Shown: piece by piece, positions 1 to 64,000 of the stretch
Position numbering within the stretch: the stretch's first letter is position 1
Layout: each line of letters opens with the position of its first letter
Source: Hirsutella rhossiliensis
Taxonomy: Eukaryota; Ascomycota; Sordariomycetes; Hypocreales; Ophiocordycipitaceae
Assembly: GCF_020360975.1 (NCBI RefSeq)
Contig: NW_025408670.1
Span: 310,001-374,000, forward strand
Reading direction: 5' to 3'
DNA: 64,000 bases
Notes under the pieces: model-generated
What the model was told of the DNA's origin: nothing
What the model saw: the letters and a program-made list of their open reading frames with translations, nothing else
The model's database searches: none
Made by a program: the position numbers and the translations under genes

Positions 1-470
1 TAGCAGACAAAAGTTAGCAGAGTGAAGAGTAAAAAGAGACAAACGTAGGTAGAAGCCTGATGAGGTGGGCAGCCTCATACATATGCTGGAGCCCCGAGCG
101 GCAAGGACGCAGGGGAGGATATCTAACATCTACATCTCGCAATTAGAAAATCTCAAGAAAAGACGACTGATTACCCCTAGCCCGGTTTCTAACCGCCGAC
201 TGCAGTCGCATTGGGGGCTTTAAAAACCGGGTTGTGGGCGCATCTTATGCATGTAAAAGCAAACACACGCTGCTGGCCCGCGGCATTAGTGGACACTAAA
301 TTGAGCCAGATCTCCCGCGTCAGCCCTCGCGTCCGCGGGGCACTCACTAGTTCCCACTGCGCCTAGATCTGCCTTCTCCAGTGTGACCATTGCCTCCCGC
401 GATTTCTCTCTGCAAATTCCCGACGACTCCATCGCCCCCGCCGACCAAGTCCAAAGACAGCCAAGGCAGC
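1..470. other. intergenic, 3' flank of dynamin gene
   Basis: I see no coding region. The stretch lies downstream of the stop codon of the dynamin-like gene on the minus strand. An 8-base inverted repeat (CCCGGTTT at 181-188, AAACCGGG at 224-231) could form a weak stem, but nothing ties it to a function. Confidence 0.5.
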
Positions 471-3020
471 CTAAGTTCGGAGAACCTTCAAGGTTGCCTC
501 CAAGCTCTGGGTTTCACGCTCCAACGTTTGCCTCTGCTCCTTGGACTCTTCGTCCTCGCCTGCAATCATCTCCAACTGATCCGAGTCAAGACCCATGACA
601 AACTCGGGGCTGAAGACGGCGATCGGGCTTTCAGCACCATCGAGAAGGAAGTGTGAGACGACTTGTTGGCAGAGTACGTCGACGAAGCGCTTGCGTGCAA
701 GCTTGTAGTAGCTGGCCAGCGTGTCGAGAATGTCCTCACAGACCTGATCTGCGTTCTTCTTGCAAATGAGGTGCCTCTTGAGCTCGCTAACCTCAACGTA
801 GTGGCCACTGAAGCCGCTATGCTTCTCGACCTTTTGAAGCAAAGGTTGGTACAGTCGTTCAGCACGTTTGCTCTGCAAAGGGTTGCCAAAGTAATGATTG
901 AACGTGCTGGGTCTTCCGCCCCGCTCAATGGATAGAAGAAACCGCGTGTGGTCCATGGCTTTTTTGTACCTTTCCCGCAGTTTCTCGACGAGGACATTTG
1001 CCCAAAGCTGGTCCTTGACTTGCTCGTCAGGGCAAAGATAGGCAATGAGCTGGAATATAAAGTCATGGACAATTACAATGGCATTGCTGGCGTGCGAAGT
1101 TGCGAGCAGCTCCCATTTCTCCGATTGCTGTTCAAAGACCGTGGAGAGAACAGTTCCCCCGTACTAAGAACTATTAGTTAAGTCGTTCGAGGCGAACCGC
1201 ATGTATGCATAGGAGGAAAGGAAGCAGAAGAGGAAGAAGGCCAAAAACTGCAAATAGAAAACAAATCGACAGTTGTAGCGTCGGGGAAACTTAGCCATGA
1301 TGGGATAGACTTACTGTTCCAAGCTCGGGACCCCGGCTAGACTGATATGCATTCCGAATGCATTCCATGATGGGAGTTTTCCAAGGCTCGGGGCAGCCGT
1401 ATGGCTCAGCTGAGATGATGTCGCTAAGTTCGTGACAATCCCAAAGTCGTAAGTGTTTATCCTCGTCATTAGAATCGCTCGAGTCACCTCGAAACAAAGC
1501 TTCACCTTCGTTTTTCTCCACCTTGCCAAAGTGCTGTCGATGGCCACGGCTCCAGAAAACATCAGAGAAATCCTCGTTTAGCTTGGTGACTCTCGTGATG
1601 AGCTTCAGCTCTGGGTGCGTCTTGAAGATTCGTTCCCCGGCATAGTAACCGTTGAGCGCCGCTTGGCTCACTGCTTGAAATCGACCTGCCAGCTTTCCCA
1701 GGTACTGGCGCTGCGAGTTTTGGTCCGCCCGAGCAGGCCCCTTGGTCTCGAGGTCTGCCTTGCACTTCCGTAGGCGCTCTTTAATCTCGCCCTTGACGTG
1801 CGGAAGTTCGTCCTTGGAGACTTTCATCAGAAGGCGGCGAAGACGCTCCTTTAGGGCCGCAATGCCGCAACGATCACCGACGTTGGTCCATGGCGGAGCC
1901 ATAAAAAATGCCCTTTCGACCTTAACGCGCTGGGCGAGGGTGGACGTCTTGTCATCTGCGCTGCGGTTTTTGACGACGTAGTAGCCGAGCTTTAGCTTGC
2001 TGCGCTTGCCAAGCACCAGGTCCATGACTGCGTCGCGGGTGGCTGCCTCGGTGGCGAGGTCGGGCTTGGTCAGCACGCCCATCGTTCTGGCGCCGTCTGG
2101 GTCGGCGGCTTCGGCAAGCTTTAGGATCTCCTGGGTTGCGATGTCGACATTGCAGGGCATAACCGCCAGGATGCTAGAGGAGCGTTAGCTGCTGGGGCTA
2201 CTCACAAGGGAGGCCATTATCGCTCACATAGTTCTGTTATTGCTCATGTAGGACTTGACCATGCTCTCGACGAGCGTAATGTCCGTCGATGTCGTGAGCC
2301 CTAGAAACTGCGTTAGCTAAAGCCCACCAGCTTTGTGAGCGGAAAACTTAACAGGCGTAGGAACTCGAAAGATGCCAGGAACATCAATGACAGTAAGATG
2401 ACTTTTCTGAAGAATTGCCGTCAGCGTGGCAGACTAGGAGAGAGCAGCATCGGGTTCTTACATCTGGCCCATGAATCTCGATCTTGAGAATGTCCTGGCT
2501 AAATGCGCCACTTCTAGGGTCCTCGGAGTCGGTGGTCATTCGAATCCCCATGGCAGTACTGGCCTAGAGCGCGTGAGCAAAGAGTAACAAGCCAGAGGAT
2601 TGAAACACCAACCTCTTGAAATATTTTGGCCAGGTCATCGTTGCTCAGGTCGTTGATCTGCCGGTTGAAGCCAAGCAGCTTCGCCTTGAGCTTGTCATCG
2701 GCATCCGGGCGCGGAATTATAGAGACGGTGACGACCTTGACAGTGTCGCGGCAGCAGGATATCTGCGCCGCAAACCTTGTGCAGAGCCCGACGTCTCTAG
2801 GAAAGGAGAGGCCCGTCAAGCTTTCCAGCACAGAGCTTTTGCCAGACGACTGGTCCCCGACGACGACGAGCTTTCAAAGAGTCAGACCCTGATTGTACTG
2901 GACCTTGGGGGTTGTACGTACCTGGGGAAGTGGAACTAGGGAGCCGACGTTGAGCTCACGGAGCTTGTCAATCTTAGCCAGCATGGCCGCGTTGCCGAGC
3001 TCAGAGCCGAGGGCAGCCAT
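471..3020 (-). CDS. dynamin-like GTPase
   Basis: A large GTPase of the dynamin superfamily, whose members oligomerise on membranes and drive fission or fusion by GTP hydrolysis. The start at 3020 gives a 33-codon first exon (to 2922). Intron 2921-2871 is followed by exon 2 (2870-2613), which opens with the P-loop G1 motif GDQSSGKSS. A further GT-AG intron joins to the exon beginning at 2563 (ASTAMGIRMTTDSEDPRSG). The downstream exons carry the G3 sequence DVPG near 2380, the G4 motif TKPD near 2075, a middle/stalk region, and a C-terminal GED-like helix rich in Glu and Arg that ends at the stop at 471. At least five introns are needed. This is a divergent fungal dynamin of the Mx/Vps1-like type. 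I cannot say which membrane it serves. All G motifs look intact, so it is probably functional. Internal exon borders other than those given are approximate. Confidence 0.88.
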
Positions 3021-3739
3021 GCTGAGCGAAGCGTTGCCCTCGCGGATTGGTGATCTCGAAGGAAATTGCGCCGCGTCAGAAATGAATGGAGAGACGGAGA
3101 CGAGAGAAAACGAGTTGGTGTGAAAGGAAAAGGGTGAAACGAAGCAGTGCCCCTTGTCGTCTTCAAAAAATAAAGTCAGGGTTTTGTGGCCCTGAGAACT
3201 TAGGCATCAGCTGGTTGCCGAGCCGACGAAAGGAACATAAGGGCAAATAAACGAGCACCGTTGACAGGCTGTGCGGCTTCTTGAACACATCCAGTTAGTT
3301 ACCCGAGTGCCCGTCCCGGGTCAGGTTCGAATGCGAAAACGGACGTTCTGAGCCGTCTCATGTTGTTTGCAAGAGACAATGCCACTGAAGCGTAACATTC
3401 AACCATGGCAGGCGAGGTCGGCAATGCAACTTGAATTTGATTCCCATGGTGTCAATTTCCGGCGAAAGCCCGTCATGATCCGTAGGTGTAAACAGTTGCC
3501 ATGCGAATCTCGAATCTAGCCAGTTCCTTCAGCTGCAGCACGCAGGCCGTTTATTAGGTCGTCCGGGACAAAACGTGTCCAACAAAGTCTATCAATCAAG
3601 TGTGGCTCCAGCCTCGCAAAATGTGGTATTCCAGTTTGAACCCCAGCGCCATCGTCTCGCCTGTTGATGCTAAATGCAATTAGTCTGGTACGCAGTCTTT
3701 AAGCGCCAGCACACGGAGCATATATCCCGCCTGCCACGA
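3021..3739. other. intergenic, promoter of dynamin gene
   Basis: This is the upstream region of the dynamin-like gene and the 3' flank of the SCY1-like gene, both on the minus strand. I see no open frame with codon character and no RNA gene. A B-box-like GGTTCGAATGC at 3324-3334 was considered and rejected as a tRNA. Confidence 0.4.
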
Positions 3740-6406
3740 CTACCATCCATCCCCCCAGCCGTCGTCATCATTTTCCGTCTCCTTGGGCTTCATATCTATC
3801 TTCTTGGCAACAGCCGGTTTCGCCGCAGGTCTTGTGGTCGGTTTCTTGGCGGCGGTGGATTTGTTGAGTCCTTTTGGTAGGGGTTTGTTTCCGCCGAGCT
3901 TCTTCTTCTGTGCCTGTGCAGCCAGCCAGCCCGCAAAGTCAGGCTCGCCATCATCGAATGGTGCAGGACTGGCAGCAGCTACAGGAGCCTTGTTGGCGGC
4001 GGCGGTAAAGGTGGAAGATGCTTCGACAACTTGATCGTCGTCCCCCATATCGTCCATATCTCCCCATGTATTCGCTCCATCGTCGGCGTCCATTTCTGGA
4101 AGGAATGCCTCGGCCACTGCACTGGCGGTGGGAGACGAGGTCCCAGATTCACCCAGCGGGGGCGGCGACTTCACAGCCTGACGATGGAGCGAAGAGGCAG
4201 TTGCCGTGGCCAGCTTCTTGGCCTCTGGACCTGGGGAGGGTGTTAATCGAACGACGGCGTTGCTTGAGCCATTGGCTATTTGCATTTCACCGGCCGCAGT
4301 AGAGATTTTGTTTGTGAAAGAAGATATTGCCCATCCGGTCCAGCTAGATGATCCGCTCGACTGGGGGGTGCTCATGTGTGCAGGCTGGCCTTCTGCCGCC
4401 TGTGATGGCGGCAAAGCGCTGTCAGGAAGAGACGCGGCAGCCTTGCGAACCTTTTGAAGATAAACGTCCATGGTCCGGTTGGCTTGATCTCGAGCGAGTT
4501 TCTCCTTGTCAATGAGCAGCGGACAGACCATCGGCAAGATCCTGCAGGCAGAATCGTCCTCTGAAAAGTACTCAGAAGTGGCTGCCAGAGCCATGAGAGC
4601 TGCAATCCTCGCATGAACAAACGGATCCCGGAGAGAGCGCGTAAATGCGGCGATTAGCACCTTGGATCTTGATGAAGAACCGAGATGCCGGGCCAGTTTG
4701 CCAAGACAGATTGTCGTATTTGTGCGGATGCCTGGCTGCTCATCGTTTGCCGTCTTGGCCAGCTGTCTGAGGAGCTCCCCGTTGATAGTTCGGTCGGAGA
4801 GCTTGGAAACAAGGACGAGGACCGATTTTAGAGTTTGCTCTCGTACGACAGGCTGCACATCCGTAAAGCCCGTCACCTGTTCCTTGGATCAGCAGGGAGC
4901 CTATGCGCGGGAACGGGCAGCTCACGATTTGAGGAAACATCTTGTCGTTAACCGTCTTTGGCGGCAGTAGATCAATCATTATGGGCAGATTGTCCAGCAG
5001 ACAAACTCGAATGGCGCGATCTGGATTACCGAAGGCTCTGATGAGGAAAGGAATGACCTTGAGGGAAAAGTCTTCCTTGGACATTTTAGCTGCGATCTTG
5101 AGGGCGACGGCCAGAGCATTGGGGCCTCCTCCACCAAACTCGACCGACTTGATGAGCTCGGGCAAGACCTTCAGTTTGAAGAATTCCGCGGGATAGTCAT
5201 CAGTGAGCTGCCCCAGATCGCTATACACGCTGTCAGTCATTTGTCTCGGGGAACCGACGAGCAACGTACCTCAAAAACGCTTCTCGTTCTTCGTGGTTCT
5301 TGACGCCCAAGTTATCGATCCCCTCTGTTAGCTTGATCAGAGGGCTGTCAAAGAATGAACCTTTTCGATTTCCCTGATCGAGGAAGTTTGCGACGCTGAT
5401 GCGAGACTTTGGGTTTGCGTTGCATAGCCGCTTGTAGCTTGACTGCATCGAAGGGGGCACATTCTTGGTCTGGCCGGCCTGGTCAGAGCCGCGGTAGTCG
5501 CCGTTGAAGACCTCGAATATCAATGAACCAAAACTGAAAGAGTCCACAGACGAGAGTGGGTTCTTCTTGATGACTTCCCAGCCTCCTTGCACTAGTTCCG
5601 GGGCCGCGTATCGGGCCGAGTCGGGCACCAAACTTCCATAAGTCTATAGCGGTCAGCGTGTGCGGGAGCGTGGAGACGCGGTTAGACAAACGTAGATGAC
5701 AGATTCGTCGTCTTTGACGCTGCTCAAAACGTCGAAGCCGCCCAACTTCCACTCGCCGCTCTCTGATGTATAGACGGACCCAACCTTGAGACTTCCATGG
5801 ATCGAAGAGGCGTCGCCGTTGATGAATTTGATTGTTCGCTGCAAGAGCTTGTCAGCGAAGCACCACCGACAGCGCATGCTCAAAGTTGCCCATAGGGAGG
5901 GAGAAAGCAAAAAGGAAAGCCCCTACTGCAACATTGTGCAAACCCCACTTAATGGTCTCGGGAGTCAGGCTCTTTCTTCGCACATGCCACCGTAGCGGGA
6001 CAACGCGCTCGGTCGCAATGTATATATAGTTGTCCGTCTGGCTCGGTCGTCAGCGTCGGATCGCCTTGGATTGTTGAGGGCGCCATACTTCTACAGTATC
6101 CAGCACTTTGATGACGCCGGGATGCCGCAGGGTTCGCAGTTTCTTGAGGGCGTTTTTCGCCAAGGCGACGCGGCCCTTGTTGGCGGGGATGTCGAAGGAG
6201 AAGATGCTGCAGTCGGAGCCGTCTTCCTAGGTCGGATGTTAGCGGAAGATGCAAGACGAGCAGCTGGGCGCCAGAGAACTTGCTCTCCTGGTGCCATTGA
6301 ACAGTGTCCAGATGGACTCGTCGATGTCGACCTTGTCGCCGAAGGAGTACGGGAAGGGGGGCCCCTGAGCGATGGCGGAAGCCACCGCGGACTTGAGGAA
6401 GTCCAT
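3740..6406 (-). CDS. SCY1: SCY1-like pseudokinase (SCYL1/Cex1 family)
   Basis: A protein with an N-terminal kinase-like domain, central HEAT repeats and a low-complexity acidic tail, the layout of the SCYL1/yeast Cex1 family, which acts in tRNA export and in Golgi-ER trafficking. The start at 6406 opens MDFLKSAVASAIAQGPPFPY, typical of the fungal family. The kinase fold is degenerate: GSLKVGSVY stands where HRD is expected and GGFD where DFG is expected, so catalysis is unlikely. APE is kept in AAPELV. HEAT-type repeats cover about 5260-4500. The last 130 residues are rich in Ala, Lys and Asp and end in DDDGWGDGW. Several introns are needed. The first joins NGTRR to EDGSDC and uses a GC donor (GCAAGT) at about 6282, with a CTAAC branch site just before the acceptor. 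Housekeeping gene, not part of the biosynthetic cluster. Confidence 0.9.
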
Positions 6407-8033
6407 GGCCGTTGGCGGAGGAGCGATAGAAGTCGAGTGCCAAGGGGGAACACACTATGGATCGTACGAGAACCGTTGCAAGGGAAGTCGGTGCGGCCGG
6501 TCGTTGCGGGACGAGAGCAAGGCTGAGGTGCAATCCTCAAACGACCTTCTGATCCTTAGGGACAGCCTGTACCGGCGGGGTACCTTGCATCCCCGCGCTA
6601 ACAGTCCAACGCGGCTAAATCAGGCCAGATCGCTTGCCCAGAGCAGAAGCGGCGTCTACGGTACGGCCCAGCTACTACTTGTAACCTTAGTACCTACCTA
6701 CCTTAGCGGGGCTATTTAGTGGGCCAGGCCGCCCGAGTTGCTTGGCGCTGGCGGAGGCTTTACACACCGTGTTAAACAGGTTCAATGCCTAGGTACCAAT
6801 CTAGGTACCTAGGTAGGCTTGTAGGTACTGTATTTGGGTGCTGAAGAAAAGTTAATCAAGCGTCGATACTTAGCATAATCGTACCTACGTGGAGGACACT
6901 TTCCCTGATGTCCAGTGCAAATAGCCTGTAGGATCTTCGTCTGTCTGCGTTTGGAGGAGTCGAGTTACGACACTGGCTCTAGCGGGCCACAGTGACAGCT
7001 ACAGTGGCTCTGGCAGCTACAGTGGAGGACTTCGGCACCTCGACCCCACACACGCACAGGTCTGTCGTCAAAAAGGCACGTGTCACCTCTAATAAATCAC
7101 CTACGAATCCCCACACTAAAAGGTGCAAGCGCCGGCGTAACCCTCTCCCCAAATCCTCCTCCGTACATGCAGCTTCTTTCCTCCTCCTCGCGCTCCTCTT
7201 TCCACGCGACCCCCCTTCCGCAGCTTCTCCTCTTACGTGTCCTCAGCCGCCCCTCGGCCTTTGCCTCTCGACATGCCACCGCAAGCCACCTCTTTCATGT
7301 CGAAGCAGAGGTCCCCCCGCCACGCAGACAAGCTTAATCTGTGGACGAGCCTCGAGAGCTGACAGGGCCAAAAACTTTCACCAGGGTAATGCTACACCAT
7401 GAACACCTAACCAGCTGTCGACTCGGTATGTATGCTGCCTTTATTAAGCTTGTCACCTCGCCAAATGATGAATCTTGGTAAAAGGTCTGACCGATGGAGA
7501 CCTGTCTGGTTTTGCCGTCTGCCGTACCCTTGCCCTTGCCAATGGTCTCTCTCCCAGCCTCTGGTTGTTTGAGCACGCACTCATGCCATTCTATCATCAT
7601 CATAAAGGGCCTGGTCAGTGGCCCCTCTTGTGCCGAGAGAATGGGAATCACACAAGCTTCTGTCACATCATGGAGTCTCGTTTCTTGCTACCCCCACGAA
7701 CCTGGACCAAAGGCCGCGACGCACAGCAGGAATCTCTCTGCTTTCCTTGCAGGGCACGAGACTTCGAAACCACTGCATCTCCCGCTTGAAGTCACAAAAG
7801 AAACTGAAAAGATCTGATGGAGAAAACAAGCCCTATCCTTGCTCCCTGGCCAAGTCTTGGCGACTGTTTGCTGACCAGCACGGTACGTAGGCTGATGATT
7901 TTTACGCCCATTGCCATTCGGGCAGCGAGGACCTCCACCTTCACTGGGCTTTCCTCTTCAATGCACTAGCACCTGGCGTCGTGTCTAAATAGCGCCCTGT
8001 TGTTCACGGCACTGTCAACCCAGGCAACTTTAC
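6407..8033. other. intergenic, 1.6 kb
   Basis: This separates the divergent SCY1-like gene (minus) from the unknown gene at 8034 (plus) and should hold both promoters. It contains pyrimidine-rich tracts around 7140-7260 and a cluster of TAGGTACC-like words (listed separately). Several frames of 60-136 codons are open on both strands, but they are Pro/Ser/Arg-rich, overlap each other and show no motif, so I call no gene. Confidence 0.45.
6689..6828. repeat. clustered TAGGTACC/CCTACC words
   Basis: Short palindromic words of the CCTAGGTACC type recur: TACCTACCTACC at 6691-6702, CCTAGGTACC at 6788-6797, CTAGGTACCTAGGTAGG at 6801-6817 and GTAGGTAC at 6821-6828. They lie in the SCY1-like promoter region. 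Such words are common between genes in Sordariomycetes. Whether they bind a protein or are leftover repeat sequence cannot be told here. Confidence 0.6.
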
Positions 8034-9197
8034 ATGGGGCCGCAACAGAAACACACGAAAGACATGAACCAGCAGCATGAGGAGCGCATCTTTGTGCCCA
8101 AGGATCTGGTCCTGGCACCTGGCGAGACATCCTTCGGCAGAAAAGAGCGGCCAAGAACAGACGACAAGTCGAGTCCGCACGAGGTCCTGGGGACTTCCAA
8201 GGCGGCCATTCCGGGACGTCGGAGAGAGCATGGAGCAAAATTTGCGGCAAGAAGAACCCCCCGCAATCGCCTCATAGCATCCCTCCAACGCGCCCATGGT
8301 GGTCCCGAAAGCGTGCAGCCCTCTAAAACAGCCTCCCCAGAGCTCCCTGGAACTGTTCCTGCAGCTATCGTCGGTCAAGGGTTGACGAGCGACGACGCAA
8401 CCACTGCCATCCGTTTCACTGTTGAGATACCCCCCGAGTCCCCAACACCAACCCTCGAGCCTGAGAGGCCTTGTCAAAATCGCACTCGCTCGACTCCTTC
8501 CCCAACACATGTGGGCAGTGTACTGACGCGAAACCAAGAACTGCCCTTGGTAACCGGATTGGCTGAGCCTCCAGATGTAGAAGCCACCAAAATTACACCA
8601 CGCAGGACAAGAAACTTTGACTCTGCGGCATTCGATGTCGCCATATACAGGCAGTCCGGGGCGATGAACGCACCACACGGCATGTCCTTTCCAAGCCATC
8701 GGCAACAAAAGCCGCTGTCCTCAAGTCAGGACGGGAGAGTGTACATCCACGCCAACCCGGCGATTCACCTGAGCCACAATCGGTCCGAGGGTTGGCACAA
8801 ACAAAAGGCTCATGAAATAGAGGCTCGTGGCAGGCGAAAAGCCTGGTTCGGTAAAGTTTTCGAGAGGCAGCGCTGGCTTCGTGCCCAAGAGGTGGCTCGG
8901 AAAAGACAGGTTAACGGAAACGCATCGGCCCGTCGACATGTGACTCCGCAGCCGTGGACCTACAGACGGCCTTTGGACTTTGGAGACGTCGACGAATCGC
9001 ATCTCCCCGAGGACGTCCTCGGAGATCCCAACTGGCGAAAGGCCTGTGCGTGGCATCGTGAGGTGCGGCATATGAAAACGCTGCGCCGACGCTTAGCGCT
9101 AAAGAGTGCGCAAGAGACGCAACAATTTTTCAGGAACGTGATAGGAGGCATACGGCCCGGTCCCAGGCGAGGATTCTTTCTCGACGATCATCCGTGA
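8034..9197 (+). CDS. unrecognised basic, disordered protein
   Basis: A single open exon of 387 residues starting at the first ATG. I recognise no family. The N-terminal two thirds are rich in Pro, Ser, Thr and Arg and look disordered. From about residue 255 the sequence is highly basic and helical (GWHKQKAHEIEARGRRKAWF, then QRWLRAQEVARKRQ). A second helical, Arg-rich block near the C-terminus (WRKACAWHREVRHMKTLRRR) precedes the end FFLDDHP. There is no signal peptide or membrane segment. The long frame with ordered helices at the end makes it more likely a real gene than chance, and a nucleic-acid or scaffold role would fit the charge, but that is only inference. A small upstream exon cannot be excluded. 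Confidence 0.6.
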   Translation: MGPQQKHTKDMNQQHEERIFVPKDLVLAPGETSFGRKERPRTDDKSSPHEVLGTSKAAIPGRRREHGAKFAARRTPRNRLIASLQRAHGGPESVQPSKTASPELPGTVPAAIVGQGLTSDDATTAIRFTVEIPPESPTPTLEPERPCQNRTRSTPSPTHVGSVLTRNQELPLVTGLAEPPDVEATKITPRRTRNFDSAAFDVAIYRQSGAMNAPHGMSFPSHRQQKPLSSSQDGRVYIHANPAIHLSHNRSEGWHKQKAHEIEARGRRKAWFGKVFERQRWLRAQEVARKRQVNGNASARRHVTPQPWTYRRPLDFGDVDESHLPEDVLGDPNWRKACAWHREVRHMKTLRRRLALKSAQETQQFFRNVIGGIRPGPRRGFFLDDHP

Positions 9198-9661
9198 CCA
9201 AGAGGACAAGACGTGGCGGGCGCTGTCCGGAACTGCCATGAGAAAATGCGTCGAGTTCGAGTGCGGGGCGATGTATACGCATGAGTGCGTGGAACGAAGT
9301 TTGTTATGATTTGTTTGCCTTGTGCGCGGCGTTGGGTTGGAATACCCATTTGCAGGACAGCTTTGCAATGCGGTGCGTTGGCGCGGAACAAGTCGATATC
9401 ATGGGAACATTACGGTGGAGCGAAATCAAACGAGAGAAAATTGCTCGCTTGTCATTGACAGAATGATGCGGAGCAAAGTAAACGTCGACTAGAACCAAGA
9501 ACCAGAGGGCGAGTCTATCCAGTCAAAGCCGCATCGGCAACCGTATAAACGAGGCCTCCTATGCATTTTGAATATCCACCGACAGAGAGTCCCAGACGCC
9601 TTCTATATATATAAATCACAACAATAACCCGGCACGCAAAGCGATCAGGTTTCCGTCCTCA
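9198..9661. other. intergenic, convergent 3' flanks
   Basis: This lies between two genes transcribed toward each other (8034-9197 plus, 9662-12095 minus). I see nothing coding. A TATATATATA tract at about 9605-9614 lies just after the aconitase-family stop codon and may belong to its 3' processing signals. Confidence 0.4.
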
Positions 9662-12095
9662 CTAAACATCCTTGGACAGCAAGTTCAGTGCACTGCCTGC
9701 AAGGATGAAGCCGGCCTGGTCCTTGGTGACTGCATGCTTGGTCGGAATGAGCACCTCGTCGCCGTTGCCCTTCTTCACCCTGAGCTGGACCTGGCCCGTG
9801 CCCCCGTCGCGGAGCATCTGATACAGGCCCACGGTGCTCACCTCGTCGCCGGCCACAATCTTGTCGTAGTCTGCCTCGTCGGCAAACGTCAGCGGCACGA
9901 CGCCCTGCTTCTTGAGGTTGGTCTCGTGGATGCGCGCAAACGACTTGGTCAGCACGACGCGCGCGCCTAGGTAGCGCGGCTGCAGGGCGGCGTGCTCGCG
10001 GGCCGAGCCCTCGCCGTAGTTGTGCTCGGCGACGACGAGCCATTCCTGGCCGCGCTGCTTCCACAGCTCGGCGAGCTCGGGGATGGTGTGCCGGCTGCCG
10101 TCGAGGTCGTAGGCGGCGTTGACTTCGCCTGTCTCGGCGTTGACGGCCGTGTTGAGCGTGTTTGTGCTGATGTTGGCCAGGTGGCCCTTGTACTTGAGCC
10201 AGGGGCCGGCGGCCGAGATGGTGTCGGTGGTGCACTTCCCCGTCACCTTGACGAGCACGCGCAGGCCGCCAAGGTCCGAGTCGGGGAAGGGAGGGAAGGG
10301 TTCCAGGAGAGCTAGGCGGTCGGACGTGGGAGAAATGGCCACCTTGACGCTTGCGTCGGCTTGTTGCGAGAGGACGCCGAGAGACTCGATGCCGGACTCG
10401 AACGGGGTCTGAGGCCCCTCGAGACCGTGGGGCGGGGAGAACTTGAAGTCCTTGCCATCGGGCGTCTTCAACACATCGGTCACGGGGTTAAAGGTGGTGG
10501 AGCCGGCAAAAGCCATGGCGGTGACAATCTCGGGCGAGGCGAGAAAGTTCATCGTCTCGGGATTGCCGTCATTCCTGCCGCGAAAGTTGCGGTTGTACGA
10601 CGTGAGGATGGCGTTGGCAGTGCCCTTGCCCACGCCGTCATGCCGCTTCCACTGCCCAATGCAGGGACCACACGCATTGGAGAGCAGCACGCCACCGGCG
10701 CCCTCCAAGGTCTCGAGCGTGCCGTCGCGCTCAAGCGTGGCGCGGATCTGCTCGCTGCCGGGAGTGATGTAAAAGTCGGCGGCAGGCTTAAGGCCGGCGC
10801 CGGCCGCCTCCTTGAGCAGGCTCTCGACGCGCGTCATGTCCTCGTAGGAGCTGTTGGTGCAGCTGCCAATGAGCCCGGCAGACAGCTTCTCGGGCCACTG
10901 CTGATCCTTGACAGTGTCCTTAAACTTGGACAAGGGGGTGGCGAGGTCCGGGGTGAAGGGGCCGTTGATGTGCGGCTCCAGCTCCGAGAGGTTGATCTTG
11001 ATGAGCCGGTCGTACTCGGCGCCCTCATCGGCCTTGAACTGGAGCCGGGCGTCTTCTGCCGCGCCGGGCCCCGGGAAGCGCTGGAGGGCCTCGACGTTGG
11101 CGACCGCCTGCGACCGCCGGGTGGACTTGAGGTAACGCGCAGAGGCCTCGGTGTAGGGGAATATCGACGTCGTCGCCCCGACCTCGGCTCCCATATTGCT
11201 GCACGTGGCCATGCCGGTCAAGCTGAGGGTGTCGACGCCGGGGCCAAAGTATTCGATTATGTAGCCGGTGCCGCCGCGGACCGTGAGCTCGCCAACAAGT
11301 CGCAGGATGAGGTCCTTGGGGGCAACCCAGTCGCTGAGCTTGCCGGTGAGCTCGACGCCCAGGACCTTGGGCGCCTTGAGCTCCCATGGAGCGCCGACGA
11401 GAGCCTCGACAGCGTCGGCGCCGCCCACGCCAATGGTGACGGTGCACAGGCCGCCGGCATTGGGGCTATGGCTGTCGGTGCCCAGCATCATCAGGCCGGG
11501 CAGGGCGTAGTTCTCCAGGACAGTCTGGTGGATGATGCCGGCGCCTGGCGGCCAAAAGTCCATGCCGTACTTGCGGGCCGCCGACTCGAGAAAGTCAAAG
11601 ACCTCCTTGTTCGCCTCGATGCCGGCCGACAGATCATCCCCGGCGCCGGTCGACCCGACGATCAGGTGGTCGCAGTGGATGCTGGCGGGGATGGCGGGCC
11701 GAGCCAGATTGCACGACATGAATTGGAGCAGGGCCATCTGGGCCGAGGCGTCCTGCATGTTGACGCGGTCGGGCTTGAGGCGCAGGTTCGCCTTGCCGCG
11801 GACGCTGCGCCCATTGTCTGTGTTGAGCAGCAGCGACTCCTGTACATTGTCGAGGTGGCTGTAGAGAATCTTCTCGGCGAGCGTGAGGCGCTGTCGGCCG
11901 AGAACGCGACGCACTTGGGTGTACTTGTTGAAGAGGCGCTCGTATGTCGGCGGGAGGGCGTTTACGCTCGAGAATGTCCGGATCGTCGACGGGGATCGAG
12001 GCGCGGCCCAGGGGCGGGGGACGGCGCGTCGCAGGATGCTCTGGGCAGGATGGTCAGCTCTGCTCGCTTCTCGATCTGTCGGTGCCTACCGTCAT
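9662..12095 (-). CDS. ACO2: mitochondrial aconitase-family hydratase (Aco2/AcoB type)
   Basis: A 4Fe-4S hydro-lyase of the aconitase family. Two exons: ATG ACG at 12095-12090, a 49-base intron (12089-12041), then the main exon 12040-9662. The joined N-terminus (MTSILRRAVPRPWAAPRSPS) is Arg/Ser-rich without acids, as expected for a mitochondrial presequence. Family marks are TDSHSPNAGGL, the cluster-binding cysteines in GSCTNS and NACGPCIGQW, and the C-terminal swivel domain with GEGSAREHAALQPRYLGA. The stretch KANLRLKPDRVNMQDASAQM differs from the usual TCA-cycle aconitase and resembles the second fungal aconitase (yeast Aco2, Aspergillus AcoB), which dehydrates homocitrate in lysine biosynthesis. 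The substrate is therefore probable, not certain. It is likely housekeeping. Confidence 0.92.
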
Positions 12096-13343
12096 GGCGT
12101 CAATGTCCTGTCGGCGTGCAGCCTTGTTGAGCAGCGTGGTGGTGGTGTGTGATTCATGCCCAAGATGTGGGTGGAGAATTGCAAATGCGCGATATCGGAT
12201 TGGACTGGGGGCTTTGCGGGGGCATCATTGGCTGGGGCGGGACCCGCTCTTCCGTTTGGCCTTGGCCTATGCTCGAGAGCATAAAATGGACTTCCATAAG
12301 TTAAGAAATAAGCAGCAAAGCTGGATTTAATTACATGTGTCTCTTTCCAAGCAAAAGTGCCTTGCCCAGACGAAATGACGAGAGGGATTATTTGAAATAA
12401 CAGTTATCCTTGGAGCTCCCATGTATCGACTTCCAAGAGTGCAAACGCGGACCAGCTCGTGTGTTGCAACATTAGAGCTCGCGAATGTCCGGAGCATTGG
12501 CCAACAGTATCCTCTACCAAGCAGCTGGGTGGAGTCTGACCTTGATATTTGGGGACATGCCCCGGGCTGTTGAAGACTTCAAAGTCAAAGGAAAAGAGAA
12601 GCTCGACCAAGGTGGTGCGCATCACAAGATAGGCCCAGGCATTGGGCAAGTACCGGTGGCGAGCCGCCCGTAGCCTGCGACTATGGTTCGGGTCGGAGCT
12701 GCTCGGTGAAATAACTTACGTACTGTACTTTTCCGGATTCCACGATGCGCTAAGAATGCGAGGTCCAGCTACGACGTCTGTAGGGCCGTAATGGCCATCC
12801 ATGATTGCTCCTGATACTCTCGGCAGACTAATGTCCACTGGGGGGATATCCGTGGTCTCCTCGGCCACCGCCTGCAGAACGGGGAGCGACGATGTGATGA
12901 GACCAGTTATCTCATCGAATGAACCAAGAACCCCTTCTTGTGTCCTAGATGAGTCTGTTGCGGATTGGACAGGGGCCGGCTCGGGCGTGCTCCGTTTTGG
13001 GCCATTGCCTCTTTTGGAAGAGCTCCGAGAAGAGGGGCCGGAATGCGGGTCGCTGCGCCGAACCGGGAGAGCTGGCTGAATTGGATATGGCCCGGGTCGG
13101 ACCTGTATTTGCTCCGCCTGTTGATCGGCATTGAATCTTCCCAGCGTCCAAAAACAAGGCTAGCATTTGCCTATGAATGACAAATGCGACGGACGGACTC
13201 AAACACCACGATGGCCAGTGTCGTTGGTATATATAGGAACCAGACGGTTCGCCACTGCTCTCAAGCTGTACTGCCTCATCGCCGAGTCTTGGTGACAATA
13301 GAATTGAGACAAAACTGTGAATCTTAAAGTCGACTTTTGCGCC
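12096..13343. other. intergenic, divergent promoters
   Basis: This 1.2-kb stretch separates the divergently transcribed aconitase-family gene and the MFS transporter. I find no supported coding sequence. Open frames of 60-200 codons around 12.8-13.5 kb on both strands lie antisense to each other or to the transporter's first exon and carry no motif. Confidence 0.4.
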
Positions 13344-15241
13344 ATGGAGATGCTCCTCGATAGATCTGCCGACCCCCGCGCCGGTGAGACGAGGAATCAC
13401 GACAAGGCGATGCAAGCACATCGGCAAGAAGATGAGTCTGATGGCAATGACACCGCAGCTCGCAACGCCGCTGAGAAATCTACCGACTCGCCGCGACCGA
13501 TACATGGAGTCAAGGTATGGCTGCTGCTCTGCCTCTGCCGTGACCACCTGTCTTTCTCTACAGCCACTGAAGCTCTGTCTGCTGATCTGCTTGGCAAAGT
13601 GGCTCCTTGCTGTCGTTTCCCTTCAGGCCTCCTTCCTGCTCTACGCCCTGGACACGACTATCGTGGCTACGATACAGCCTGCCATAGTCAACACGCTTGG
13701 AAGAGTCGACCTCGTCCCCTGGCTCGGCATCTCCTTTGCCCTGGCTTCGGCCGCCAGCACTCTTACGTGGTCCAAGGCCTTTGGCACCTTTTCGGCCAAG
13801 AAGCTGTTCATCGGGGCCACCACACTATTCATGGGTGCCTCGGCCCTGTGCGGCGGCGCTCCCAACATCGACGCCTTCATTGTGGGGAGGGCGCTTGCCG
13901 GCATTGGGGGAACCGGCATGTACATGGGCATCATGACCATTCTCTCCGTCAACACGAGCGACACAGAACGGCCCAGATATCTCAGCCTCACGGGCTTCTG
14001 GTGGGGCATCGGCACCGTCTTGGGCCCCGTCGTCGGCGGCGCCTTCGCTCAAAGCGCGGCCACTTGGCGGTGGGCCTTCTATCTCAACCTATGCGTCGGT
14101 GCCGCCGTGGCTCCCATCTACTTTGTAGTGCTCCCCGACCACAGTCCTCTGCCCGGTGTTCCGCTACGCGTCCGCCTTCTCATGCTGGATTACCTCGGGG
14201 CCCTGCTTTCCTCCGCCGCTTTCCTGTGCATCATCATGGCCATGAACTTTGGCAGCATTCTTTGGCCATGGAACGACGGCCGCAGCATTGCCCTATTTGT
14301 GCTCTCGGCCATCTTCTTCGCTGCCTTCTGTATCCAACAGGCCTATGTCATCGGCACCTCTCTCGATCACCGAGTTTTTCCCATGCATTTCTTCAGGAAT
14401 CGCACGCTGATTATCCTCTTTCTGACCATGAGTACGTCTACCCCCTGATGTCCTCGCCGCGCTCACTGTCAAAGAACTGACTGACCATCCCTAGTGTTTG
14501 CGGCCTTTGGATGCTTCATCACCCTCTATTACCTCCCGCTTTACTTCCAGTTCACGCGCGGTGCCACAGCCTTGCAGACCTCGGTCCACTTGCTTCCACT
14601 CATTCTTTGTTCTTCGGCAGCCGTGCTCATCAATGGCCAGTTCATGGGGAAAACGGGCCACTATTTCCCGTGGTATCTTTTTGGTGCTGCTCTCCATCTC
14701 ATCGGTGGTGCTCTGCTTTGTAAGTCCGGATAGCTATCCATGGTTCCTGAATCGATGAGGAAGGAGTCTCGGCTAATAGAAGTGAACCCTTTCAGATACA
14801 ATAGACGAAAACACAGCCAATGCTAGAGTCTACGGCTACACCATCATTCTCGGCGTTGGCGTTGGCTGTTACTGCCAGGCCGGGTTTCCAGTGGCCCAGA
14901 TGAAGGTTGCAGCCAAAGACATTCCTTCGAGCGTTGGCTTCATGACGGTGAGCCAAATGCTGGGCATCGCTTTGGGCACCGGAATGTCGGGCGCTATTTT
15001 CGTCAACTTCGCGAACCATGGTCTGGAGCGCTTGTTTCCCAACGCCACGCCCCAAGAGATATCTTCTGCCCTGGCCGGCGTGGGAAGCGAGCTGGTCAAC
15101 TCCTCGGGATCCGATGTGGCCGCAGCAGCCATTCATGCGATTGCGAGGGCCATCCGGTCTGCATTTGTCCCAGTTCTAGCGACCGGCGCACTCTCCCTCA
15201 TCTGCAGCCTATTTATGAAACGGGAGAAAGTGTTTGGATAA
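13344..15241 (+). CDS. MFS drug/metabolite efflux transporter (DHA2-like)
   Basis: A proton-coupled efflux pump of the major facilitator superfamily in the plasma membrane. Four exons with consistent phases: 13344-13514, 13564-14431, 14495-14719 and 14796-15241, about 569 residues. The start chosen (MEMLLDRSAD) precedes a hydrophilic cytosolic N-terminus of about 60 residues. Then come TM1 with the 14-TM-family motif LDTTIVATIQPAIV, the TM4 motif GRALAGIGGTGMY, and the antiporter motif C region GIGTVLGPVVGGAFAQSAATWRW. The C-terminal half has paired hydrophobic segments up to LSLICSLFM. It converges on the AflR-like regulator, 184 bases stop to stop, so the two could be a regulated pair. Substrate unknown. 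It lies 20 kb from the NRPS and I do not assign it to that cluster. Confidence 0.88.
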
Positions 15242-15425
15242 TGGAGCTAGGAGAGAGCGGAATTAGTTATATCTTTTCAGCTTCTGTACTTGACTGGAGT
15301 CTGGCTCGCATATCAAGGATGCAGGTGTGAACAAAGGAGTATTTTCCCAGTCTCCAACTCTCTCTACATCAAGACCAGTCGAGTACAATATACCCAAGCA
15401 GCCATCATACAATCTCGAACTCAAA

Positions 15426-16861
15426 TTAAGGGCTCAAGCGCGCATTTTCGGTAGTGTCTAAAGTCGTGAACTCATGCAATGCTTGGCGTATCTTCTCCAA
15501 CTCGTGCTTGGCGTCGTCAAGCATTGAGCCTTGTTTTCCCGCCATACTAGACTCCAGCCGCGTTATTAATTGACCCAGGTCTCTGACGTGTAACTCTATC
15601 ATGCTCTTCAGCAGTTGTGTCCGCTGTGTCGGATGCTCGACGTGGTATCGCCCGTACTGGAACACGGTGGGCGTGGACTTCCGACACCGGCACTGGACAA
15701 AGCGATGTGCTAGCTCAGCCATGGCGACGGCGAGATTGTTTGCGACAGAAATTACCAGCATCGGGCTGGAGGTGATGGTGTTGCAGGTGTGGCATGAAAA
15801 CATCTCGCGGCATTTCCCAACGCCTTGGTCTAAACTGAGGAACAGACTGTCGGTCGACGCTGCGGTTATGCCAGTAGCTGTCTGTGCACCGAGTTCTTCA
15901 AAGGTTTGCAGCATGGAAAACAGGCATTGACACTGACCAGACCCTTCACTCACAGGAGAACAAGACAAAGCATCATTTCGAGCCGGAGGTTGCATTAGCG
16001 CGTGTGTGGAGGGAGGCCGAGAGAGGTTACTGGGCTGAGATTCCCCTGGTTGCGATGACGATTTGCACTCCATGGTGGGCCGTGACAACCCAAAGAGCGA
16101 TAGGAAGCTTGCGTCAGTCGTGGAAGCCCCTCTGGCTGTGACTTGCGGCGTTTCTTGGTCCGGCGTGGGTCTATAGACTTGAGACGCGCCCTGGTGTCTC
16201 GACGGTCCGCCTGGACAAAGGCTGAAGCCCTCTCCCGCTAAGAAGCCGTCGTCGCAATTTGATGAGGTACTTTGGAACATATTACCCAAGTTCATGTTGA
16301 TATTCGACCACAGCTTCGGGGACGGTGGCAAGTCTGGTTGATCGGAGGAGCCAGAGCAGGAGGCGGCGTTGATCCTCGGCGCGTTGGGGTCGACGGCATC
16401 GAGAGCAAAGGAGGAGCATAGCATCTGGCACTGCGCATCGAATCTTTGCCAATCGTAGTGTATGGCGTTCGAATATGGATCTCGGGGTTGCGAGGGCCAC
16501 TCGGATGACTGCTGAGTAGGTTTGCTGTTGGCTGCGGCGTCTTTGCGCGGGCGCTTCTTCCCAACGCCCACGCCCGAGCTAAGTGTGTAGGTGCAGACGC
16601 TTGAAGCGGACAAGCATCTGTCACAGCCTCGGATGTTGCCGCTGCATCTCAACTACAGTCCGCGAGTTAGCTGAGCAGTGTGGAGTCAAACCCATGGGAT
16701 CACAGTCGACATAGACTCTGACGCGGACATGCCTTTCTCGCGCGGCACAGATCGCAGGCGGTGCGCGTGTATTCCTTGTAGTCGACCGACGACGGATGGT
16801 CCGAACGGCTGATGTACTCGTGGTTTTTTGTCGTTTCGTTGTACTTGAACGTCGCGAACAT
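15426..16861 (-). CDS. Zn2Cys6 transcription factor, AflR-like
   Basis: A 451-residue nuclear regulator. Exon 1 (16861-16733) encodes the first half of the zinc cluster, CDLCRARK, and exon 2 (16652-15426) resumes with LRCSGNIRGCDRC and SSVC, completing C-x2-C-x6-C...C-x2-C-x6-C. The reading frame joins only if the intron 16732-16653 uses a GC donor (GCATGT), since the nearest GT donor breaks the frame. A basic linker (GKKRPRK) follows. The C-terminal 200 residues, with CHTCNTITSS and a leucine-rich helical tail, resemble the AflR-type activation domain seen in regulators of secondary-metabolite clusters. The neighbouring convergent MFS transporter is a possible target. Which pathway it controls cannot be read from the sequence. 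Confidence 0.85.
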
Positions 16862-17860
16862 GGCGTTGCCTTTGACTCAAAGTGGCCCGATGCCAGGGAC
16901 AAGTGTTGGTTTTGGTTTGGTGAGGCAACACGGCTAAAGTCCCGAGCCGAGCACACCTTGATTTGCAGCTGAGAGACTCACGATTTATCAGTCATCAAGG
17001 AGACGGTTGAGTCGAGTCACGAATGGGCTGACCGCGGCGTTCTTCCCCGGCCCGACTGGAGTGTGTAAGATGCACATGCACTCCGCTGCTACGCTGTTGC
17101 TGCGGCTTACCAACACACTTCTTCGAGTGGTCCAGTCTCCATACGAGGTGCTCAATATCGGCGACTTAGGGCTTTCACAGCGTGGCTTGGGTGGATAGCT
17201 CGCTCCGACAATTAGGCAAGCACACGACCGAGTGCATGTGCTGAGTCTCGGCATAAACATGTTCTGCAGGCCTGTCATCAAACGTCAAACGGTGTGGCTG
17301 TGACTGGTGGTCTAGATACCTGAATTCGCCCCTGGCATTGCATATTAGACATGGACATTCATGCTAGCAGATGCTCAGGTCGCACCTTGAGCCGCCTTGC
17401 CTTGCCTTACCATACCCACCTAGCAGCTACATGCGTTATCGAGGTTTGTCACGGTCGCAATTGCACTTTATTTCGACTCTGCAAGATACCCTTGCCAATC
17501 GTTCTGTTGTCTGTAAAGAAAGAGCTGGCAATGGGCGAAACGGCATCCCAGTTTCCTAATAATCAAGACAATAGAGTAACAGATTGGAGCCTTACGGTGA
17601 GACGTTAACTGTTGACATCCAACCGTTCCGCTCCCGGTAGCAATCGTCCTCTCAATTCACTAGGGCCGTTATTATTGACGTGCTTAAGCCGTCGACTCGT
17701 CATAGTTATGTCACATGCGGCCAGCATAAATTTGAATGTCGTCATGATTTTGATGTCGCTGCTGACGACATAACTATAAGTCAAGTTCTAAGCTGACTCC
17801 CTACACGCAACTGAAAGGTCAAAATACCTCATATCCCAACGTCACGCTATTTTACCCACC
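16862..17860. other. intergenic, about 1 kb
   Basis: This lies between the divergent AflR-like gene (minus) and the small gene at 17861 (plus). I see no coding sequence. The part next to 17861 holds an 11-base inverted repeat, listed separately. Confidence 0.4.
17702..17777. repeat. 11-bp inverted repeat upstream of 17861 gene
   Basis: ATAGTTATGTC at 17702-17712 is repeated as its reverse complement GACATAACTAT at 17767-17777, with a 54-base spacer, about 85 bases before the start codon of the next gene. This could be a dimer-binding operator or chance. Confidence 0.55.
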
Positions 17861-18515
17861 ATGAACCGACAAAGGGCTGCCATGACGGCGGCTGCTGGTG
17901 CAGCCGTCATCGGAGTCGGAATGTACAGCAACACAAAAGGCCAGAAAGACGAGCCACAGGTGCAGCGACACAATGCTCACGTTAAGCGCGACATGGGGCT
18001 TTCAGGCGCTGGCGTTGGAGGGAACGCCATGACTGGAAGTACAGACATATCAGCCGCACCGCCGTCGTCACATAAGAACCTCGAGCGTACGACGCGGACC
18101 ACAGCGGCAATTGAGAAGCTGCCGTCGGGCGGAGTGGGTGGCGGAGAAGGCGCCGGAGGAAGCAGTGCGCGCAAAATGCAGTTACCGACTGGATCTGGTC
18201 CAGACAACATGTCGCGGCGAGGGAAGGAAGACGATGCGCAGGTACCGCTCTGAGAATCCGGGCAGCTTGAGCGCCTATAGTAGATTAACACTGCGAATCC
18301 AGGGTACGTCCGCGGCTCGGAAAGCAGACTCGAAAGTTGCCCAGAATCCATCTGAGCACCCGGGCGTGCTAGGGTCTATACAGGGCTTTTTCGGGCAAGG
18401 GGGTACAAAGACTGCTAGTCCTTCTGATTCAGCAGGCCGCCAGAATACAAAAGGCATCAGTCAGATGGCAAGTGAGGTGCCGTCGAAGCGTGGACCGCCC
18501 GCCGCCTCGGATTAG
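17861..18515 (+). CDS. small conserved-looking protein with N-terminal hydrophobic segment
   Basis: Two exons, 17861-18241 and 18303-18515, join in phase through a clean GT-AG intron to give 197 residues. The N-terminus is a short basic stretch (MNRQR) followed by a hydrophobic Ala/Gly-rich helix (AAMTAAAGAAVIGVGMYS), which looks like a membrane anchor or mitochondrial signal-anchor. The rest is hydrophilic, rich in Gly, Ser, Lys and Gln, and includes the Phe/Gly patch GSIQGFFGQGGTKTASPS. I recall small fungal proteins of this layout but no function for them, so it stays uncharacterised. The splice and codon use support a real gene. Confidence 0.72.
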
Positions 18516-20780
18516 CATCTTGGGGCGGGATCTCCGTTGGAGTGAAGTTTTGTTCATATTGCAGCCACTCGGGGATAGTTTATAGATACATAACTACACG
18601 GAGAATGCCATGCGCCTACTCTTGGAAAGCTTTGCTGATTCCATCCATGGCGCCGGGTCACATCGCAGGTCCAGCGGCGCGTACAAGGCGCCCAAGATCC
18701 CAACTCCTCAGACGACGTGGTCCGCTCTCAATAGTTCCCGTTTGGAATGAGAAATGCCTGCGTCGTATTCCAAGTGTTTGATGCCACTGGCGAAGTGCAA
18801 GACGGACGGAAACGCCAGGCCTAATTGATGGCTCCCTTGGCAAGGACCAGCGAGCGGGAAAACCGCAGTCACCAGACTTGGCGCTGCCTAGATGAAGCCC
18901 AAAAACACTTGGAGCGCTTATGTTCAAAATAAAATTTCCGTAGACGATAATGCCGATGCCGCAGCCTGTGCAAGGCATTGAGCTGGATGATCCGAGAAAC
19001 GTCTAGTCCAGCTCGTAGACGCCAAGGTGCGGGCGGGGATACGGGGTCGTTGGAGACGCTCGCTTATGGGCATTCGGTCAGCCTCCTCCTGAGAGGATTT
19101 TTCTTGTCGTGGTGGGCCTGTTTGGACGAGAAGAACGTTTAGACGAGAAGTACATGAGTGAAGGGCGTGCCGAGTTCTCCTTCACAACCTCGTCTGACCG
19201 TATCAGACTTTGAACATTGAAGCCAATCAAGACTCCCCCAATTGGACGGACTAGTGGAACATTGTGACCAACGACAACGTGTGGCTTGGACGTTCCTTGG
19301 TCACGTTAGCGACCTCACGCCCGAGCACGCCAACACTGGCTGGGAACGGCATATACTGTACACGTGGTATGACACAAATCTTGACGAAAGCCCAAGCTGG
19401 CTGAGAGGCGATTCGTTAGTGCTTGAAGTGCTGCGAACTTTGCAGCTGTATTTCAGTATGTTGGCGTTACGAAAGTCTCTGAGCCGAAGCGCATACAGGT
19501 CCTGCGTGCAAATACCTGGTAAACGAGAGAAATTCACGAAGATTCCTTGACGAAAAGTTCTCTTGAGTCGAGCATTACCTGAGCATGTCATTGTCGCTTT
19601 TCTCACTTTCACGTCAGTGTTGTCTGAGCTTCTGCTGACAGCCATCGGGAGATGCGTGTTATCGCTCAACGAGTTATCGTTGAACGATTGTCGCCGAGAT
19701 CGACGATTCGGCTTCAAGCATATAATAGTGACTTCTACAAGAAACTCGCTCTACTATCCCTACCTGAGGGGGATGAACTAAGGTACATGCCAGTACCTAT
19801 GAGCCCATCCAGCACTTCGAACATAACCGATCGATACACGATCCAGAGCCCTGTCCGTTCGTAACAGAATTTCTCACTGCTGCGGGCGAGGATGAAGCTA
19901 CACGCGTATCCTTCCCTTTGACTCGGTGCAGCGAAAAGAGTACGTATCTGTGAGGAAACCACTGGGTTGTGCAGGCAAAAGTGAAGTGACACTCCAACAG
20001 ATGACCTGGCAGTGGACCCTATATGCCATGGGGATACTGGCGGAAGCTGACAGTATCACCTTGTTCCTTGGCCTCAAGCGAAATTTCTTCTCGTAGCGAG
20101 GATATACTCGACATACAGTCGATCAATAGCCTCGCACAGGGTTCTTCAAAGTCACGCACGTATCCTGCTCTTTGTGGAGGTTGCGGGACCAAGGACATGC
20201 CACTTATGGTTGCTCTGGATCTGCAGCCGGACTGTAGCCAACACCTAGTTTTCGATACTTATTGTGGTTGAATGATTCATGGCCTCAGCTGCAGTTCATT
20301 TCAGGTGGACCTATACCTTCCTCCAAGGAGGTCACTTCAGAAAGTCTTTTAGTCAATTCTTCGCCTCTCGGGTCAATTACATGAGACGCCGAGGTGAGCA
20401 TTAGAAAGGCGATTATGTGGGAGACAATGTCTATTTCGACCAGAGTTACTCGTCCTATCATCGGAGCATCAGTCAACTCCCGCCCAATGTCCCGAGCAGA
20501 CTTGAAACGGAGGACGAACACGACCGATAACTTCGGATGCTTGATCGCCGGGTGATATTGGCAAAATGCAGCTATTATGATCAAATCAGCCTTGACATGT
20601 CTAAAGCCACTTTGTATAGAAGAACACGAAAGCCCCCCAAGGATGGTTTGGAAAGGGGCAATGAGAGGAAACTAGAGTAAGGAATATGCGGTCTCTTTCG
20701 TATAATGTCTTTAGTTCCCTCCTTCAAGGAACAAGCAAGATGAAGAATGCAGAATGCTCAGACTAGGAAAAAATTTGACA
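18516..20780. other. gene-poor stretch, 2.3 kb
   Basis: I find no gene I can support. Short frames such as 20285-20584 (minus) read like protein (helical, few rare residues) but have no start context, splice partner or motif, and could be a remnant. This stretch begins the gene-poor, eroded zone that continues to about 35 kb. Confidence 0.4.
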
Positions 20781-22373
20781 TTACAGGGCATGGCTTTTCC
20801 ATCGCCCTGCAATGTCCTTTCTATAGTACATTCCCTTAAATCTTACACCTTCGATTCCTTTATAGGCAGAATTGACAGCGTCTTCAAGGGCGGCCCCCAA
20901 GGCAGCCACTGACAAAATTCTTCCGCCTGCCGTCTCCAGCCGCTCATCAACAAGTCTTGTTCCGGCATGGAATATCTGCTGTCCATGCGGCACGCTCTCG
21001 ATAGTGATCGGATTTCCAGTCTCATGCGTCCCCGGATAGCCTCCCGAGGCGACGACGACGTTGCAAGCGTATCCTGGTCGGACGGCAAGAGTGATGCTGT
21101 CCAGAGTCCCCAAGGTGTAGGCGAAGAGCACAGAAGCGAGGTCTACATCCTCTGCCAAGAGCAGCATCATGGTTTGCGTCTCAGGATCTCCAAATCTAAC
21201 ATCGTACTCAAGCACTTTGGGGCCGGTACGTGTCATCATAACGCCTGTGAACAACATGCCTTTGAATGCGCGTTCTGGCCTTTGGGTTAGCCTTTCCAGC
21301 AGACACACATTGATATAAAAACACACCTTCGTCCCGCAAGCCCGCAAACGTAGGCTGAAGGATCTTATCTTCGATCCCAGCCAAGTATTTGGCGGAATTG
21401 AACGGCGTCGGTGCGTACACGCCCATGCCACCCGTGTAGGGCCCGGTGTTGCCTTCAAAGATCCGTATGTGGTCCTGTCCCGGGGGCAGCGTCTTTGTGG
21501 TCTTTCCATCGCTAAAGGTCAGGATGCTGATCTCTTCCCCTTCCATGAACTCTTCGATGACAACAGAAGACCCTGCAGAGTCAAATCTCGCTTTGACCAT
21601 GATGTCGTCCAAGGCTTCGTATGCCGGGGGAGGATGACGCCCTTGCCAGCCGCCAAGCCGCTGGCTTTGATGACGGCGTGGTCTACATTTTGGACGTAGT
21701 CTTTAGCTTCCTTGACATCACCAAGGTTCTTGTACGCAGCTGTAGGGATTCCATGTCGCTTCATGAAGTCCTTGGCAAAGGTCTTGGATCCTTCCGGCTC
21801 GGCTGCTTCTCTGGCTGGCGCGAAACATGGCATTCCACCTAGAGAGGAGATTTGTTAGCTCGTGACGGGTTGCAGAGGCAAACAGCAAGCTCACTGTCGC
21901 GGAAAAAGCCTTCAATGCCCGCCACAACGTCGTCATCGGGGCCAACGACAACCAACCCGATTCGCATGTCCCGGGCGAGCGACACGAGAGCTGGATAGTC
22001 GAGTACGTCATTTCCAAGGTTGGAGACCTTGGCAAGGCTTGAAGCCGTGCCGCCGTTGCCTGGATACACAAAGACGTGCTCTACAGAGGGCGATTGGCCG
22101 AGTTTCTGAGAATCGCCGTGTCATTCTCATGAGTTCTTGTAGTGGGAGCGGGAACAGCACGCACCCATGCTAGAGATGTTCTCGGCCCCCTTTGCCAACC
22201 AACAGAACTCGTAGAGGCTGCTTGCTTGGATCCGTCAAGGCTGCGCCCACGATATTTAGTAATATCTGCAGGAAATGTGATTGTTGGGAGAGTGAACATG
22301 CAGATGGGCGTATCCTTTTGCACCTAGAGTTCGCGCCCCGTGCAGCTGACTTACGCGGACCAACACTCATCAT
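20781..22373 (-). pseudogene. broken glycinamide ribonucleotide synthetase (GARS, Ade5/PurD-type)
   Basis: This is the ATP-grasp enzyme of purine synthesis that joins glycine to phosphoribosylamine. In fungi it is normally the N-terminal half of a bifunctional GARS-AIRS protein. The family marks run in order: LLVGKGGREH, VEHVFVYPGNGGTAS, VVVGPDDDVVAGIEGFF, MPCFAPAREAAEPEGSKTFAKDFM, IKASGLAAGKGVILP, SSVVIEEFMEGEEISILTF, NTGPYTGGMG, LEYDVRFGDPETQ and RFKGMYYRKDIA. Two defects break it. Near 22175 one base is missing after GREH, so the frame meets a TAG where ALAWK is expected. At about 21625-21635 the frame shifts between GVILP and AYEALDDIMV, with about 13 bases lost. It stops just after YRKDIA, where the AIRS half would begin, and no AIRS sequence follows. 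It is therefore a truncated, decayed copy. Introns at about 21265-21320 and near 22115 still splice in frame. Confidence 0.85.
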
Positions 22374-23312
22374 TCCATTAAACTTAGTAAAAGCCTCGTC
22401 GTGAAATGAGTGTCATTTAAGACAACATATAAATGCGTCCAATAAGACTCGGAATGGGGAGATACTGATTGATAGAGAAGTTCGTGCCATGCTGAATGGA
22501 CTTGAGCGGCGCCTGGATGTATCCTAGATTTCCTGCGAACAAATAGTGCTCCCTCTATCCAGATGCCCATCGTCCATGACTTCACCAAGACTCGTACTAC
22601 GAGTTTCAATATCAGCAAAATGCACACCCACCTTCTGCGGTTTGGATATCAGTGGCTTTCGTCAAGTGGCCGGAAGCAATTCGGTGTCGCACACGTCTGA
22701 CTCGATATGAGAGCATGTGCGTTCACTTCCATGATCCTGGCAATGCAGGCCTTACCGGGCGTTTAATGTTCAGTACGCTACAATGAAGAATCGATATGCT
22801 GAGAAAAATCCGAGCTAGGAGGCTGCTCAATTTTGTGTACATTGGCGTCAGCCTGATCATAGGGAGCCTTGCTCTCGCCTAGAAAATTGATCGACACCAC
22901 TTCCCTCATCTACTCGGCCTGTCTTGGAAGAAGTCAATATTACAGAGCAGACATGATGGCGGATTTCACAGGGTAATAGAACGTCAAAGCGGTTGCATGT
23001 AGTGTCTGTTCCATCTCCTCCTCACGGAGCTATCCGCGTTCGTTGGAAAGAACGACCCCTCACTTTCAAGCGACATCATAATCAAGGGAGTTGAGGTGGC
23101 GAGGCTGCAAAACCAATAGCTGCTTCATCGAGGAAGTACCTCACCCTGACGTATTGAAATACAAAAGAGCCAACAAAATCAGAACTGCAAGATACTAAGC
23201 CTCTATGAGCGGATAAGAGTAATTTGAAGGTGTTGTGCACCGAGCCTCGGTGCGTCGCTACTCCTGTCCCCAATCACTCCGTCAGTTCCAGCTCCTCGAC
23301 AATGCATGTGGC
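22374..23312. other. intergenic, nothing seen
   Basis: There are no supported genes or repeats. Open frames are short, and none carries a recognisable motif. Confidence 0.35.
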
Positions 23313-23679
23313 CTAACGAAACTCGTCGCCGTCCATCAGCTTCCGAACGACAGATCTGATCACTTCGGCATCCCGCAGCAGCAAGATTGAACCTAGAAGC
23401 CTATCCTTATCTTCCTTTCGCTTCTTCAGTCGCTCGATTTCGGCTCGCAAGTCGTCCTCCGTTTCGCCGGGGCAACGGGTGTCCAGACACTCTTCGTCAT
23501 TAACCTCGCATCGCTGGCAAGGGCGTTTTCCGTCACACTACGAAAGTACATGAGGTGATTAGCAGCGTGATTCTCTGACTCGGGAGCTTTTCAACCCTTC
23601 TCATGTTAGAACGGCTTACCCTTGTTTGGTCGGTGCGACAGCGTTGGCGGGCTCTCCGTATCTGCTCACGACGGGTCAT
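23313..23679 (-). pseudogene. truncated Zn2Cys6 DNA-binding domain fragment
   Basis: Two exons, 23679-23620 and 23537-23313, splice in phase (GTAAGC donor) to give 94 residues. They contain RCRTDQTRCDGKRPCQRC and a later EEC, which is five of the six zinc-cluster cysteines. The first ligand, normally three residues before the first Cys here, is Arg (ARQRC in place of ACxxC). A helical stretch follows (LRAEIERLKKRKEDKDRLL), typical of the coiled-coil linker after fungal zinc clusters. The frame then stops at DGDEFR before any regulatory domain. It is either a remnant of a larger regulator or a micro-protein able to dimerise. The missing ligand favours decay. No later domain is visible between here and 22.4 kb. 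Confidence 0.6.
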
Positions 23680-24940
23680 GCTTGGCCGTGAGAGCGCTCC
23701 ATTACAGTCCAGATGAAAACGAGAACTAGGATATTTATATAGCCTCGCGCTCGCAATCGGTGTGCGGCCTACATGGTCAGCATGTCTCAGCAAAAGGCGC
23801 CAAGGCTGCAGCTTTTCACCACAGCACGCGAGTGGTCACGTAGGCATGACTTTTGCATGATACAAAGGGGCCGGACGAAAACCATTTGCTGGGATGCTTG
23901 TCATTTCTCACGCACATGGGTTCACTAGAGCTGCCACTTGCGCGTCAACCGCCTGTGATTATTGTGTGTTAGACTGTCTCTCAACCAGGGTTCCTTAGCC
24001 AAATCGGAAGAGATACATACGGTGATGTGTGTTAATGCCGTCACGATGACAGCAGCATGATACAGAACCACGCCGCTTCTTCACAAAGCTGGAAGATCGG
24101 CTGCCAAGGTGAGCCATCTACCGGCTCCCTGTGCCAGGAAGAAACTCGGACCTCCGGACGAGCTGATGACTCCGATTTTCGGGCTATGGGGGAAAATGTA
24201 ACGAGGCAGCGAGGCAACCTTGCTGTAGATAACGTGTCACACTTGGTGAGCTCAACCCTGGTTGCTAGTGGAATAAGTGAAGAGCATTCTCCGTGTGTAA
24301 CCGCACTGGAAATCCGTTGCGCCAATGAAATTGGGAGGAGTCTCGTCCGACGTATTGTCCGAAGGAGTGGCGAGGGTTGTGGCATATCTGATTCTACACG
24401 TGTATACGCATACGAGGGCAAAGACTAAAAGGAAGTGGCGGTCCAGCGATCACAAGGATAGAACACCCCCCTGCGAGTCACTGGTTTTGGTGTCTGCCTT
24501 TGCAAAAACACACATTCGGTCCATGAAGGCCATGCTACTCCATATGCCTACTGCATCGGCAGGAAGGCCCACAGGAAGGGGCAACTGAGGTCTAGAAGTA
24601 TAGAGTACCCCGTCGGGGTCTCCATACACACGGGCCATTTCTAACTCTTTGCAGGCCGCATAAACGGACAACACTTCGCGTCTGGAAATGATCTTCTTTG
24701 GATTGCATGAACGGGATTTTTTTCTCGTGCATCATCTGATGCATTACATACCTTTGTAAGCTCAACCCCGAACGAAATCTACCGCGTCTTTATAAGCAGG
24801 TCACAGCTTTGTATGAGATTTTTTAGGGACGTCTGCTCACGGTCTCATGCAGCTGGGACCACCGCCCATTCGACGGTTCTGGGTGAAACTAAATCTCTTT
24901 GAGTAGGTCCGTAAGTCTGGAGAGGGAAAGAACCTGTCTA
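23680..24940. other. intergenic, nothing certain
   Basis: Frames of 70-126 codons are open on both strands around 24.05-24.67 kb but overlap and lack motifs. I call no gene. Confidence 0.35.
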
Positions 24941-26774
24941 TTAGAGAGAAGAGAGTAGTAAAGCACAGCACCCAACCATGAAGCTCACAACTCCAGCTAC
25001 TAAGAATCCTCTTCCCATCCGGCTGCTTCTCTTTGTCGTGGCCATTGCTTCCGAAGTAGAGTAGATAAAATCACCCCAGCAGATAAAGATGCTTCTTATC
25101 CAGAACTTATACTGCCAGTTGGGAAACATGATTGAGTTCCTGTTTGACTTGGCGTCGATGAACCAAGACGTGCAGCCTGTGGCCCAGACTAGCTTTTTCG
25201 CCTTCGCTTGAACGTTATCAATGTCCCTCTGCTCGGCAGATGGTTTAACTTGGACGACATCATGTATCTTTCTCGCAATCGGGAGAGAATGTCTCGCGAC
25301 GCCAGTTGCTCGTAAAATCGGCTTGATGACGCGCATGGTAAAGTTGATCTGGCACTCTGTAGTGTAGATGACTGAAAGATGGCCACTGAGGGTGTTGGGT
25401 CCCATCATGATGAAGAAGTTGGGAAAGCCAGCAAGGCATGTTCCCAAGTACGAGGACGGGCCCCGTCGCTAACTTCATTCCACTGCAGTACGTAGTGAGA
25501 GTAACATGAAGTAGAAGGGAAAAGCGGTAACGAACATGCTCTGTAATGCTGACGCCGTTTTCGCCGACAATCTCCATAGGTGCGAGGGGTTTCTGGGTAT
25601 TGAAGCCATTGGCGAAGACGATGGCATCTGCGTTGAAAGTCCGCCCTCACCTGGTATGAACGCCGGACTCGAAAATGTTGGCGATGGAGTCCTTATAGAC
25701 TAATTCGACGTTTTCGCGGTGCAGACAAGCAAGATAGCCGGTGTCATTCACCCGCCTTTTGCAACCAATTTCAGTCTCGGGCACAAGAAAGTCACGATAC
25801 TTGGCCGGAGAATTTTCCCCGAATGTAGTCCGCGGCCTCCTTGGACCATTCTCTGCGGGTCTCTGCACCCGTTTCGACATCAAAGCCCCGAAAGTCCTTT
25901 TCTTTCTCCCAGTAGAGTTTGGCGCGGTAGAGTCGCATGGCCAGCGGCACCCATTTCATCGTCCACTTAAAGAGCGCAGAGTACTTCGGGTTAGGACGCT
26001 CCGCGAGCCAGTGAGCTTGACGGCCGAACTGGGTAATTTTCTTTGCTGCCCCACGGCCGTCGCTCATCACGGGAACTGCTTGCGTTGCGCTGCACCCATT
26101 ACCTAGAATCATAATAAGCTTACTGCTGTATTGCTCGAGCCGAACGACATACCGATGACGATAACCTCTTTGTTAGTCCAGTTGAAAGAGTGATCCCACT
26201 TAGCCGTGTGAAACATCTTTCCCTGGAATGTCGATGCGCCGGGGACATCGAACTCTTTGGGCACAGATAGTGCTCCAACGGCCGAAACGAGGATTTTGCA
26301 GCAGCACTCGAAAGTTTCGGATGTCTTGAGATCGCGCAAGGAGATGGACCACGTTCCCGAAGTGGTGTTCCATGTTGCAGCCTCGACAGCGGTTTCTAGC
26401 CGCACGTTGCTTTCGATATTGTACTGAGCTGCGATGTCCTTGAAATAGGAATGTATCTCAGCCTACAACGCGAACTTTCGTGGCCAATAGGGATTAAGAG
26501 CGAAAGAATACGAGTAAAAATGAGACGGCACCTGCGTACTGTCCAGTGCCTGTGTAATATTCGTGGTCGCGGGACAACTCACATCGCATCCACAACCGGG
26601 GTATGAATTCATGTGCCAAGTGCCACCAATGTGGCCCGACTTTTCGACGAGTTGGAAGTTTCTTGTGCCATATTGGCGGATCAGTTGAATGGCGAAGCCA
26701 ATTCCCGACATGCCAGCACCGATGATTAGAACGTCATGATAGTGATCCATGACGAGAAGCTCGGGAATAGTCAA
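24941..26774 (-). pseudogene. broken Baeyer-Villiger-type flavin monooxygenase
   Basis: An FAD/NADPH-dependent monooxygenase of the group that inserts oxygen next to ketones. Visible marks: FAD-binding VLIIGAGMSGIG at the N-terminus, GGTWHMNSYPGC, the Baeyer-Villiger fingerprint FQGKMFHTAKWD, the second Rossmann start VIVIG, KYRDFLVPETEIGCKRRVND, FFIMMGPNTLSGH, and a hydrophobic C-terminal tail (FMVGCCALLLSS). The reading frame is broken at least four times: an in-frame TAG near 26465 (KFAL-stop-AEIHSYF), a one-base insertion near 25817 (DYIR to ENSPAKYRD), a TGA near 25647 (GVHTR-stop-GRTFNAD), and a frame change near 25450 (SDGARPR to LGTCLAGF). Introns at about 26585-26530, 26150-26105 and 25535-25490 still look spliceable. 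The TAG could come from CAG by a C-to-T change at CpA, the signature of repeat-induced point mutation. Confidence 0.85.
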
Positions 26775-28134
26775 TTACTTGGCGAATGGACTTTCGTAGT
26801 AATATCGTTGACTTAAGGACAAGCAAAGGTATTGGAAAATGCAGCAATCTTCAGAACTTATATTGCCGTGAGCCGCATGTATGGACTGCTTTTCCTCCAC
26901 AAATCCGCCAACCTTGGCTTATGCTCGCTCTATATGTAGAGACATAATCATATCAGTCAACTGCTGTAATTACTGGCCCGGACAAATGGCAACCCAGCCA
27001 GCATATTTCGTACAGGGGGAGGGACTTGTTTGTCAGAGCTAGGCAGAAACGGAGCGATTTGTCATGTCTTGTGAGGCACGTTTGTGGGAGGCAAACCCGC
27101 AAGATGCTAGCGGAACGGGTTATTGAGCCGAGATGAACCGTTATGGCGTCTATACATGTATGTACGTACGAGAATGTTGAGGTAAGTGAGCCATGTAAGT
27201 GGTTGCGGCACCACTATGGGTTACGGAAAACGATGAGCAAGAAGGCCAAAAAAACGCAAACTCGTGGATATAAATGCAGTTGAAATGATTCGTTTGCTAG
27301 TTTCGTATCCACTGGACTTGGAAAAGATCTACATTTTCTAAATATAACGAGCAATGTCATGCACGGACTTTGGCATCATGGGAGGAAAGCAAGCCGATTG
27401 GCTACCGTTACTGGAAAGTCTGCCGAGAGTTTGGCACCGCCGGTAATGGCGACAATTGACTTTCACACCACAAACCTTACGTGCAGCAGATATCGCATTA
27501 ATAGAGGAATGCTATTGTGACGGATGAAGATCTGTGCATTATTCCAAGGACTTGTCCTTGCTCGAGGTCATTGCCACAAAATCCCCAGTCTTTCAACTCT
27601 TCGTCTTTGAGCTTGGCTTTTATTGGCTACGACGTAATAAGACCAACTTTGTCTTGTATACCCGGACTTGGAACTGTGCAAGACAAATCACCCGCCACGG
27701 CCTATTTCCAACGCTTCGCTGGCTTCTTAGTCAACAGCGCCGACACATGGAATAAGCTTCATGAACAGGAATTCCCGCTTAAGGCGTTCGGCGACTACGA
27801 CGTTGACATTTAGGTTGAATGCAGCGTTGTCTGTTCCAACGATCTTCACGCTCTCCGCGGTGACTGGGCCCACGTCCTTACCCACCAGCCGTAGGTCGCA
27901 GTATGTATGACATTCGATCCCTCAAGAGCGCCCTCAACGACGGATCAGGTTATGATGGAGATGTCAAAAGGTCTAGGAGACCAGTTCTCGTGTAATCGAA
28001 CTTGTTATAGGCTCCCTCAAGCATGTCTTAGACCCGTGTGATATGATCTAAAGACTTTAGCTGTTCTCATATATGCTCAGATTGAGTCGTCCCTGAGGTG
28101 GCATATATTTCAAACCCCCTTGTTTTATGTTCAG
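26775..28134. other. gene-poor stretch, 1.4 kb
   Basis: This is the promoter side of the broken monooxygenase and the 3' flank of the SDR gene. A 98-codon frame at 27517-27813 (plus) is open but carries no motif and I do not call it. Confidence 0.35.
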
Positions 28135-29176
28135 CTACTTAGTAGGGCCTGCCCAAGTGGTTCCATCTTCAAGCAATCTCCGTACCTCCGCATCTCCAAC
28201 GTCCCCACTGCCCACACAGAGTCCAGCTCCCGGAGCAAGATCGGGGCCTGGATCGTTGAACACAGCCACTTCCCGCGTACGTCCCGCACCCACCTCAATC
28301 ACTGTTCCGCCGACCTTGTCTTCGCTTTCAATGCAGCTGAGCATGGCTTCTGCCACCTCCAGTGGAGTCACCCAAACATCCCTGTTTTCATCTATGTTAG
28401 CCAGTTTGTCCGGGTTCTCCGTCCAGAGAGGCGTGCGAACGAAGCCTGGAGCGACTGCATTGACGCGAACTCCGTACGTATCGAGCCCTCCAAGAGATCG
28501 CACGAATCCCGATATGGCAAACTTTGAGGCAGCGTAAAGAGGAGCTCTGAAAACGGGGACCTGGGCTGCCACAGATGCAATGTGAATGATGCGCTTGGGG
28601 TTGCTCGGGGTAGTCTTGGCCACGATGGGGAACTTGGAGTTCGGCATTGATTTTGGGTATAGCCAGTGCGAAATAGCCATCTGAGTGGCTCGAATCGGAT
28701 GAGTTAAATTAATGTCCATTAGAGCATAGTGGCCGGACTCCATTGTGTCCTTGCTCTCTCTTGAACCTGGAGGTCTCCAGAAACTCGACCATGTCGGCTC
28801 ATACACCCCTGCTCCGGGGCACACGATATGAAAGTCGCCAAACTCGGTTAGAGCAGTGTCGAACATGTGGGAGAGTGCTGGCCAGGAAGTGACATCTGTT
28901 TCGACGTATATCGCTCGCGGGGACTTATGGCGGGACGCGTATCGAGAGACGAGGTCTTGGGCTTCCGGTCGCAGCGCGAGGTCTGCGAAGATGACATTGC
29001 AATTTCGGGACAAGAGGAGTTCTGCGAAGGCAAGATTGATACCTGATGTTCATTTTAGCATTTCCTCGGCCTTGTGAGAGGGTGGCGGTCGTGGACTGAC
29101 CGGATCCGGCGCCTGTGACGATGGCTGTTTTGCCGGATACCATGAATGGCGCCGCTAATGTTGTTCGTTCCGCCAT
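28135..29176 (-). CDS. short-chain dehydrogenase/reductase
   Basis: An NAD(P)-dependent oxidoreductase of the classical SDR type, 327 residues, likely cytosolic. Exon 1 (29176-29101) and exon 2 (29042-28135) join to give the cofactor motif TGAGSGI after the start MAERTTLAAPFMVSGKTAIV. Asp in IFADL at the end of beta-2 favours NAD. The catalytic Ser is in HIASVAAQVP and the Tyr-Lys pair in YAASK. The usual NAG motif is replaced by GAG (VCPGAGVYEP). It resembles fungal 15-hydroxyprostaglandin dehydrogenase-like SDRs, a group common in secondary metabolism. All frames are intact, unlike its neighbours. It is divergent to the regulator at 29566 with 389 bases between starts, so co-regulation is plausible. 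Substrate unknown. Confidence 0.86.
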
Positions 29177-29565
29177 GATTGTGTAGAAAGGGGTGATGAC
29201 GTTGTTGTTGTCGTAGTTGTTTGACTTTATGTCCAGTAAATCGCACGTGGACCGCGGTAGGGCGCCATTCGGCTTATGGTGACGTCGTATAAATAGAAAC
29301 GGTTACAATGATGGGAAGGCATTTGCTAAAGCTCCCCCATGGTGCACCGCCTCATGATTGGTTCGGCTCGACTGCCCTTCCGGAGCATTACAGCCTGTTC
29401 CCCGACTTGTGACCCCTTGCGACTAAAACAGGGTCGTTTGACCCCCCGCCGCCTGTCTCCCTCGGCTGACCTGCCAGTATACCTACATAATGCACAAAGC
29501 CCGCCCCTCGTGCAGCGCGCTGCTGTTCGTCGCTCCCCACGCTTGTGCAGTGTTCCAGGCCGAGC
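29177..29565. promoter_or_regulatory. shared divergent promoter of SDR and Zn2Cys6 regulator
   Basis: 389 bases lie between the start codons of two divergent genes. I cannot point to a proven binding site. The arrangement alone suggests that the regulator may control the SDR. Confidence 0.45.
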
Positions 29566-31629
29566 ATGCGGTCCTACTCAGGATGGTAGGTGTGGCGAGG
29601 CTCCACGTCACCTGGCCAGCATGTCTAATATGCTGCGACAGCTTGACTTGCCGACAGCGGAAATTGAAATGCGACGAGTCGAAGCCCCTCTGTGATAACT
29701 GCAGAAGGAGCTCGCGCGAGTGTGTCTTTCTAGATAGATCTATTTTCCGAGGCTTCGAGAGCCAACCGTCATCGGGCTGCAAGGGACTGTTTGCGGACAG
29801 CCAGGTCTGGCTCGAGGTCCCTCCACGACGTAGGTTAGTTACAATCCAGCCAAGACGGTGTACCTACCTAATGCCTAACCATGACGAGTCACATTCATCC
29901 ATGTTCACGACTCCTATGAGGTCGAGTCTCCTCCGCCTCTGTTGCACCAACAGTCGGAAACGGAAATTTCGCCCCCTGCGTCCGCTGGGGTTTTAGCATC
30001 TCGTAGGTCTTTGACCAGAACGAGAGACGTCTTATAGAGCATCAGCCCGGGACGACATCGATACCCATGCCTGTGGGGGAGGATGGCTCGGCATCGACTG
30101 GTAGTAGCCCGGAGTGTCAAGCTCGTGAGAACATCATGGTCCTCCGATTATTAAGTCATTTCAAGCACGGCCCAGGCCAATGGTCAGTTCTCTTTAGCTC
30201 CAAGGTAGTCGTTGTGTTACGTTTCGCCGCCTGACCATCATGTAGGATGGATGTCTTTGATACTGGAGCCTACTTCTCTCACAAAGCCCCTGTCTTGGCG
30301 ACAACAAGGCCACTCTTAAAATCTGCCATATGTGCGCTAGCGGCGAAGCATCTGCGGCATATACAACGTTGTCGGGGTTCATGTCATGGCCGGCCATCCC
30401 CAGCCTGCCGAGTGCTGTACGACTCATCTCAATCTGATGACAAGGTCGACTGGCAGTACCAATCCGCGAAGCACTACCACAAAGCAATCAGCCAATTGAA
30501 GACCGCAGTTCACCTCGGCCACTTTGATACCGATAGCATATCTAGGGAAGAGTTGTTTGCAGCCATTGCAATACTGTGCACATGTGAACTCATGGATGCT
30601 CCGGGGACGGCCTGGCGAGCCCACCTCAGTGCGTTGCCGCTGTTTAGCCAGGTGCACGAGCCCGGCTCGTCGCCATGCTCTCCCGTTGTTATTCCACGAG
30701 CGGCAATCTCGGGTCCTATATTTTGGAGCCCAGCGAGACAGGGCCTCCTTTGTGCTTGTACGGGCCACCCTGTCGACTTACACCTGAATATCTGACTGAC
30801 GTTCGTTGCCTACCGAGTTATTAGTGAAACCCAAACGCGGCTCTATCTGGACGACGTTCGCCTATGGCAAAACGCAGGTCTGGTAACGGACGAGAATGGC
30901 AGCCCAGTTTCTTTCAATCCTGCAAGTGTAGGGGGTGTCCGTACCACGGCCGATGTTGAGGAGGATACGAGGGGCAATGAGATTCACTGGCTCCTGGGCA
31001 AGATCGCTAACTATATCACGTCGGGGGATGCGGTGCACCCAGATGAGTATGTCTTGTCGCGTGAACAGCGACCTTTGATTGGTGTCACTCAAGAACTGCT
31101 TCTCGGAAGATGGACTCTTCTGACTCAAGAGCTCCAAAAGTGGCGGCACAGCCTCCCGGAGAGCTTCCTTCCGGCTGCTAGAACTAGTATGGCAGACCAC
31201 TCCCCTGATGCCGGGTGCTTGGCAAGATTCGAGCAAATTTGGTACCAGGTTCCCGTCTGTGCAGCGACAATGCAGAGCTACCATATGGCCTGCATTCTTC
31301 TCCTTGTCAACGAGCCCCAAGAAGCCATCGCCATTCGCTCCACAGTTTCCGCGCGCTTACAATCTTACCGAAGAGGTGAACGCGAGGCGCTACGCCACGC
31401 ACGAGAGCTTTGTGGAATCAGTCTGGCAAAGTCGTCAGATGCGAACCGTGTTCATTCCGTGCAGCCGCTTTTCGTAGCGGGTCAAGTCTTCGAGGACTCG
31501 CAGGACGTCAAGGTGGTTCTGGACCTACTTGAAGAGATTGAGAGGGATCTGGGCTGGGCTACTAGCCATTATGTATCCAAATTGGGAGAGTCGGTTGCGG
31601 GCAAGAACGTTGAGTATTTGTTTTTGTGA
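29566..31629 (+). CDS. Zn2Cys6 fungal-specific transcription factor
   Basis: A nuclear regulator of 596 residues in six exons that join in phase: 29566-29585, 29642-29829, 29889-30002, 30038-30182, 30246-30757 and 30818-31629. The first exon is only 20 bases. Splicing creates the zinc cluster MRSYSGCLTCRQRKLKC, followed by DNC and REC (C-x2-C-x6-C-x6-C-x2-C-x6-C). A Ser/Pro-rich linker precedes the fungal-specific regulatory domain, which starts near GQWMDVFDTGAYFS and contains ICALAAKHLRHIQ and the long helical C-terminal half. The third intron would be 35 bases, unusually short, and without it the frame meets TAG, so either a very short intron or a single frameshift is present. The partner is the divergent SDR. 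Confidence 0.78.
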
Positions 31630-32074
31630 AGAAGTCAGTTGCCGTTGCCTTGTAAGCACCCCGGCTGATTCATAGGGGAGGAAGTCAAGGAACGCAGCAT
31701 ATTCAAATGAACATGCAGGCCTTGGCAGGAGCTCTGTCTTTGACCATTACGTCGACTTGTGATGAACAGGCAGCCGAGGTTGAATACCTGACACGTCGTT
31801 TTTGGAAAGTCACCCGAGCTCTAGACAGTAGGGGAAGCGGGGATGGCGTGCGACATGCCTTCGGCGGCCTACACCATCCCTCACGCAATGCAAAACGGAC
31901 AAGCCAATGGTTCTTGACGTGTACGAAGGCGGGGACAAAATCATGTCTGTCTACACCATCCTTGCAATATTGACACTAAATTGCCATTCACTTTTGGCCT
32001 CTGCTCTCGTACTATATTAAAAGCACCGCTTTTGCACTCCCTATCGAGATCTCCAAAAGTAGTTTTTTTGTCTC
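31630..32074. other. intergenic
   Basis: Nothing coding is supported. It separates the regulator from the decayed SDR. Confidence 0.35.
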
Positions 32075-33141
32075 AGCCATATCATCGATAAGCTTTTCAT
32101 CAGGTTCACAGCGCTTGCTGGGCAAGGTCTGTATTGTGACCAGTTCATCATCCGGGCTTGGCCGAGCCATTTCTCTAGCATACGCGCGTGAGGGCGGCCT
32201 TCTCGTCTGCACAGATATCCACCACGCATGCTCGTGCAGAAGTCAAATTGGAATGCGAAACTAGCACTCACGAGCTTATCAGAAAAAGTGGCGGGCAGGC
32301 TTTGTCCGTCGAGGCTGATGTGAGCAAAGCTGAGCAGGTGGAGGCCATCGTGGAAGCGGCTGTAGCTGTATACGGGCGAATTGACGTGTAAGTGTCTGTT
32401 TGCACCACGAACCTTAAAAGAATGATGTTTGGTGCTCAAGTTCTGACATCACTGGAGTCTGGTCAACAACGCAGGCATTTCAGTCGAGGCAGGCCATGAA
32501 CCACTCAGAGCTCATGAGACGCCCGAGGATTGGTTCGACCTTACTATGGCCGTCAACGTCAAATCATGCTTCTTGGCCAGCAAGTACGTTCTTGCCCAGA
32601 TATTAAAGCAAGACAAGTCGTCTTCTGGGGACCGTGGATGGATTATCAACATGTCGTCCATCTATGCTTGATTGGGGGCTATCATAACGGTGCGCTCAAT
32701 TATATTCCCCAGCAGCACTTGCCACAAGAAGAATAGCTCACGATCTTTGTTTAGTTGCGTATGCTACCTCCAAGGGGGCGGTTTCGGACCTGATGCGACA
32801 GGTTGCTTTGGATTATGCCCAGGATGGTATTCACTGCAACGCAATTTGCCCAGGCTGTATGTCACGTCACCCACCCTTGATTGCGGCTCTAGCTAACATG
32901 AAGTTAACCAGTCATTGATACAGCAATCTTTGTAAACCTACTCAAAACGAGGAACGCCGAAGGCATCCGGGCACTTCATCCGCTGCATGGTATTGGCACC
33001 CCTGAGAATATAGTTGGTGCGGCCATTTTCCTTGCCAGCCATGAGGCCGCATGGATTACCGGTGCTTGCTGCCAGCAGATGGAGGTTTCACGGCCCAGTG
33101 ACGACTTGTTCGAGCTGAAGGTTGCAGACACAAACCCATAG
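32075..33141 (+). pseudogene. broken short-chain dehydrogenase/reductase
   Basis: SDR sequence in order: GKVCIVTSSSSGLGRAISLA (a weakened TGxxxGxG, with Ser for Gly), ADVSKAEQ, LVNNAGIS, INMSSIYAL, YATSK (catalytic Tyr-Lys), CNAICPGF and GACCQQMEV, ending at TAG 33139-33141. Introns at about 32388-32458, 32690-32752 and 32854-32910 splice in phase. Two frameshifts break it: near 32222 (CTDIHH to ARAEVKLE) and near 32668, where one base is missing and TATGCT runs into TGA in place of YALIGG. No ATG in frame precedes the first motif, so the start is also lost. It is a recent pseudogene, because most of the protein is still readable. Confidence 0.8.
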
Positions 33142-33344
33142 TTTTGGGATCGGTCAGAGATTACTCATCATTAACTCGAAAGTATCCCTTAGTTTAACCT
33201 GAGTGTCCCTCAGTTTATTAGCCCAAGAGTATCCCTGTGTCGACGGGTGTGAGAGGCAATCCGAGTTGGTGGCGTGTAGTTACCTACTTGTTCCAAAAAT
33301 CCTCTTAGCTTCGCGGACGAGTTCCCACTTCTCGTGGTGCATCA

Positions 33345-34318
33345 TTAGAAACGAGTCCCAATATTGACCATCCCCGGATCACTCCATAATTTGCGCAGTG
33401 TCGAGAAACCGAGAGCTAGGCTCGGATATTGGGTTGGATCCCCAGTTTCTCTTCCAGAGCGTGGCTCTAGAGCACGATATTCCACTTCCCATGCAGAGAC
33501 CGGATTAGGCTGAAGGCCAAATACTGCAGCTTCTCGAGCTTCGAGATGCATAACGGAACCCATAGCCGTCTCGATCGTGTCTCTAACGGCGCCCTGTTTA
33601 CTTTCCAAGTAGCCTTCAATATTATCTGCGACTGTTCAAACGTAATACGCTCACTGAGGCCATTCTCCATGCCTGTGCGGGCAGTGGAAGCAAGAACCCT
33701 GCCGACGGTCATTGGGTCCTCATTGTTCCAGTCGTTGGCAGAGAAGATGATAATCAGCGCTCGGAAGAGCGACTGAAGGACATGCAGCTAGGGGTGTTTT
33801 ATCTTGTCCCGGCCCCATCGCCTCCCATCGAGAAGACCAGCAGTGGCGAGCCTCTTTTCGTAGGCCTGACGGCGCGCCCCGAGCTGGGCACAGAGGGCGT
33901 TATTTTAATGAGACGATGTTGTTAATGTTGGATTGCGAAGTCGGAAAACCGGACGAGCAGAGTCCAGGGGTGCGATGAATTTGCAGATGAAGCGTTGGCG
34001 TTCAATCTCGCTTCGAAAGAGGCGGAATCATATACGATAAATATAATTATGAAGAACCATCTTGAGTACTCTATGGGGGTCTGGGAAGATGTATACCGGC
34101 ACCGAGATGTTGCACGTGTCGAAGTCGTAGTCTTCTATCGGGGGTAGGAGATCGATGACCGAAGGACAATACACCTGCATGACGCCATACAGGTAAATGT
34201 GGTGCCTGTGAGCGCCATCCAAGTCAGTGCGGAAGAACCATACGATTTCGTGTTGTGTAAATTCGTCGAGGCTGACTGGCTCTCCACGCGTTGGGTGCTG
34301 GGCCTGGGGAGAAGGCAT
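33345..34318 (-). pseudogene. unrecognised protein-coding remnant
   Basis: Several protein-like segments lie on the minus strand in different frames: a 96-codon frame starting at 34318 (FTQHEIVWFFRTDLDGAH), then RLFRSEIERQRFICKFIAPL, then SANDWNNEDPMTVGRVLA with TARTGMENGLSERITFEQ, and in another frame GYLESKQGAVRDTIETAMGS through KLWSDPGMVNIGTRF. They read like one gene interrupted by introns and at least one frame change near 33625. I do not recognise the family. Given the decayed neighbours, a degenerate gene is the best guess, though a multi-exon working gene is possible. Confidence 0.35.
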
Positions 34319-34499
34319 ATTTGCGCGATTTGGGAAATGACGATGCGCATAATGATGGTGTTGTTTACGGCAAATGGGGCTGAGAATAGGAGACGACGTT
34401 TTTATAGAATACCGAAGCCACTTTGTTGCACAGGAAGAACTTATAAGCTGTGTACGGGACTAGGTTAGGCTAATGACCCTAACAAAGGACTGCTGCCTC

Positions 34500-34996
34500 A
34501 TGTCCTTTTATGTGCAGTACAAGGTCTGCGCCGAAAGCTATCGCAAAAAATGAACAAGAAGATTTCTAACTTTATATTAACACTGTTATCGAGGGCCACG
34601 AAGCAGGTGACTCTGGGGTCAGCGCGGTCAGGGCACAAACGCAAGCCCCCCTTTCCCTTGCCCCTTTACAGCAGGACGTATAATGAGCACAACTTATCTA
34701 TAAAGAATTTACTTGCCCCTATGTATATTATCTCTCTAGGGACTTACGTAGTATGCATTACTATAAAGTCTCGTAGTATCCTATTGGGAAGAGAAGAAGT
34801 TTTATTATTAAATATGCCTACCAATGAGCTCTATCACTCTTTGTTCCACTGTTGAGCTCCAACTTGAGAAACACAAAGTCCACGATAATATAACCGGTAT
34901 AGAGGCGGGGAACAGATCAAAATTTTGGGAGCCATTCTATTATTTTCTACACTCTACTGCTATAAAACAGACAAAGAAAATATATATCATCTATAC
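34500..34996. other. AT/TpA-rich tract at the NRPS 3' border
   Basis: About 500 bases rich in A, T and TA steps (for example TTTATATTAACAC, TATGTATATTATC, TTTTATTATTAAATATG). They lie directly downstream of the NRPS stop codon. There is no coding content. It resembles relics of repeats mutated by repeat-induced point mutation, and a similar tract lies on the other side of the NRPS. Confidence 0.5.
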
Positions 34997-37900
34997 TTAT
35001 CGGCTAAGCAGATTAACCAAATCCCCCAGCTTCGGCCTATCAAGAACGCTTTCCATATCAGGGTCGCCTATGCCATCTGCTTGCAGCTTTGTATATACGA
35101 CTGCTGCGGAAACAAGATCTCCCCCCAATTCAAAGAAATCGCTATCATCGTCCAGATTCAAAGCGATCCCCTGCGGTAGCTCGAGCACCTCCTGCCACGC
35201 AGCTACTACCGCTTTCTTGATTTCACTCCGCCGATCAAGCCCTGGCCAACTTCCATTCACCGTGTTGTTGCCATTGGTATAGCGCTCTGACGGAGCCGGC
35301 CCTATGCTCAACGGAAGCGCTTCGTCTCCTCTGCTAGCCATCGTCTTCAATAGTGCCCCGACCTTGGCTTCGGGCCCGGCGCAAATCGCTTGAAGAGTCT
35401 GACATAGGAAATCCACCAACAACCCCCCCAACTCCTCTCCCACGGCGCGATCCGAGCAGATCAGTAACACTTCCGTCGTTCCATCACCCTGCGGCGTGGT
35501 CTTGATCGCCACGTCCGCCTCGTCCGCTTGAGGACAGAAGAATCCGACCTCGTAGTCAACGCCGCGGACCGCCACATGACTCGCTTCCTCGATGTTCTGG
35601 TGTTGCACGATACTGCTGAAGCGCGTGTGCGGAGCCCATGGTGCACACTGACGGACAATGGTCCGAGTGCCGACAACAGCCTCGTAGAGCAGGCCGGCGG
35701 CGTGTTGGGCCTGTACGGCCTGCAGCAGCTGCGAGACGCTCAACTCTGGATCAGTAATCGCAACACGCACTGGCACAATGTTGATGCAGGCGCCGACGAC
35801 GGCAGAGATGCCCAAGTCGAGGTCGAGGGTACGACCGGAGACAACGTGGCCGAATGTGACATCGCATGTAGAGGTGAGGGAGGCAAGGACCAGAGACCAG
35901 GCTGCTTTGAGGATGGTAGCAAAGGTGGTGCCGCAATTCGCCAGCGAGGCCGTGGGGATAGTGCGGCGAAGGTAGGTGTTGTAGACGTTTTGGTGCGAAG
36001 GCTTGGTGTGCGCGACGAGTCTCGTCATGCTGGACCCCTTGAGAAGGGAGCCCCAGTACTGGAGCGCCTCGTCCTGGTCTTGTGAGGAGATGGCTCGCAT
36101 AAACGTCGACATGGGCTTTACAGGCGTGGGGTTAGGGCGACCCTCGAGCGCGGCGGCCAACGAGTCCCAGAGTTTCGGCAAGCTGATGCCATCGTACTGT
36201 GCATGTGAGATGCGTAGCACGATTCTATGGCGATTACCGGAAGCTTGGATGATGATAAACTTGAGCAGAGGATCCGTCAGCTTCGTGGGTAGGCTCATGT
36301 CCGATCTGCAAATCTGATCGGTGAAGTTGGCAATGTCGGTGCTAGTCAGGTGCTCCTCAACCTCGTAGCGGAGCTGCTTGAGCACAACCTGAACGATGTC
36401 GGCACGGTGCAGAGCGAAAACGGTGCGAAGAATCTCGTGCTCCGCCACAAACGCTCTCAATGCCTCGTGAGTGGCCGCCATGTCGAGGTGTCCCGTGCCG
36501 TCTAGCCACAGGTAGTTTCGAAGTCCGCGCGTCTTCATCAAAGCGTGGGCAACAGCATTTAGCTGAAAGTCGGTTGCGGGGAGAACATCTGCAATATTAG
36601 CCTCGGACGTCTTAATTTGAGAGGCCACTGCCCTGACAAGCTTGATTGGGTGTGTGCTGGTGATTAGAGACAATGGCTGATATCTTTGCGTGTCATTGGG
36701 CCTGACTGGTAATCGGCTCTCGAGCGCCTTGGCCATGTCGGACAGCACGGGGCTGTAGAAAAAGTCCCGGACATGGAGAGGGATCTGGTGCTCGCCAGCG
36801 GCAGCGACGAGCTTCATGGCAAGGATGGAATCGCCGCCAACGCGGAAGAACTGGTCTTGAGTGCCGATAGTCGGAGGGTCCACGCTCAGAGCCTGTGCCC
36901 ACAGGTCACGCAGGGCAAACTCCATGTCCGTTGCAGGCACTCGTTTTGTTGAGGACTCCAGCGTGAACTGGAGCATCCGTTTGTGACCAAGATTGGTTAC
37001 CAGATCTCGCAGTCGACGTCTATCCACTTTCCCGTTTGCCGTCAGTGGAACTTGGGCCATTGGGACGAACATGTTCGGTTGCATGTGGAATGGTAAGACC
37101 TCGGCAATCGAGGCTTGCAATTTCATGAGGTCCTCCTTGAGTTGGTCATCCAGGGGTAGTACCTCATCGGAGCCGCTACTCTTTGCCGTCACATGGAGGA
37201 ACGCAACCACGGCCTGTCTGCTGTCGAGGCTCACCGCATCGACGGTGACATGGGTCAGGCTGGGCATTTGGATGCGGATCGCGTGTTCGATTTCTCCAAG
37301 CTCGACTCGCTGGCCGCGAACTTTGACTTGGGTGTCTTTGCGGCCCACAAAGTGAATAGTTCCATCCTCATTGTAGCGGACCAAGTCGCCGGTGCGATAG
37401 AAACGGCGAGGCCGGCCCGGTGTACTTCCGTCTGCCCAGGCTGGATTATAGATGAATGTTTGAGCCGTCTTGTGCTTGTCGTGAAGATAGCCACGAGCCA
37501 CGGTGGGACCTTCAAGCAGCAGCTCGCCTGTGCAGCCGATGGGCACCAAGCGGTTATGGTCGTGAGCGTCAGCGACCCAGTACAGGGCGCCGATGGCTTC
37601 GCCGAGGTCGGCAGGGTCGCTTGTCGCAGTGGCGGGTGGCGCTCCGGAGCAGTACACGGAGCACTCGGCGGGCCCGTAACAGACAATCAGGTCCAAAGAA
37701 CGATGCCACTTGGCTATTGTGTCTTTGGTACTTGCCTCGCCGCCGAGAACCAGCTTCCGAAGACTCGGTATCCCATGCGCCGGCAAGAGCGAGGCCACAG
37801 TCGGGGTGAGGAACGCCCAGTTGCACCGAAATCGGTTGATGGAACCGGCCAGGTCGTTCAGCCGGTCGTGCTCAGAGGGAACGCAGATGCAACCCCCTCT

Positions 37901-40900
37901 CTGGAGAGTAGTAAAGATGTCGGCACAACTGACGTCGAACGTGTACGCCGCAAACTGGAGCAGGCGTGTTGAGGGACCTATGTCCCACGCAGTGCCGTGG
38001 GCTTGAGAGCTTGAGCACAGGTTGCGGTGCTCAACCACAATGCCCTTGGGGCGACCGGTGGATCCGCTGGTGAAGAGGACGTAGGCAGTAGACGACGGAT
38101 CAACCACTGGCAATGCAGTCCAGGATGGCTTGGTAAGACGGCGGTAGAACATCTTGTCGATGGCTACCAATCTTACGCCCTTGACGTCGCTGAACTTACT
38201 GTAGAGCTGAGACGCGACAAGTAGAACCTTGGCGCCGGTATCTTGGAGGATGAGCTCCTGGCGACTCATCGGATATGAAGGATCCAGATTGACGACGGCG
38301 CCACCTGCTTTCATGATGGACAACTGTGTCACGATAGCCCAGCGAGACTTTTCAAAGCAGACCGGAACCAGGATTTCGGGGCCGACACCTTGTTGCTCGA
38401 CGAGGTGTCGGGCACAATTGGTGGACAGCTGATCCAGTTCGGCGTATGTCAACTTGCCATCCCATGCATCTACAGCAAGGGCATCGGGTCTGCGGAGAAC
38501 TTGCTGCGCGAAGACTTCTGGTACCGTTGTCTCCAAGGCCTCTGGGTACGTCGAATTCCAGGCCAGGATTTGACTGAAGTCGTCCTTGGTGAGCATGGAT
38601 ATGTCTCGCATCTTGGTCGCTCCGGTTGCCTCGTTGAAACCGTGCAGGACGTGCTCGAAGTGTCTGAGTATCCGCTCGGTCTGGCTGCGAGAGATGACCG
38701 CTTCGTCGAAGCGTGCATTTAGGCGCACTTCGGTTTCGCCGAGGCTGCATTCCATGATCAAGGGGTATGTGTCGAAGCTATTGAGAGGCTTCGACACTTG
38801 CTCGGCACCAAGCAGCTCGGTGTGGTCAACGTGAAACTGCTTCATCGGCTGCACGACCAAGATGTTCTGAAATTTGACGGCTTGCGATGTGTCCTGGTTG
38901 ATGTTTGCGATGTTCTGCAGACCAAAGTGCTCAAAGCGCATCATCTCTGTCGCTTGTTGCTGGACCGCCTTGAGAAAGTCAACCACGGTGCCCTTGGCCG
39001 GTACGCTGACTCGGACGGGCACGGTAGTGATCGTAGGGCCCACGATGGTGTCGATGCCCTGGACAGGGCAATTGCGTCCCGAGAGGGTCATCCCAAATAG
39101 GACATCGTCTGCGTCTGAGTGTTGAGCGAGGACATAGGCCCAAGCGCTTCTCAAAACTGTCGCCATCGGAACCTCTGAGCCCGGCTGGCGGCTGATCGGG
39201 ACGCTGTGATGGACTTCCTGATCGACCCGTGGTGGATGGGACGATGATGGTGGCTCGGGGAATGTGACAGCCTTTCCTGCTGAAAGCTGGGATTCCCAGA
39301 AGCCTCGAGCCTCGTCTGTGCTCAAGGTCGAGACATGTTGGACGAAGCGGTTGAAGCCTGGCGTCGCCGGGGCGGTGCCGGAGGCGTAATATGAAGTAAC
39401 CTGTTCGAGAATCAAAGGTACTGTCCAGCCGTCGTACATGGAGTGATGTGCGGTCCAGATGAAGTAGCCGTCGTCGGTCATGGCATAGCGGGAGAGTGGT
39501 TTGCCAAAGGCCATCTCGTCCTTCTCGTCGTCTTCCATGTACTGCCGCAGAGTAGCAGCTTCTCTCCACTTGAAACAATCTTTGAGCACGACCTGAACCG
39601 CGCGCCCGGCTTTGGTCTGAATGATGGTCGTTCGCAAGACGGGGTTGTTGTCAATCGTCTTCTCCCAAGCGGCCTTGAAGCGTGCCATGTCGATCGAGTT
39701 GGGAAGCTTGAAGGCCTTGTGCGCCGTATATGCCCCAGGATACAGCATCGAGAGCGCCATGAGACTTTCCTGGAGAGGCGTGCATGGGTAGGCATCGGCG
39801 ACTTGGTTCTCGGACACGTTGCACTTGGCAGCGAATGACGGGCGCGCGTCTTTGACGGAAAGGGTGGATTTCAGAAGCTCAAAGGGCTTCACGTCGACCA
39901 TGGTGTTGGCGGTTGATGCATCTTTGGCTGCTACGACGGCCATGTCCGAGAGCGTCGCATGGCGAAAAATGTCCGAGACGGTGAGAGAAATGCCTGACGT
40001 GAGTTTAGCTGCGAGCTTCATGGCGGCTATGGAGTCGCCGCCCATGCGGAAGAAATTGTCGTGCCGCCCAATGCGCGAGACGGGCAACTTGAGCACCTCG
40101 GACCATAGTAGGGCGAGTCTTGTTTCAGTCGCAGTCACCAACGGCTTCCTCGATTCTTGAACGGGCGAGAACGTGCCGAGGTCCTCTTCCGACATGCTAG
40201 CAACCGCGTCACGAAGCGCCTTGCGGTCGAGTTTGCCGGCTGCTGTGGTAGGCATCTTTCCCACGGGGATATATAGCGACGGCACCTCGTAGGGGGGAAG
40301 CAGCGTCCCAAGGATCCCTTGAAGTCGAGCGACGTCGCCACGTAAAGCATCGGTCAGAGGCAGCAGCATCTGGCTCTGTTCCGGTTGATTGGCATGGCGG
40401 AAAAAAGTAGCAACAGTTGCCCTCTCCTTTTCAGCCAGCGGAAACACCACTTCGACGCTGACTTGAGACGCCTGGGGGAAGCTGGATTTGACATGATACT
40501 CGATCTCGGACAACTCGATTCTCTGGCCTCTCAGCTTGACTTGTTGGTCCTTTCGGCCGAGGTAGGTTATCGTGCCATCGGAATTGTAGCGAGCCAAGTC
40601 GCCGGTATTGTATACCCTCTGGGGCCAGTCCTGGAAGCCTTTGAGAAAGGCTGGATTGTCGATGAAGACACTATTTGTCCTGGCCTTGTCATGCAGGTAG
40701 CCTCGAGCAAGGGACGGACCCGATAAATGGAGCATGCCCACGGCACCGATAGGGGCAAGCTGAGTGGCGTCTTGAAGACTCACGATCCAGGGCTGAGATC
40801 CAACGCCTCTGCCTAGGACATCATGACCGTCTCGCGGATCCTCAAACGTCTTCATCAGGGCGAAGACGCAAGTCTCGGTGGGCCCATAGCCATTCATGAG

Positions 40901-43900
40901 CCTGACCTTGCCCGTCCAGGTCGCGATATTGTCCTGCCCAAGTGCCTCGCCACCAAGGACCAAAGTCTTCAGGGTAGGAACCTGGTCTGGCGCGAGGATG
41001 CGCACAAGCGACGGCGTCATGAAGGCCGTGTTGACCCGCTTCCGGACCATGAAGCCGGCAATGTCACTCATCCTCTCCTCGTCGGATGGGACGCAAACGC
41101 ACCCTCCGTGGGCCAGCGTTGTGAATATCTCGAATATGCACGCGTCAAAGGTATAGGTGGCGAACTGGTACATGCGCGTCGCCGGACTGCATCCTATCTC
41201 GGCGCCATGATGAAGAGTGCTGCTGCTGACGGCAAGGTGTGTGAGCACGACGCCCTTGGGCAGACCGGTCGATCCGGACGTGAACAGAACATAGGCCACA
41301 TTCGCTGGTGAGACCGGAGGCTTGGCCGGTGTGATTGATGAGCTTGACCGTTCCGATGGCCGTGAAGACAGGGTTAGGACATTGTCGACCAAGGTCTGTA
41401 TCCGTTGAGCTGTTGTCTCTGATGCAAGGACAAGACAACTGGCCGTCTGTGAGATGATTGCTCTGAGCCTATCGTCGGGATGCGCGGGGTCCAGGGGCAC
41501 GAATCCCGCCCCGGCCTTCATGATGCCGAGCATGGCCACGATGGCCCAAGCACTCTTTTCGAAAGAAATGGGCACCAGTGAATCGACTTGGATGCCCAAG
41601 GCGACCAATTCATGTGCAAGCTGCGTGGCCTCGGTGTCCAACTCGCCGTACGTCATTGAACCCTCGGACGAGTCAATGGCAACAGCATCAGGGCACTTAT
41701 TGGCATTGTCGGCAAAGATTTCATGTACACACTTGTTGATTGGGGCCCAGGGCTCGGCGTTCCAGAGCGCGATCTGCTTTGCGTCTCGCGTGCCGTAGAG
41801 GTTGAGATGTCCGACCTGGGCATGGGGTGTTTCCACAATCGAAGCCAAGACGTTCGACAGTGCGCTTGCAACGTTTGAGGCCTGACGGTCGCAGAGCTGG
41901 TCCGTAACATAGCTCATGTGCACGTGAATACCATCTTGGCTGTCAGAAATGCTCACTGACGCGCTGTACTCTGTGGGATCAACACCATCCAAGTGACGAA
42001 GACGAAGGTCGCCGATGCTCAAGTCGCCGTGAGAGCGCCTCTGAAAACTAAGGACGGTGTTGAACAGCGTTTGGCCAGCCAGGCCTAGCTCGTGCTGTAT
42101 CTGTGCGAGGCCAACATGTTGATACGGGAGCGACTTGAGGTACTGTTCCTGAAACATGACCAAGCTGTCGTCTACCTTGTGCCGGCTGATGTGGCCCAAG
42201 TCGACGGAGCAAACGAGCATGTTAATAAAAGCTCCAATAGCGCCTTCAATGCCTGGGACAGGAACCTCTCGGCCAGACGCCAGGTAGCCAAAGCACACAT
42301 GATCGTCGCCAACGAAAGCCCCCAGGACCTTTGCCCAAGCCAGCCGGAAGATGCTGGCCAGCGTGACATTGTTCTCTTGACAAAAGCTGCGCATTCTGGC
42401 AGCGCTTGGGACTTCAATCTCCACTTCATGGAACAGGCGCTCTGGCGCCAGCTCTCCGTCAGTAAGAGTTGGTAGGTGGCATGGTCTGACATTGGCAAGA
42501 TAGCTTTTCCAGTGGTCTATGGCATCGTCCCTGGGCCGAGAGTGAATGTAAGCAATGTAATCGCTGTACACGGGGCTGGGAAGGGCCGCAGATTTGTCCC
42601 GATACGCATCAATCCATTCCGAGACTAGGATGGACGTCGAGGTTCCGTCGACGAGCGCATGGCTGATTTCGAGTTTGCAAACCACCCGCCCGGACAGTGT
42701 GTGGAGCAGAGTCATGCAGTGGGGAGGCTGAGCCAAGGCGTAGTCCAAAGCCTTGGCTTTCTGGAGATGAGAAACGGCTTGTTCAGGCTGATTCTCCCGT
42801 ACAACCATCTCTGCCGTGTGCTTCTTGAGCACCAGTTGATCATATGGCCGGTCAGAGAGGTTCTGGACGAACACCGTCCTCAGTGTGGCATGGCGATCGA
42901 CGACCGTCTGCCACGCTTTTGCCAGTTTCGGAACATCAATGGCCTGTCCATGGGTCGAAGAAACTTCAACCACCATCTCCACGTTGTAGGCACCTTGGAT
43001 GCGGTTCTGGCTGAGCAAAATGCCCTCCTGCATCGGCGAACAGGGCAACATGTCTTCCACATCGTCGACGGCTGCAACGGCAACCAAGACGTCGTTCTGA
43101 AACCTCTCAAGTATCTCATTGGTCGTGGAAAGAAGCGGGAAATCGCCAGGAGTCAGCATCGGATCCGCTATCTTCAATTCATGCCCCATGTCAACCAATG
43201 TCCGCGCGTAGGAAGTCGCCCACCGCTCCATGAGAACCGCGTGCTTCATATTACGGTTGTAGGTGAGGGTGAAGTGTGCCGCGCCTTCAAGGACGTACGC
43301 GTTGATCTCCATCAGGGCAAAACGGCTGACCTGGGGGCCCACGTCACCCTCGTTGAACGGCTGGGGATGGAAGAGACTGTCGGATTGAGCCTGGCCCTGG
43401 TAGACTCCGTGATAGTTGAACAAGATCTCGACCGGCCAATGCCCTTTAAAGGCCGTCTTCCCCTCATCATTCGACAGCGCCGAGTTGAAGTAAGCCCACC
43501 CACTGCGCGGCAGACATCTTCTCTGATCCTTCAGCCGACGAACAGTATCAAGCATGCTCATTCCTGCTCTAGGCGAGACTTGGAGCGGAAACATGGTCGT
43601 GAACCAGCCGACAGTCTCGGTAATGTCCATTTGTGAGTCCCACGGCTCTCGTCCGTGGCCTTCGTTGAAGATTGCTGGCGGAGGACGCGAGAATGTGGCG
43701 GCGAAGGAGAAGAAGGCCGCGGCCAGGAAGACATCCAGGGCCTCAGTCTTCATTGATCGGTGACATCCACGCAGCAACAAGTCGGTGTCTTTTTGGTTGA
43801 TTGCGAAGCTGAGCTCAGCCGTGTCGCCTCGCAAGTTGGGTTTGTTCTCCATGCCCCAGTAGCCGTAGTCGGCGTCAGGAACCTGGTGCGGGAGCGAAGT

Positions 43901-46900
43901 TTGAGGGCGGAGATGGCGACTGCCGTAATCGGCTTGGGCCTTTACCCAGGAATGAAATGGAAATGGCTTGGTACCAGGCAGTTGGTTTCCCAAAGTCAAA
44001 ATGTCTTCCATTTGCCTGATAATGGTCCTCCATGACACCAGGTCAACCACGAGATGATGAGCAACCACAAACAGGAGTTGATGTGATGCATCCGAGACGT
44101 TGAAAAGCTCTACCCCAAACACTGGCCCGTTGCGGATATCCATCTGCTCCTGGGCCTTCTTCGCAATGAAAAGAGCATCCTCGCGCGATTTGACGTCATG
44201 AGTCCCAATGCGATAGCTTCCGGCGATCTGAGAGAGGACCATCTGCGACCATACGCCATCCCTGCTCTGCAGGAAGCGGGCACGAAGCATTGGATGATGT
44301 TCGACGACCTGCTGAACCGCCCTGGCTATCGCCGCAGGACTTTGCCTTGTCTTGACCCCAAGTAGAAAACTCTGGTTAAACTGGTTCACCTGGGCATCGA
44401 GCGAGCCTTTGGTCAGCTCTGAGAAGTACATAGATTGGATTGGTGAGAGTGGAAAGGGGGCATCCAAGAGTTCTTCTTGTCGAGGCTCGCGCGACGCCAC
44501 AGTCTTGACCGTCAGCGCGAGCGAAGAAATAGTCTTGCTCCGCATAATGTCCTTGACCGCCAGCTTGATGCCCTGCTTTCGGCATTGCACCACGAGATGC
44601 ATGGCCAGAATTGAATCGCCACCCAGGTTCAAAAAGGACTTGTTGCGGCGGACTTGATCGAGTGGGACATTGAGCACGGCGGAGATGATTTGCTGGAGAC
44701 GCTTCTCGTCCGGCACGACAGTCGCCTCGGCGGGTTGCTCCTCACCGATGTCGAGAGCATCGGAGTAGTCGTCGTTGGAAAGGTCCTGGACCCAGCGACT
44801 TACTCTCACGCGGTCCATCTTCCTGGACGCGGTCAAGGGGAAAGCTTCAAGTAGGAGCCACACGCTGGGTACCATGTATCCCGGGACAAGACTTCGGAGC
44901 TGCTCTCTGACCTGTGCGACTTGCGCTGCAGCCTTGATCTTGGAGGGCTTGTCAGTGATAGTGCAAGGCTCCTGCAAGGCCATCGTCTTCTCTGAGAATT
45001 CCGAAGGTGCAACAACCGCGACTAGCTGGCGCCTGCAGGGGCCACTCTTTGGCATTAGGACAACGGCGTAGCGTACGAGATGATGCGACACAATGTGTCT
45101 TTCAATCTCACTCGTCTCGATACGCTGACCATTTAGCTTGACCTGGCCATCGGCTCGGCCAACGTAGATCAAGGTCCCATCGTCGTGGTATCTGACAAGG
45201 TCGCCAGACCGATACATGCGACATGTCGTCGCAGTAGAGCCACGCCAACGAGGGGGAGCGATGAATGCCTGGGCCGTCTTTTCTGCATCCAGATAACCGC
45301 GTGCGAGAATTGGCCCTTCGATCAGGAGCTCGCCAATCGCCCCGACCGGGGCCAACTTGCCGACGTCTGCGGTATCGGCAACCCAAAGGAGGCATCCGTC
45401 GCCACCATAGCCCCTACTGATTGTTGCAGGCGATCTTCCACGGCCAAGAATGGCCATTGAGGTCCAAATGGTACACTCGGCAGGACCATACGAGTTGATC
45501 AACTGCACGTCGTCTTTCCACGTCTTCACAATGTCGTCGGGGACCCGCTCTCCACACAGAGCCAGTGTCGTCAACTTAGGCACGTCTGCTGGCGTCATCG
45601 AGCTCGCCACCGATGGCGTGAGAAACGTCCAGTTGACTTCAAGGCGTTTCATTGCCCCGGCCAGATCATTGAGCCGCTCGTGCTCCGACGGAATGCACAC
45701 GCTGCCTCCACAAGTCAGGGGGCCAAAGATTTCCGAGTTGGATGTGTCGAAGACGTATGCTGCAAACTGGCAGACACGGGATTGGGGTCCCATTCCCATT
45801 TCCGGGTTGTGGCTCATGACAGAAGTAAAGGAACTGTGCGTCAGGCAGATGGCTTTGGGCCTCCCCGTCGATCCCGAGGTAAAGCTGATAAAGGCCGCAT
45901 TGTCGGGCGTACATATCTCCGCTGGCGGCTGTTCTCGGACAGGCAGCTTGTCCAGCAAGGCCTGATCAACAACCACGACGAGCTGGACAGCCTTACTCAA
46001 CTTGTTGGCGTACTGGGCGGCACTGGTGAGAACTAGTTTGGCCTGCGTTTGCTCAATGATGTTTGCTAGATGCTTGGCAGGGCTGGAGGGATCCATGGAC
46101 GTATACGCTCCGCCAGCACGAAGTATAGCCAGCATGGCAACAACAGTCCATTTGGACTTGTCAAAGCAAAGGGGAACTATCACCTCCGAGGTCACTCCCA
46201 GGTGCCTCAAATGGTGAGCGAGGCAACGAGAAGCCTCGTCGAGCTCGCCATATGTCAGGACACCATCCCAAGAGGCGACTGCTGTGGCGCCAGGCCGGTC
46301 AAGCGCATGGCGAGCAAAGTTGTGGTGGATGAGCTGATGCACCTTCTGGGGGGTAATGCCGTTCTTATTCCAGGCAAAGATCTTGCGTCTGTCGGAATCA
46401 CAGAGGAAATCCAGCTCGGCTAGTGTCGCTGCCGGCTTATCAAGCATCTGATTCAGGATCTGAGACAATGTCGATGCCACCTGACTTCCTTGTTCGGCGG
46501 AAAGAAACGACGACCAGAAGCAGATGGAAGCTTCAATGGCAGAGTCGCTCGCAGTGATGCTTACGCTAAGGTCGTATTCGGTCGGGTCCCTTCCTTGGAG
46601 GTAGTTGATGCCGATGTCACTCTCCGGCCCGGTGTCCTCTGATAACGGTCGCTGCAAGGAGAGAATTGTGTTGAAGAGGCGGCCACTGGTCAGATTGAGG
46701 CTGTGCTGGATCTCCGCCAGTGGTTGGTGCTGATGGGGTAACGCGTCCAGGTAGTCTCTTTGTGTCTTGCGGATTGCATCGAGCACACAGATGTTGTTGG
46801 ATGCATCCACGCGGCAGACGAGCATGTTGATATACGGCCCTACAGCCTCCTCGATGCCCGTCAAAGAGATGTCACGACCTGAAGCCATGAAGCCCAACAG

Positions 46901-49900
46901 AACGTCGGTTGAGCCGCTAAACGATCGCAAAACGAGCCCCCATGCAGTCTGCAGGACATTGGCAAGCGTGACCCCGGTTGATCTCGAGAAGGTATGGAGT
47001 TTGCCAATAGTCTCGGGAGGGAGGGGAACCTCGACGGTTTCTAGAGTTCTGACTGGGACGTCTCGGTCGTGCAATTTAGGGAACGTGCAAGACTGTGCTC
47101 CATCGAGATAGCCCTTCCAGTAGTCCAGGGATTCCTGTCGTGACTGTGTTTGTAACAGTGAGATGTAGTCACGGTACAGCGGGCCAGGAGCGAGATTATC
47201 TTGAAGATATGCCGCGGCCAGGTCTTTGAGGATGATGGCCATCGAGGCGCCGTCTATCAAGGTGTGACTGATTTCGAGATTAAAGAAGAGCTTGTCGTTG
47301 GTGGCGCACGTGGTGAGCCTGTGAGGAGGCCGCCGGTCTTCGTAGTCGATAGGATCGGTCCATATAATATTATTTAGGGCGGCCAGGTCATCGACTCGCG
47401 CCACCCTGGCCGGGGCCTTTTTAAGGACCATCTGTACGAAGAGGCCCTCGATAGAGCCACATTCGATGAAAACCGTCCGTAGAAGGGCATGCCTATCGAC
47501 CACGCGCTGCCAAGCAGCCTGCAGGCGGTCTGCCGTCACCTCCACGGCATGCTTGGCGGCTGTGACTTGACAAATCACGTAGGGCTTGTAGTTTCCGCTG
47601 GTTTGTGCTTGAGCAATTAGTAGCCCCTGCTGCATTGGACTCACAGGATAGCCGTCTTCGACATCCTCAAGCCCCGAGAGTCCCATTATCTTTGCTTCTT
47701 GGTCAAGCAAGCTAAGGTCCGCTTTGGACAGCATGGAGAAGGCACCTTCTTCATTCTGCGTTTTGGGAATTGCGCAGTCCTGTACATACTGCTTGGCACC
47801 ACTGGCAAGCTGGCGAATTGACTTGCTGAGAAGAACGTCCCTGACACTGGTTGTTAACGCATTTGTCCGGCACCGCACCGACACCTGCATCGCTGTAATT
47901 GAGTCTCCGCCCAGGCCGACGAAACTCTGGTCCATGGAAACGCTGTCTTGTGCAATTCCCAGGACAGTGCTAATGACGGCGCGCAGGGTCTCCTCGGCGG
48001 GCGTCGAAGGCAGCACCACTGGACTGGCAGCGTCCCAAGCCCCTGTTTGCTCCGGAACTGTCTCCAGCCCTTGTACAAACCGCAGCAGTCTCGATCGATC
48101 CGTCTTTCCATTGACAGATAGTGGAATCACTTGGACCACCAGCCACGTCGACGGCATCATGTATCCCGGAACGCGCTCCGATAGGTGTGCCTTGGCTCGC
48201 AAGATGTCGGCCGGAATCCGTGCAGGGTCCACAAGCTCGACCTCGTTGTTTACGTCGGCAGCTGTCGGTTCGCGGAGGGACACAATGGCCACCAACCGTT
48301 GGCTAACAGGGCCGGAATGGGGATAGAGGACCACTGCATTTGCGACGCGGCCATGGCTCTGAATGTGGTGTTCAATGTCTCCCAGCTCAACTCGCTGGCC
48401 GTGTACCTTGATCTGGAAGTCTCGCCGTCCAATGAAGTGGAGCGAGCCGTCCAAATTGTATCGAGCCAAGTCGCCAGTGCGGTATAGCTTTCGGCCGGTA
48501 CTGGCAGAGGCCATCCAAGGGGGATCTGCAATAAAGGCCGCCTCCGTCTTGTCCTTGTCCTTGAGATAGCCGCGGGCAACAATGGGGCCCTCGAGCAGCA
48601 GCTCTCCGACACACCCGATAGGGCACAGCCTGTCTGGGCTGCCAACCTCCGCGATCCACGCGCGCGCACCTAGACCGTAGCCAATGTTTGCCGCCGACGT
48701 TCCCGCCGGCACAGGGGAGAGGCCAGTCGACCACACGGAGCATTCTGCTGGTCCGTATATGTTGACAAGATGGACCTTGCCGGCCCACATGGCGATGTTT
48801 TCGGCTTTTACGGCCTCTCCGCCCAGAGCCAGGACTTCGAGCCCTGGCGTATCCGACGGTTGAAGCAGACTGACGACCGAGGGCGTGAGATAGACGACAT
48901 TGATGGCCATTCGGTTAATGACTCCAGGCAAATCATCCATGCGCTCTTCCTCGTTCGGGATGCACACTGTCGCTCCAAGCATAAGCCCGGACATTGTTTC
49001 CCCGATGCTCACGTCAAAAGTGTAGGACGCAAATTGCAGAATTCGCTGGCCGGGTCCGTACTTCATACTCGGGCCATGGGCGTGCGCGCTACTGACCAAA
49101 GCACGGTGTTCGAGTACAATGCCCTTTGGAATGCCCGTACTACCGCTGGTGAAGACAACAAAAGCCGGGTTGTCGGGTTTGGCCGGTGTCCACGAAAGTG
49201 GAAGCGACTGATCCGTGGCAAGCTGGTCGAGTGAAGCTTGGTCCACAACGACCCTTTCGCCCACCAGGCCTTCAAACAGTCCCTCGTGGAGTCGCGATGT
49301 CACCGCTATCCGGGCATCGCACCGGCCTAGTAGTTCTTCTCGCCGCTTCCAGGGGTGGGCAGCGTCTATGGCCACGCATGCACCGCCGGCCTTCAAAACG
49401 GCCAGCTGCGCGACTGGTACCCAGACAGACTTCTCGAAGCTGAGCGGAACGAGGACTTCGGGACCGACGCCACGTACACTGAGATGAGACGCCAGCAACG
49501 TGCTAGCAGCGTCGAGTTGGCCGTACGTCAAGGAGCCGTCCCAGGCGTCAATGGCAACAGCGTCGCCCCTCGCGGCAACTTGTTTTTCAAACTCGTCGTG
49601 AATACACGTGTAAAAGGCTTTCCAGTCAGCTCCGTTCCACGACAGTATCTGGTTCATGTCATGGTGACTGAGGAGCGGCGCGTCGGCAAACGGCTTTTCG
49701 CACCCCTGAATGATGGTGCCAATTGCAGACTTAAAAGTCTCGAGAATATGATTGGCCATGGTAGGGCTGATTCTGGAAGTGTAGTGGCGGAGACTGAGAT
49801 GGACTACTCCGCGAGCTATTGCGGCATTGATTGAGACGTCGTACTCGGTAGGGTCAACCTCGTCGACTACGCTAAAGGAGATGCTGTCACAACTCGGGTC

Positions 49901-52900
49901 GCCGTGAATCACGTCCCCCAAAGCGCTCTGGAGCGACATGATTGTATTGAAAAGCGGTTCTCGCAGTCCAAGTTTATGCTGAATTTCGGCCAGAGAGCAA
50001 TGCTGATGGGGCAAGCTGTTGAGAAACGAGTCTTGGACTGAATTGACAAGCTGGATAAGCGTCTTGGATCCATCGAGCTTGAGCCGGCAGACCAGCATAT
50101 TGATGTATGCACCCACAGCATCCTCGATGTCGGCAACTGGCGCGTCACGTCCCGAAGACAAGTAGCCGAAGCAAACATCTTCAAGCCCAGTGTAGGCTCT
50201 CAGCGTCATGGCCCAGGCACACTGCAAGAGGCTGGCAGGGGTAATGCTGTGGTGACGGCAGAACTTCTGGAGTTCCATCCCAGGTTCGAGTATGGCGCTC
50301 AACTCGTTGAGCCTATTCGCGTCTGCAGTGCCGCCTTCGAGGCCGGCCAACTGGCAAGGGGCGAGGTCCCGAAGGTAGGTTTGCCAGTACTCGAGGCTTC
50401 TGGCCTTCTGCAGCTGCTGCACGTAGCCGATGTAGTGAGAGAACTTCATCTGCTGGACCTGATCGAGGAGACCGGCATACGCTGTGCCCAGGTCGCGGAA
50501 TAGGAGCTGGACGGAAACGCCGTCGATGAGGGCGTGGTCGACAGCCGCCATGCAGCGAACGGCGCCGGGTGTCTCGTAGATGATAAAATTGACCCGGGGC
50601 TGAGTGCCAGTCGCTACAATCCTGCGGCTCCGCACGTCTTTGGACACGTCTGCCTCGTCCCGACACGAAACGGTTGCGACGTATGGCTCCACGCGCTTCA
50701 GTACTACTTGATCGCACGGAGCGTCCTCCAAGATGGTGGGGCTGAAGATGGTCCTGAGGCACGCGTGGCGATTGCTGACGGCGATCCAAGCATGCTTTAG
50801 TCGCTCAACGTCGACGGCGCCTCCCCCGGGAACAGAGACTGCGCAAACGACACGTAGTTCATAACTGGCAGATGCTCGCTGCTGGCTGAGTAGGATACCT
50901 CTTTGCATGGGTCCCAGTGGGTAGACATCTTCGATCTCATCTTGTTCCAGGGACAACTGTGGCAGCACTTCGGATTTGAATCTTTCCATGTCGTATGAGA
51001 TGGGGTAAGTCATGGTCTGTCTGACGACGCAATTCTTGGCCCTGTCTGCAAGCTCCGAGAGGGACTTGGCCTCGAGCATGTCCTTGACCGACACGTCAAT
51101 GTCCGCTGCTCTCAACTTGGCCAGTAGTCGCATGCCCAAGATGGAATCTCCGCCATTGTTGACAAAGGAGCGGTTGAGATGGACGCGGGAAAGGGGCACG
51201 TCCAGGACCTCACTGCATAGCTGCTGTATTTGGTGCTCTGTCCGAGTGGATGCCATCACTGCCGACTCTGCTCCGGTGATGGGATTGTACATTGTCTCGT
51301 CCATTTCTGCGATCCACTTGGCGACGGCGACTCTGTTCAACTTACCTGATGCTGTTAACGGAATGGATCTCACCAAGATGAAAACAGACGGGAGCATGTA
51401 GGCGGGGAGATGTTGAGAGGCATCCCGGGTCACGCGATCGAGCGAGACAGAGCAGAGTGACTTGGTCGTGACATCAAGAAGCTCAAGACCTCGGTCAGTA
51501 GTTTCCCGATACGATTCTTTCAAGGCTATGACGGCAGTTAGCTGGTTCTTGCAGGGACCTTGGCGCGGAAGGAACGCGGCCGCCTGTTGCACAAGTTCGT
51601 GGCTGGCAATTTGATGCTCAACATCGCCCAGCTCGATCCGTAGGCCACGTAACTTGACCTGGGAGTCCTTTCTGCCGATGAAATGGATGGTTCCGTCGCT
51701 GTTGTAGCGTGCAAGATCGCCAGTCTTGTACATGCGCCGTGACTTCCCGAAACGGTTCTTGGGCAGCCAGGGAACGTCATCGACAAAGGCGGCGGTCGTC
51801 TTGGCTGCATCTTGGAAATAGCCTCGAGCCACAATAGGCCCATGGACCAGGAGCTCACCTGGAGCTCCGGGCGGGACCAGCCGTCGGTGGTCCTGAGGAT
51901 CGACGAGCCAACACAGAGCACTTAACGGATACCCAATGTTGGCGGGATCCGTCGTCGTGTTGAGCTTGGGGTTGGCTGTTGCGGCGATGGAGCATTCCGT
52001 GGGCCCGTATCCATTGGCAAGTTGCAGATGCGGTGCCCACGTCTCGATATTTGCCTTTGCTAATGGCTCGCCACCGAGTACGAGGAACCTCAGACTGGGA
52101 ACCTCTGCAGGCGTCATAAGCCTGACCAATGAGGGCGTCAAGAAGGCCCAAGTAACGTCAAACTCTTGTATGCAGTATGCAGGTCCTTTGACTCGCGCTG
52201 CGTCTCCCGGAATGCACACACACGCCCCCGTGATGAGAGACGTCACTATTTCGAGCATGCTAACATCAAACGTGAACGATGCCAGCTGCAGAACTCGGTC
52301 TGTGGGCAGCATGCCACTGGCTTTGCGCTGCGCATAGCAGCCAGTCAGGAACTGTCGGTGCTCAACGCAGCAGCCTTTGGGCTTGCCCGTTGATCCCGAG
52401 GTGAAGATGATGTAGAGCATGCTCGAGGGGGTCACGGCCGACGATACTGGCTCCCTTGGGCGCGGCAGCGAATCAAGCAAGGCTTGGTTGACCACCAGGA
52501 CCTCAGCCGCCGTCCAGTGCCACATGTCGGCATATTGCGGTGCCGTCAACAGCATTGGGGCCTTTACTTGGCTTTGAATCTCCTGCAGCCTTGCGGTGGG
52601 ATGAGAAGAATCGAGAAAAAGCACTGCCGCTCCCGCTCGAACCACGGCCATCATGGCAACAACGGCCCAAACAGACTTGGGAAAGCAGAGGAGCACGACC
52701 GTTTCGGGACCTATGCCGCGTGACTGGAGATCACTGGCCAGCACTTCGGTCATGACAGCAAGTTCGGCGTATGTAAAAGCGGCGTCGGAGGCATGAACGG
52801 CCATGTCGTTTGGTCGCGAGCTAGCTTGTTCCTGGAACAGTTCGCCCACGCACCGGTCGACCGATTCTGGGACCGAGGCATTCCATGAAAAGAGCCTGAC

Positions 52901-53599
52901 AAGACTTTGCGGGTGCACAAGGTTAAGGTCGGAGCAAGACGTGGCAGGACTGCTGATCAGGACCGAGAGTGTGTGTTGGAAAGCCAGGGCAATGTCCACG
53001 GCTTGGGCTTCATCAAGGATTTCCCCCGAGTACATGAGCCTGGCGCAAAGTTGCTTCGGTGTGACCTCGAAAGCAATCTGAACATCTATCCCTCTGTCCG
53101 GAGGGGTCAAGCATGAGGCAATGCTCAGGGCGGTATTGCAGAAGGGTCGATCATCCGACTTCCGGAACGTTGGTACCGCAGAAATGCGGGAGACTCTGAA
53201 CGAGTCACTTCGAAAGAGGTCGCGCTGAAGCATCTGGGATATGGAGTTGAGACTAGCCTCATCCTGGACGGATACTGAGCACAGTCGAGATGCAGGGAGC
53301 TGTGCTGCATCCAACGAACTGAGGCCAAACGAGACAGATACATTACCAGTATACGTCTTCAGTACAACGGCCCATGCTGTCGCGAGGGCGAGCTCGACGC
53401 CGGTCTGCATGCCCTCCCCCAGACGGGCAAAAAGTGTCTCTCCTGAATGGCTCAGGTCGATGGGCACTTTAAAATTGCCTGGCTTTGACGAATTGAACTG
53501 AGCCAGAGTGGGAAAGGTACACGGCTCGGCTTCTGCCCGCCACTGTTCCCAGTAGTTTGCGACATCTGCTTCAATGTCTACGGGTGATGGTGAAATCAT
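34997..53599 (-). CDS. five-module nonribosomal peptide synthetase
   Basis: An intronless frame giving a 6200-residue synthetase. I chose the ATG at 53599 (MISPSPVDIEADVANYWEQW) because the 91 residues upstream in frame show no NRPS character. Domains by motif (residues from this start): C* 1-330, only the second half of a condensation domain, no HHxxxDG; A1 with FTSGSTGKPKG near 399; T1 Ser819; C2 (DHALIDG); A2 near 1483; T2 Ser1900; C3 (SHTLIDG); A3 near 2573; T3 Ser2996; an epimerase with HHLVVDLVSW near 3179; C4 (SHALVDG); A4 near 4106; T4 Ser4523; C5 (HHSMYDG); A5 near 5176; T5 Ser5591; C6 (SHAQYDG); T6 with GGDLVSA, Leu6162 at the Ser position. All five A domains keep FTSGSTG, YGPxE and the A10 Lys. 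This predicts a pentapeptide with a D residue at position 3. Release would be by the terminal C domain, probably as a ring. Partner enzymes are the adjacent P450 and FAS. Confidence 0.95.
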   Translation of the reverse strand: MISPSPVDIEADVANYWEQWRAEAEPCTFPTLAQFNSSKPGNFKVPIDLSHSGETLFARLGEGMQTGVELALATAWAVVLKTYTGNVSVSFGLSSLDAAQLPASRLCSVSVQDEASLNSISQMLQRDLFRSDSFRVSRISAVPTFRKSDDRPFCNTALSIASCLTPPDRGIDVQIAFEVTPKQLCARLMYSGEILDEAQAVDIALAFQHTLSVLISSPATSCSDLNLVHPQSLVRLFSWNASVPESVDRCVGELFQEQASSRPNDMAVHASDAAFTYAELAVMTEVLASDLQSRGIGPETVVLLCFPKSVWAVVAMMAVVRAGAAVLFLDSSHPTARLQEIQSQVKAPMLLTAPQYADMWHWTAAEVLVVNQALLDSLPRPREPVSSAVTPSSMLYIIFTSGSTGKPKGCCVEHRQFLTGCYAQRKASGMLPTDRVLQLASFTFDVSMLEIVTSLITGACVCIPGDAARVKGPAYCIQEFDVTWAFLTPSLVRLMTPAEVPSLRFLVLGGEPLAKANIETWAPHLQLANGYGPTECSIAATANPKLNTTTDPANIGYPLSALCWLVDPQDHRRLVPPGAPGELLVHGPIVARGYFQDAAKTTAAFVDDVPWLPKNRFGKSRRMYKTGDLARYNSDGTIHFIGRKDSQVKLRGLRIELGDVEHQIASHELVQQAAAFLPRQGPCKNQLTAVIALKESYRETTDRGLELLDVTTKSLCSVSLDRVTRDASQHLPAYMLPSVFILVRSIPLTASGKLNRVAVAKWIAEMDETMYNPITGAESAVMASTRTEHQIQQLCSEVLDVPLSRVHLNRSFVNNGGDSILGMRLLAKLRAADIDVSVKDMLEAKSLSELADRAKNCVVRQTMTYPISYDMERFKSEVLPQLSLEQDEIEDVYPLGPMQRGILLSQQRASASYELRVVCAVSVPGGGAVDVERLKHAWIAVSNRHACLRTIFSPTILEDAPCDQVVLKRVEPYVATVSCRDEADVSKDVRSRRIVATGTQPRVNFIIYETPGAVRCMAAVDHALIDGVSVQLLFRDLGTAYAGLLDQVQQMKFSHYIGYVQQLQKARSLEYWQTYLRDLAPCQLAGLEGGTADANRLNELSAILEPGMELQKFCRHHSITPASLLQCAWAMTLRAYTGLEDVCFGYLSSGRDAPVADIEDAVGAYINMLVCRLKLDGSKTLIQLVNSVQDSFLNSLPHQHCSLAEIQHKLGLREPLFNTIMSLQSALGDVIHGDPSCDSISFSVVDEVDPTEYDVSINAAIARGVVHLSLRHYTSRISPTMANHILETFKSAIGTIIQGCEKPFADAPLLSHHDMNQILSWNGADWKAFYTCIHDEFEKQVAARGDAVAIDAWDGSLTYGQLDAASTLLASHLSVRGVGPEVLVPLSFEKSVWVPVAQLAVLKAGGACVAIDAAHPWKRREELLGRCDARIAVTSRLHEGLFEGLVGERVVVDQASLDQLATDQSLPLSWTPAKPDNPAFVVFTSGSTGIPKGIVLEHRALVSSAHAHGPSMKYGPGQRILQFASYTFDVSIGETMSGLMLGATVCIPNEEERMDDLPGVINRMAINVVYLTPSVVSLLQPSDTPGLEVLALGGEAVKAENIAMWAGKVHLVNIYGPAECSVWSTGLSPVPAGTSAANIGYGLGARAWIAEVGSPDRLCPIGCVGELLLEGPIVARGYLKDKDKTEAAFIADPPWMASASTGRKLYRTGDLARYNLDGSLHFIGRRDFQIKVHGQRVELGDIEHHIQSHGRVANAVVLYPHSGPVSQRLVAIVSLREPTAADVNNEVELVDPARIPADILRAKAHLSERVPGYMMPSTWLVVQVIPLSVNGKTDRSRLLRFVQGLETVPEQTGAWDAASPVVLPSTPAEETLRAVISTVLGIAQDSVSMDQSFVGLGGDSITAMQVSVRCRTNALTTSVRDVLLSKSIRQLASGAKQYVQDCAIPKTQNEEGAFSMLSKADLSLLDQEAKIMGLSGLEDVEDGYPVSPMQQGLLIAQAQTSGNYKPYVICQVTAAKHAVEVTADRLQAAWQRVVDRHALLRTVFIECGSIEGLFVQMVLKKAPARVARVDDLAALNNIIWTDPIDYEDRRPPHRLTTCATNDKLFFNLEISHTLIDGASMAIILKDLAAAYLQDNLAPGPLYRDYISLLQTQSRQESLDYWKGYLDGAQSCTFPKLHDRDVPVRTLETVEVPLPPETIGKLHTFSRSTGVTLANVLQTAWGLVLRSFSGSTDVLLGFMASGRDISLTGIEEAVGPYINMLVCRVDASNNICVLDAIRKTQRDYLDALPHQHQPLAEIQHSLNLTSGRLFNTILSLQRPLSEDTGPESDIGINYLQGRDPTEYDLSVSITASDSAIEASICFWSSFLSAEQGSQVASTLSQILNQMLDKPAATLAELDFLCDSDRRKIFAWNKNGITPQKVHQLIHHNFARHALDRPGATAVASWDGVLTYGELDEASRCLAHHLRHLGVTSEVIVPLCFDKSKWTVVAMLAILRAGGAYTSMDPSSPAKHLANIIEQTQAKLVLTSAAQYANKLSKAVQLVVVVDQALLDKLPVREQPPAEICTPDNAAFISFTSGSTGRPKAICLTHSSFTSVMSHNPEMGMGPQSRVCQFAAYVFDTSNSEIFGPLTCGGSVCIPSEHERLNDLAGAMKRLEVNWTFLTPSVASSMTPADVPKLTTLALCGERVPDDIVKTWKDDVQLINSYGPAECTIWTSMAILGRGRSPATISRGYGGDGCLLWVADTADVGKLAPVGAIGELLIEGPILARGYLDAEKTAQAFIAPPRWRGSTATTCRMYRSGDLVRYHDDGTLIYVGRADGQVKLNGQRIETSEIERHIVSHHLVRYAVVLMPKSGPCRRQLVAVVAPSEFSEKTMALQEPCTITDKPSKIKAAAQVAQVREQLRSLVPGYMVPSVWLLLEAFPLTASRKMDRVRVSRWVQDLSNDDYSDALDIGEEQPAEATVVPDEKRLQQIISAVLNVPLDQVRRNKSFLNLGGDSILAMHLVVQCRKQGIKLAVKDIMRSKTISSLALTVKTVASREPRQEELLDAPFPLSPIQSMYFSELTKGSLDAQVNQFNQSFLLGVKTRQSPAAIARAVQQVVEHHPMLRARFLQSRDGVWSQMVLSQIAGSYRIGTHDVKSREDALFIAKKAQEQMDIRNGPVFGVELFNVSDASHQLLFVVAHHLVVDLVSWRTIIRQMEDILTLGNQLPGTKPFPFHSWVKAQADYGSRHLRPQTSLPHQVPDADYGYWGMENKPNLRGDTAELSFAINQKDTDLLLRGCHRSMKTEALDVFLAAAFFSFAATFSRPPPAIFNEGHGREPWDSQMDITETVGWFTTMFPLQVSPRAGMSMLDTVRRLKDQRRCLPRSGWAYFNSALSNDEGKTAFKGHWPVEILFNYHGVYQGQAQSDSLFHPQPFNEGDVGPQVSRFALMEINAYVLEGAAHFTLTYNRNMKHAVLMERWATSYARTLVDMGHELKIADPMLTPGDFPLLSTTNEILERFQNDVLVAVAAVDDVEDMLPCSPMQEGILLSQNRIQGAYNVEMVVEVSSTHGQAIDVPKLAKAWQTVVDRHATLRTVFVQNLSDRPYDQLVLKKHTAEMVVRENQPEQAVSHLQKAKALDYALAQPPHCMTLLHTLSGRVVCKLEISHALVDGTSTSILVSEWIDAYRDKSAALPSPVYSDYIAYIHSRPRDDAIDHWKSYLANVRPCHLPTLTDGELAPERLFHEVEIEVPSAARMRSFCQENNVTLASIFRLAWAKVLGAFVGDDHVCFGYLASGREVPVPGIEGAIGAFINMLVCSVDLGHISRHKVDDSLVMFQEQYLKSLPYQHVGLAQIQHELGLAGQTLFNTVLSFQRRSHGDLSIGDLRLRHLDGVDPTEYSASVSISDSQDGIHVHMSYVTDQLCDRQASNVASALSNVLASIVETPHAQVGHLNLYGTRDAKQIALWNAEPWAPINKCVHEIFADNANKCPDAVAIDSSEGSMTYGELDTEATQLAHELVALGIQVDSLVPISFEKSAWAIVAMLGIMKAGAGFVPLDPAHPDDRLRAIISQTASCLVLASETTAQRIQTLVDNVLTLSSRPSERSSSSITPAKPPVSPANVAYVLFTSGSTGLPKGVVLTHLAVSSSTLHHGAEIGCSPATRMYQFATYTFDACIFEIFTTLAHGGCVCVPSDEERMSDIAGFMVRKRVNTAFMTPSLVRILAPDQVPTLKTLVLGGEALGQDNIATWTGKVRLMNGYGPTETCVFALMKTFEDPRDGHDVLGRGVGSQPWIVSLQDATQLAPIGAVGMLHLSGPSLARGYLHDKARTNSVFIDNPAFLKGFQDWPQRVYNTGDLARYNSDGTITYLGRKDQQVKLRGQRIELSEIEYHVKSSFPQASQVSVEVVFPLAEKERATVATFFRHANQPEQSQMLLPLTDALRGDVARLQGILGTLLPPYEVPSLYIPVGKMPTTAAGKLDRKALRDAVASMSEEDLGTFSPVQESRKPLVTATETRLALLWSEVLKLPVSRIGRHDNFFRMGGDSIAAMKLAAKLTSGISLTVSDIFRHATLSDMAVVAAKDASTANTMVDVKPFELLKSTLSVKDARPSFAAKCNVSENQVADAYPCTPLQESLMALSMLYPGAYTAHKAFKLPNSIDMARFKAAWEKTIDNNPVLRTTIIQTKAGRAVQVVLKDCFKWREAATLRQYMEDDEKDEMAFGKPLSRYAMTDDGYFIWTAHHSMYDGWTVPLILEQVTSYYASGTAPATPGFNRFVQHVSTLSTDEARGFWESQLSAGKAVTFPEPPSSSHPPRVDQEVHHSVPISRQPGSEVPMATVLRSAWAYVLAQHSDADDVLFGMTLSGRNCPVQGIDTIVGPTITTVPVRVSVPAKGTVVDFLKAVQQQATEMMRFEHFGLQNIANINQDTSQAVKFQNILVVQPMKQFHVDHTELLGAEQVSKPLNSFDTYPLIMECSLGETEVRLNARFDEAVISRSQTERILRHFEHVLHGFNEATGATKMRDISMLTKDDFSQILAWNSTYPEALETTVPEVFAQQVLRRPDALAVDAWDGKLTYAELDQLSTNCARHLVEQQGVGPEILVPVCFEKSRWAIVTQLSIMKAGGAVVNLDPSYPMSRQELILQDTGAKVLLVASQLYSKFSDVKGVRLVAIDKMFYRRLTKPSWTALPVVDPSSTAYVLFTSGSTGRPKGIVVEHRNLCSSSQAHGTAWDIGPSTRLLQFAAYTFDVSCADIFTTLQRGGCICVPSEHDRLNDLAGSINRFRCNWAFLTPTVASLLPAHGIPSLRKLVLGGEASTKDTIAKWHRSLDLIVCYGPAECSVYCSGAPPATATSDPADLGEAIGALYWVADAHDHNRLVPIGCTGELLLEGPTVARGYLHDKHKTAQTFIYNPAWADGSTPGRPRRFYRTGDLVRYNEDGTIHFVGRKDTQVKVRGQRVELGEIEHAIRIQMPSLTHVTVDAVSLDSRQAVVAFLHVTAKSSGSDEVLPLDDQLKEDLMKLQASIAEVLPFHMQPNMFVPMAQVPLTANGKVDRRRLRDLVTNLGHKRMLQFTLESSTKRVPATDMEFALRDLWAQALSVDPPTIGTQDQFFRVGGDSILAMKLVAAAGEHQIPLHVRDFFYSPVLSDMAKALESRLPVRPNDTQRYQPLSLITSTHPIKLVRAVASQIKTSEANIADVLPATDFQLNAVAHALMKTRGLRNYLWLDGTGHLDMAATHEALRAFVAEHEILRTVFALHRADIVQVVLKQLRYEVEEHLTSTDIANFTDQICRSDMSLPTKLTDPLLKFIIIQASGNRHRIVLRISHAQYDGISLPKLWDSLAAALEGRPNPTPVKPMSTFMRAISSQDQDEALQYWGSLLKGSSMTRLVAHTKPSHQNVYNTYLRRTIPTASLANCGTTFATILKAAWSLVLASLTSTCDVTFGHVVSGRTLDLDLGISAVVGACINIVPVRVAITDPELSVSQLLQAVQAQHAAGLLYEAVVGTRTIVRQCAPWAPHTRFSSIVQHQNIEEASHVAVRGVDYEVGFFCPQADEADVAIKTTPQGDGTTEVLLICSDRAVGEELGGLLVDFLCQTLQAICAGPEAKVGALLKTMASRGDEALPLSIGPAPSERYTNGNNTVNGSWPGLDRRSEIKKAVVAAWQEVLELPQGIALNLDDDSDFFELGGDLVSAAVVYTKLQADGIGDPDMESVLDRPKLGDLVNLLSR

Positions 53600-54659
53600 T
53601 GTCGTAGCCCCCCGTCGTTGATGAATTATTTCAAGCCGTCTTGAAATCAAAAAACATGTAGCCAAAGGAAGATTTGTACAGGCATCCGTGCTGGGTACAC
53701 GGCAATCTGTAAAAGTAAAGACGATGCTGTCGACTGTGACTATCACGTCCGGACGTCGTGCAACTACGTGAGCACGCGTGACGGTGACTGGCTTCTTACA
53801 TGGAGGCAGGCTCACGCTGACCTTCATTGAGTGCACTGAGCCGACCCACCAGTCAGGGTCCGTAGTAAGCAAGGTCGGTCTACCGTCTAAGAAATGCCGG
53901 GTTCAGCGGCAACCGGAAGGATCACTTGAAGCTCACGTTAGCCCACCCATCTGGATATACGCACGCCCACCCACATGTGGCACCGAGCCGATGGTAACAT
54001 CACAGCTGCTCCACTCTAATCTTAGGCACAGGGCCTGGACTTCTTCGGTGTTAATTCGGCGGACCCCGAACAGCTTGGTAGCATATCGAGCAATATCATA
54101 GAGTCCGTGTGATAGCAGTGGAGAAAGAGTACAGGCTTAGCGGATTACGGAGGAGGAAAGAGGGTCTATATCGCAATCTAAATATAAAAGATATGTATAT
54201 AGATACCATGAAACAAGGTGCTAGCTCTCTAAATAGCCATTAAGCATCATAAAATAAAAGATAAATATTTAAAGAGAGCTTATATTTATGTAGACAACTT
54301 ACGACTCAGTATAAGAGCCAAATTGAGTAATAAATGAGGATTTTGTTTTTGTTGAAAAACGTATGGCTTTAGTTGATAGCCTTATGAGTAACTACAAATA
54401 CAACTAAAATATAGCTAACTTTTATTTCTATGGTCTTCTTTCTACTGCGAAGTAGCGAGCTAATAGTTACAACGTTTATATTAATGTCTACGAGAAATCC
54501 TCTGCTCGCCCCCTTTGCTCGGTCCCTGAACTGGCAGTCAAACGCGTGACCTGACGAGCTCTACGCATCGCGAGGCTTGAAGTGAAGAAATGGTCCGCTG
54601 TCGATTTCTTAGTGTGTGATGCTCGTTATGTCGAAATGTGACGCTTGATAGACTTGGAC
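53600..54659. other. NRPS upstream region with AT-rich core
   Basis: This separates the NRPS start from the P450 stop. The part next to the NRPS (53600-54130) has normal composition and should hold its promoter. The part at about 54130-54500 is strongly AT- and TpA-rich, with no frame of note, and mirrors the AT-rich tract at the other end of the NRPS. Confidence 0.5.
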
Positions 54660-56322
54660 TTACTCCTTGGACCCTGTGATGTGATCGGCCAGTGGAAACT
54701 CTCCGGGCAGGCCCCAGCCCTTCAATGTCTTGTTCTCATCGGCAATAAAAAAGTCGAGCGTGAACATTGCATATGCAATGGTCAAGTTGAGCTCTATCAG
54801 GGCCATTCCTCTGCCGACGCAGCTGCGCGTACCAACAGAAAAGGGGCAAAAGGCCGTTCGAGCAACTTCGGGGCTTATCCCCATAGCACCGGCTTCGCCG
54901 GGCAGCCAGCGCTCGGGTCGGTACTCGAAGGGCGCCGGGAAGTACCGGGGATTGTGATGAATGGCATAGATTGGCACACCAGCCTGCATGCCCGCGGGTA
55001 GCGTCTGGCCGTCGACAGTGGCGCCGCCGGCCTGTACTTCGCGATACAATGATGATCCTGCCGGCGGAGACATACGCAGGGCTTCGTCAATGCACGCTCG
55101 AAGATATGTGAGCTTGCTCAACTTTGGTCCAGTCTGAATCTCGTCTGCAGTAGCAAAGGCAGAGCGAACATCATCCCGGAGTCGTTTGTAGGCGTGAGGC
55201 GTGCTGGCAAGGTAGAAGAAGACGGCGGCTAACGCCGTCGAAGACGTGTCGGCTCCTGCGACACTCAGCGTGGTGCTCTCGGCCAGGATCTCCTTGGATG
55301 TCAGTCCATCGCCGCTGACGGGGTCACGCGCCGACGTGAGGGCCGAAACAACTGTGCGCGCCTTGACGTCGAATTCTGCCTTCATGACACGCTTGACAAG
55401 GCCACCGACAAAGTAAAGAAATTGGTTGCGCGCCTCTATGGCCTTGGGGAACAGCCACCGATCGACCCGGCCAATCTGGCGGAGGAAGGGGCTCTGCAAC
55501 AAGACGCTGACGCGGACGTTGGACTGCTCAATGGCGTTTGGTATGCGTCGATTGGTCGGTGACCCGAGCAGATCGTAGCGGATGCCGAAGACAACGTCGC
55601 CCATGATGTCAAACGTCAGCCAGTTGAACCAGTTGGACATGTTGCAAGGCGGTGTCCAGCCATGCTCTCGGCCCTGGGTCGATCGCTGTGGCTGCTGGAC
55701 TGGGCCCTCTGCCTGAGCGGTCACCAATGCGAAGCACTTCTTGATGTGCGCCATCAGCGTTGGCTCATGAGACCGAAGGGCGGCATCCGACAAGCCCTGC
55801 GAGACGATGCGACGCCGGCGAGCATGCTCTTGCGTGTTTATCATGGTCAACGTGTTCGCCGCGCCATGGCGGAGGACGCGGTAGTTTGGGCTCTTTTGGA
55901 AATTCACGGTCCCCGAGTATATGTCCTTGAGTGCACCAGCTGTGTTGATGTTGAGCTTGTCTGGCGCGTACCGAACGTATGGTCCTGCACTTGGTGTCAG
56001 CCATGCTGTGCATACTTGGCCCTTTGAAGATGCAGACCATAGCGTTCGTGTTGCCTCCACATATCGACGTGAATATCACCCTTCCAGGCATGATAGGCCG
56101 CGTAAAAGTCCGTCACTCTGGCCAAGAATGGCCCAGGGTATTTGGAGAGCGGGTGAAAGTACAGACGCCGGATGCATAGAGCCACGACCTGTGAGCAGCG
56201 TCAACATGTCTCTACCTCTGGGCCGGAAGTTGGGGGCCGCCTACTAGAATGACACCCAGCATCAGCGATATAGATGCCAGCCGGAGAATGGCAGACATTG
56301 CCAGGACCATCGTCTTCATCAT
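54660..56322 (-). CDS. cytochrome P450 monooxygenase
   Basis: A membrane-anchored heme monooxygenase of roughly 500 residues in three exons. The start at 56322 ([20 protein letters not shown]) begins an N-terminal hydrophobic anchor interrupted by an intron. Exon 2 has [14 protein letters not shown], the usual Pro-rich hinge. A second intron (about 56030-55981) joins QHERYG to [11 protein letters not shown]. Then come the I-helix [10 protein letters not shown], the K-helix EALR, RPERWL and the heme loop [12 protein letters not shown] with its Cys ligand. All are intact. It lies between the NRPS (same strand) and the FAS alpha gene (divergent). In related FAS-NRPS clusters a P450 oxidises the fatty acid or the finished peptide. 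Here either is possible. Alpha-hydroxylation of the FAS product on the way to an amino fatty acid is my inference. Confidence 0.92.
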
Positions 56323-56829
56323 CTTGGACGTAGAAGCAACGGGAGTAGGGCAGACTTGCAGTCAAGGTTAGGCTTGGATATTCTCGACGGCGCAAATCAA
56401 TGCCTTTTGAGGTGCCTTGGTTGGAGAGAGGCTGCAGGTGGTTGGCCGTCCACTTCCGGGCCATGCTCCGAGGCGGACCACATGCATAACTATTAACGGC
56501 CGTCCCGAGTAGTCGGCTGACGGGATGCATGTCGCGTGGTGAGCCTCAACCTGGGTGGGGGGCTGGGGGCCAACTGCAGCTGTTCCCCAAATATGCAAAG
56601 GGCTTTTGCTCGTTGCAACCCCCCTGGATGCATTCCCAGGGATGCCCTTTGCCTTCGGGGAGTTCTACATCCGCCCGGCACGGCGGCACAGGCCCTGCAG
56701 GGGGCAGAGGCGAGGACCCTGCTGCGAGGATCTTCCTGCCCCTAGTTTATTTGAATCTGTCGTTACAGCATCCAACGTGTCCCATACCTTCCATCTCCCA
56801 GAGAAAGCGACTGCAAGAGAGTTTGAACC
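56323..56829. promoter_or_regulatory. divergent promoter between P450 and FAS alpha
   Basis: 507 bases separate the two start codons, so one region must serve both genes. It contains CCGAGGCGG at about 56468-56476, a CCG/CGG pair three bases apart of the kind Zn2Cys6 factors bind, but no regulator gene of the cluster is identified to match it. An in-frame TGA just before 56830 supports that FAS alpha start. Confidence 0.5.
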
Positions 56830-59800
56830 ATGAGGCTGCACCAGGCCACTTCCGACGCCGACGTGCCATCTCGGAGAGACGACCAAGTCGCCCGCACACT
56901 TCTCATAGAGCTTCTGGCTCATCAGTTTTGTTTCCCCGTGCAATGGATCGACACCCAACACTTGATACTGGGCTCCAGGCCAACAGAGCGCATCGTCGAG
57001 ATGGGGCCCGGCAACACTCTTGTCAACATGGCCAAGCGAACAATAGCACGCGAGTACGCGCCGCGAGATACTGCCCAAAACGTCTCGCGACAGTTGCTGA
57101 GCTTCCAGCACAACCTTGACAAGATATGCTACGACCAAAAGCTGGAATCGCCCGAGATTGAGCCCACGACTGTGGCAGCGACTCCTGCGCCTGCAGACCC
57201 TGTGGCCGCTGCCCCCCTTCAGTCCTCGGCCGCTCCGCTGTTTGCTGCTGCTCCAGTTGAAATCCAAGACAAGCCGGCCAGTGCCATCGAGGTTGCCTCG
57301 ACCATCATCTGTGTTGGCTTGAAGAAGCCGCTAGATGGAATCGACCTGGCCAAGTCGATCAAGGCGCTTTCTGGAGGCCGCTCGACGGTGCAAAACGAGA
57401 TCATCGGAGACCTTGCGGCTGAATTCGGTGCAATACCAGAGGCCGCAGAGGACATGCCCATTGACCAGCTCTGCTCCATCTTACAAGAGACGTTTCTTGG
57501 AAAGCTGGGCGCAAAGTCGTTATCCTTGATCGACAAAATGATGTCGCAAAAGTCCCCTGGAACATTTCAGGATGCTGGCATCCGAAAACACCTGAGGCAG
57601 CGATGGGGCTTCGGGCCTGGCCGCCAAGACACCATCTTGCTCTGGGCGGTGACCTCGCAACCACAGTCTAGGCTCCAGAATGAAGACGACACCAAGGCCT
57701 TTGTCAACGGCATTGTACACAGGTATACCAACAAGACAGGTCTTGTTCTGCCTGATGTATCAGGCTCGACGGCCCCCGCTGCGGCACAAGTAACCGTCAG
57801 CGCCGAAGCCCTTGAGTTTCTGGAAGATAGGCACAAGACCGTCTTGGAGGAGCAGCTCGGGCTCTATGCAAAGCTGCTCGGACTCGATCTCCACGCTCCC
57901 GAGGCTGCGCATGCGGCTCTTGGCCAGCGCATATCAGAGCTGCAAGGCCGGTTGGACGAGTGGAACGCCGAACACGGGGAAGCCTACGCATCTGGCTTGC
58001 AGGCCATCTTCACGCCGCTCAAGGCTCGCGTCTACGACTCATGGTGGAACTGGGCAATGCAAGATCTCCTGGAACTCGTCTCGATGGCGGCTTCTGCTCA
58101 TACGGGCGACCCGGACCCGGCCTTTGACCGCTTGAGACGTAATGTGCTGCAAAAAACCCATCCAAGGCTACTATCGACAATGCGGCATTGCGCTGCCACG
58201 ACCCTGAATAACAGTGTCGCCAAAGTGCTACGCGAGCTACTACCGGAATGCGAGGCGTCCATGGACAAGAAACCAGTGGTTTACCGGGGCATCCAGTCTA
58301 TGGCCCCCGTGACCATCGTCGAAAGGTCTGGCAAGGTCGTGTATAGCGAGAGGCCGAGATCAACGCCTCGAGGCGCGCTTGACAATGATGACCAACTGCT
58401 CAGACTCGGCCGCAAAAGCATCCATGGTTGGGACTACAGTCATGGGCTTTCGTCCGTATTGCACCGTGTCCTGGCCGGTGCCAGAACGACAGGGATCTCC
58501 TTGTGCGAATGCAATGTGCTCGTAACAGGGGCGGGGGCAGGCTCGATTGGCTGCGAACTCGTCTCCAAACTGCTCGCGGCTGGTGCCCACGTCGTCGTCA
58601 CCAGCAGTTCCTACTCACCCAAAGTCACCCGCTTCTACCAGAGCCTGTTTGCTGAGCACGGTAGCAAGGGCTCCAAGCTCGTGCTGGTTCCTTTCAACCA
58701 AGGAAGCGTCCGTGATATCGAGGCTTTGTTGCAGTACATATACGACCAAGACGGTCTAGGTATGGATCTCGACTACGTGGTTCCTTTCGCCGCCATCTCG
58801 GAGAACGGGCGAGCCTTGGACAACATCGACTCACGCAGTGAGCTTGCTCACCGCATCATGCTCACAAACACCATACGCTTGATGGGGAAAATAAAGCAGC
58901 AGAAACAAGCCCGCGGAATTACTATGCGACCAGCCCAGGTGATTCTTCCCCTGTCGCCCAATCACGGAACTTTCGGCAGCGACGGTCTCTACGCAGAGTC
59001 AAAGCTCGGCCTTGAAGCACTCTTTGAAAAGTTTCACTCAGAAGACTGGGCCGAGTACCTGCTCGTGTGTGGTGCGCTCATAGGCTGGACGCGAGGAACT
59101 GCGTTGATGTGTGATAACGACATGGTGTCCGAGGGCATTGAAGAAATGGGCGTGCGGACGTACACTCAGGATGAGATGGCGCTCCATGTCATGGCATTGA
59201 TGGACCCAGCCATCGTCACCTTGTGTACTGATGAGCCGCTGCTTGCTGACTTGAGCGGTGGCATGGCTCGTGTTGCCGATTTGAAACATGTCACCATGGG
59301 AATACGAGACTCCATCAACCAACTGAGCGAGGAGAGGCGCGCAACGACACAAGAGGCCGAGTTCGTCGGCTGTCGGATGAACCTTGAAGCCCAGCTTGAA
59401 CCTCAAGCCGATCTGGAGCTCAAATTTCCAGGTCTGCCTGACTGGAATACCGACATCATGCCGCTCGCTGGACAACTACAAGGCATGGTTGATCTTGATC
59501 GCGTCGTCGTCGTCACGGGCTTTGGAGAAGTTGGGCCGTGGGGCAACTCGCGAATCCGATGGGACATGGAGTTGAACGGGTCCCTGTCGTTAGAGTCGTG
59601 TATCGAGCTGGCGTGGACCATGGGCTTGATCAAGTCACACTCGGGCACCATCGACGGACAAGCGTATTCCGGTTGGATTGACAAAGAGACGGGCAAGCCC
59701 ATCCCCGACCGGGCGATTCGGGACAAGTACGAGAGTCATATGCTCAAACATTCCGGAATTCGCTATGCGGAGCCCAAGCAAAACTCGCCGTCTTGGAAGG

Positions 59801-61629
59801 GTCTGGAAGCACTCCATGAAGTCGAGATTTCGAGAGACCACGACCCCGTCGAGGTCAGCAACGAAACCGCAATCCAACTCAAGGCAGCTCATGGCGACAA
59901 TCTGCATATTGAGGCGACACAAGATACTGGCCGGTCCAGGATCGTGCTCAAAAAGGGGGCAAAAATCATGATACCCAAGCTCCTCAACACCCAACACACA
60001 GTCGCTGGACAGGTCCCTTTGGGCTGGAACCCGAGTACTTACGGGATCCCCGAAGATATCATCGCTCAGGTCGACCCGGTGACACTGTATGCATTAGTCG
60101 CTGCTGCCGAAGCCTTTCTGACTGCAGGAATCTCGGATCCGTATGAGCTTTACGACTATTTACACATGAGTGACGTGGCGAATTGCGTCGGCTCGGGCTT
60201 TGGAGGCATATCTAGCATGCGCAACATGTTCAAGGAGCGATTTCGAGACCGACCGGCGGCAAGTGACACGCTTGCCGAGTCTTTCATCAGCTCCGGCAGT
60301 GCCTGGATCAACATGTTGCTCCTGTCAGCTGCCGGCGCCAACAAGACACCTGTTGGGGCGTGTGCCACTGCCCTCGAGTCTTTGGACACGGCCTTTGACT
60401 TGATCCAGGCGGGTAAAGCCAAGGTCTGCTTGGTGGGCGGCTTCGACGACATGCTCAAGGAGATTTCGAACGAGTTTGCCAACCTCAGGGCGACAGTCGA
60501 CGCAGACGAGGATGCCGCAAGAGGCCGAGAACCGGCAGAGATGAGTCGGCCCGCAACCTCAACACGCGACGGCTTCGTCGAGTCAGAAGGTGCAGGAGTT
60601 CAAATTGTTACATCGGCGAGCGTTGCCCTCCAGATGGGCCTGCCTATTCATTGCGTCGTTGCATTGACGCGCACAGCCATGGATAAAGCCGGTCGATCCA
60701 TTCCTGCCCCTGGCCGGGGACTCATAGGCGCAGCCGCCCAGAAGCAGGCCAAGTATGACTCGCCGCTGATGAGCATGGCGTACCGTAGGCGGGCACTGAG
60801 ACTAAGAATGCAGCAAGCCGCCGAGATGCGCGAGCTGCACCTGTCATACATGGATGACGACATTGCTCAGCTGAAGAGGCAGGGTTACGTTTTCGACGAC
60901 GGCGAGTATCGCCAACAGCGCCTGGCCAGTATCGAGAACGACGCCAAGCGAGACCACAAGGAGTCTCTCAATTTATATGGCAATCAGTTTTGGTACCACG
61001 ACAGCCGCATTTCACCGATTCGTGGGGCCCTTGCCGTCTGGGGGCTGACGGTAGATGACATCGACGTCGTTTCCTTTCATGGCACATCGACGAAAGCAAA
61101 TGAGAGAAACGAAGCAGCCGTAATCAACGAGCAATTCAAACATCTTGGTCGCAAGAAGGGCAATGTCGTGCCCGTCGTGTGTCAAAAGTCGCTTACCGGC
61201 CACCCCAAGGGAGCTGCTGGAGCTTGGATGCTAGACGGCTGCATGCAGCTTATGCACGATGAACGGATTCCGGGCAATCGCAACGCCGATAACATCGAGG
61301 CCGCGTTGCAAGAATACGATTACCTCGTGTTTCCCAACAAGCCCATCAACAAGACGGAGATCAGGGCCTTTATGACGCAATCATTTGGCTTTGGCCAGAA
61401 AGGCGCCCTGGCTATCGGGGTGAATCCCAAGTATCTCTACGCGACAATGCAGCAGCATGAGTTTGCGGCATATAGGCAGAAACTCGGGTTGCGCCAAAGA
61501 AGGGCGACCCGGGACTTCCAGAAGCGTCTATTCAACAATAGTGTGTTTCAAGCAAAGGAGAAGACTCCCTACGCAGCAGGCGAGGCCGTCCGGACTCTTC
61601 TGGATCCAGAGGCAAGGTTTGTATCCTAG
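56830..61629 (+). CDS. secondary-metabolism fatty acid synthase alpha subunit
   Basis: A 1599-residue, intronless FAS alpha subunit. Order: a short malonyl/palmitoyl-transferase segment at the N-terminus (WIDTQHLILGSRPTERIVEM), an acyl carrier with the phosphopantetheine Ser185 in SGGRSTVQNE, a ketoreductase with VTGAGAGSIG and catalytic Tyr721 in LYAESK, and a ketosynthase with Cys1178 in VGACATALES, His1417 in FHGTSTKANERNEA and His1458 in LTGHPKGAAGA. The protein stops soon after the ketosynthase (LLDPEARFVS), where primary-metabolism alpha subunits continue into a phosphopantetheinyl transferase domain. Length and order resemble pathway-specific alpha subunits such as those of the sterigmatocystin and aspercryptin clusters. 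With the beta subunit downstream it should make a short or medium saturated acyl chain for the NRPS product. Confidence 0.95.
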   Translation: MRLHQATSDADVPSRRDDQVARTLLIELLAHQFCFPVQWIDTQHLILGSRPTERIVEMGPGNTLVNMAKRTIAREYAPRDTAQNVSRQLLSFQHNLDKICYDQKLESPEIEPTTVAATPAPADPVAAAPLQSSAAPLFAAAPVEIQDKPASAIEVASTIICVGLKKPLDGIDLAKSIKALSGGRSTVQNEIIGDLAAEFGAIPEAAEDMPIDQLCSILQETFLGKLGAKSLSLIDKMMSQKSPGTFQDAGIRKHLRQRWGFGPGRQDTILLWAVTSQPQSRLQNEDDTKAFVNGIVHRYTNKTGLVLPDVSGSTAPAAAQVTVSAEALEFLEDRHKTVLEEQLGLYAKLLGLDLHAPEAAHAALGQRISELQGRLDEWNAEHGEAYASGLQAIFTPLKARVYDSWWNWAMQDLLELVSMAASAHTGDPDPAFDRLRRNVLQKTHPRLLSTMRHCAATTLNNSVAKVLRELLPECEASMDKKPVVYRGIQSMAPVTIVERSGKVVYSERPRSTPRGALDNDDQLLRLGRKSIHGWDYSHGLSSVLHRVLAGARTTGISLCECNVLVTGAGAGSIGCELVSKLLAAGAHVVVTSSSYSPKVTRFYQSLFAEHGSKGSKLVLVPFNQGSVRDIEALLQYIYDQDGLGMDLDYVVPFAAISENGRALDNIDSRSELAHRIMLTNTIRLMGKIKQQKQARGITMRPAQVILPLSPNHGTFGSDGLYAESKLGLEALFEKFHSEDWAEYLLVCGALIGWTRGTALMCDNDMVSEGIEEMGVRTYTQDEMALHVMALMDPAIVTLCTDEPLLADLSGGMARVADLKHVTMGIRDSINQLSEERRATTQEAEFVGCRMNLEAQLEPQADLELKFPGLPDWNTDIMPLAGQLQGMVDLDRVVVVTGFGEVGPWGNSRIRWDMELNGSLSLESCIELAWTMGLIKSHSGTIDGQAYSGWIDKETGKPIPDRAIRDKYESHMLKHSGIRYAEPKQNSPSWKGLEALHEVEISRDHDPVEVSNETAIQLKAAHGDNLHIEATQDTGRSRIVLKKGAKIMIPKLLNTQHTVAGQVPLGWNPSTYGIPEDIIAQVDPVTLYALVAAAEAFLTAGISDPYELYDYLHMSDVANCVGSGFGGISSMRNMFKERFRDRPAASDTLAESFISSGSAWINMLLLSAAGANKTPVGACATALESLDTAFDLIQAGKAKVCLVGGFDDMLKEISNEFANLRATVDADEDAARGREPAEMSRPATSTRDGFVESEGAGVQIVTSASVALQMGLPIHCVVALTRTAMDKAGRSIPAPGRGLIGAAAQKQAKYDSPLMSMAYRRRALRLRMQQAAEMRELHLSYMDDDIAQLKRQGYVFDDGEYRQQRLASIENDAKRDHKESLNLYGNQFWYHDSRISPIRGALAVWGLTVDDIDVVSFHGTSTKANERNEAAVINEQFKHLGRKKGNVVPVVCQKSLTGHPKGAAGAWMLDGCMQLMHDERIPGNRNADNIEAALQEYDYLVFPNKPINKTEIRAFMTQSFGFGQKGALAIGVNPKYLYATMQQHEFAAYRQKLGLRQRRATRDFQKRLFNNSVFQAKEKTPYAAGEAVRTLLDPEARFVS

Positions 61630-62922
61630 TTTATTCATTCTAGAGGACAGGTGTGTCTTGGAGACTCTCGCGAAGGGTTGGCATGGTCACATTAGATAGT
61701 AAACACGAATAAGCGGGCCTTGCATCTCTCCAGACCGTGTCATCAGCCAATTCCTGGCTCTTACCAGTTCCGTCTTTGCTTAATCTCGGGCCGATAAATA
61801 TCGACACATTAGGACCATGACTGTTACACCATCCCACCAGCACGGATCGGCCAACTTTCGCAGATAGACGGAGGCCAAATGAGGGTTTACATCCGTGACT
61901 GCAACTGACATGTACAGTAGCCAGGCAGGACAGTATATCACTACAGCGACCCCTACAGTGTCCGCATCGTGATTGGGCGAGCATCGGAAGGATCTGTCCG
62001 GCTACTGCAGAAACCGCAATCGTGTGCGTTCGGCCACCTCCATGCGTAAGCGGCATGACCTGACCAGTTGACCACCATCTACAGATGGTCGCTAAATAGC
62101 GCACATGTATAGACTTGCATGTGAATCTCCATCTCCATCTTACACACTAGGCAAGGGTCACTGAAGGATGAAGGAGTCGGCGTCGCAACGCTGCGCTATA
62201 TACGGAGTATATCGACCAACTATTATTGGTCCCCGGATATCTCGTATCGTGCGGTGTTTCGAAAGCTTCTACGCAAAACCTACCCTATACTAGCCTATTT
62301 TCTCAAAATAGAAATATTAAGAACTTATTACCAACGTCTTCCGGTCCTATCTTACGTCAAGTACTTTTTCTTCATATAAGACCTAAGCTGGATATAGAAA
62401 CCGCGTGCTGAGATAAGAGCAGAGCTCATTGCATACACACATGCTCCCATTTACACAGAAACCCTGCTGATAACACGATGGGTTGTATGGATTAGGAATG
62501 CTCACGCTTACATGTGCCCACCCTACCCCCGCCCCGCCCCTGGTCCCCGGCCCCCGGCGCGGGGCCGAAGTGGTGGGGAAGGCCTCAAGTTCCGACATTC
62601 CAAAGTTCCTCCCCGGACGTCGATTGGCTGAAGGCGTCCATACTCCCTTTGGCCTGTAAGCTTCTAGAAGCTAGGCCAGCCTTGTTAGTACATCCACCAT
62701 CATATCCGTTGTGGGCGTCTATTCCACCCTGATCTTGCCCCTGCCTTGGACCTACGGTTCCAGGTTGTGTATATCAGCCAGTATTGGCTTTCCGTGCAGC
62801 TTGTGTATGCCTTTGTTGACCAACCGAAAAGTCTGCTGATTATACCATTGTATCGGGGTCCCGCTCTTTCCAAACCACTTTACTGGGACATTGACACACA
62901 GCTGGCTCCCAGACCAGCCTTG
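61630..62922. other. FAS alpha-beta intergenic region
   Basis: 1.3 kb lies between two genes in the same direction. Part (about 62270-62400) is AT-rich. It is followed by a C-rich tract (62526-62555) that forms a G-quadruplex motif on the minus strand. I see no further gene. Confidence 0.45.
62526..62555 (-). promoter_or_regulatory. G-quadruplex motif upstream of FAS beta
   Basis: On the minus strand five runs of four or five G are separated by loops of 2, 4, 1 and 1 bases (plus-strand C runs at 62526-62530, 62532-62535, 62537-62540, 62545-62548 and 62551-62555). It lies about 370 bases before the FAS beta start. Short loops and long runs make folding likely. A regulatory role is not shown. 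Confidence 0.6.
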
Positions 62923-64000
62923 ATGACCGTCAACATGTACGCAGGAGCGTCCAGGCCGTCAACAAAATCGGAAACGGCTTCGTTGGCAGAGCAAACGGCA
63001 AAGGCCTACGCCGTCTTTGGCGGCCAGGGCAACACGACGGATTATTTCGGAGAGCTCCGGACTCTATTCAGGACGTATACACGCTTTGTTGAGCCTCTTT
63101 TCATCACGGCGGAACAGGCTTTGCACAATCTGCTGGCCGACACCTCTGCTACCCGGCGGAGACAATTCCACCAAGGCCTGGCGATTCTAACATGGCTTCG
63201 CCGGCCCGAAACGACGCCAGAACTAAGTTATCTCCTCTCGGCGCCAGTCAGCTTTCCCTTGATCGGCCTCATCCAGTTTTCAAACTATGCAGTCGTCTGT
63301 CGCTGTCGGGAGAAGTCGCCCGGAGAGGCCGCACATCAACTGCTCGGCATGGCCGGACACAGTCAAGGAATCGTCGTTGCCGCAGCCCTGGCGACGGTGA
63401 CGACGTGGAAAAGCTTCGATACTGCTCTTGTCAAAGCATTGACCGTGTTGTTCCATGTCGGATCTGCTGCGCAGGAGGCAACTCCGCACGTCAGCGTTCC
63501 ACCAGTCATTTCAAAAGAAGCAATGTGCAACGGCGAGGGCTACCCTTCATCAATGCTGAATGTCGTCGGCTGCCGTCTTGACATGCTCAAGGAATACATG
63601 AACGAGGTGAACAAGAACCTACAAATGCATCAACGCGTCTTCATAGGCCTCATCAACGGCCAGACCAACTATGTCGTCTCGGGGCCAGTGCTCTCGCTTT
63701 GCGCTCTCGCGTCGATGCTACGTCGGGTCAAGGCGGCTTCTGACGCAGACCAATCCAATATTGCCTTCTCGTCGCGCAAGCCCGAGTTTTCGCAGCGATT
63801 CCTGCCGGTCGAGGCACCTTTCCATACGGCGCATCTTAAAGATGCGGCGACCCGGGCCCTCGGAGAGCTTTGCACACTACATCTCGCTGCATCCGAGCTC
63901 ATGTTGCCCGTCTATCACAGTCGCCACGGAGGAGACCTCAGGAGCAGCGGTGCGAGAGACGTCGTCCCTGCCTTGGTGCGAATGATTCTTTGCGAGTTGG
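62923..64000 (+). CDS. fatty acid synthase beta subunit, 5' part
   Basis: A frame opens at ATG 62923 and stays open to the window edge (359 codons), so the gene is partial here. The acetyltransferase domain is visible: AVFGGQGNTTDYFGELRTLF, then SFPLIGLIQFSNY and the nucleophile elbow GMAGHSQG with Ser147, followed by FIGLINGQTNYVVSG and RFLPVEAPFHTAHL. This is the starter-loading domain at the head of fungal beta subunits, and enoyl reductase, dehydratase and malonyl/palmitoyl transferase domains should follow outside the window. The N-terminus is short: the same Ser in yeast Fas1 is near residue 274. Either the real start lies in an unseen upstream exon or this is a compact form. It pairs with the alpha subunit in the same direction. 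Confidence 0.9.
   Translation, partial: MTVNMYAGASRPSTKSETASLAEQTAKAYAVFGGQGNTTDYFGELRTLFRTYTRFVEPLFITAEQALHNLLADTSATRRRQFHQGLAILTWLRRPETTPELSYLLSAPVSFPLIGLIQFSNYAVVCRCREKSPGEAAHQLLGMAGHSQGIVVAAALATVTTWKSFDTALVKALTVLFHVGSAAQEATPHVSVPPVISKEAMCNGEGYPSSMLNVVGCRLDMLKEYMNEVNKNLQMHQRVFIGLINGQTNYVVSGPVLSLCALASMLRRVKAASDADQSNIAFSSRKPEFSQRFLPVEAPFHTAHLKDAATRALGELCTLHLAASELMLPVYHSRHGGDLRSSGARDVVPALVRMILCEL

What the first reader, a model, noticed from the sequence alone, without database searches (positions are those of the whole stretch)
34997..64000. NRPS-P450-FAS alpha/beta cluster for a pentapeptide with a FAS-derived residue
Seen: a five-module NRPS, a P450 and both subunits of a dedicated type I FAS lie together. 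Known: apicidin/HC-toxin and aspercryptin pathways use a dedicated FAS to supply an alpha-amino fatty acid to an NRPS. Inferred: this cluster does the same for a five-residue, probably cyclic peptide. The domain order C*-A-T-C-A-T-C-A-T-E-C-A-T-C-A-T-C-T is not one I recognise from a known compound. No aminotransferase, needed to make the amino acid, is in the window; it may lie beyond 64 kb.
Basis: partly seen in the sequence, partly recalled or inferred. Interest (0 to 1): 0.88.

Follow-up and report, generated by a model that had tools for sequence, protein, structure and literature searches.

The report
Fungal lipid-amino-acid cyclic pentapeptide gene cluster

Summary
Confirmed and extended. 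The window is from Hirsutella rhossiliensis. The core is NRPS, P450, FAS alpha, FAS beta; the predicted missing aminotransferase (BCAT type) lies 5.0-6.2 kb past the window end, beside FAS beta. The NRPS has five modules, E after module 3, a cyclising-type last C, and a last T without its serine (GGDL), as in 14 of 14 relatives checked. FAS alpha belongs to a PPT-less clade and has Phe at the KS chain-length gate, seen in 0 of 87 housekeeping rows. The NRPS belongs to an uncharacterised family named NRPS8 in Aspergillus. Between lineages with and without a close FAS alpha, only module 3 shows fixed pocket-code differences (2 of 9 positions; 0 of 36 elsewhere), but this is one evolutionary event. 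NRPS and FAS alpha have matching histories (identity r = 0.99) and both place Hirsutella inside the Chaetothyriales grade, suggesting joint transfer. Best reading: a cyclic pentapeptide with a FAS-derived 2-amino fatty acid, most likely residue 3 in D form. The chemistry is inferred. New variant of the HC-toxin/apicidin/aspercryptin kind.

The parts
34997..53599 (-). Five-module NRPS, about 6200 aa from Met 102: N-terminal remnant, A1-T1, C2-A2-T2, C3-A3-T3-E, C4-A4-T4, C5-A5-T5, last C, last T
   Evidence: family relatives 42-62% identical over the 521 residues searched, 56-64% over full length for five species
45464..45748 (-). Module 3 A-domain pocket region (code DTSFACSIW); the only module with fixed code differences between the two NRPS lineages
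43193..44452 (-). Epimerisation domain after module 3 (HHLVVDLVSW)
35582..36511 (-). Last condensation-type domain with SHAQYDG, presumed cyclising release domain
   Evidence: role of the motif in destruxin synthetase as stated in PMC13036780 (passage)
35114..35125 (-). GGDL in the last T domain: the phosphopantetheine serine is missing; same in 14 of 14 relatives checked
54660..56240 (-). Cytochrome P450 (main exon 54660-56075 plus 5' exon)
56830..61629 (+). Dedicated FAS alpha subunit (ACP, KR, KS), no PPT domain, Phe at the position of yeast M1251
62923..64000 (+). Dedicated FAS beta subunit, 5' part (SAT/AT with GHSQG); the gene continues to C4:378916 (window coordinate 68916) with further FAS beta domains and GHSLG
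   Evidence: The BCAT gene, also part of the cluster, lies wholly outside the window at C4:379042-380176
28135..29049 (-). Short-chain dehydrogenase exon, possible accessory gene (membership untested)
29442..31629 (+). Zn2Cys6 / Fungal_trans_2 transcription factor, possible cluster regulator (membership untested; exon limits not determined)

Best explanation
The cluster NRPS-P450-FASalpha-FASbeta-BCAT makes a cyclic pentapeptide with one FAS-derived 2-amino fatty acid. Proposed steps, all inferred from sequence: (1) the dedicated alpha/beta FAS makes a short or medium chain, since its KS channel is gated by Phe; it has no PPT domain, so its ACP must be activated in trans. (2) The chain becomes a 2-oxo acid by oxidation, the P450 being a candidate for part of this or for later tailoring. 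(3) The BCAT-type transaminase converts it to a 2-amino acid. (4) One module, most likely module 3, loads it and the following E domain makes it D. (5) Modules 1, 2, 4 and 5 add four residues of a scaffold conserved across ascomycetes. (6) The last C domain releases the peptide as a ring; the last T domain, lacking its serine, is not a carrier. The genes and motifs are shown. The chemistry is not.
For: Five genes follow each other. The BCAT aligns along its length with solved BCATs, the lysine of HAKVGGNYA falling on a lysine (that this is the PLP lysine is recalled); its best named relatives are Metarhizium at 79-81%, one named AtnJ after the aspercryptin enzyme. FAS alpha lies in a PPT-less clade (23 of 39 rows, SH-aLRT 99). 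KS gate: Phe in 14 of 23 of that clade, 1 of 8 other PPT-less rows, 0 of 87 housekeeping rows; enlarging the yeast gate (G1250S-M1251W) raised C6 and C8 output (PMC5353594 passages). NRPS and FAS alpha relatives share a contig in Capronia and Cyphellophora (locus numbers 03025 and 03027 in the latter), and NRPS and BCAT in an ENA 42-kb contig and in Sclerophora. Pairwise identities of NRPS and FAS alpha over six species correlate at r = 0.99. Fixed differences at pocket-code positions: 2 of 9 in module 3, 0 of 36 in the other four. Precedent: TOXC/TOXF/TOXH for HC-toxin (PMC3729494), Apf4/Apf5 for apicidin F (PMC10967133), AtnH/AtnJ for aspercryptin (PMC8262921), passages only.
Against: No chemistry or expression data. 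The pocket switch is one change on the NRPS tree, so its match with FAS is one evolutionary event. Module 3 does not have the most fixed differences overall: core counts are A1 5, A2 2, A3 4, A4 3, A5 0, whole-domain counts 17, 7, 13, 4, 4; and its A domain is the fastest evolving also within each lineage. Module 2 (Y at 331 in Pleosporales) and module 4 (Hirsutella alone) also vary. Contig sharing was seen for only 4 of 16 W-type NRPS rows, against 0 of 15 M-type rows; Exophiala, Pyrenophora and Parastagonospora rows showed none. FAS alpha relatives in Pleosporales might belong to TOX2-like clusters (PMC3554632 passages). The FAS alpha clade also holds a group (Trichoderma, Rhexocercosporidium, Phlyctema and others) with no NRPS of this family in the listed rows. 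The Sclerophora BCAT is from another BCAT subgroup. Metarhizium has close FAS alpha and BCAT, but no Metarhizium NRPS is in the 120 of 687 rows listed.
Confidence: 0.7

Rival explanations
1. The FAS supplies a fatty acyl chain that is attached to the peptide N-terminus (a lipopeptide) instead of an amino fatty acid inside the ring.
For: A dedicated FAS next to an NRPS.
Against: The N-terminal remnant before A1 shows no HHxxxDG; the BCAT beside FAS beta has no role in this reading; no acyl-CoA ligase match among the neighbouring ORFs that I scanned, which were a selection.
Confidence: 0.1
2. The NRPS is simply an NRPS8 orthologue making the same peptide as in Aspergillus; the FAS and BCAT belong to a different neighbouring pathway.
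For: Pocket codes of modules 1, 4 and 5 are nearly the same in all rows aligned; Metarhizium has close FAS alpha and BCAT without a listed NRPS of this family.
Against: NRPS-FAS alpha linkage in Hirsutella, Capronia and Cyphellophora, matched histories and the module 3 code difference.
Confidence: 0.15
3. It is an orthologue of the HC-toxin/apicidin pathway making a tetrapeptide HDAC inhibitor.
For: Same kinds of genes: FAS, BCAT, P450, NRPS with one E domain; some relatives bear the name HC-toxin synthetase in the sources.
Against: Five modules instead of four and E after module 3 instead of module 1; no ToxE-type regulator among the ORFs scanned, a Zn2Cys6 factor instead.
Confidence: 0.03

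Closest known systems
Aspergillus NRPS8 (pes3, AFUA_5G12730) family, product uncharacterised
   Same: Five modules, nearly the same pocket codes in modules 1, 2, 4, 5, E after module 3, SHAQYDG in the last C, GGDL in the last T. The name NRPS8 is on P0036 and P0041; nrps8 = pes3, uncharacterised, in PMC6737921 (passage). The A. fumigatus protein itself was not examined.
   Different: Module 3 pocket is W-type (DTSFACSIW) instead of M-type; the PPT-less FAS alpha clade holds no row named Aspergillus, Penicillium or dermatophyte among the 120 of 238 rows listed.
HC-toxin TOX2 cluster (HTS1, TOXC, TOXF, TOXH)
   Same: FAS subunits and a BCAT thought to supply a 2-amino decanoic-type residue to an NRPS (PMC3729494 passages).
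   Different: HTS1 has four modules with E between modules 1 and 2; the Hirsutella NRPS has five with E after module 3.
Apicidin / apicidin F clusters (APS/APF)
   Same: Aminotransferase, FAS and P450s with an NRPS (PMC10967133 passages).
   Different: Four-residue product; the apicidin cluster holds a FAS alpha but no beta gene (PMC3729494), Hirsutella has both.
Aspercryptin (atn) cluster
   Same: Two BCAT-type enzymes thought to make 2-amino fatty acids (PMC8262921 passages).
   Different: Linear lipopeptide from a larger NRPS (recalled).
MbjA cyclopeptides of Penicillium expansum
   Same: Five A domains and a five-residue ring (PMC13036780).
   Different: No E domain; a Pip-containing depsipeptide without a fatty amino acid.

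Membership tests
NRPS8/Pes3-type five-module NRPS family | Five A domains with the shared pocket codes outside module 3 | tested here: met
   29 rows chosen from the 120 listed: M1 DVLFVGG[IV]A in 24 of 25 with letters; M4 DALFIGGVF in 28 of 29 (the exception is Hirsutella itself, DAFFVGGVF); M5 DVAFVGC[VI]Y in 27 of 27
NRPS8/Pes3-type five-module NRPS family | E after module 3, SHAQYDG last C, serine-less last T | tested here: met
   Present in the query; among 14 relatives GGDL 14, SHAQYDG 14, E motif 13 by the pattern used
HC-toxin/apicidin (TOX2) type | Four-module NRPS with E between modules 1 and 2 | tested here: not met
   Five modules, E after module 3; definition from PMC3729494 (passage)
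HC-toxin/apicidin (TOX2) type | FAS plus BCAT for the 2-amino fatty acid | tested here: met
   FAS alpha, FAS beta and BCAT adjacent
HC-toxin/apicidin (TOX2) type | ToxE-type bZIP-ankyrin regulator in the cluster | tested here: inconclusive
   Zn2Cys6 factor at 29442-31629 instead; only a selection of ORFs was scanned
Aspercryptin (atn) type | Larger NRPS releasing a linear lipopeptide | tested here: not met
   Five modules and a SHAQYDG last C domain; the atn details are recalled
MbjA cyclopeptide type | Five modules without an E domain | tested here: not met
   E domain present; MbjA lacks one (PMC13036780 section 8)
Dedicated fungal FAS of secondary metabolism | FAS alpha without PPT domain, outside the housekeeping clade | tested here: met
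   ACP Ser and KS Cys kept

The most novel reading that the evidence does not exclude
One conserved cyclic pentapeptide scaffold runs through several ascomycete classes, and its third, D-configured position was switched once between an unknown residue and a FAS-derived 2-amino fatty acid, together with gain or loss of a FAS-plus-transaminase cassette. That whole cassette, NRPS included, then moved horizontally from Chaetothyriales-like black yeasts into a nematode-parasitic Hypocreales fungus and into Pleosporales.
Probability: 0.35. Interest if true: 0.75.

Novelty: new variant of a known kind. Interest (0 to 1): 0.6.

Why it matters
It makes an uncharacterised NRPS family, whose Aspergillus member is listed without a product (PMC6737921), testable: which residue differs (module 3), where it may come from (FAS plus BCAT) and in which genomes. 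The cluster has both dedicated FAS subunits beside the NRPS, as the C. carbonum TOX2 locus does but the apicidin cluster and the TOX2-like clusters of two Pleosporales do not (PMC3729494). Cyclic peptides with 2-amino fatty acids include HDAC inhibitors (same source), so the product of a nematode parasite is of practical interest. The matching NRPS and FAS histories make it a good case for studying transfer of a whole pathway between fungal classes.

Tried and rejected
Orthology with HC-toxin/apicidin: rejected on module count and E position. Orthology with MbjA, a characterised five-residue cyclopeptide NRPS: rejected, no E domain there. Reading the substrate of each A domain from its code: not attempted, because no reference code set was at hand; codes were read at GrsA positions that I recalled. 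Cluster extent to the right: past the BCAT lie a gag-pre-integrase fragment, an RTA1-like gene, an ABC transporter, MFS pieces, a thioesterase-like ORF, an APH-like ORF and a retroelement; membership could not be tested. A separate housekeeping FAS alpha in this genome was not established: the genome search did not complete. That Capronia and Exophiala are Chaetothyriales is recalled; only Cyphellophora was looked up.

Rows dropped: the contig comparison used 33 of the 120 FAS alpha rows (those without PF01648). The KS count left out P0125 (copy of the query), P0148 (fragment) and P0231 (sits among housekeeping rows). The NRPS tree left out six near-duplicate Pyrenophora rows; the tree tests used 15 and 17 chosen rows.

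Papers: seen as passages only: PMC5711037, PMC6737921, PMC3554632, PMC5353594, PMC3729494, PMC10967133, PMC8262921, PMC3538342, PMC4255773; of PMC13036780 the abstract, passages and section 8. The pes3 deletion paper was not held. No description of this cluster was found in searches; these cover open-licence papers only, list at most 20 rows each, and of most rows I saw the listing alone. A Pyrenophora NRPS of unknown function with a Parastagonospora homologue (PTRG_09101) is mentioned in PMC3538342 and may be the same family; not tested.
Full report
What is there. The window is G000:C4:310001-374000 of an 81.8-Mb genome in 40 contigs. The NRPS is 100% identical, over the 521 residues compared, to a Hirsutella rhossiliensis protein; the fungus is a nematode parasite of the Hypocreales. 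The cluster core reads: NRPS 34997-53599 (-), P450 54660 to about 56240 (-), FAS alpha 56830-61629 (+), FAS beta from 62923 (+) to C4:378916, BCAT-type aminotransferase C4:379042-380176 (-). Most of FAS beta and the whole BCAT lie outside the window. Its two exons (892 and 194 bases by the sequence) add up to the 361 aa of the public protein P0245, which aligns along its length with solved branched-chain aminotransferases.

NRPS anatomy. Five A domains, five T domains with GGDS, E (HHLVVDLVSW) after module 3, a last C with SHAQYDG and a last T. The N-terminal remnant shows no HHxxxDG. The last T has GGDL, so no serine for phosphopantetheine. Among 14 relatives examined, GGDL is present in 14, SHAQYDG in 14, and the E motif in 13 by the pattern used. 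SHAQYDG is the motif held responsible for cyclisation in destruxin synthetase according to PMC13036780 (passage). The public model of this gene (5934 aa, P0005) is shorter than the open frame in the DNA.

Family. Relatives at 42-62% over the searched region occur in Capronia, Cyphellophora, Exophiala, Pyrenophora, Parastagonospora, Aspergillus, Penicillium and dermatophytes; over full length Hirsutella is 56-64% identical to five of them. Two rows carry the name NRPS8, and nrps8 = pes3 is listed as uncharacterised in PMC6737921. In 29 aligned rows the codes of modules 1, 4 and 5 are almost invariant; module 2 has Y for W at one position in the Pleosporales rows. Module 3 falls into two states: W-type, DTSF[AS][GC]S[IV]W, with DVSFAGSVW in Sclerophora (14 rows), and M-type, ending in M or once K (15 rows). 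Comparing 10 W-type and 15 M-type rows, fixed differences (no shared letter, at most two letters per group) fall on 2 of 9 code positions in module 3 and 0 of 36 in the others. Against this: counted over the whole A core the fixed differences are A1 5, A2 2, A3 4, A4 3, A5 0, so module 3 stands out by where they fall, not by their number; and its A core is also the most variable within each group (mean identity 0.745 and 0.702, against 0.81-0.88 for the others).

FAS and BCAT. FAS alpha falls in a clade of 23 PPT-less enzymes (39 rows, SH-aLRT 99); rows with a PPT domain are 49-54% identical over 67-73% of the query. The residue at the place of yeast KS M1251, a chain-length gate (PMC5353594 passages), is F in 14 of these 23, L in 8, I in 1; in 8 other PPT-less rows F occurs once; in 87 housekeeping rows it is I 68, M 11, V 6, L 2. 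F itself was not a mutant in the passages I saw. The KS cysteine is kept in all 23 and the ACP serine in 22, the other having a gap there; FAS beta keeps GHSQG and GHSLG. The best named BCAT relatives are Metarhizium 79-81%, then Exophiala viscosa 67%; in the BCAT tree Hirsutella and Metarhizium fall in one subgroup with Exophiala and the ENA sequence.

Linkage. As a proxy for lying on one contig I compared longest-contig lengths among 120 NRPS rows, the 33 PPT-less of 120 FAS alpha rows, and 120 BCAT rows. NRPS-FAS alpha matches: Capronia and Cyphellophora (locus numbers 03025 and 03027 in the latter). NRPS-BCAT: five, of which the ENA 42-kb contig and Sclerophora are of this NRPS family and three belong to other NRPSs. 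FAS alpha-BCAT: six, one being Hirsutella itself. Within this NRPS family 4 of 16 W-type rows and 0 of 15 M-type rows had a match; the Exophiala, Pyrenophora and Parastagonospora NRPS rows had none.

History. NRPS and FAS alpha pairwise identities over six species correlate at r = 0.988 (15 pairs, not independent). In the NRPS trees the order is Capronia plus Exophiala, then Cyphellophora, then Hirsutella with Pleosporales (in one search the ENA pair is unplaced). The careful FAS alpha tree gives the same order, with the Trichoderma-Rhexocercosporidium group added near Pleosporales at weak support (83/82); the quick one leaves Cyphellophora, Hypocreales and Pleosporales unresolved. Holding the three named Chaetothyriales together is rejected in both (AU p 2.3e-6 and 6.7e-7), though the group was named after the first trees were seen. 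Joint horizontal transfer out of Chaetothyriales is the simplest reading; ancient duplication with losses is not excluded. The pocket switch is one change on the tree; its direction is unknown.

Mechanism. Shown: genes, domains, motifs, conservation. Inferred: chain length, 2-oxo acid formation, transamination, loading by module 3, epimerisation, cyclisation. The closest precedents are HC-toxin, apicidin F and aspercryptin (passages), which are thought to obtain their amino fatty acid the same way but use other NRPSs. The cluster therefore works like them without being an orthologue of any of them. I put 0.7 on an amino fatty acid-containing pentapeptide and about 0.45 on module 3 as its site. 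Metarhizium, which has close FAS alpha and BCAT but no listed NRPS of this family, is unexplained.

Noticed in passing
L010 3720-4367 (C4:383720-384367) and L012 5464-7877 (C4:405464-407877): Retroelement pieces right of the cluster: a gag-pre-integrase fragment, then reverse transcriptase, RNase H and integrase matches. Observed only.
   Followed up: no
L010 7736-8602; L011 467-4684, 5564-7463 and 8390-8989: An RTA1-like gene, an ABC transporter, MFS pieces and a thioesterase-like ORF 7.6-18.8 kb past the BCAT; cluster membership untested.
   Followed up: no
window 28135-31629: Short-chain dehydrogenase and a Zn2Cys6 transcription factor left of the NRPS, beyond a 3.4-kb stretch without ORFs of 160 aa; possible oxidoreductase and regulator of the cluster.
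   Followed up: partly
tables (P0126, P0127, P0246, P0247): Metarhizium has close FAS alpha (69%) and BCAT (79-81%), yet no Metarhizium NRPS appears in the 120 of 687 NRPS rows listed; the FAS-BCAT pair may serve another NRPS there.
   Followed up: no
P0229 (Parastagonospora nodorum, 1671 aa): A second PPT-less FAS alpha outside the main clade that also has Phe at the KS gate.
   Followed up: no
G000, many contigs: 79 condensation-domain matches genome-wide, so the species is rich in NRPS genes; open frames of 5658 and 4764 aa on C2 and 4542 aa on C15 look like further large NRPSs.
   Followed up: no
window 9662-12085: Single-frame aconitase-family gene of about 807 aa, left of the cluster.
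   Followed up: no
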